A stretch of 25,271 nt of DNA from a virus, in IMG/VR virus record IMGVR_UViG_3300045930_000288, positions 1-25,271 of that record; one strand, given 5' to 3'. The position numbers and the translations under genes are program-made. How positions within the stretch are numbered: position 1 is the first letter of the stretch; the number at the start of each line of letters is the position of its first letter. This document shows, one piece after another, positions 1 to 25,271 of this stretch. Below the pieces are notes generated by a model. The model did no database searches and was not told where the DNA came from. It saw nothing but the letters and a program-made list of their open reading frames with translations.

Positions 1-345
1 GGCGGGGGGGTGACCCCCCGCCGGGTTGCCGAAATCCGAGACCAGAGCGGCCGCCACATTCCGACGGTAGCGGCTAGTGAATCCTTGCATGGCCAGTTTT
101 CCACCTGGTCATTGGCCGCTGGTCTGTCACCGTCACGTTCCGGCGTGATGGTGGCCAGCGGCCGTCCTGTTTCCCTGCGCGTCCCGGTACTCCGGTCGGA
201 ATACCGACCACGCAGGGGCCTTTTCTCTGCTCCGGCCCAGCGACAGCAGCGGGCGGGTCTAGGGAAGAGAACAGTCGGTGGTTCCGCGGCAGGATTCACA
301 AGGCATCCGCGGCCGACGACCCCAGACCCGCGCGTCGCCATCGAC
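1..345. ncRNA. candidate structured RNA region, no convincing gene
   Basis: No persuasive protein is encoded here, but the stretch is dense in perfect helices. Positions 1-9 pair with 14-22 around a GTGA loop, which is a GNRA tetraloop if the plus strand is transcribed. Positions 114-122 pair with 155-163, continued by 127-137 with 144-154, giving about 20 pairs with one 4-base bulge. Positions 173-179 pair with 211-217 and enclose 194-199 with 204-209. Positions 254-260 pair with 324-330 and enclose 274-278 with 313-317 and 284-289 with 307-312. Such ordered nesting is hard to explain by coding sequence. I looked for conserved cores of RNase P RNA, tmRNA and SRP RNA and did not find them. 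It lies on the presumed host side of the tRNA fragment. Strand and boundaries are uncertain. Confidence 0.3.
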
Positions 346-388
346 GAGCGGCGCTGACTAAATCAGCGGGGAATGGTTCTAGTGAATT

Positions 389-410
389 CCCTATTACGTC
401 GTCAATAGGG
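389..410. terminator. 7-bp hairpin with a T6 run 21 bases downstream
   Basis: CCCTATT (389-395) and AATAGGG (404-410) form a perfect 7-bp stem with an 8-base loop, and TTTTTT follows at 431-436 on the plus strand. The distance is too long for a textbook intrinsic terminator. It lies between the structured region and the 3' end of the XRE gene, so it could end transcription from either side. Confidence 0.2.
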
Positions 411-439
411 TGGGACAAGAATCTTGGAGATTTTTTCGA

Positions 440-709
440 CTAGCCGGCAGCGGCGATTTCGCGTTCGACTAACAGCTCGTCAACATCGCACCGAAAAACA
501 CGCTTGGCGATGCGCTCGATCAGAGTAAGCCGCGGCTCAAATCGGCCATTTTCAATCTCATTCCAGCGCGGCGGCTTCACATTTAGACGGTCTGCGCAAT
601 CTTCTTGTGTTAGGCCGAGCTCAAGGCGCTTAGCACGAATCAGTCCGCAAACACGTCGATGGATGGGTGAGCTTTGAGTCCTTTGACTTTTGGTCGGCAT
701 CCGTGTCAT
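440..709 (-). CDS. XRE-family helix-turn-helix regulator
   Basis: This 89-residue protein is a single Cro/C1-type helix-turn-helix domain, roughly residues 18-80. The signature is RAKRLELGLTQEDCADRL followed by the recognition part and then WNEIENGRFEP, a typical XRE helix 3/4 region, ending in an amphipathic helix. There is no sensor or protease domain. It should bind an operator as a dimer and may repress its own promoter, since an inverted repeat overlaps the -35 box. The ATG at 709 lies about 7 bases after the -10 box, so the transcript may be leaderless; Met4 is an alternative start. It sits outside the tRNA fragment on the presumed host side, so it may be a host gene rather than the phage repressor. 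The family is clear; the role is inferred. Confidence 0.85.
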   Translation of the reverse strand: MTRMPTKSQRTQSSPIHRRVCGLIRAKRLELGLTQEDCADRLNVKPPRWNEIENGRFEPRLTLIERIAKRVFRCDVDELLVEREIAAAG

Positions 710-715
710 GCCCCG

Positions 716-743
716 TTTATACCGCGAAACGATGAGCGGTCAA
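716..743 (-). promoter_or_regulatory. sigma70-like promoter of the XRE gene
   Basis: On the minus strand TTGACC (743-738) and TATAAA (721-716) are separated by 16 bases. The expected transcription start, about 7 bases past the -10 box, falls at or next to the ATG at 709, which predicts a leaderless message. Confidence 0.6.
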
Positions 744-749
744 ACGCTC
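734..749. promoter_or_regulatory. inverted repeat over the -35 box, candidate operator
   Basis: GAGCG (734-738) and CGCTC (745-749) form an inverted repeat with a 6-base spacer that overlaps the -35 element of the XRE promoter. The placement suits autorepression by the XRE dimer. Only one copy is seen, so this is suggestive. Confidence 0.35.
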
Positions 750-782
750 TCCACGCGGACGGCGGCGGCGGTGCTCGACCAG

Positions 783-821
783 GGGTCGTGGTGACCCATA
801 GTCACAACTTGCGCGGTTGTG
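783..821. repeat. three overlapping inverted repeats next to the tRNA fragment
   Basis: GGGTC/GACCC (783-787, 793-797), GTGAC/GTCAC (791-795, 801-805) and CACAAC/GTTGTG (803-808, 816-821) overlap in series just past the 3' end of the tRNA fragment. They could be the remains of the tRNA terminator or recombinase arm sites. No function can be assigned from sequence alone. Confidence 0.3.
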
Positions 822-857
822 CGTAACTGGTTAAGCACCTAAGCGCTTCGCGTGGAG

Positions 858-899
858 TACACCCAGCAGGACTCGAACCTGCAACCTTCGGTTCCGTAG
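858..899 (-). tRNA. 3' fragment of tRNA-Arg(ACG), probable attachment half-site
   Basis: Read on the minus strand, positions 899-893 give the anticodon loop CTACGGA (T33, anticodon ACG). These are followed by ACCGA (the 3' side of the anticodon stem), AGGTT (variable loop), GCAGG-TTCGAGT-CCTGC (a perfect T arm) and TGGGTGT plus discriminator A. CCA is not encoded. Upstream of position 899 the complementary anticodon-stem half, the D arm and the acceptor 5' half are all absent. A tRNA broken exactly at the anticodon loop is the usual mark of tyrosine recombinase integration into a tRNA gene. The half displaced from the host tRNA stays at the far end of the element, which puts element DNA above about 900 and host DNA below about 858. 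It could also be the attP of an unintegrated genome. The ACG identity rests on loop placement. Confidence 0.7.
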
Positions 900-1026
900 G
901 TCCGTGGTGGAGTCCAGTGCGCGTTGTGCCGATCACGGGGCTGGGGCAATTTGTGCGGTGGAAAATGGCTTGCTTTGCGCGGCAAAACCGTTGCCTTTTC
1001 ACCAGCTCCGCGCGCTGTGAATTGGC

Positions 1027-1131
1027 TTTGCTAGTCCGACTAGCAAACTGGATTTTGAATCCGGTATCTCCCCCGCTGCGATGAATCTTGCGGGGCCCGG
1101 CTGCGGAGTGGTTTGCGAGTCGGACTAGCAA
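1027..1131. repeat. repeat cluster B-A-B upstream of the membrane protein gene
   Basis: Family B is a palindrome with arms TTTGCTAGTC and GACTAGCAAA: a perfect copy is at 1027-1047, and a copy with one change in the left arm is at 1112-1131. Family A, CCCCGCTGCG ... CGGGGCCC with a GATGAATCTT centre, lies between them at 1070-1099 and folds into a GC-rich hairpin. The A-then-B order recurs at 1541-1615, so the gene between them is bracketed by direct composite repeats. Both families also occur in gaps between virion genes in this window. Confidence 0.8.
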
Positions 1132-1144
1132 TCGGGCGGAAAAG

Positions 1145-1172
1145 TTGACGCAAACGGCAGGGGCCCTATAGT
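1145..1172 (+). promoter_or_regulatory. sigma70-like promoter of the membrane protein gene
   Basis: TTGACG (1145-1150) and TATAGT (1167-1172) are 16 bases apart. The ATG of the gene begins only 7 bases after the -10 box, so transcription should start at or beside the start codon. The GGCGGG before the ATG could otherwise serve as a weak ribosome binding site if the start lies further upstream. Confidence 0.6.
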
Positions 1173-1178
1173 GGCGGG

Positions 1179-1556
1179 ATGTCGAGACTGCAGCCGGAAG
1201 CGCCGCCGATCGTGATCAACACGCTGCCCAAGCACGTGCGGGAAGCGGCCACCGCTGGGCCGCGGCGGGACACGCTGGCGCCGTTTCGCACCCGGCTGCA
1301 CGAGGCCAATTTGTGGCAGACAGCGACGCTGGCCACGGGGCTGATCTTGTGCCTGGTCATCTGGCCTTTCGTGGCGATGTTGTTGTCGGACGCCGCGCGA
1401 CGCGCCGAGCTGGTTGGCGAGCGGCCGCCCTTCGAGGGACTGGGCGGCGGCATTTTCTGGCTCGGCATGGCGCTCGTCGCCATTTCACAGATTCAGGCGA
1501 TCGGCGTGGCAATCCGCGAAATTCACCTGGCGCAGGATTGCCCCCCGCCGCGATAA
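1179..1556 (+). CDS. small two-helix membrane protein, candidate moron
   Basis: The 125-residue protein has a soluble, basic N-terminal part, two hydrophobic helices at about 48-70 and 89-111, and a short tail. It is the only sizeable gene on the plus strand and has its own promoter, next to the attachment site at the end of the late operon. This is the layout of a moron, a gene expressed from the prophage independently of the lytic programme. The stop codon TAA (1554-1556) and the last residues CPPPR are encoded by a copy of repeat A, so the original 3' end was replaced or truncated by the repeat. No family was recognised. A holin is possible from size and topology, but no endolysin neighbour is seen. 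Confidence 0.6.
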   Translation: MSRLQPEAPPIVINTLPKHVREAATAGPRRDTLAPFRTRLHEANLWQTATLATGLILCLVIWPFVAMLLSDAARRAELVGERPPFEGLGGGIFWLGMALVAISQIQAIGVAIREIHLAQDCPPPR

Positions 1557-1615
1557 ATCTTGCGGGGCCCGCTCTGCGCCTCCGCGGGTAGTGTGTTTGC
1601 TAGTCCAACTAGCAA
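1541..1615. repeat. composite repeat A-B between converging genes
   Basis: Repeat A (1541-1571, CCCCGCCGCG ... CGGGGCCC) is followed by palindrome B (1596-1615). The A copy supplies the TAA stop of the plus-strand membrane gene, and the B copy supplies the TAG stop (1611-1609) of the minus-strand gene that converges on it. The pair could also act as a two-way terminator. Confidence 0.8.
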
Positions 1616-1899
1616 GTGGTTTCCGAGCGGCGGAGCGCTTCGTCGAGGAGGCCGTCGAGCGTGAGGGGCAGGCCGGCGGATAGCGCGTGGCCCAGGGCGG
1701 CCAGTTTGGTGAGCAGGCCGGCGGCGTCGTAGGCGCGCTTGAGCTGCGCCAGGATCACGCGGCGGCGCCGCCGGCAGCCGGCCACGCCCCAGACGTTCAT
1801 GCGGTGGGCCAGCTCGATGCAGCGGCGGCAGTACTTGCGCCTGGGCGCAGCGCCAATTTGGGCCAGCAACTGCATGAGCGCGATTCCGGGGCGCGTCAT
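1609..1899 (-). CDS. small cysteine-motif protein, last gene of the tail operon
   Basis: The 96-residue protein has a CxxC pair (Cys24, Cys27) and a third cysteine at 42 just before a run of five arginines, so it could bind a metal with one further ligand. A predicted helical C-terminal half follows. Its ATG overlaps the stop codon of the preceding gene (ATGA), so the two are translationally coupled and it belongs to the late operon. It ends in ETTC followed by TAG, and the TAG comes from palindrome B. I do not recognise a family. The basic, cysteine-bearing character would suit nucleic acid binding or a structural zinc knuckle in a tail accessory protein, but neither is established. Confidence 0.6.
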   Translation of the reverse strand: MTRPGIALMQLLAQIGAAPRRKYCRRCIELAHRMNVWGVAGCRRRRRVILAQLKRAYDAAGLLTKLAALGHALSAGLPLTLDGLLDEALRRSETTC

Positions 1900-2588
1900 G
1901 CGATCGGCACGGTGTAGAGGTTTTGCAAGTAGGTGTTGCCGTCGCCGCCGGTGCCAAAAATGTTCACCCAGCCAAACCCCTCGGCATTGGTGAGCACGTA
2001 GCCGGCTGTACCCGACACGACGAAATCAATCTGGCCCATCGTGCTGCGGGCCAGCCACGGCTCATCTTTCAGATAGATGCCGTTGTCGTTGAGAGTTTTC
2101 GAGAGCGTCGTACCGCCGTGAATTCCGGAGGTGCCGGCCAGGTTGAAGAATCCCACGCCGGCCGTTAAATCATCATCTTCTACGGAGCCGCCGTTGTGCG
2201 GAAACCCGGCAAAAAAACCAGGGTTCACCGTGACGCCGGTGAGCCCGGAAAGGTTGTTGACGTATTCCAGCGTACCGGTCAGACTCGCGCCGGCGTCGCA
2301 GGTCAGGTGGAATCGGCCGCTCCACTCGCCCTCGGTAATCGCGTCCCACCAGGGCGGGTCGGAATTGGCGGCCAGCCAGTGAATCAAAAAGTAGTCGTGA
2401 ATGTTACCGGAGAATTCGACCGGGCCCTCGTGGACGGTCAGCCCCATCGCGGTGTAGGTGTTTTTGATGCCGACCAGTGCACCGCCCGTGATCGATCGGG
2501 ACTGGTTGGCGCTCCAGATCAGCACGTCGGCGCCGGCACCAACCTGGCAGCAGTCACCACCGGGCGGCCAGCGTGTGATGCAGGGCAT
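1896..2588 (-). CDS. virion protein, probable tail fibre or tip accessory
   Basis: The 230-residue protein is rich in Gly, Thr, Asn and aromatic residues in alternating short hydrophobic stretches, as in beta-rich receptor-binding or fibre proteins. The N-terminus has CITRWPPGGDCC with clustered cysteines. No catalytic motif is visible. The upstream gene ends 5 bases before its ATG, and the ribosome binding site is the purine-rich codon run (GAGGAAGAGGAAGAG) for the glutamate tail of that gene. Its place at the distal end of the tail module suggests an adsorption structure. No family was recognised, so the function is inferred from position and composition. Confidence 0.55.
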   Translation of the reverse strand: MPCITRWPPGGDCCQVGAGADVLIWSANQSRSITGGALVGIKNTYTAMGLTVHEGPVEFSGNIHDYFLIHWLAANSDPPWWDAITEGEWSGRFHLTCDAGASLTGTLEYVNNLSGLTGVTVNPGFFAGFPHNGGSVEDDDLTAGVGFFNLAGTSGIHGGTTLSKTLNDNGIYLKDEPWLARSTMGQIDFVVSGTAGYVLTNAEGFGWVNIFGTGGDGNTYLQNLYTVPIA

Positions 2589-2593
2589 GGCGG

Positions 2594-3298
2594 CTACTCT
2601 TCCTCTTCCTCAAAAAAGTCGTCGGGTAAGCAGCTCGATTCATCGACCACAAATCCGGCGGCTTCGTCGTCGGCCAGCGGACCGTCGTGCCACGAGACGC
2701 GCAGGCCCGTGCCGGGTTCCAGCTCGGGCTCGTCGTCGGCGAACCGCAGGAACCAGTCGAACACGTCGATAAACTGGCCGGTGGCCTCCCAACCGTCGTC
2801 CGTCTTTCTCCAAATCTCCATCAGCGCCGAGCCGTTTTGGGCCAGCGTCTGGGTCAGCTTGCCGTAGTAATGCGTGGGCGCTTTGAGCACCCACCAGACG
2901 CCGTAGTCATTGTCGTTGGCGTCATCGCCCAGGCCCCGCTGCCAGAACACGACAATTTTCGTATCGACCAGCAGGTAACTGTCGTGATAAGCGACCCACT
3001 GCTGATCTTCGCTCCGCTCCTCGTTGGAAAATTCCCGGTCGCCCAGCTCGGCGACAAAGTGCGCGTCGAGGAATTTGATCGGGAAAACCGTGCCGGCTTC
3101 GGGATACCCGACGGGGTCTTCCTCCGGATCCTCCGGCTGCAGCGGCTCACAGGTGACGGCCCAGCGGACTTGCACAAACCGGTCGAGCACCGGCTCGCGG
3201 ATGCGGCGGAGCTGCTGGACCTCGGACTCGAGGGCGGCCAGGCGGTGGGCCATCCGTGACAGGTCGGCTTTCAGGCTTTGGAGTTGAACGTCATGCAT
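2594..3298 (-). CDS. structural protein with N-terminal coiled coil and acidic tail
   Basis: The 234-residue protein begins with a heptad-like helix (about residues 1-37, LQSLKADLSRMAHRLAALES and on), followed by a mixed alpha/beta domain rich in Trp and Asp, and ends in FFEEEEE. The coiled coil suggests oligomerisation. The start is coupled to the preceding gene through TAATG, where the stop and start share one base. Its glutamate codons double as the ribosome binding site of the next gene. Position among distal tail genes argues for a virion component, perhaps a connector between the tail hub and the fibres. No known domain was recognised. Confidence 0.6.
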   Translation of the reverse strand: MHDVQLQSLKADLSRMAHRLAALESEVQQLRRIREPVLDRFVQVRWAVTCEPLQPEDPEEDPVGYPEAGTVFPIKFLDAHFVAELGDREFSNEERSEDQQWVAYHDSYLLVDTKIVVFWQRGLGDDANDNDYGVWWVLKAPTHYYGKLTQTLAQNGSALMEIWRKTDDGWEATGQFIDVFDWFLRFADDEPELEPGTGLRVSWHDGPLADDEAAGFVVDESSCLPDDFFEEEEE

Positions 3299-5634
3299 TA
3301 GGGGCGGGCGGCCATCAGGGCCGCCGGTCGGCCGCGGAGTTGTTTGTCTTCGGGGCGGCGGTTCAAGAGCTCGAGGGTTTCCAGCTCGGCAAAGGCGGTG
3401 GTGACCTGCATCGTGGGCGGCGGCAGCTCGGCCGAATCGCCGCCCGGAATCGTGACGACGATCTCGCTGATCACGGTGCCCAGCGACCGGACGCTGTGGG
3501 CGGATCCGAAATTGACGATGTACTGGCCGATCGCTAGCTGGCTGGTGACGATCGGCGTCGTCAGCTGCAGGCTGCGGCGGGTCTGGCCGTAGTATTCAAA
3601 AACCTGCTGGGCGCGGGCCTGCAGCACGGGCACGTCGTCGTTGATCCAGCCGCCAGCAGCGCAGCGGACCGGCTGCCGCGTCTCGAGATCCAGGCCGACG
3701 ACCGTGCCGGGCACCAGAAAATCCTGCTTGTACTGGTCGCCGGCTTCGATCACCAGCTCGCGGACGCCGCCCGGCGCTCTTTCGAACGCGGTGAAGTCGT
3801 CGGGATACACGCCCTCGGCGTGGCGATCGTCGAGCAGGCAGACGGTAAACAGGGCGTCGCGCCAGTCCCAGCGGCCCAAAAACGGATCGACCGGCAGCCG
3901 GATCATTTCGGAAAAAGCCAGCACGTGCTGCGGCTCGCCCGTAACGTGCAGCAGGACGGCCCGGTCCTGACGGGGAATTTCCACGCGGGCCGACCAGTGA
4001 CGATCGCGGTTGAGCGTGGTTTGTTCGAGGGCCGAGCCCGTGCCGATCTTTTCGACCTGGACGTAGGGGGCGTCGGTCGGTTCGCCCTCGTGCTCGCCCT
4101 GCCAGTCGGGCGTCAGGAACAGGACGAACGCGGGAATCCGGTTGTGGGGCCCGGCGGCGATCTGCTCGGGCGGCGTGCGGCCGGTGATCGTATCGCCCTG
4201 GCCGGGGACGTATTCGACGAAGGCGATCGACCGATAGTCGAAACCGTCGACCAGCGGCAGCGTGGTGGCCAGCTCGAGCTCGCGCGGGCAGACGCGGTGG
4301 TAGGAGGCCAGAAAGGCGTCGTTTTCCAGAAACACGGGATGCGCGGGCCCCTCGCCCAGGCCGTCGAACGCGATCTGGTCCCACAGGTCGGGGATGGCGA
4401 ACCGGCGGAAGACGGCGAACAGCCGGTCGGTGTGGCGCACCTCGGCGTTGGCGGCCTGCTGCTCGTTTCGGGGCAGCTCGGCGTAGTCGTCGGCCCCGCT
4501 GTAGCCGGCCTCGTACTCGGCTTCCCGCGCCAGCGGCCAGCCGATGACCAGCGAGCCGTCGGCCGCGCTGAGCGTGCAGGTGCTGGTGCGCCGGGCCCCG
4601 CGGACGCGGGCCTGGTCGATGATGCCTATGTCGGAATCCTTGATCGCGTAGCGGTTGTCGGGGGCCAGGTCGGCGGCCGTGCTGTCGTTGAGGGTCACCT
4701 GCTGCTGGTTGCCGAACAGCGTGCCCAGGTCGGTGGTGATGTCGCTGCCCAGGAGCGACACGGGCGTCAGAAACACGGCTTCGAAATCGTCCTCGGGGAG
4801 CACCGTCAGGTGCCAGGATAGCATCCGGCTCTTGGGCATCAGCAGGTTGAGCAGCTCGGCCGTGGAGTGGCCGGCCGGATCGATGACGGGCGTGTCCCAG
4901 TCGGGCAGGACCTGCTCGGTGTCGGGATCGAGGGCCAGGTCGAACGCGCCGAAGCCGGCCGGCCGCTCGTGCGCGCAGAGGTAGGCGGCGATCGTGCGGC
5001 TGCGCCACAGCGCGGCGTCGTTGTGTCCGACGTTGGGGGCGAACACAAACGTGCCCTGAAAGCCGAGCTGATTGGAGCGGTTGCCGCTGGGCGCGCCGAC
5101 GGAGCTCTCGCGATTGAAGACAAAGGGCGTGCCCGAGCGTTTTTCGCCGCCGTCGGAGTCGAGCCAGGTGGCGCCGCGGATGGGGTGGCGGTAGAGGGCG
5201 TGCTCCAGGCCCAGGCAGACCAGCGGCTGCTTGCCGCTGAGCGTGTAGACGCTCTGGCCGTTGCTCTGCCCCGTTTTCAGCAGGCCCTCGCTGTGGAACC
5301 CGTCCATTTCGATCGTGCCGTACCAGGCCAGGTCGGCCGGGTCGCCCTCGCTGCCGGTCAGGGCGTGGCCGCCGATCAGGATTTTGACATACAGGCGTCT
5401 GACATTGGTCAGCCGGGCGACGGTCTTGAGTGCGAACTCACCCTGCCGCAGGCCGACGCCGTATTCCCAGACCAGCGTGGCGGTGGACAGGCTGGGGGCC
5501 AGCCGCCAGGCGACCTCTTCGGCCCACAGGTACGGGATCCGGGTCCAGTCGTCGGTCCACTTTTGTTTGAGGTAGACGGCGTGCGGCCGGGCCGTGCGGA
5601 GCGTTTTGGACGTTAAATTGATATTCGTGGCCAA
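3298..5634 (-). CDS. large distal tail protein, candidate tail hub
   Basis: At 778 residues this is one of the largest proteins here. It lies downstream of the tape measure, where siphophages encode distal tail, hub and tail-associated proteins. The first ~110 residues are strand-rich (WRLAPSLSTATLVWEYGVG), and residues ~200-330 contain a segment like hub domains of other tail proteins (STAELLNLLMPKSRMLSW). A second set of beta-rich segments follows toward the C-terminus. No peptidase or hydrolase motif was found. The track start is TTG at 5634 with little Shine-Dalgarno support, and a dispersed repeat fills the leader, so the true start may differ by a few codons. The hub assignment rests on position and general character. 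Confidence 0.65.
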   Translation of the reverse strand: MATNINLTSKTLRTARPHAVYLKQKWTDDWTRIPYLWAEEVAWRLAPSLSTATLVWEYGVGLRQGEFALKTVARLTNVRRLYVKILIGGHALTGSEGDPADLAWYGTIEMDGFHSEGLLKTGQSNGQSVYTLSGKQPLVCLGLEHALYRHPIRGATWLDSDGGEKRSGTPFVFNRESSVGAPSGNRSNQLGFQGTFVFAPNVGHNDAALWRSRTIAAYLCAHERPAGFGAFDLALDPDTEQVLPDWDTPVIDPAGHSTAELLNLLMPKSRMLSWHLTVLPEDDFEAVFLTPVSLLGSDITTDLGTLFGNQQQVTLNDSTAADLAPDNRYAIKDSDIGIIDQARVRGARRTSTCTLSAADGSLVIGWPLAREAEYEAGYSGADDYAELPRNEQQAANAEVRHTDRLFAVFRRFAIPDLWDQIAFDGLGEGPAHPVFLENDAFLASYHRVCPRELELATTLPLVDGFDYRSIAFVEYVPGQGDTITGRTPPEQIAAGPHNRIPAFVLFLTPDWQGEHEGEPTDAPYVQVEKIGTGSALEQTTLNRDRHWSARVEIPRQDRAVLLHVTGEPQHVLAFSEMIRLPVDPFLGRWDWRDALFTVCLLDDRHAEGVYPDDFTAFERAPGGVRELVIEAGDQYKQDFLVPGTVVGLDLETRQPVRCAAGGWINDDVPVLQARAQQVFEYYGQTRRSLQLTTPIVTSQLAIGQYIVNFGSAHSVRSLGTVISEIVVTIPGGDSAELPPPTMQVTTAFAELETLELLNRRPEDKQLRGRPAALMAARP

Positions 5635-5652
5635 GGGAGCAGCAGCAAATTT

Positions 5653-5738
5653 GGCCGCGGATCACGCGGATCACACGGATCAAAACTTATTGGTGGGCTC
5701 ATCCGTGAAAATCCGCTCCATCCGTGGCATCCGTGTTC
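5653..5738. repeat. dispersed repeat C (ATCCGTG/GGATCA type)
   Basis: This consists of short iterations of GGATCACGCGGATCACACGG on one side and ATCCGTG ... ATCCG ... TCCGTGGCATCCGTG on the other, forming a long imperfect inverted repeat that fills the gap between two genes. I recall this type as a widespread intergenic repeat in planctomycetes and some other phyla; that comes from memory. It has no coding potential. Confidence 0.7.
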
Positions 5739-5744
5739 TAGTTG

Positions 5745-5763
5745 GCCCGTCGCGGCTCGCGAC
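5745..5763. repeat. dispersed hairpin D abutting a stop codon
   Basis: GCCC followed by GTCGCGGCTCGCGAC forms a 6-bp stem (GTCGCG/CGCGAC) with a 3-base loop. On the minus strand it begins directly after the TAA stop of the 107-residue gene. A second copy with compensating changes (GTCGTGGCTCACGAC, pairs kept) sits at the end of another gene at 19122-19140. Conserved pairing between copies supports a role as folded RNA or DNA. Confidence 0.7.
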
Positions 5764-6087
5764 TTAGCCCTTGAGGACGACGGTGGCGGTGGCGTTGGCG
5801 CCGGTGGATTGGATCCGCAGGAAGCCGTGCGCAAACACGGCCGACGGGACGTCGAACCATTTGCTGGCGGTGACGCTGGGGGCCAGGGCCGCGTTGGTGT
5901 TGTCGTGGATCGGCAGGAAGCTGCCGTCGGCCGTCTCGCAGCCGTTGAACGTCAGCACCGTGACGCTGGCGGGGATCTTGATCGACAAGCCGGCATAGTT
6001 GCGGATGTCGAGTACGCCGCAACTGCCCAGAGTGGCATGCAGCGCGACCGTCGTTGTTATCCATTTGCGTTGGATCGTATCGGGCAT
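5764..6087 (-). CDS. small beta-rich virion protein
   Basis: The 107-residue protein alternates short hydrophobic strands and loops with no predicted membrane segment, as expected for a small jelly-roll or Ig-like virion domain (for example SIKIPASVTVLTFNG and FLRIQSTGANATATVVLKG). The C-terminal segment resembles decoration or fibre-accessory modules that end in a final strand. It lies between the beta-helix fibre gene and the candidate hub, which fits a fibre attachment or decoration role. Repeat D begins immediately at its stop codon. The start is ATG with a weak ribosome binding site. No family was identified. Confidence 0.55.
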   Translation of the reverse strand: MPDTIQRKWITTTVALHATLGSCGVLDIRNYAGLSIKIPASVTVLTFNGCETADGSFLPIHDNTNAALAPSVTASKWFDVPSAVFAHGFLRIQSTGANATATVVLKG

Positions 6088-6119
6088 CGGTTCACCGTTT
6101 CAAAAAATTAAAAGGTTGC

Positions 6120-7958
6120 TTAAGGTCTCAGCAGCAGGCGCATGCGGGCCGCGGAGTCGCCGGAGCTGCTCGCCACAAACTCCCCCGCCCCAATCGTCTC
6201 GCCGTCGTGGCCGGCGTCTTGGAGAGTCACGTCTGTGACGCGGTACTTCGACCGCACCCAATCGAGAACACCTGTGTCGTCCGCTGTCGCGATGGCCGGG
6301 TTGGCAAAGGCGTAAGTCTTGGCGGCTGCCAGCGTGCCGTCCGTTCCGCCGATGGCCGCTCCCCACTCTGCCAGTCCATTACCGGAATCGAGGAACGGAT
6401 CGACGATAATCGTAAAATCGTTGTTCCCTACTGTGGCATTTGGAAACGCTGTGTTGGGCGTGATCCTGACGCCGCTGTAACCCACCACGTCGTTTTGCGT
6501 CGTGTTTCCATTGTTGTACTTGCAAGTGCCGGATGCTGGATTGAGAACGGCGTTGTAGCGCGATAGGGTGACTGCATCGACTACGGCGGAGGCGGGGACT
6601 GCATGGGCGGCAACGTAGATGTTGCCTCCGCTCAGTCTGGTCACAAGATTAGACCGGCAACTGGCAACAAATCCAGCGAAGCTCCCTTCTGGTGCCTCTC
6701 CTAATTTTCCGAGTCTTATGAATTCTGCCGCACCGACGCAGGTGTTGTGTTCGGCCGTCACGAAGCCAGGCGTGTCATGTTCGACGGGCAGAATGAACAC
6801 GCCGGCACCTGATCTGAAAATCCCTAAACAGCCCGTGATTGTATAGTCATGGCTGTGCCCCACACTGGTGAACGTGGCATCAGTGGTAGAAGTGAGCGTC
6901 TCGCCTACGCAGTCCTTGATAATCGCGCCGTCCCCAAGCACTGCCATCGAGTGCGGCAGCCCCAGCCCTTCATTGAAGATGTAGCAACGTTGGATGGCGG
7001 CGCTATTGCCAACACCGAACACCAACTCCCCGCCATCCATAATGAACAGGTTGTCGGTGAATTGCGTTTCGTCTGACCAGTCCGCAGAATTGTCGAAGTA
7101 GAGGAACGGGGCAACATTGCGTGAAAATTCAATTCCATCGGTGTAGCCCAGCAGATACGGGGCTTCGTCAAAGCTGTTTTCGGTAACGAGCCACGTCTTG
7201 GTTGTCGGCCCCAGGAAGCGGAATAACGCACAAGTGTCTGTCCCCGTCACGTCCACCATAACGGAGTCGGTGAAAATGTTTCCTTGGAAGGTCACGTTAC
7301 CGTCCCACGGGAAACCACCGCCCTGTCCGGCGATCCAGTCGCCGCGAAAACTGGTGCGAACAAATCGAGAATTAGTTATCGAGATCGGATAAGTCGCGCT
7401 CAGTGTCGAAGCAGCTTCGTAAACTTTTACGCCGAAATTACTGGTGTCTCCCAAGTCGGTAAAACGTCCATAATCGCAGTCGGTGAGCCCAGCCGTGTCG
7501 CTGGCACCGGACACGACAGTAATTCGACCAGGATCACCTCCGCCAGATAGGTCCGTCTTTATCTCGGCGTAGTTACCGGCGGTGCCGATGACCGAGATGA
7601 ATCCGGTAAAGTTTTCGCACTTCACGTCGTAGCGCTTGCCAGCGCCAGGCGTTAGCGACAGGGTTCCATTGACTATGAGGCGGTTGATGTACGGGGCTGT
7701 CGTGCTTTGGATTATCACGTCGCCCCTGGCTACTACCGTCACTCCGGCATTGATAGTGAGAGTTTTTCCGGCAACGCCTGTATCGAACTGAATAGCCGCA
7801 GTGCCGCCAGTTGCCGGACTGCTGCCGATGTCCACGTTAGCCGTGATCGTGACGTTATGTGAAATCGTTACGGTATCGCCAGGTACGGGGGCCGTGCCGC
7901 CAGTCCATGTCGCTCCGACGTTCCAATTGCCGTCAGCGGCGGTTGTTTTAGCTGCCAT
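6120..7958 (-). CDS. beta-helix tail fibre or tailspike protein
   Basis: The 612-residue protein starts with a G8-like segment, WTGGTAPVPGDTVTI at about residues 18-32, then strand-turn repeats (VTITANVDI, LTINAGVTVVARGDVIIQST, RLIVNGTLSL) characteristic of a right-handed parallel beta-helix that runs through most of the chain. Proteins of this build in phages are fibres or tailspikes that bind, and sometimes cleave, surface polysaccharide. No clear catalytic acid pair can be read, so binding is safer than hydrolysis. The ATG at 7958 overlaps the preceding TAA (TAATG). It is the main receptor-binding candidate, and its base composition is slightly less GC-rich than its neighbours, as often seen for exchanged adsorption genes. 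Confidence 0.75.
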   Translation of the reverse strand: MAAKTTAADGNWNVGATWTGGTAPVPGDTVTISHNVTITANVDIGSSPATGGTAAIQFDTGVAGKTLTINAGVTVVARGDVIIQSTTAPYINRLIVNGTLSLTPGAGKRYDVKCENFTGFISVIGTAGNYAEIKTDLSGGGDPGRITVVSGASDTAGLTDCDYGRFTDLGDTSNFGVKVYEAASTLSATYPISITNSRFVRTSFRGDWIAGQGGGFPWDGNVTFQGNIFTDSVMVDVTGTDTCALFRFLGPTTKTWLVTENSFDEAPYLLGYTDGIEFSRNVAPFLYFDNSADWSDETQFTDNLFIMDGGELVFGVGNSAAIQRCYIFNEGLGLPHSMAVLGDGAIIKDCVGETLTSTTDATFTSVGHSHDYTITGCLGIFRSGAGVFILPVEHDTPGFVTAEHNTCVGAAEFIRLGKLGEAPEGSFAGFVASCRSNLVTRLSGGNIYVAAHAVPASAVVDAVTLSRYNAVLNPASGTCKYNNGNTTQNDVVGYSGVRITPNTAFPNATVGNNDFTIIVDPFLDSGNGLAEWGAAIGGTDGTLAAAKTYAFANPAIATADDTGVLDWVRSKYRVTDVTLQDAGHDGETIGAGEFVASSSGDSAARMRLLLRP

Positions 7959-8065
7959 TAGCTGGACTCCATTTCAGCCAGCGGCGAACGCTCGGCTTGG
8001 AGCAGGGCGGTAAGCGGCTGCTCGGTGGTGGCGGGAGCGGGATGGATTTCGGCTTGGAGCATCAT
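7958..8065 (-). CDS. 35-residue linking peptide gene
   Basis: A small gene fills the gap between two virion genes: ATG at 8065 lies 4 bases after the preceding TAA, and its own TAA shares a base with the fibre start (TAATG). The product begins MMLQAEIHPAPATTEQP and is Glu/Ala/Leu-rich with a probable C-terminal helix. Tight stop-start spacing on both sides is the main evidence, since phage operons rarely leave such a gap. It may simply keep ribosomes moving into the fibre gene. A longer frame starting at 8146 overlaps the upstream gene and is less likely. Confidence 0.4.
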   Translation of the reverse strand: MMLQAEIHPAPATTEQPLTALLQAERSPLAEMESS

Positions 8066-8069
8066 GCGG

Positions 8070-8519
8070 TTATTGGGCTCCGCTGCGGTGCAGGTGGATG
8101 ATGCCGACCCAAAAAATCTTTTTGGCGTTGGCCGGGTTGATCTCACTCGCGTCGATGAAATACAGCTCGCACATCAGGTGCTTGCTGCGGACCTCGTCGT
8201 CCCAGTCGTCAACGATCGCGTCGGTGTCGACCTGGGCGAACCGCACGTAACCCAGAGCCGGATCTCCGTCGATGGCATCGCCCAGGTCGGTCACATAGAT
8301 GCGCGACTCGCCGCTCGCCTCCTGATCGCTAGCAATGTCGAGCAGCTCGGTATCGGGCTCGCCGCCGACTCGCTCCGACAACACGCAGTGCACCACGTCC
8401 TCGGCGGCTAGCGCGGCGAAGCTCACGCCGTCACTGGCGTACAGCTCGATGGTAAAGGGGAAATCCTCCGTCACACCGGCGAACAAATCGAGCGTTAGAT
8501 TGCGGTCAATGGTGGCCAC
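8070..8519 (-). CDS. small acidic virion protein of unknown function
   Basis: The 149-residue protein is acidic and beta-rich (LTLDLFAGVTEDFPFTIELYA), with an internal DTDAIVDDWDDEV stretch and a C-terminal strand IFWVGIIHLHR. The opening resembles the small fibre-associated proteins found next to tail fibre genes in many phages. The start is GTG at 8519, two bases after the TAA of the upstream gene, so it is translationally coupled. It sits between the long repeat-bearing protein and the beta-helix fibre. A chaperone or connector for fibres is one guess; no domain could be assigned. Confidence 0.6.
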   Translation of the reverse strand: MATIDRNLTLDLFAGVTEDFPFTIELYASDGVSFAALAAEDVVHCVLSERVGGEPDTELLDIASDQEASGESRIYVTDLGDAIDGDPALGYVRFAQVDTDAIVDDWDDEVRSKHLMCELYFIDASEINPANAKKIFWVGIIHLHRSGAQ

Positions 8520-8521
8520 GA

Positions 8522-11194
8522 TTACCGCACCCCCCGCCGGAAAGTGCCTGCCGTCCGCGGCCGGCGAAACGTGCCCGCGGTGGCTGGCCGGCGAAACGTG
8601 CCGGCCGTGGTGGGTCGCCGAAACGTGGCCGCGACGGGAAACTTTTTGGTGTGCACGCCGATCGCCCCGACCGACAGCTCCACCAGGCCCACCGCGTGGG
8701 CGGCCTGCTTGGGCGTGGCAGCCGCGATCACGACGAAGTCGAGCAGGCCGATGCCGGCGGCGACGCCGTGGACCGGTTCGGGTGTCACGGCCAGCACATC
8801 GATCTGGCTGGCCGGCAGCGGCGCCGCTTTGGCCGCAGCCGGCGACACCGCTGCCAGCTCTACCTGAGCGATTCCCGCTGCCGCGGCATGACTGGCCGCC
8901 GGCGCCACGCCCGTGAAATCGAGCAGCCCCTGGCCACTGGCGAAACTTTTGGTGGTGGCGGGCGCGACGCTGGTCAGGTCGACGACGACGGGGCCGCTGG
9001 CGGCGTCGTGCTTGCTGGTTGGCGTGACGTGTACCACGTCGATCAGACCCTGGCCGCTGGGAACCGATTTGCTGCCGGTGGGGGCACTGGATACGAAATC
9101 CACCGCGCCGATCCCGCTGGGGGCCCCTTTGGCGATGGTCTGTGCGGGCACGGACCCGATGGCGGCGACGACGGGCGGAACGGCCGCGTGTTGGGGCGTG
9201 ATCGAGGGGGTGACCAGGTCGACCAGGCCTTGGCCGCTGGCGGCGCTGAAGTTCACGGCCACGGCCGGCTGGGCAAACCAGACGCGGCCGAACTCGTGGA
9301 CCACGGTTTTGGAGCCGGCGGCGGCGAGGGGCGTCACATCGATTAACCCTTGGCCGCTCGCCGCCGCCTTGGCCGCTGTGGGTGCCACATGCACCAGGTC
9401 AATGCGTCCCAAGCCGGCGGCGGCCTGGTTTTGGGTGCCGGCGGGGGCCACGCCCGTGATGTCGAGCAGGGCCGGCGACACGGCCGCCCGATGATCGACG
9501 GTGGTCGTCGGTGCCGTCAGCTCGAGGAGCTGCGCATCGCCCTGCTGCCAGCTGACGCGGGGGACGGCAGCGAGGGGCGTGATCTCGATCGACTGGGGTG
9601 GGACTGGCGCCAGCGTGAGCGCCGCGGGGCTCTTGGGTGTAATTTCCAACAGGCCGAACGGCGAAGCGGCGGTGATGCCGCCGACGGTAGGGGCCACGGC
9701 TGTGATGTCTACTAGCCCCTGGCCGCTGGCGGCTGCTTTGGCGGACGCGGGCGTGATCGCCCGGATGTCGAGGAATGCCGGCGCTACGTCGGCCGTTATG
9801 CCTGACTCCGACGAATAGGTAACTTCCAGATACGGGTCGCTGCCCGTTCCTGACTGATCGGCGCTATAAAAGGCGGGCCCGCTCTGGTTGTCGGCGGCCC
9901 AAGTGGGTGGCGTGTCGTCGTAATCGCTCGACAACCTCACGGCGAACTTGCTAACACCCGCGTCGCTGATGGCAGCTATCCCCGTCCCATTAAAGTTCCA
10001 ATCGCTGTAAGCGTTGATACTTAGGCTGTCTTCATCCACTGGCGTCGCAAAGGACGTGCTACCGATCTGGTCAAAGTCCGCCGTGGCGATGGCGGTCGAG
10101 GACGCTGGACTGCTGCCGACGATATAAATCAGTTGATCGAAATTGGGATCAGTGCTGAAATTGTTGCTGTGTTTGAGGGCAATCTTGGCCGCCGAAATGC
10201 TCGCGTCGTTCGGCAAACTCGAAGTGTCGAAGAGCAGAAATGACCGGCCGATCCGGTTCCATTTGTCGGTATTGGTGTCGTTGGACTCAACGGTCAAGAA
10301 AAGTTCGGTTCCACTGTCATCGGCCACGGTGCCAGACGCCGCATCGTGGAGCGTGGACCAATCGAAGCCTGACGGGTCGCTTTCGGTCCCCTTGTCGATA
10401 TATCCGTCGACGCTCGTGCTTTCTGGATGCGGGTCGGGGTAGAAAGTGCTCGTCGTATCGGCGTAAACCGGGTAGGTCGCGCCCCGCCAGAATTGCCTCG
10501 GTATGACCTTCACGCCGACAAATCGCGTACCGACGATGCGGCCGCGCAAGTGGATGGCGGCGCGCTTGCGCCGTGAATCCCAGACCAATGGCTGCTTGAT
10601 TTTCAGGCCGCGGAAGCTGCCGGTGGTGAATGAGAGGCCGTGATCGATGTCGCGGTTGTTGCGAAAATCGGCTTCCTGGGCTGACCGGCCGCGGCCGGTG
10701 CTTTCGAGGATCGGCAGGCCGCCGAAGTCGATCTCGATCGGGACCTCGACCGGTCCCTGGCCCGGCGGTTGGCTACGGAAGACGACCAGGTCGCGGATCT
10801 CCTGCTCGTGGAGCTGCACCAGCCGGTCGGCGTTCAGGCCGGGAAACGCCAGAGCGAACAGGATGCCGGCGGCGGTGATGACGCCGGCGACCGGCGACGC
10901 GGTCGGGTAGCGCTTGGCAATTTCGACCGGCGCGTCGGCCATGACGCGCCTGGTCCAAATGTCGTAGCGGTTAGTGCTCTTGATGACGGTCCAGTCGTTG
11001 GCCAGTGTCGGCACGTCCAAACTGTATGGCGCGCGGCTGACGCTGAACGTGCCGCCGGCTTCGCGCGGCGACAGATCGATCCGATCCCAGCCTGAATCTG
11101 CCAGCCAGTTGTGCCACTTCCCCCACAGCCGTGCGCGCGTAGCTCCGCCCTGGAGTTGCTCGGCGTCGGCGTTCCATGTGAGCGGGGCTAACAT
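8522..11194 (-). CDS. 890-residue repeat-bearing virion protein with DNRLRE/CBM96-like domain
   Basis: The N-terminal ~245 residues are mixed and probably anchor the protein to the tail. Residues ~258-462 look like a DNRLRE/CBM96-type beta-sandwich: RSFLLFDTSSL, then SAAKIALKHS and a closing YLEVTYSS. Residues ~470-855 are about nineteen imperfect 20-residue repeats of the form G-hydrophobic-hydrophobic-D/E-hydrophobic-x-x-hydrophobic-A-P followed by a small-residue spacer, often AASGQ. The last 34 residues are four copies of TFRRPxTAG. The build suggests an extended fibre or stalk with a carbohydrate-binding domain. The C-terminal half is compositionally extreme (Ala, Val, Pro, Gly). The start is ATG at 11194, with a weak Shine-Dalgarno site. 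Confidence 0.7.
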   Translation of the reverse strand: MLAPLTWNADAEQLQGGATRARLWGKWHNWLADSGWDRIDLSPREAGGTFSVSRAPYSLDVPTLANDWTVIKSTNRYDIWTRRVMADAPVEIAKRYPTASPVAGVITAAGILFALAFPGLNADRLVQLHEQEIRDLVVFRSQPPGQGPVEVPIEIDFGGLPILESTGRGRSAQEADFRNNRDIDHGLSFTTGSFRGLKIKQPLVWDSRRKRAAIHLRGRIVGTRFVGVKVIPRQFWRGATYPVYADTTSTFYPDPHPESTSVDGYIDKGTESDPSGFDWSTLHDAASGTVADDSGTELFLTVESNDTNTDKWNRIGRSFLLFDTSSLPNDASISAAKIALKHSNNFSTDPNFDQLIYIVGSSPASSTAIATADFDQIGSTSFATPVDEDSLSINAYSDWNFNGTGIAAISDAGVSKFAVRLSSDYDDTPPTWAADNQSGPAFYSADQSGTGSDPYLEVTYSSESGITADVAPAFLDIRAITPASAKAAASGQGLVDITAVAPTVGGITAASPFGLLEITPKSPAALTLAPVPPQSIEITPLAAVPRVSWQQGDAQLLELTAPTTTVDHRAAVSPALLDITGVAPAGTQNQAAAGLGRIDLVHVAPTAAKAAASGQGLIDVTPLAAAGSKTVVHEFGRVWFAQPAVAVNFSAASGQGLVDLVTPSITPQHAAVPPVVAAIGSVPAQTIAKGAPSGIGAVDFVSSAPTGSKSVPSGQGLIDVVHVTPTSKHDAASGPVVVDLTSVAPATTKSFASGQGLLDFTGVAPAASHAAAAGIAQVELAAVSPAAAKAAPLPASQIDVLAVTPEPVHGVAAGIGLLDFVVIAAATPKQAAHAVGLVELSVGAIGVHTKKFPVAATFRRPTTAGTFRRPATAGTFRRPRTAGTFRRGVR
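8525..8626 (-). repeat. 27-bp coding repeats (TFRRPxTAG, four units)
   Basis: Three full 9-residue units with T, A or R at the variable position, plus a final partial unit TFRRGVR, end the 890-residue protein. The DNA copies are near-identical around CGAAACGTGCC. The tail is strongly basic, unlike the rest of the chain. Confidence 0.85.
8645..9787 (-). repeat. 60-bp coding repeats, about nineteen 20-residue units
   Basis: Aligning the chain at each hydrophobic strand (GLVDITAVAPT, GLLEITPKSPA, LLDITGVAPAG, GRIDLVHVAPT, GLIDVTPLAAA, GLLDFTGVAPA and others) gives a nearly constant 20-residue period. DNA around the SGQGL codons (CCCTGGCC.CTGGC on the plus strand) is almost unchanged in several units, which makes expansion or loss by recombination possible. 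Confidence 0.8.
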
Positions 11195-11220
11195 TAAACT
11201 GATTCGACGAGGACCATCAA

Positions 11221-11307
11221 ATGGAAAACGACACGCAATCGCAAAACGGGGAACTTCCCGTGCTCATCGGCAACCCCAAAGAGGTTGCTGAGTGGTTGGC
11301 GGAATAA
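11221..11307 (+). CDS. possible 28-residue peptide on the opposite strand
   Basis: In the gap between two minus-strand virion genes a plus-strand frame starts with ATG, 8 bases after GAGG (11209-11212), and ends with TAA directly before a dispersed repeat. The peptide begins MENDTQSQNGELPVLIGNP and ends KEVAEWLAE, which has a natural protein-like composition with a C-terminal helix. No promoter is evident. It could be the remnant of a larger gene cut by the repeat, or chance. It was read directly from the sequence. Confidence 0.3.
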   Translation: MENDTQSQNGELPVLIGNPKEVAEWLAE

Positions 11308-11309
11308 TT

Positions 11310-11335
11310 CCCTCGCTTGCGCTTCGGGTTGGTGT
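11310..11335. repeat. dispersed repeat H (CTTGCGCTTCGGGTTGG)
   Basis: A single copy sits in the gap after the short plus-strand frame. I recall this motif as a very frequent intergenic repeat in planctomycete genomes (CCCTCGC..GCGCTTCGGGTTGGTGT); that is recall and needs a search. Confidence 0.5.
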
Positions 11336-11341
11336 AGCTCA

Positions 11342-12436
11342 TCACCCGTCGGCGGCTTGCAGGATGCCTTCGGCGTTGAAGACGACCGTGAACGTGGATC
11401 CGTCGGGCGTCTTGTTGCTGGCGTATTCGATCCAGTGCAGCGGCACGCTGTTGTTCAGGTTGGTATCGAACTTGATCAGCAGGTTGCCCTGTATCGAGCG
11501 GGTGCCGGCGCCCAGCGTGGCGGCCTCGTCGTCGGCGTCGAACTCGGCCCGGTCGTTGGCGTCGTCGATATTGATAGCCTGGTTGTCGAGGGCCTGGCCG
11601 CCGGTCGAATAGCCGGATCCGTCAAATTCATCAACATTGCTCAGATCCGACACCATGTCCTTGGCGTCGCGCTCGGTGTCGGCGGTGGTGTTGGTCATCA
11701 GCGGGACGATGCGGATGTCGTCGGCCACCAGGTCGATGTCGGCCGCCAGGTATTCGCCGTAGGCGTATTGAAAACCGTGGCTGGCGGCCAGGACGGGGGC
11801 GGTGAGGGCCGCGATCTCATCCTTGAGCTGGTTGATCGAGCGGGCCAGCTTGGGGGCGCGGGCCGGATTCTCGATGGCCTCGCGCTCGAGGGCGGCCAGC
11901 TCGTCACGCCGGCGGGCGATCAGGGCCGCGCGGCGGGTGTGCCACTCGGCCACGTGGTCGCGGCGCTCGTTGCGGCGCTCGCGCCGCTTGCGCCGATCGT
12001 CCTTGTCGAGGCCCTGCAATCGGCCGCGGTTGAGGAACGCTTCGGCGGCTGCCGACTCGTCGCGGCGCTTGGGCTTTTTGCTGGGGGCGCCGCTGGCGTC
12101 CTTGGCGCCGGGGAGCTGCGACGTATCGAGGCCGTTGGCCCCGTAAGGGACGCCGCCGGGCAGCATCGAGCCGGCGCGGATGTGCTCCACGATCCGGCCC
12201 AGGCAGTGGATCGAGCGCTCCTCGGCCAGCACCAGCGCGCGGGCCTCGGCCTCGCCGCCGGGGGCTTTGCCTTCGAGCAGGGCCGCTTTAAGGCAGGGCT
12301 CCCAGGCCTTCATGGGGTCGTTGGTGTAATCGGCCGGCTCGCCGTCGATCAGGATCTCAAAGTGGCCGAGCGGGCGGCCGTCGCGGGGCCCGCGGTGCTC
12401 GCTGGCCTGACGCTGGCGGATTTCAAATTTGGGCAT
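11342..12436 (-). CDS. fused tail protein: N-terminal domain, coiled coil, C-terminal virion domain
   Basis: The 364-residue protein has three parts. Residues 1-110 form an unrecognised domain with a conserved-looking FEILIDGEPADY strand. Residues ~115-212 are very basic and helical (KKPKRRDES, RRKRRERRNERRDH, then a Glu/Arg/Leu coiled coil). Residues ~213-364 resemble a stand-alone structural protein seen in other phages: DIRIVPLMTNTTADTERDAK, then DEFDGSGY, NRAEFDADDE and a final FNAEGIL. I know that family from memory as a small tail-region virion protein. Here it appears fused behind the coiled coil. The ATG is preceded by GGAG at 7 bases. The charged linker could bind DNA or pack against other tail proteins. 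Confidence 0.65.
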   Translation of the reverse strand: MPKFEIRQRQASEHRGPRDGRPLGHFEILIDGEPADYTNDPMKAWEPCLKAALLEGKAPGGEAEARALVLAEERSIHCLGRIVEHIRAGSMLPGGVPYGANGLDTSQLPGAKDASGAPSKKPKRRDESAAAEAFLNRGRLQGLDKDDRRKRRERRNERRDHVAEWHTRRAALIARRRDELAALEREAIENPARAPKLARSINQLKDEIAALTAPVLAASHGFQYAYGEYLAADIDLVADDIRIVPLMTNTTADTERDAKDMVSDLSNVDEFDGSGYSTGGQALDNQAINIDDANDRAEFDADDEAATLGAGTRSIQGNLLIKFDTNLNNSVPLHWIEYASNKTPDGSTFTVVFNAEGILQAADG

Positions 12437-12484
12437 GGAAAAACTCCGGGGATTCGGCAGTGGTGGTGTGGTTGGTTGGGGAAA

Positions 12485-13027
12485 CTAGCCGTTGAAGAAG
12501 AGCTTGGCTTTCCAGGTGTCGGCGGCGGTGCCGGCGAAGCGGAGATCCTTGCTCGAGCCGCCGACGGCCGGCGTATTGAGCGTGAAGGTCTCTTGATCGG
12601 GGTCGGTGAGCACCATGGCGATCGTGGTGCCGGGATAAAAAATGGCCGTCTTGCTGGCCCCGAACAGGGCATAGCCGTTGCCGCCCTGCGGGCCGAACGT
12701 GACGCCGCCGGCGGCGTTGCCGGGGTCGAATTGCAGGATGATGCCGACCAGTTTTTTGGTGCTCTTGTCGACCGTCTCGCTGGGGTCGCGGGCGGTGGGG
12801 GCGGCGGTCAGGTCGAAATCCTTGGTCGAGCCGCTGAGCGTCCACGACAGGTCGACCACTTCGCCGGCGATGGGCGGCTCGCTGTCGGCGTTGAGCGACA
12901 GGACCAGCTTGGGCTGGGTGTAGCTGCGCTGGTTGCCGCCGGCCTCGGACAGGGGCGCGCTGTCGCTGTCGATCTCCTCGCGGAGCGACAGCTGGAGGTT
13001 GACTTGGGCGGAAAGTGCGTAGGTCAT
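12485..13027 (-). CDS. tail structural protein, 180 residues
   Basis: The protein is beta-rich with regular polar/hydrophobic alternation (VNLQLSLREEIDS, PKLVLSLNADSEP, VGIILQFDPGNA, KTAIFYPGTTIAMVL). It is soluble and has no visible catalytic motif. The size and strand pattern would fit a tail tube-like or distal tail disc protein. Its gene lies two genes after the tape measure, and the start follows a long dispersed repeat that fills the whole gap to the preceding gene. The start is ATG at 13027. The exact role cannot be read from the sequence. Confidence 0.6.
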   Translation of the reverse strand: MTYALSAQVNLQLSLREEIDSDSAPLSEAGGNQRSYTQPKLVLSLNADSEPPIAGEVVDLSWTLSGSTKDFDLTAAPTARDPSETVDKSTKKLVGIILQFDPGNAAGGVTFGPQGGNGYALFGASKTAIFYPGTTIAMVLTDPDQETFTLNTPAVGGSSKDLRFAGTAADTWKAKLFFNG

Positions 13028-13035
13028 GCGGCAGC

Positions 13036-13121
13036 CAGGGGGTTCGGGGTTCGCGATTCGGGGTTCTGGGGAGCGAATCGGTTGAGGCCCCTCAGTCCCG
13101 AGTCCCTAGTCCCGAGTCCCG
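13036..13121. repeat. dispersed repeat E (TTCGGGGTTC / CCCGAGTCCC)
   Basis: One half is GGTTCGGGGTTCGCGATTCGG and onward; the other iterates CCCGAGTCCCTAGTCCCGAG. It fits between the stop codon at 13122 and the next start at 13027 with almost no spare bases. This looks like a common bacterial intergenic iterated repeat. Confidence 0.75.
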
Positions 13122-13526
13122 TTACGGTGGTTGGGTGAAGGGGTCGAGGGGCAGCAGCTCCCAGTGGGCGAAGACCAGGGCCGTGTACCACAGGGGATCG
13201 TTGGCGATGGCGATCCGGGGCACGCTTTTGACTTGCACGACTTCGACGCGCAGGACCTTGTGCAGCTGGAACTCCTCGAGCGTGCCGTAGAAGACGGGGA
13301 CGGGGTCGGCCAGCTCGAGCAGCTTGTAGTTGTGGATGAACGTCTTGCCGTACAAGAAATTCAGGGCCACGGCTTCCGAGTCCAGCTCGAACGGCGCGCC
13401 GCGAATGCCCGTGTTCCACAGGGCGGTGCCGCTGACGCCCGAGCGGGCGGACGGCGACCACATCGGGCTGGCTCGATCGGGGCAGCGCGAGAGGCGGATG
13501 AATTGAAAAAGGCCGATGGAGTCCAT
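13122..13526 (-). CDS. tail protein downstream of the tape measure gene
   Basis: The 134-residue protein follows the tape measure, where small distal tail or tail-associated proteins are expected. It is mixed alpha/beta with aromatic-rich strands (VALNFLYGKTFIHNYKLLEL, PLWYTALVFAHWELLPL). The C-terminus ends in Pro-rich TQPP, and the TAA stop directly borders dispersed repeat E. No known domain was recognised. A role as a distal tail adaptor is inferred from position only. Confidence 0.55.
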   Translation of the reverse strand: MDSIGLFQFIRLSRCPDRASPMWSPSARSGVSGTALWNTGIRGAPFELDSEAVALNFLYGKTFIHNYKLLELADPVPVFYGTLEEFQLHKVLRVEVVQVKSVPRIAIANDPLWYTALVFAHWELLPLDPFTQPP

Positions 13527-13551
13527 GCATTACGGGTTGGGATCTCGGGGT

Positions 13552-15195
13552 TTAATTCAGTGGGGCTTGCGCCGCGGCGCTGACGCCGCGGCCGACGCCG
13601 GAGGTGTTGCCCGCGGGCAGCAGGTTGTTTTTGGAAACTTCGTCGGCGAACGACTGGCCGATGATCTGGCCCACCCACCGCCAGAAACCGAACTGGTTGA
13701 CGTCGCCGCTGAGCTGGCCGCCGGCCATCACGCCGATGCCCGACAAGAAGGTCGTCTGGCCGCCGCTGGCGCGCATGGTCCGTGCCGTCTCGCTGGCACC
13801 GGTTACGGCAGCCTGCTCGAACATATTCAGGCCCGCGTTGTAGCCAGCCTGCTCGGCGCGGGCCTGGGCGGTGGCGGCCCCGGCGGATTGCACGCCCAGC
13901 GCTCCCTCGCGGCTGACAGTCTTGGCGATTTCCGCCCGGTTCATTTCGATCGCCGCGCGTGAGGCGGGGTCGCCAAGACGCTGTTGCAAGCCCAGGGCGA
14001 CGTTGTCCCGGCTGGCCGGGGCCGCGCCGGCGCGGGTGATCTTGGCCAGCGTGGCCTGCGCCTCTTCGCGGGCGGCCAGGTAGGCCTCGTAGGCCGATGA
14101 AATCTCCTCGTTTTCCTGCAGGAACTCGGCCCGGTCGGCTTCGTGCAGGCCGCGGACGGCTTCGAACGCGCCGACAAAGTCGGGCTTTTGGCCGGCGATG
14201 TCGGGCAGCCGCGTGGCCACCTTGTGGGCAAAGGCCCGCATGCGGTCGCCGGCGACGCGGGCCGCGCCGCTTTTGCCCTCGCCCTGCGTCTCGCCGCGGC
14301 CGGCGTAGTACTTGGTCATGGCCGACAGCAGGGCGGCTGTCTGCTCGGCGCTGCCGCCGATCCGGCGGCCGCCTTCCAGGGCGATGGCCATCGGGCCGGC
14401 CAGGGTCTCGGCGTCGACTTCCGACGGCTTGCCGGCCTCGATCAGCATGTTGACCAGCTGCCGCGGGCTGTGCTGCTTGCCGGTCATCGTGGCCACCTTG
14501 CCGGCGATGCTGCTGGCGGCCAGGGCGTCGATGATGGGGTGCATGCCCATCACCTGTTCGTAGTCTTTTTCGAAGCCAAAACTGTGGGCCTGAAACAGCA
14601 CCTCGTAGGCGGTCTGGCGGCTGGCCCCGCTGGCCATCGCGGCGGCGTCGGCGCGGCGGGTCATGCCGGTGAGGGCTCCGGGGCCCATGTCGGTGGCCAG
14701 CTGGGCCAGCTTGCGGCGCTGGTCGTCGACGCCGCGCAGCGAGCCCAGCGCTTCGTCGGATTCCTGGCGGGCGTGACGAAAGGCGTCGCCGACCAGCCGC
14801 ACGGCGGCGCCTAGCGTGAGGTAGCCGGCGGCAAACTGCGTGATCTGGCCCAAGGCCGTTGGACCCAGTGCGTCGTCCTGCGCGCGGCCGGCGGCCTCCA
14901 GCTCGCCGCGGGCGCGGGCCACGGCGCGGCCGTAGGTCTCGTGCGTGATTTTGCCGCGGGCCAGGACGGTGTCGAGCCGCTGCACCTGCGTGGCGTAGCG
15001 CTCCAGCGGCGTGGCGTTGATCTGCGTCGTGCGTTTGGCGAACCGCTCCAGCTCGGCCTCGGCCCGCTTGGCCTCCTTGGCGATCTTGCTGGCGCCCTGC
15101 TCGACGCGCGTTTCGGCCTGCGCGACGTTATTGAGACCAATAACGGCCTTGCCCTCCTTGATGAGCATTTCGAGCGTGAGGGATGAATCAGGCAA
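13552..15195 (-). CDS. tape measure protein
   Basis: The 547-residue protein is the largest mainly helical chain in the tail module. It has an N-terminal coiled coil (about residues 20-130, Ala/Glu/Arg/Leu-rich), a hydrophobic segment near 110-130 (ALGQITQFAAGYLTLGAAVRLV), and further long helices to about residue 440. A Gly/Ala-rich end follows. Helical bulk, a central hydrophobic stretch and position right after the tail chaperone gene are the marks of tape measure proteins, which set tail length and line the tail lumen. By the usual rule of about 0.15 nm per residue the tail would be roughly 80 nm. The start is TTG at 15195, which follows the -1-frame stop by 6 bases. Confidence 0.8.
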   Translation of the reverse strand: MPDSSLTLEMLIKEGKAVIGLNNVAQAETRVEQGASKIAKEAKRAEAELERFAKRTTQINATPLERYATQVQRLDTVLARGKITHETYGRAVARARGELEAAGRAQDDALGPTALGQITQFAAGYLTLGAAVRLVGDAFRHARQESDEALGSLRGVDDQRRKLAQLATDMGPGALTGMTRRADAAAMASGASRQTAYEVLFQAHSFGFEKDYEQVMGMHPIIDALAASSIAGKVATMTGKQHSPRQLVNMLIEAGKPSEVDAETLAGPMAIALEGGRRIGGSAEQTAALLSAMTKYYAGRGETQGEGKSGAARVAGDRMRAFAHKVATRLPDIAGQKPDFVGAFEAVRGLHEADRAEFLQENEEISSAYEAYLAAREEAQATLAKITRAGAAPASRDNVALGLQQRLGDPASRAAIEMNRAEIAKTVSREGALGVQSAGAATAQARAEQAGYNAGLNMFEQAAVTGASETARTMRASGGQTTFLSGIGVMAGGQLSGDVNQFGFWRWVGQIIGQSFADEVSKNNLLPAGNTSGVGRGVSAAAQAPLN

Positions 15196-15201
15196 GGGCG
15201 G

Positions 15202-15383
15202 TTACTGGTCGCGTTGGAACAAAAGTTGGTGGACGTGGATGGGCTCTTGATCCGCCTGGCCGGTAGCCAGGGCGGCCAGGTCGGCTAGGGTGGGGCGGTA
15301 GTGAGGATCTCGGCCGCGGGCCCAGCGCTGGAAGCGGAGCCAGCGGGTGATGCCCGGTCGGCGATACTCGATTCCCGCATCGC
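15202..15383 (-). CDS. -1 frame extension of the tail chaperone gene
   Basis: After the A9 run the -1 frame continues for 60 residues as SDAGIEYRRPGITRWLRFQR and onward to LLFQRDQ. This has far more protein-like composition than the zero frame, which turns into Ser/Ala/Pro-rich sequence. Its stop (15204-15202) ends 6 bases before the tape measure start, filling the gap that the zero-frame stop at 15285 leaves open. The fused product would be about 311 residues. It could also be expressed from a GTG just before the A run, but no ribosome binding site supports that. Confidence 0.7.
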
Positions 15384-16136
15384 TTTTTTTTTGCACCAGG
15401 CCAGCAGGGTTTCTAAATCGCAGAGCGTGTCGAGCACGCGCTTGGTCAGCTCGTCGCTGAACAGGCCCAGCAGGGCCGCCTCGACGCGCGACAGGCGATA
15501 GTTGGCCGACAGGGCCAGGACGGCGCCGTCGATCTGGCCCTGAAAATCGAACCGCGAAAAATCGGCCTCGCTGGCCGTGGCGTCGCGGACGCGGAGCCAG
15601 CCCTCGGCCAGCTCCCACAGGGCGGCGTAGCGGCCGATCACGCCGCTGGTCGTCCATTTGCCGTCGGCGGCCAGGTCCAGCCGTTGCGGCAGCTGCACGG
15701 TCCAGGTCAATTCGCTTTGGTCGCCTTCGCCGCGCTCGCTGTACGAACGCGCCAGCGGCACAATCCACGGCTGACCGTCCTGCAGGCTGACGGCTTCGCC
15801 GGCCAACAGCTTGTCGCGGGCCAGGTCCAGCGGGCCAGGCGGGGCATCGGTGTAGTAGCCGACCCAGATTCCAGGGTCGGCTTGGGCCCCGCCAGCGTCA
15901 GCGCAGCGGGGGGGAACACGTCGCCAGGTCTGGGACTTCTTGTGGTAGCCGCACTGGCCGGGGCTGTAGGTGTCTTGCTGCGCGCAGACGACGCCGCTTT
16001 GCCCATCGAGGGCGTGGTCGACCGGCGTGCAGTCGATGCTCTGGCCGTCATCGAAGGCGTAGGCCAGGCCCAGCTGTGCGGCTTCGGCCGGCGTCAGCGT
16101 GCGGCGATCGGGGATGAAGTAAAAAAACGTGCGCAC
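15285..16136 (-). CDS. probable tail assembly chaperone, zero-frame product
   Basis: The zero-frame protein has 283 residues and lies between the tail tube and tape measure genes, where lambda-like phages encode gpG. The start is placed at GTG 16136, because the longer frame upstream overlaps another gene and is low-complexity; the GTG has GGGG about 8 bases upstream, supplied by repeat A. Residues 1-60 (FFYFIPDRRTLTPAEAAQLG) are mixed, and the C-terminal part is helical. At codons 249-251 (AAA AAA AAA, 15392-15384) a -1 slip gives a 311-residue fusion. Residues 75-85 (PPRCADAGGAQ) come from a copy of repeat A inserted in frame. This gene is larger than typical gpG, so the identity is inferred from position and the slippery site. 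Confidence 0.6.
   Translation of the reverse strand: MRTFFYFIPDRRTLTPAEAAQLGLAYAFDDGQSIDCTPVDHALDGQSGVVCAQQDTYSPGQCGYHKKSQTWRRVPPRCADAGGAQADPGIWVGYYTDAPPGPLDLARDKLLAGEAVSLQDGQPWIVPLARSYSERGEGDQSELTWTVQLPQRLDLAADGKWTTSGVIGRYAALWELAEGWLRVRDATASEADFSRFDFQGQIDGAVLALSANYRLSRVEAALLGLFSDELTKRVLDTLCDLETLLAWCKKKAMRESSIADRASPAGSASSAGPAAEILTTAPP
15384..15392 (-). promoter_or_regulatory. A9 slippery site for programmed -1 frameshifting
   Basis: The zero frame reads TGC AAA AAA AAA GCG, which contains the A AAA AAA heptamer, an efficient -1 slippery sequence. A shift there joins two well-formed coding stretches. A base-calling or assembly error in the homopolymer could mimic this, so the run length should be confirmed. 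Confidence 0.65.
15884..15914. repeat. repeat A copy inside a coding sequence
   Basis: GGGCCCCGCCAGCG ... GCAGCGGGGGGG is the same element found between other genes. The 31 bases contribute residues PPRCADAGGAQ to the chaperone protein and keep the reading frame. It shows one more G than its relatives, which is what keeps the frame open. Confidence 0.85.
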
Positions 16137-16144
16137 AGTGTTTT

Positions 16145-16190
16145 CCCCGCTGCGTGCGGGGACCCAATAGTTGCTAGTCGGACTAGCAAA
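16145..16190. repeat. short repeat A plus palindrome B at a gene start
   Basis: CCCCGCTGCG ... GGGGACCC (16145-16165) is followed by palindrome B (16171-16190). On the minus strand the A copy reads GCAGCGGGGAAAACACTGTG and so supplies the ribosome binding site of the chaperone gene. Confidence 0.75.
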
Positions 16191-16203
16191 CGGGGCTCGG
16201 GGT

Positions 16204-16515
16204 TTAGGGCTCGCCGGTGCCGACGATTTGTTTGCTGTGTTGTTTCTCGCCGGCGTGTTTCTGCGCTTCGGCGGCGCAGCGGTCGGCCAGGTCGTTGCGG
16301 AATTTGTGGAAGCGATCACCGATGGCGGCCAGCCGGCGGTCGTATTCCGCGGGCGGCTGTTGTTTTTGCTCGAGCTGGCCCAGCTCGGCCGCGAGGGCCA
16401 GCAGCTCCTTGACCTCGCCGGGCACGAGCTGCGGCACGAGGGCCAGGGCCTGCAGGCGGGAGTAGGGGCCGCAGCGGGTCAGGACGGCGACGCAGGCCTG
16501 GGTGTCATTGGTCAT
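16204..16515 (-). CDS. small helical protein of the tail chaperone region
   Basis: The 103-residue protein is nearly all helical with a Leu/Glu/Gln-rich coiled coil (about residues 30-60) and a charged C-terminus. It lies between tail tube and chaperone genes, so it may be the short gpG-like partner or another tail assembly factor. Its ATG (16515) sits inside an iterated CCAATGA heptamer repeat, so start codons occur in all three frames every 7 bases; the frame used is the one with an open product. An upstream GAAGGA may act as ribosome binding site. No family was recognised. Confidence 0.6.
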   Translation of the reverse strand: MTNDTQACVAVLTRCGPYSRLQALALVPQLVPGEVKELLALAAELGQLEQKQQPPAEYDRRLAAIGDRFHKFRNDLADRCAAEAQKHAGEKQHSKQIVGTGEP

Positions 16516-16529
16516 TGGTCATTGGTCCT
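16504..16529. repeat. heptamer repeat F (GTCATTG) at a start codon
   Basis: Three units of GTCATTG plus a diverged end supply, on the minus strand, ATGs at 16522, 16515 and 16508 in three different frames. Only the middle one opens the 103-residue gene. Confidence 0.8.
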
Positions 16530-16540
16530 TCGTCATTCGC

Positions 16541-16580
16541 GGAGCCGTGTTACGCTGCGCGAAACACAGCCACCCATTTC
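16541..16580. repeat. dispersed repeat G (GTGTT..CGCGCAGCG..ACAC)
   Basis: This is an imperfect hairpin around GTGTTACGCTGCGCGAAACAC, ending before the tail tube stop codon. I recall similar intergenic elements in planctomycetes; that is unverified. Confidence 0.5.
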
Positions 16581-16587
16581 ATGGCTA

Positions 16588-17514
16588 TCAGGTGATCGCG
16601 GAGGCGGTGTTGATGACTAAGGGGGCGTTGGTGCCGTCGTAGCGCAGGGGCAGGTTGACGGTGACCTCGTCGAGGCCGTTGCCGGAGCCTTCGAAACCAT
16701 CGGGGTGCGGCAGGCCGGCGGCCGTGAACTTGATGTGCTCGCTGGTGCCGTCGGCCACGAACGTGCTGCCGGCGGCCCGCTTGCGGAGATAAATCTTGGT
16801 GCTGGCGTGGGTGATGTTGCGGCCGGTGAGCGGCAGCACGGTCGATTTCCACCATTCGCTGTCGATGCCGCTGAACGTGATCGAGGGGTCGATCTCGACG
16901 ATCCGGCAGCTGGTGGGCCAGATGTCGCTGTCGGCCCCGACCTGCTCGGCCGAAATGCCGAAATTGATCTCCATCCGGCGGACCTGCGGCAGCGTGTAGG
17001 CGCTGGATCCGTCGTGCAGGCTGACGCTGCCGATGGTGAACCGCTCGGCGTCGGTGATCGCCGGCAGCGATTGGCTCTCGCTGATGACGACCGGCTCGTT
17101 GACCCCGTCGTACGTGGCCAGGACCACGTACTCGAGGACCGCGTCGCCCTGGTGGTCTACCGTCAGCCGGGAGGGATAGCAGATCCCCTCTTTGATCGTC
17201 CACATCCGATGATTGCCGCCGGCCGTTCTGGTGCCGCCCTCGGTGTGCTTTTGGGCGTAGACCAGGAACGGGGCGGAGCTGGTCAGGGCCGTGCCGGTCA
17301 GGCCGCAGGCGCCCAGGGCCACGGCGATCTGCCGCGTGGCGAAATCGGCCATCGGGTTCTGGGCGTAGATCGATTGGAAGCGGGCATAGACCTCGCCGCT
17401 GGTGGCCTGCTGGCGGACTTCCGTGCCGGTGCGCACGCCGCGCTTGCTGGTCGCGCCGATCACGGTGCCGCCGAGCTTCACCGCGTAGATACCGTGCATT
17501 CGGGAAACGGTCAT
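16588..17514 (-). CDS. major tail tube protein
   Basis: The 308-residue protein is beta-rich with long amphipathic strands throughout, as in tail tube proteins (TVIGATSKRGVRTGTEVRQQ near the N-terminus, VEIDPSITFSGIDSEWWKST in the middle, DEVTVNLPLRYDG at the end). The N-terminal half is Ala-rich and may form the tube-packing loop. Its position between the head-tail joining protein and the chaperone/tape measure region is where siphophages encode the tube subunit. The start is ATG with AGAGGA about 5 bases upstream, a strong ribosome binding site suited to an abundant protein. The length is at the upper end for tube subunits, so an added C-terminal domain is possible. Confidence 0.75.
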   Translation of the reverse strand: MTVSRMHGIYAVKLGGTVIGATSKRGVRTGTEVRQQATSGEVYARFQSIYAQNPMADFATRQIAVALGACGLTGTALTSSAPFLVYAQKHTEGGTRTAGGNHRMWTIKEGICYPSRLTVDHQGDAVLEYVVLATYDGVNEPVVISESQSLPAITDAERFTIGSVSLHDGSSAYTLPQVRRMEINFGISAEQVGADSDIWPTSCRIVEIDPSITFSGIDSEWWKSTVLPLTGRNITHASTKIYLRKRAAGSTFVADGTSEHIKFTAAGLPHPDGFEGSGNGLDEVTVNLPLRYDGTNAPLVINTASAIT

Positions 17515-17523
17515 GGTGTCCTC

Positions 17524-18009
17524 TTACGCGGCGCGTGTTCGGGTGGCGGTGCGGCCCAGCTTGGTGAACAGGTAGTGCTGGAAAAAGCCGGCCTCGCGGG
17601 CGAGCTCCTGGGCCTCGGCCTGGCTGACGGTGGTCAGCTCGCGGCGCATGTTGACGTTGCTGTGCGGGTTTTTGAAATTGAAGACCGGGGCGTGCATGAT
17701 CACGCGGACGCGGGCCTCGGCGCGGGTGGCGGTGGCCACGATCCGCGGGCTCGAGGCGTCGGTGCGGCCCTGGCCGCTGTAGACCAGCGGGTAGGTGTGG
17801 CCGAACTTTTTGTATTTGCGGAATTCGTAGTGCGGGTTGCGCTTGGTGTAGCCGTACTCGGTGGCGCCGCGGTGCGTGAAGTGTTTGCGGAAAAAGTGCT
17901 GGTGCCAGTACTGGCCCATCAGCCGCACGGTCTCGCGGTTGATGGTGTTCAGCTCGCGCTGCATCAGCTTGGGCGTGGGGCCTCGTTTGGTGATGATGAT
18001 CTCGTACAC
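17524..18009 (-). CDS. head-tail joining protein, HK97 gp10-like
   Basis: The 161-residue basic protein opens with a helix of the kind seen in HK97 gp10-type tail completion proteins (LMQRELNTINRETVRLMGQYWHQHFFRKHF). Arg/Lys/Tyr-rich strands follow, with PHYEFRKYKKFGHTYPLVYSGQGR near the middle. It lies just before the tail tube gene, the normal place for such a protein, which closes the tail end that meets the head. The start is GTG 18009; its ribosome binding site GCGGGGG, 8 bases upstream, belongs to repeat A. The family assignment is from recognition without a profile search. Confidence 0.6.
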   Translation of the reverse strand: MYEIIITKRGPTPKLMQRELNTINRETVRLMGQYWHQHFFRKHFTHRGATEYGYTKRNPHYEFRKYKKFGHTYPLVYSGQGRTDASSPRIVATATRAEARVRVIMHAPVFNFKNPHSNVNMRRELTTVSQAEAQELAREAGFFQHYLFTKLGRTATRTRAA

Positions 18010-18017
18010 TGTGTTTT

Positions 18018-18047
18018 CCCCCGCTGCGATGAATCTTGCGGGGCCCG
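18018..18047. repeat. repeat A copy supplying a ribosome binding site
   Basis: On the minus strand the sequence runs GGGCCCCGC ... GCAGCGGGGGAAAACACAGTG, and its final GTG is the start codon of the joining protein. The same GCAGCGGGG-AAAACAC-n-GTG string stands before the chaperone gene at 16136. Confidence 0.85.
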
Positions 18048-18095
18048 CGTCAGTTGGTTGATTGGTCGGTTTTCATAAGTTGCCGTGATGGCTCA

Positions 18096-18632
18096 TCACC
18101 GGACGCCGATGCCGTATTGCAGCTCGAGGATGGCCCAGTGGTGGTCGCCTTCGCCGACCGCGTCGTCCTTCGTCGAGCGCAGCGGGCCGTGGAAGGTGAC
18201 CAGGTCGATCGCCAGGTAGCCGGCCTGATAGGCCAGCTCGAGCAGCTCGTCGATGATCACGCCGATCGTGTTTTTGAATTGCCGCTCCAGGGCCGCGACG
18301 TCGCCGGCCAGGTGGGCCGGGACGTTTTCCTCGAGGGCGATGGCCAGCTTGCCGGCCTCGGGGTAGGTCTCGGTGGCCACGCGGGCCTTGCTATAGCCGG
18401 CCTGGTTGGCCGTCATCAGGATGGCGAAGGGCCGCAGGCCGATGATGTCGTCGGCCGTATAGGCGTCCTGGTCGTTGGGCGGGACGGGCAGGTCGTCGAT
18501 GAAGATTTTGGCCAGGGCGGCGGCCTGGTTGGTGGCCCCGCACCAGGTGCGGAAGCGGGCGCAGTCGGCCAGCGTGAGCCGGAGGTTTTCCTCGGCCAGC
18601 GTGATTCCGCCTTCGGCTGCTTCCAGGGGCAC
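18096..18632 (-). CDS. head-tail or tail terminator-type structural protein
   Basis: The 178-residue protein is mainly helical in its first half (ITLAEENLRLTLADCARFRTWC) and mixed in the second, with a final DHHWAILELQYGIGVR strand. Small proteins of this size between capsid and tail tube genes usually form the head-tail interface or tail terminator. The start is GTG at 18632, without a good Shine-Dalgarno site, and the segment from Gly9 could equally be the true N-terminus. It is bordered upstream by repeat A. No family was firmly recognised. Confidence 0.55.
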   Translation of the reverse strand: MPLEAAEGGITLAEENLRLTLADCARFRTWCGATNQAAALAKIFIDDLPVPPNDQDAYTADDIIGLRPFAILMTANQAGYSKARVATETYPEAGKLAIALEENVPAHLAGDVAALERQFKNTIGVIIDELLELAYQAGYLAIDLVTFHGPLRSTKDDAVGEGDHHWAILELQYGIGVR

Positions 18633-18655
18633 TGTTTAGGCTCGGATTTAAGGGT

Positions 18656-18685
18656 GGGCCCCGCCGGCTTTAATGCAGCGGGGGG
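18656..18685. repeat. repeat A copy between joining-protein genes
   Basis: GGGCCCCGCCGGCTTTAATG then CAGCGGGGGG keeps the stem but has a diverged centre. In the operon direction it lies 10 bases after a stop codon, in the orientation opposite to the copy at 18018. Confidence 0.8.
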
Positions 18686-18696
18686 AAACGACGGAC

Positions 18697-19080
18697 TCAC
18701 CGGCGGCGGTAGCCGGGCTGGGCGTGGTCTTCGATCGCGGACCGCTCGAGGATCACGGACACCATGCCGTCCTGGTCGGACGGCTTTTCGGTGATGGCGT
18801 AGTCGACGTTCTCAAACGTCACGATGGCGTTCATGGGCAGGGCGGCGATGCCGCCGAAGCGGCTGGCCTCGTCGGTGGTGAACGTGACGCGGCGCTGGCG
18901 GACCTGCTTGCGCGTGTTGCCGATCTGCTTTTCGACGGTCCGCTCCTTGCCGATCAGCGCCGTGAGCGTGCGGGGCGCGTCCTCGCTCTTGAGGCGCACT
19001 TCGATCGACTGGCCCGCTGTTTCCAAGAGCAGCGGGCTGCCGACGCCGGCGATCAGTTCAGAGTGGAAGGACAATTTCAA
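18697..19080 (-). CDS. head-tail connector-type protein
   Basis: The 127-residue protein contains beta segments (SIEVRLKSEDAPRTLTALIG) and a basic helix-like stretch (KQIGNTRKQVRQRRVTF), and ends in a strand and short Arg-rich tail. It is placed where lambdoid phages encode connector or head completion proteins. The start is TTG 19080 with a GAGGGGG element close upstream. Repeat A lies 10 bases after its TGA. Identity is from position and size; no motif assigns a specific family. Confidence 0.55.
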   Translation of the reverse strand: MKLSFHSELIAGVGSPLLLETAGQSIEVRLKSEDAPRTLTALIGKERTVEKQIGNTRKQVRQRRVTFTTDEASRFGGIAALPMNAIVTFENVDYAITEKPSDQDGMVSVILERSAIEDHAQPGYRRR

Positions 19081-19121
19081 GCCCCCTCAAGGGCGAAAAG
19101 TAGGGCGAAAAGTAGCAATTT

Positions 19122-19140
19122 GCCCGTCGTGGCTCACGAC
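19122..19140. repeat. dispersed hairpin D, second copy
   Basis: GCCC plus GTCGTGGCTCACGAC forms the same stem as at 5745-5763 with compensating base changes. Its last base is part of the TAG stop of the capsid-associated gene, so the repeat abuts or supplies that stop. Confidence 0.7.
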
Positions 19141-19901
19141 TACGCGGCGGCGACGACGCGCGAGCTGGGCGACAGCGGAACGTAGCGCAGATACCACTTG
19201 ATGACACCAGCGCGGGCGGCGCTGCTGTTGAGCTTGATCGTGCCGATGGGGCACAAAAACTGCGTCGGCTGCGTGGCAAAGGCATTTGCCTCTTTCACGA
19301 ATCCGGCCGTCACGGGCGTAAAAATGGCCGTCGTGTTGATCGACTGGTACGAGGTGCCGGCGGCGTCGGCGTCGATGTCCACGGCGGCGGCGTTCATATC
19401 GACCGTCGCGGCTGGCGTGGTGGTGGTCAGCGTGAGCTTGACATTCGTCGTGCCGGCGCCGATTGTCGTGGTGACGATGCCAGTGATCTCGACAACCTTG
19501 ATGGGGCCGCCGCTGATGGTGAATAGATCGTCATCACCGCTGAGCACCGCGCCGTCGGACTTTTCGCAGGACCGCGGGGCGGCCAGGATTGCGTCCTGGC
19601 AATAGGCCAGCACCTCGGCCAGGCTGACGCCGTTGCCGTAGGCGGCGGCTGCCGGATAGGTCACCACTCCGGCCGTGCCGGCGAGGATGTCCTCGATATA
19701 GCGGAGCACCTCGGCCATCGACACGCCGTTGCCGGCAGCGGCGGCGGCGGGGTAGGTGGGGATGCCGGCCGTGCCGGATTGGCCGGCCTGGATGAATTCA
19801 AGCCGCTCGAGGATGGTGCCGTCGGCGTTGGCGGCGACGTTGGACGTGGCCACGCCGTTGCTGTTGTTGTCCTGGCCCAGAAAACGCAAACGATTGAACA
19901 T
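19140..19901 (-). CDS. capsid-associated protein with two 32-residue repeats
   Basis: The start is placed at ATG 19901 (MFNRLRFLGQ), because the upstream extension has unrelated basic composition; the product is 253 residues. Residues 43-74 and 75-106 are tandem repeats sharing GTAG..TYPAAAA.GNGVS.AEVL, a module I recall from phage and environmental viral structural proteins. The C-terminal half is Thr/Val/Ala-rich and strand-forming. The gene directly follows the major capsid gene, which fits a decoration or head-associated protein. The stop codon overlaps hairpin D. The family is inferred. Confidence 0.6.
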   Translation of the reverse strand: MFNRLRFLGQDNNSNGVATSNVAANADGTILERLEFIQAGQSGTAGIPTYPAAAAAGNGVSMAEVLRYIEDILAGTAGVVTYPAAAAYGNGVSLAEVLAYCQDAILAAPRSCEKSDGAVLSGDDDLFTISGGPIKVVEITGIVTTTIGAGTTNVKLTLTTTTPAATVDMNAAAVDIDADAAGTSYQSINTTAIFTPVTAGFVKEANAFATQPTQFLCPIGTIKLNSSAARAGVIKWYLRYVPLSPSSRVVAAA

Positions 19902-20002
19902 GGGAAACGTGCTTTCAAAAAAAATGAAGACTCGAAAAATTCGATTGGGCCGGCGTTGCGATCGGCCGGCCACCATTCATTTGGCTGGTGAATTCGCGGG
20001 GC

Positions 20003-20032
20003 GGGCCCCGCAAGATTCATCGCAGCGGGGGG
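20003..20032. repeat. repeat A copy after the capsid gene
   Basis: GGGCCCCGCAAGATTCATCG then CAGCGGGGGG matches the consensus fully and lies 2 bases from the major capsid protein stop codon. In the operon direction it could form an RNA hairpin just behind the stop of the most highly expressed gene. Confidence 0.85.
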
Positions 20033-20034
20033 CA

Positions 20035-20997
20035 TTACGTGGTGATGTTGCTCATCACGTCCCACATGGCGGAGTACTTGATCTTTTCGTCCACCTGGTG
20101 GCGGACGCGGACCACGTCGCTGCGGGTCTCTTCCGTGTAGTAGGTCTCGACCAGGCCGCCGGGCTGGCTGCCGTCGCCGGCCCAGTGGAACGTGTGACCC
20201 AGGCAGGGCTCGATAATCGACTGGCTGGTAGCCACCACGCCGACGGCGGCGTATTCGTCGCTCCAGATATGGGTGGGGGTGGCGGTCTGGCCTTCGTCGG
20301 CCGAGTTGTAAACACCCTCGGCGACGATCACCTGCTCCAGGTCGAACACGGCGGCCAGCATGGCCGTCGTGACGTCGCGGGCCTTGATCTTGTCGCCGGC
20401 GCCCTGAGCCGCGATGTTATCGAGCACCTGCTCGCAGCGGCGGACGTTGCGAAACACCTTCTTATTGAAGACGATCGCGTTGGGCCACATGCCGGTGGCC
20501 GCGAAGATGCGGAGCACGGCGGCCTCGACATCGTCGATCGGGGTGGCGTTGGCCACGTCGTCCCACTCGTTGGTAATGGCGGTGGGCGAGTAGCTGCCGG
20601 GGAAGAGCAGATCCTTGACGCGGACCTCGGCCTCGAGCAGCACCATGTGCAGCACCAGGCGGGCGGTGGCCGCCTCGGCGTCAACATAGTTGGCATATTT
20701 GCGGGCCATGTTCTGGTCGACCGGGCCCTCCAGACCGTACTCGTCGGTGGCGTAGGTGTCCTTGCTGAACGACCAGTCGATGCGGTTGTAGTCGCCCTTC
20801 GCGCCGCGCTTGACGTTGGCGCGCTTGAGCAGCTGGGCGATGGGGATTTTGCCGAACGTGTCGCCGGCCAGGTCCACGTTGAGGATCGGCAGGACGCGGT
20901 TGGCGATGAATTTCATCCGGTTCGCCTCGAGGTCGAACTCCAGCATGGAGCCCAGATCGGGGCGAAGGGTGGATAGCGAGGTGGACGGTCCGGGCAT
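20035..20997 (-). CDS. major capsid protein
   Basis: The 320-residue protein lies in the canonical capsid position after protease/scaffold and cement genes, has HK97-fold-like composition, and carries typical capsid stretches: an N-terminal arm and E-loop-like region (LPILNVDLAGDTFGKIPIAQ), a spine helix (DAEAATARLVLHMVLLEAEV), and a P-domain segment (AVLRIFAATGMWPNAIVFNK). The C-terminus shows the pattern of capsid proteins that bind scaffold in the procapsid (VETYYTEETRSDVVRVRHQ). The start is ATG with GGAG 9 bases upstream. A cleaved delta domain is not obvious. A search would tell which capsid family it belongs to; the call is made on several agreeing features. Confidence 0.85.
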   Translation of the reverse strand: MPGPSTSLSTLRPDLGSMLEFDLEANRMKFIANRVLPILNVDLAGDTFGKIPIAQLLKRANVKRGAKGDYNRIDWSFSKDTYATDEYGLEGPVDQNMARKYANYVDAEAATARLVLHMVLLEAEVRVKDLLFPGSYSPTAITNEWDDVANATPIDDVEAAVLRIFAATGMWPNAIVFNKKVFRNVRRCEQVLDNIAAQGAGDKIKARDVTTAMLAAVFDLEQVIVAEGVYNSADEGQTATPTHIWSDEYAAVGVVATSQSIIEPCLGHTFHWAGDGSQPGGLVETYYTEETRSDVVRVRHQVDEKIKYSAMWDVMSNITT

Positions 20998-21097
20998 TGG
21001 TGGTTACTCCCAGTTCCCCCTGAGAGTGCAAACGGTGAATGAAAAAGCCGACGGGTTTTGGTGGCCACCGCCACCCGCCAGCTACAGGGGGCAGGGA

Positions 21098-21808
21098 TTA
21101 GACAACGGTCCAGGTGCCGTTGTAGGGACCGGCGATCCAGTCGCCGTTGCCGTCGGCCGTGAGCGTGACGTGCTCGGCCTCGTCGTCGGCCGTGATGTAG
21201 GCGTCGTCGGACTGCTTGGCGCCGTTGATGTAGATTGCGCCCGCGGCGCCCGGATCGACCCGCAGCTCCTGGGCGGCCGACACGGAAAAGTGGAACGTGT
21301 CACCCGCCACGGCGTCTTGGGGCAGCGTGCAGGTGTGGGCGGCGCCCAGGCCCGTGTTGGAAAACGTGCCATTGCGCATGTCGCGCGTCAGCGTGGTGGC
21401 CGTGCCGGTCAACGTGACGTGCATGGGGGGCGGCTCGTCGGTCTTCTCGGTGCGCAGGATCTCGATCACCGAAGCGTTGCCGCTGGCCGCTTCGAGCGCG
21501 ATGCCGATACGGCGGTGGCTGACCACGTCGTTGATCTTGCCGCTGGCGGCGCCGAACACTTCGGCGTATTGGGAGATAGCGCCGGCGGCGATCATCTGGC
21601 AGGTGCCGGGGCAAGTTTTCAGCCGCACGGAAACGTCTCTAACGACGCTGTCGTTGAAGACGTGCTCGTTGAGGGTGCCCAAGTCGGCCTCGTTGGCGCC
21701 GGCGGCCACCAGGTAGCCGCTGGTGAGCTTGACGCGGGCATATTGGGCGATGGCGGCGGTGCCGTCGACCCGGAATGTTTTGTTGAAGCCGTCGGATTGC
21801 TGGCTCAT
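21098..21808 (-). CDS. DUF2190-like capsid cement protein with C-terminal beta domain
   Basis: The first ~120 residues follow the pattern of DUF2190-type capsid cement proteins (VDGTAAIAQYARVKLTSGYL and IGIALEAASGNASVIEIL), small jelly-rolls that stabilise the shell. The remaining ~110 residues form a separate beta-rich domain (HVTLTGTATTLTRDM ... GDWIAGPYNGTWTVV), likely exposed on the capsid surface. The gene stands between scaffold and major capsid genes. The start is ATG with a GAAAGG-type site. Similar N-domain/C-domain fusions exist in other phages; the second domain could aid binding to host or environmental surfaces. Confidence 0.7.
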   Translation of the reverse strand: MSQQSDGFNKTFRVDGTAAIAQYARVKLTSGYLVAAGANEADLGTLNEHVFNDSVVRDVSVRLKTCPGTCQMIAAGAISQYAEVFGAASGKINDVVSHRRIGIALEAASGNASVIEILRTEKTDEPPPMHVTLTGTATTLTRDMRNGTFSNTGLGAAHTCTLPQDAVAGDTFHFSVSAAQELRVDPGAAGAIYINGAKQSDDAYITADDEAEHVTLTADGNGDWIAGPYNGTWTVV

Positions 21809-21846
21809 GGGGGGAACCTTTCGGGATAAGTGGCTGGTGTGTTGTT

Positions 21847-21902
21847 GGGCCCCGCCAGCGCTAGCGCAGCGGGGGGAAACTTTGCTAGTCGAACTAGCAA
21901 AA
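21847..21902. repeat. composite repeat A-B between protease/scaffold and cement genes
   Basis: Repeat A (21847-21876, GGGCCCCGCCAGCG ... GCAGCGGGGGG) stands next to palindrome B (21881-21901). This is the same pair as at 1541-1615 and 16145-16190. In the operon direction B comes first, then A, both after the stop of the scaffold frame. Confidence 0.85.
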
Positions 21903-21907
21903 GTGGT

Positions 21908-22453
21908 TTACTTGCGGTTGCCGGCCGGGTTGACCTTGGCGCCGTGAAGTTGCGTGTAGGCGGCGCAGTAGGCGGCCTGCAGCTGGGGGTTGTCGATGGC
22001 GAGCTTGCGGGCGGCCTGGGCCTTGGTGAGCTTGCGGTCGTCCATCAGCGTCTGGAGCTGCTCTTCCCACTGGGCGATCGCATCGCCGCCGGTGGCGGTG
22101 GTCGAGCTGCCGGTGACGCCGGCGCTGACCAGGGGGGCCGGCTCGTCGGCTGCCGATGCGGTTTTGGCGACCGGTTTGTCGGCCTTGAGCTGGGTGTTTT
22201 CCTGCGTGAGCCGCTCGACGTCGGCCGCCAGCTTGGCGGACCACGCATCTTTGGCCTGCGCGACGGTCGCGTTAGCCTCGAGCTGCGACACGAAAAAGTC
22301 GTTGTTGGCCTTGGGGAAGGCGGCTTTCAGCTCGGCGAGCGTGGCCGGGCCTGGCAGTTTCAGCGTGGCGGCCACGGAGGCAGGGGCTGGGGTGGCGGGG
22401 GCGGCCGATTCGGGCGTGATGGGCGAGGTGTCCGCGTTGATGTCAACGGACAT
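21908..22453 (-). CDS. internal scaffold protein (Nu3-type), in frame with the protease
   Basis: An internal ATG at 22453 (Met282 of the protease) is preceded by AAAAGGAG with 7 bases spacing, a near-ideal ribosome binding site and one of the best in the window. The 181-residue product is acidic, Ala/Pro-rich and coiled-coil-forming (DVERLTQENTQLKAD), as scaffolds are. Lambda makes its scaffold Nu3 in the same way from the end of the C protease gene. Separate synthesis of the scaffold is therefore well supported, although not proven. Confidence 0.75.
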   Translation of the reverse strand: MSVDINADTSPITPESAAPATPAPASVAATLKLPGPATLAELKAAFPKANNDFFVSQLEANATVAQAKDAWSAKLAADVERLTQENTQLKADKPVAKTASAADEPAPLVSAGVTGSSTTATGGDAIAQWEEQLQTLMDDRKLTKAQAARKLAIDNPQLQAAYCAAYTQLHGAKVNPAGNRK

Positions 22454-23296
22454 AGCAGGGCTCCTTTTCTTGCGGCCGGCGGCGGCCAACTGGGTGAAGG
22501 TTTCATCAAGCGATTGCACGGCGTCGATCAGGCTTTGCTCGACGGCGGCCTGGCCGACGTGCACGCGCCCGTCGGCCAGTTTTCGCGTTTGCTCCAGCGT
22601 CAGGCGGCGCCCGGCTTTCACTCCGCGAATGAAAAACTCGTTCAGGTCGGTGACGATCTTCTGCTGCTCGGCGAGCTGCTCGGCGGTTACCTCGGTGCCG
22701 GGCGTGAAGGCGCCCTTGAACTCGCCGGCGCGGATCACGTGCGCCTTGATGCCCTCCTTGGCGGCCATCGCAGAGTAGTCGTAGACCACGCCGTAGGTAC
22801 CGATGCTGCCGACGATCGCCGTGGGGTTGGCGAAGACCTTGGTGGCCTGGCTGGCGATCCAGTAGGCGGCGCTGGCGCCCAGGTCCTCGATGAACGCATA
22901 GACGGGCTTGCTTTTGGCGGCCTCGGCCACGTCGTCGGCCAGCTCCTTGGTGCCGGCGGCCGTGCCGCCGGGGCTTTCGATGTGCAGCAGGATGGCGGCC
23001 ACGTCGGGATTGCGGACGGCCGCGCGGATCTTGCGGCGGGTCATCACGGTGCTGGTTGAGCGCGACAGGCTGGCCTGCTGCTTCATCAGCGAGCCGTGCA
23101 GGCCGATCACTTCGACGCCGTCACGGATGTCGGGCCGCTGTTCGTCGTGGGCCTGGCGGGCGGCCTGGCTGGGGCCGCTCTGTAAATGCAGGTGCAGGTC
23201 CAGGCCCTGGAACCACTGGTAGCCGCTGAGAAAATCCTCCTCGCGGATGGCCCAGATCCCGAGCCATTGGTCGAAATGCGGAATGGCGTTCAACAT
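21908..23296 (-). CDS. S49 family head maturation protease with C-terminal scaffold
   Basis: The 462-residue protein begins with an SppA-like S49 peptidase domain (about residues 55-270). The nucleophile is Ser142 in GASAAYW and the general base is Lys194 in AGEFKGAF, 52 residues apart, which is the spacing I know from Bacillus SppA. Residues 98-115 (DVAAILLHIESPGGTAAG) form the oxyanion/substrate strand. In phages this enzyme degrades scaffold and matures the prohead. The region after ~282 is the scaffold, also made separately. It starts 6 bases after the portal stop (ATG 23296). Confidence 0.85.
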   Translation of the reverse strand: MLNAIPHFDQWLGIWAIREEDFLSGYQWFQGLDLHLHLQSGPSQAARQAHDEQRPDIRDGVEVIGLHGSLMKQQASLSRSTSTVMTRRKIRAAVRNPDVAAILLHIESPGGTAAGTKELADDVAEAAKSKPVYAFIEDLGASAAYWIASQATKVFANPTAIVGSIGTYGVVYDYSAMAAKEGIKAHVIRAGEFKGAFTPGTEVTAEQLAEQQKIVTDLNEFFIRGVKAGRRLTLEQTRKLADGRVHVGQAAVEQSLIDAVQSLDETFTQLAAAGRKKRSPAMSVDINADTSPITPESAAPATPAPASVAATLKLPGPATLAELKAAFPKANNDFFVSQLEANATVAQAKDAWSAKLAADVERLTQENTQLKADKPVAKTASAADEPAPLVSAGVTGSSTTATGGDAIAQWEEQLQTLMDDRKLTKAQAARKLAIDNPQLQAAYCAAYTQLHGAKVNPAGNRK

Positions 23297-23302
23297 TGTT
23301 TG

Positions 23303-25006
23303 CTAGGCAGTGCCGGCCCCCGCTTTCGGCTTGAGGGCGGGCTCGGCTTTGTCTTCGCCCTCGGTGGCGCTGACGGTGACGCCCTGGGCGGTGAAGACGC
23401 GGAGCAGCTCGTCGCGGGTGATCTCGCGGTCCTTGGCGAGGTTGAGCTTCTTGTTCAGCTCCTGCGCTTTGCGTTCGAAGGCCTCGACCACCTTGCCGGC
23501 GTCGTCGGCCATTTCGGGGACAACGTCGTCGAAATCTTCGCCCTGGCGGGCCCGCTGGCGGCGGGCGCTGGTCTGCTTGGTGGCCAGCTCCAGGGCGTTG
23601 GCCTTGATGTCCTTCTCGGGCTCGATGTACGACCAGGTGGGCGGGTGCCAGGTGTGGGCGAACAGGTTGATGCCGCTGCGCTTCTGAGCGGCGCGAAGCT
23701 GGGCATCCTTGGCGAGCTTTTGCCGGACGCGCCACCGCCAGACGGGCGAATAAAAGCCGTCGATGCGGCGGCGCTGGATGACGCGGTAGCGGATGCGGGC
23801 CTGGTCGATCGCGCCGCGCCAGCCGGAGAAATTGGTCTGTGAGGCGTCGAGCAACAGGACCTGGACGGGCAGGTCGAGGTTGACCGCGATGATCGTCAGG
23901 ATGAGGAGCGTGTGCTCGCGGTACATCGGGCCGGGGATGGTGGGCGCGAATCCGGTCAGGCCCCAGCCCTCTTGCGCCCGGACACGCATGCCGGGGGCCA
24001 TGCCCTGGCGGGTGCGGGTGGTGCCGTCGTCGACGATCTCGGTGGTGGTGGCGCCGGTGGCGGCGGGCGGGGCGGTGTGCGGCGTGGGCAGGCCGGTGCC
24101 GACGCCCTGCAGCTGCTGCTCGAGGATGGCGTAGCAGCTTTGCACCTGGGCGGCGACCAGGTTGGCGAATTGAATGTCGTCGTGATAGTGAATGGGCAGG
24201 GCGACGGGGGCGAAGACGGTCACGCCGCGGCGCTGGCTGAACCGGTTAGCGTCGTACAGGTGCAGGACCTGCTTCTCGCCGGCGGCGTCGCGGGCCGGGA
24301 CTTCCTCGATGTCCTTCAAGAGCAGCGTGCTGAACGGGTCGACGTCTTCCTTGGCGAAGAAATAGCTGATGCGGCGGGCCGTGCGGGCGTTCAGGTTGAC
24401 GCCGTGGATGCAGTTTTTGGACTTGCTGCGCGTCGGCCGGCGGCAGCGGTGGGCCTCGATGAATTGCAGCCGGCCGTCGGGACCGGTAATGCAAAAGGTG
24501 TCGCCGTCGACCGGGATGGTGCGCTGGGTGAGCAGCTCGAAGTCGTAGAAGGTCCGCTCGCCCTCGGAGTCGCAGCGGGAGGGGTCGGCGCACCAGTTGT
24601 ACCAGTCGTCTTTCAGCTCGGTGTCGATCCCTGTGTCGCCGGTGGAGGGGTCGACGGTGAAGCCGTCTTGCACGAGGTTGGCGGTCAGGCGGTTGATGGC
24701 CTGGCCGACGATCATGTTATTGCGGTCGTACTCGCGGGCCCGCTCGATGGCGCGGAAGAATTTGGTTTCGTCGCGGTAGTGGTAGTCGGCCCCGCCGCCC
24801 ATTAGCTGCACGCCGCGGGGACTGGGCAGGTACGGGCCGGTGCCGCCGATCGCCCAGTCGGACCGGTAGTCCTGATAGGCCTGGGCAAAGGCGCTGGGCA
24901 GCTCCAGGCAGTCGGCTTGGCTGTGGCGAGTGGGCAAGTGGCGGCTGGGCAAGGGCGGGGGATCAGTCGCGGAACGCGGTAAAGTCGGCGTGGATGACGC
25001 CGCCAC
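23303..25006 (-). CDS. portal protein, lambda gpB-like
   Basis: The 567-residue protein matches lambda-type portal proteins: an N-terminal part with REYDRNNMIVGQAINRLTAN, then PDGRLQFIEAHRC and LHLYDANRFSQRRGVTVFAP, a crown/stem part with NLVAAQVQSCYAILEQQ, and the C-terminal TWHPPTWSYIEPEKDIKA. It forms the dodecameric channel at the unique vertex through which DNA enters and leaves. The start in the track is GTG 25006, which overlaps the upstream gene by 44 bases; a TTG at 24952 is an alternative. It lies directly upstream of the S49 protease, as in lambda (B then C). Confidence 0.85.
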   Translation of the reverse strand: MAASSTPTLPRSATDPPPLPSRHLPTRHSQADCLELPSAFAQAYQDYRSDWAIGGTGPYLPSPRGVQLMGGGADYHYRDETKFFRAIERAREYDRNNMIVGQAINRLTANLVQDGFTVDPSTGDTGIDTELKDDWYNWCADPSRCDSEGERTFYDFELLTQRTIPVDGDTFCITGPDGRLQFIEAHRCRRPTRSKSKNCIHGVNLNARTARRISYFFAKEDVDPFSTLLLKDIEEVPARDAAGEKQVLHLYDANRFSQRRGVTVFAPVALPIHYHDDIQFANLVAAQVQSCYAILEQQLQGVGTGLPTPHTAPPAATGATTTEIVDDGTTRTRQGMAPGMRVRAQEGWGLTGFAPTIPGPMYREHTLLILTIIAVNLDLPVQVLLLDASQTNFSGWRGAIDQARIRYRVIQRRRIDGFYSPVWRWRVRQKLAKDAQLRAAQKRSGINLFAHTWHPPTWSYIEPEKDIKANALELATKQTSARRQRARQGEDFDDVVPEMADDAGKVVEAFERKAQELNKKLNLAKDREITRDELLRVFTAQGVTVSATEGEDKAEPALKPKAGAGTA

Positions 25007-25265
25007 CGCCGGCGGCGGCGGCCTGGGCTGACGCCAGCCAGCGGCGGGCTTCGTCTTGCTGGCGGGCGATCATTTCGGGGTCGAGCTCGAGCTCGTTGCC
25101 GTCGCGTCCGGACTGGGCAGTGCGGGTGACGGGGACGGCCAGCAGCTTGCGGCAGGCGGTGATGAACAGCTTGGCCTTGACGATGCTGCCGTCGGCTTCG
25201 AAATCGGCGTTGTCGAAATAGGCGGCGCGGGCGTTGAAAATCTCGGTATCTAGTGCCTCGGCCAT
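24963..25265 (-). CDS. small gpW-position head-tail joining protein
   Basis: The 100-residue protein is helical (IFNARAAYFDNADFEADGS, then MIARQQDEARRWLASAQAAA) and lies directly before the portal gene. In lambda that place is taken by gpW, a small head completion protein, with the terminase large subunit upstream; here the terminase would lie outside the window. Sequence similarity to gpW cannot be judged by eye. The AAAAAGGGG segment near the C-terminus is low-complexity. The start is ATG 25265, complete within the window. Confidence 0.6.
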   Translation of the reverse strand: MAEALDTEIFNARAAYFDNADFEADGSIVKAKLFITACRKLLAVPVTRTAQSGRDGNELELDPEMIARQQDEARRWLASAQAAAAGGGGVIHADFTAFRD

Positions 25266-25271
25266 ACGCCG

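Follow-up and report, generated by a model that had tools for sequence, protein, structure and literature searches.

Analysis of the 25,271-bp IMG/VR virus record IMGVR_UViG_3300045930_000288 (the window, taken at its full length), which represents an uncultivated tailed phage, revealed three families of short palindromic repeats, A, B, and D, together with heptamer tandem arrays (Table 1). On balance, A, B, and D appear to be REP-like interspersed palindromic repeats that were inserted in the late operon and have survived at gene edges. REP-like elements have mostly been treated as a feature of bacterial chromosomes, from which the pattern itself is known; the phage late operon is a little-described setting for it. 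The analysis directly supported the insertion of the repeats relative to homologues, their enrichment at gene boundaries, their lineage specificity, and the presence of unrelated repeats at similar junctions in relatives.

Table 1. Positions of the repeats and of the genes referred to in the text
Feature	Position in the window	Strand	Remarks
HTH_3 repressor-like gene	440..709	-	Product of 89 aa; candidate B-binding protein if B is an operator
B copy 1	1027..1047		TTTGCTAGTCCGACTAGCAAA; perfect palindrome; non-coding, between the HTH gene and ORF 1179-1556
A copy	1067..1099	+	Flanked by two B copies
B copy 2	1111..1131		Substitution at one arm position; 14 bp upstream of promoter-like site 1145-1172
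A copy	1539..1572	+	Contains TAA stop (1554-1556) of ORF 1179-1556
B copy 3	1596..1615		Contains TAG stop (1609-1611) of - strand ORF 1609-1899
D copy	5742..5763	-	Hairpin GTCGCG-AGC-CGCGAC; directly past TAA (5764-5766)
Two heptamer arrays (13039-13070, 13094-13121)	13039..13121		Gap before gene 12485-13027
A copy	15882..15917	-	In-frame part of the gene that ends at 15285; accounts for about 11 residues absent from homologues
A copy, degenerate	16138..16165	+	Just 5' of GTG start 16137
B copy 4	16171..16191		14 nt past stop of gene 16204-16515
Heptamer array (AATGACC)	16504..16537	-	Contains ATG at 16515
A copy	18011..18048	+	9 nt upstream of GTG start 18009
D copy	18080..18099	-	Hairpin GTGATG-AGC-CATCAC; contains TGA stop 18096-18098
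A copy	18653..18689	-	13 nt past stop of gene 18697-19080
D copy	19119..19140	-	Hairpin GTCGTG-AGC-CACGAC; G common with TAG 19140-19142
A copy	20001..20036	-	Directly past stop of the major capsid gene
Major capsid protein (phrog_1005)	20035..20997	-	Gene annotation
A copy	21845..21880	-	Abuts B; missing from the orthologous gap of G001
B copy 5	21881..21901		7 nt past stop of the S49 protease gene; also at the orthologous gap of G001
S49-type head maturation protease (phrog_53)	21908..23296	-	Gene annotation
Portal protein (phrog_21)	23303..25006	-	Gene annotation

Family A is palindromic (consensus CCCCGC-n13-GCGGGGCCC; predicted stem-loop energy of about -12 to -17 kcal/mol), and seven copies with no more than two mismatches were found in the window against 0 expected, in addition to one degenerate copy. 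Some copies on opposite strands showed 100% identity over 30-31 nt. Five other IMG/VR contigs gave one A match each, and these were taken as GC-rich chance hairpins. Family B is a 19-bp perfect palindrome (consensus TTGCTAGT-n3-ACTAGCAA; predicted energy of about -9 kcal/mol) with five window copies at no more than one mismatch, compared with 0.01 expected in shuffles. Three further B copies are located upstream in the same phage, in a second record (L007) that matched window positions 18723-25271 at 100% identity and extends the phage upstream. Another three are carried by G001 (21 kb; L014-L017), a collinear relative with 75, 68, and 51% identity in portal, protease, and capsid, respectively. 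Across these 11 copies the arms are nearly invariant and the 3-nt centre is free. Within IMG/VR, B was multi-copy in this phage and G001 only; other contigs with the arms, most of them AT-richer, had single copies, which were taken as background, and B was rejected as a common viral motif. Family D consists of three copies of a 6-bp stem with the loop AGC and the tail GG(G)C(C)AA (predicted energy of about -6 to -9 kcal/mol). The heptamer units AATGACC, AGTCCCG, and GGGGTTC were found in gaps. Bacterial heptamer tandem repeats (STRR-like) likewise have 7-nt tandem units in gaps, and the arrays described here differ from them in lying in a phage operon. A preliminary description of this DNA had counted at least eight repeat families. 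The count was not supported, since the candidates other than A, B, D, and the heptamer arrays were two-copy or coding, with matches of chance quality.

The association of the repeats with gene boundaries, which the preliminary description had proposed to compare with random placement, was far above expectation in permutations using hand-curated gene calls. B was intergenic in 10 of 11 copies (expectation, 1.73), and seven of the 11 lay no more than 15 nt from a stop codon (expectation, 0.77); A was intergenic in six of eight copies (expectation, 0.71). All three D hairpins begin in or immediately past a stop codon, in gene sense. The repeats had been described as filling the gaps between genes; this is mostly so, but the A copy at 15884-15911 lies inside a gene. 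The stop codons assigned to A and B were confirmed, as was the sharing of one with D, and the start codon attributed to a further repeat, F, does lie inside a heptamer array. A role of A as a supplier of ribosome binding sites was not borne out: the GTG starts concerned lie 7-9 nt from A and have GGGGAAAACACnGTG in common, with no clear Shine-Dalgarno sequence. Intrinsic terminators were also rejected as an explanation; A and D are not followed by a T run, and predicted terminators occurred at chance number in the regions scanned, where the B copy at 1027-1047 was the only repeat among the terminator-like sites listed. In an Rfam search, the repeats matched none of its known RNA families.

Because phage late operons are compact and comparable across many relatives, each insertion and each empty site can be read directly. 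For the gene pair 18096/17524, the median gap in 15 relatives was 0 nt (maximum, 33 nt), most of these relatives having stop and start codons that touch or overlap. At this junction of the window, D, a spacer, and A together occupy 86 nt. The gap of the gene pair 18697/18096 was 3 nt in two of three relatives and 210 nt in the other, compared with 64 nt, including A, in the window. In G001, the protease-decoration gap has B and lacks A, the capsid-next gap lacks A, and the u1599-u2087 gap lacks B. The gene with the in-frame A copy encodes about 11 extra residues compared with its homologues in L057, L090, L122, and others. These empty or shorter orthologous gaps and the homologues without the in-frame residues indicate that the repeats are mostly lineage-specific insertions, a reading also supported by the identical A copies on both strands. 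The alignment with uninserted relatives suggested in the preliminary description thus agrees with its view that insertion took place at gene ends and starts. The B copy common to the protease-decoration gaps of the window and G001, kept though the flanks of both phages no longer align well, may be older or may have been inserted twice.

REP, BIME, and REPIN elements (PMC3733652, PMC3116915) resemble the repeats of the window in several respects: they are 20-40 nt stem-loops with several families per genome, they lie near gene 3' ends and sometimes supply the stop codon, they occur occasionally in ORFs, and copies are found beside older ones. Chromosomal REPs are found 3' of ORFs, to which they often contribute the TAG stop, and in some cases within them (PMC3733652), and new REPIN copies insert beside existing elements (PMC3116915). 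Members of the GTAG/CGTC super-families occur in many chromosomal copies, and the GTAG type is associated with a RAYT transposase. A, B, and D are likewise palindromes of 20-40 nt in several dispersed copies, mostly intergenic and close to ORF 3' ends. REP-like insertion is therefore favoured, since the 3'-end position, the TAG stops, the occasional in-gene copies, and the insertion beside existing elements match these descriptions. On the other hand, the setting in a phage late operon and the small copy number are unlike those elements, and the unpaired GTAG/CGTC tetranucleotide tag beside the stem is absent from the flanks of A, B, and D, which are for this reason not filed as GTAG/CGTC REP members. 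The missing tag argues against a REP-like nature, as do the symmetry and near-invariant arms of B, which are more like those of a protein-binding site, and the fact that most copies are undatable. Rickettsia palindromic elements, which are CGTC-tagged (PMC3733652), resemble the A copy at 15884-15911 as palindromes readable in frame within a gene, whereas the repeats described here have no CGTC tag and mostly occupy gaps.

The features of B just mentioned raise the alternative, in our view rather unlikely, that B is a genome-spread phage operator and that A and D are separate REP-like inserts. A putative dimeric HTH repressor would bind B in an early control region as well as at the ends of late genes, silencing or stopping transcription in the lysogen. 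Perfect dyad symmetry with a free centre is consistent with such binding, and B would be comparable to the stoperators of Cluster A mycobacteriophages (PMC6550527), which are also short sites repeated across a phage genome. Stoperators, however, are 13-bp asymmetric sites, mostly in one orientation relative to transcription, at which the known immunity repressor binds and transcription is stopped (PMC6550527), whereas B is a perfect palindrome of 19 bp with a candidate binder only. Two B copies adjoin the HTH_3 repressor-like gene, one of them just upstream of a promoter-like site, but the HTH gene could not be located on the fragment of G001. Retention of one B copy at an orthologous gap despite poorly aligning flanks fits an operator; it is, however, just one comparable gap with B common to both phages, and another B copy lies within the 3' end of a gene. 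The distribution of B also points to a phage-own element, as it is multi-copy in two phages only and the centres searched gave 0 exact matches in 84,980 genomes. In this respect B resembles the SAS and ESAS of Cluster K mycobacteriophages, which are short repeats, specific to phages and placed at gene boundaries; two host genomes lack exact SAS copies, and ESAS include 17-bp inverted repeats, presumed to be protein sites (PMC3203893). SAS are oriented and lie 3-7 bp upstream of the start codons of non-structural genes only (PMC3203893), whereas most B copies are at stops and in a virion operon. In its specific form, with B as a regulatory palindrome of the phage's own, bound by the phage HTH repressor at the early control region and late gene ends as a symmetric counterpart of stoperators, we consider the proposal unlikely. 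Were B to prove an operator, stoperator-like silencing through a symmetric site would be added for a new phage group, one distant from the mycobacteriophages.

Functional intercistronic RNA elements that tune virion gene expression through 3' end protection, RNase sites, or translation decoupling appear distinctly improbable. A, B, and D all fold, and unrelated hairpins are found at the same junctions in relatives, but RNA structure after stop codons showed only a weak rise across 908 genes of the clade, and on this signal the idea that hairpins generally follow stops in the clade was rejected. Moreover, A occurs in both orientations and within a gene, and the 18096/17524 junction has no room for a hairpin in most relatives. 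D comes with covariation (three of six stem pairs changed on both sides) and a constant position on the stop codon in gene sense; nevertheless, it comprises three copies only, and 23 of 500 shuffles reached equally good covariation. Finally, it is highly improbable that the repeats are linkers, short shared gene-border sequences promoting homologous exchange of gene modules: despite their border position and the B copy at one border common to two phages, a length of 19-36 nt is low for homologous recombination, none of the copies was seen at a module swap breakpoint, and the genes flanking B are orthologous and collinear between G001 and the window.

Under REP-like insertion, the reading that we favour, the palindromes and the neighbouring heptamer tandem repeats would insert into the late operon, mobilised in trans by host transposases, perhaps of the RAYT/Y1 kind. 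Each stem-loop copy could be accommodated at a gene end with nothing lost, in some cases bringing a new stop codon, and new copies would tend to land beside older ones, as with A adjoining B. Copies would persist where they are least harmful, at or a few bases from stop and start codons; an occasional copy would survive as an in-frame insert, and purifying selection would leave boundary copies only. The hairpins may also have a mild effect on mRNA 3' ends or translational coupling. The moving enzyme and carriage of the repeats by the host are inferred: no Y1 transposase (Y1_Tnp) was found in four phage records sampled from the group, and no relative was found when a host was sought by capsid alignment against genome contigs. 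The preliminary description had suggested a repeat-rich host. This gained no support, because B with Y-S-R centres, which cover five of the six centres seen, had 0 exact matches in 84,980 species genomes and the host genome was not found. Plasmid searches with A and with the repeats of two relatives, L059 and L124, returned nothing convincing. From the style of the heptamer repeats, the host may be a planctomycete.

Dispersed families located mainly in gaps were found in 10 of 78 portal relatives, compared with one of 27 unrelated contigs; several of the ten families are short, and the excess is suggestive. The clearest cases were L059, with paired palindromes in the protease-decoration-capsid gaps, L115, with heptamer hairpins at gene boundaries, L088, and L124. 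The last has GTAG-tagged REPs (GTAGGGTGGGC-n3-GCCCACC, stems variant) and an octamer array of its own at the junction that holds D and A in the window. An IMG/VR scan for this GTAG-REP gave 67 stretches and led back to the same phage group (L163 and L124); the contig of L163 is among the multi-copy ones, and L163 encodes the same portal, S49 protease, and capsid families as the clade. Since the repeats at a given junction differ markedly in some relatives, the operons lend themselves to following where elements are inserted and retained. They make it practicable to test whether repeats are targeted to gene ends or simply tolerated at them, and could also be used to examine whether phages carry REP-like repeats between hosts. 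The earlier generalisation that tailed phages keep late operons free of such elements needs qualifying, as gap repeats are present in these four relatives and in the isolated Vibrio phage VPHZ6 (L129). In VPHZ6, which was met as a control, a heptamer-type repeat (TTAACGAAAGCACGAA) occurs at 11 places, mostly in annotated gene gaps, and was matched by that record alone in the phage collection.

Several other features of these phages were noted. The upstream extension in L007 contributes a Mom-family DNA modification gene (L007:816-1586), which lies just 5' of the packaging genes and is kept in G001 (71%). G001 also has a CsrA gene, a potential regulator of interest, and after it a sigma-70 family gene that ends with its stop codon inside a B copy (L017:9576-10383). 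Window positions 860-910 resemble the T-arm and acceptor portion, the 3' half, of a tRNA gene and are perhaps an attachment site; ARAGORN reported no complete tRNA. Window positions 8522-11194 encode a protein of 890 aa that has internal repeats, in units of about 20 aa, and C-terminal TFRRPxTAG repeats. Two families first taken for dispersed repeats, in L127 and L058, showed CRISPR-like spacing instead. In the CRISPR-like array of L127 (12-776), which lies at the end of a viral contig with a portal relative, a 36-37 nt repeat (GTAACAGTAACCGAACAAACCAAATGACGATGCAAG) occurs 11 times with a spacing of about 73 nt, and the array of L058 (2450-3039), on a viral contig of the same group, has nine repeats (CTCGAAGTGTCTGGTCGAATCGATTGATGC) at 60-74 nt spacing.
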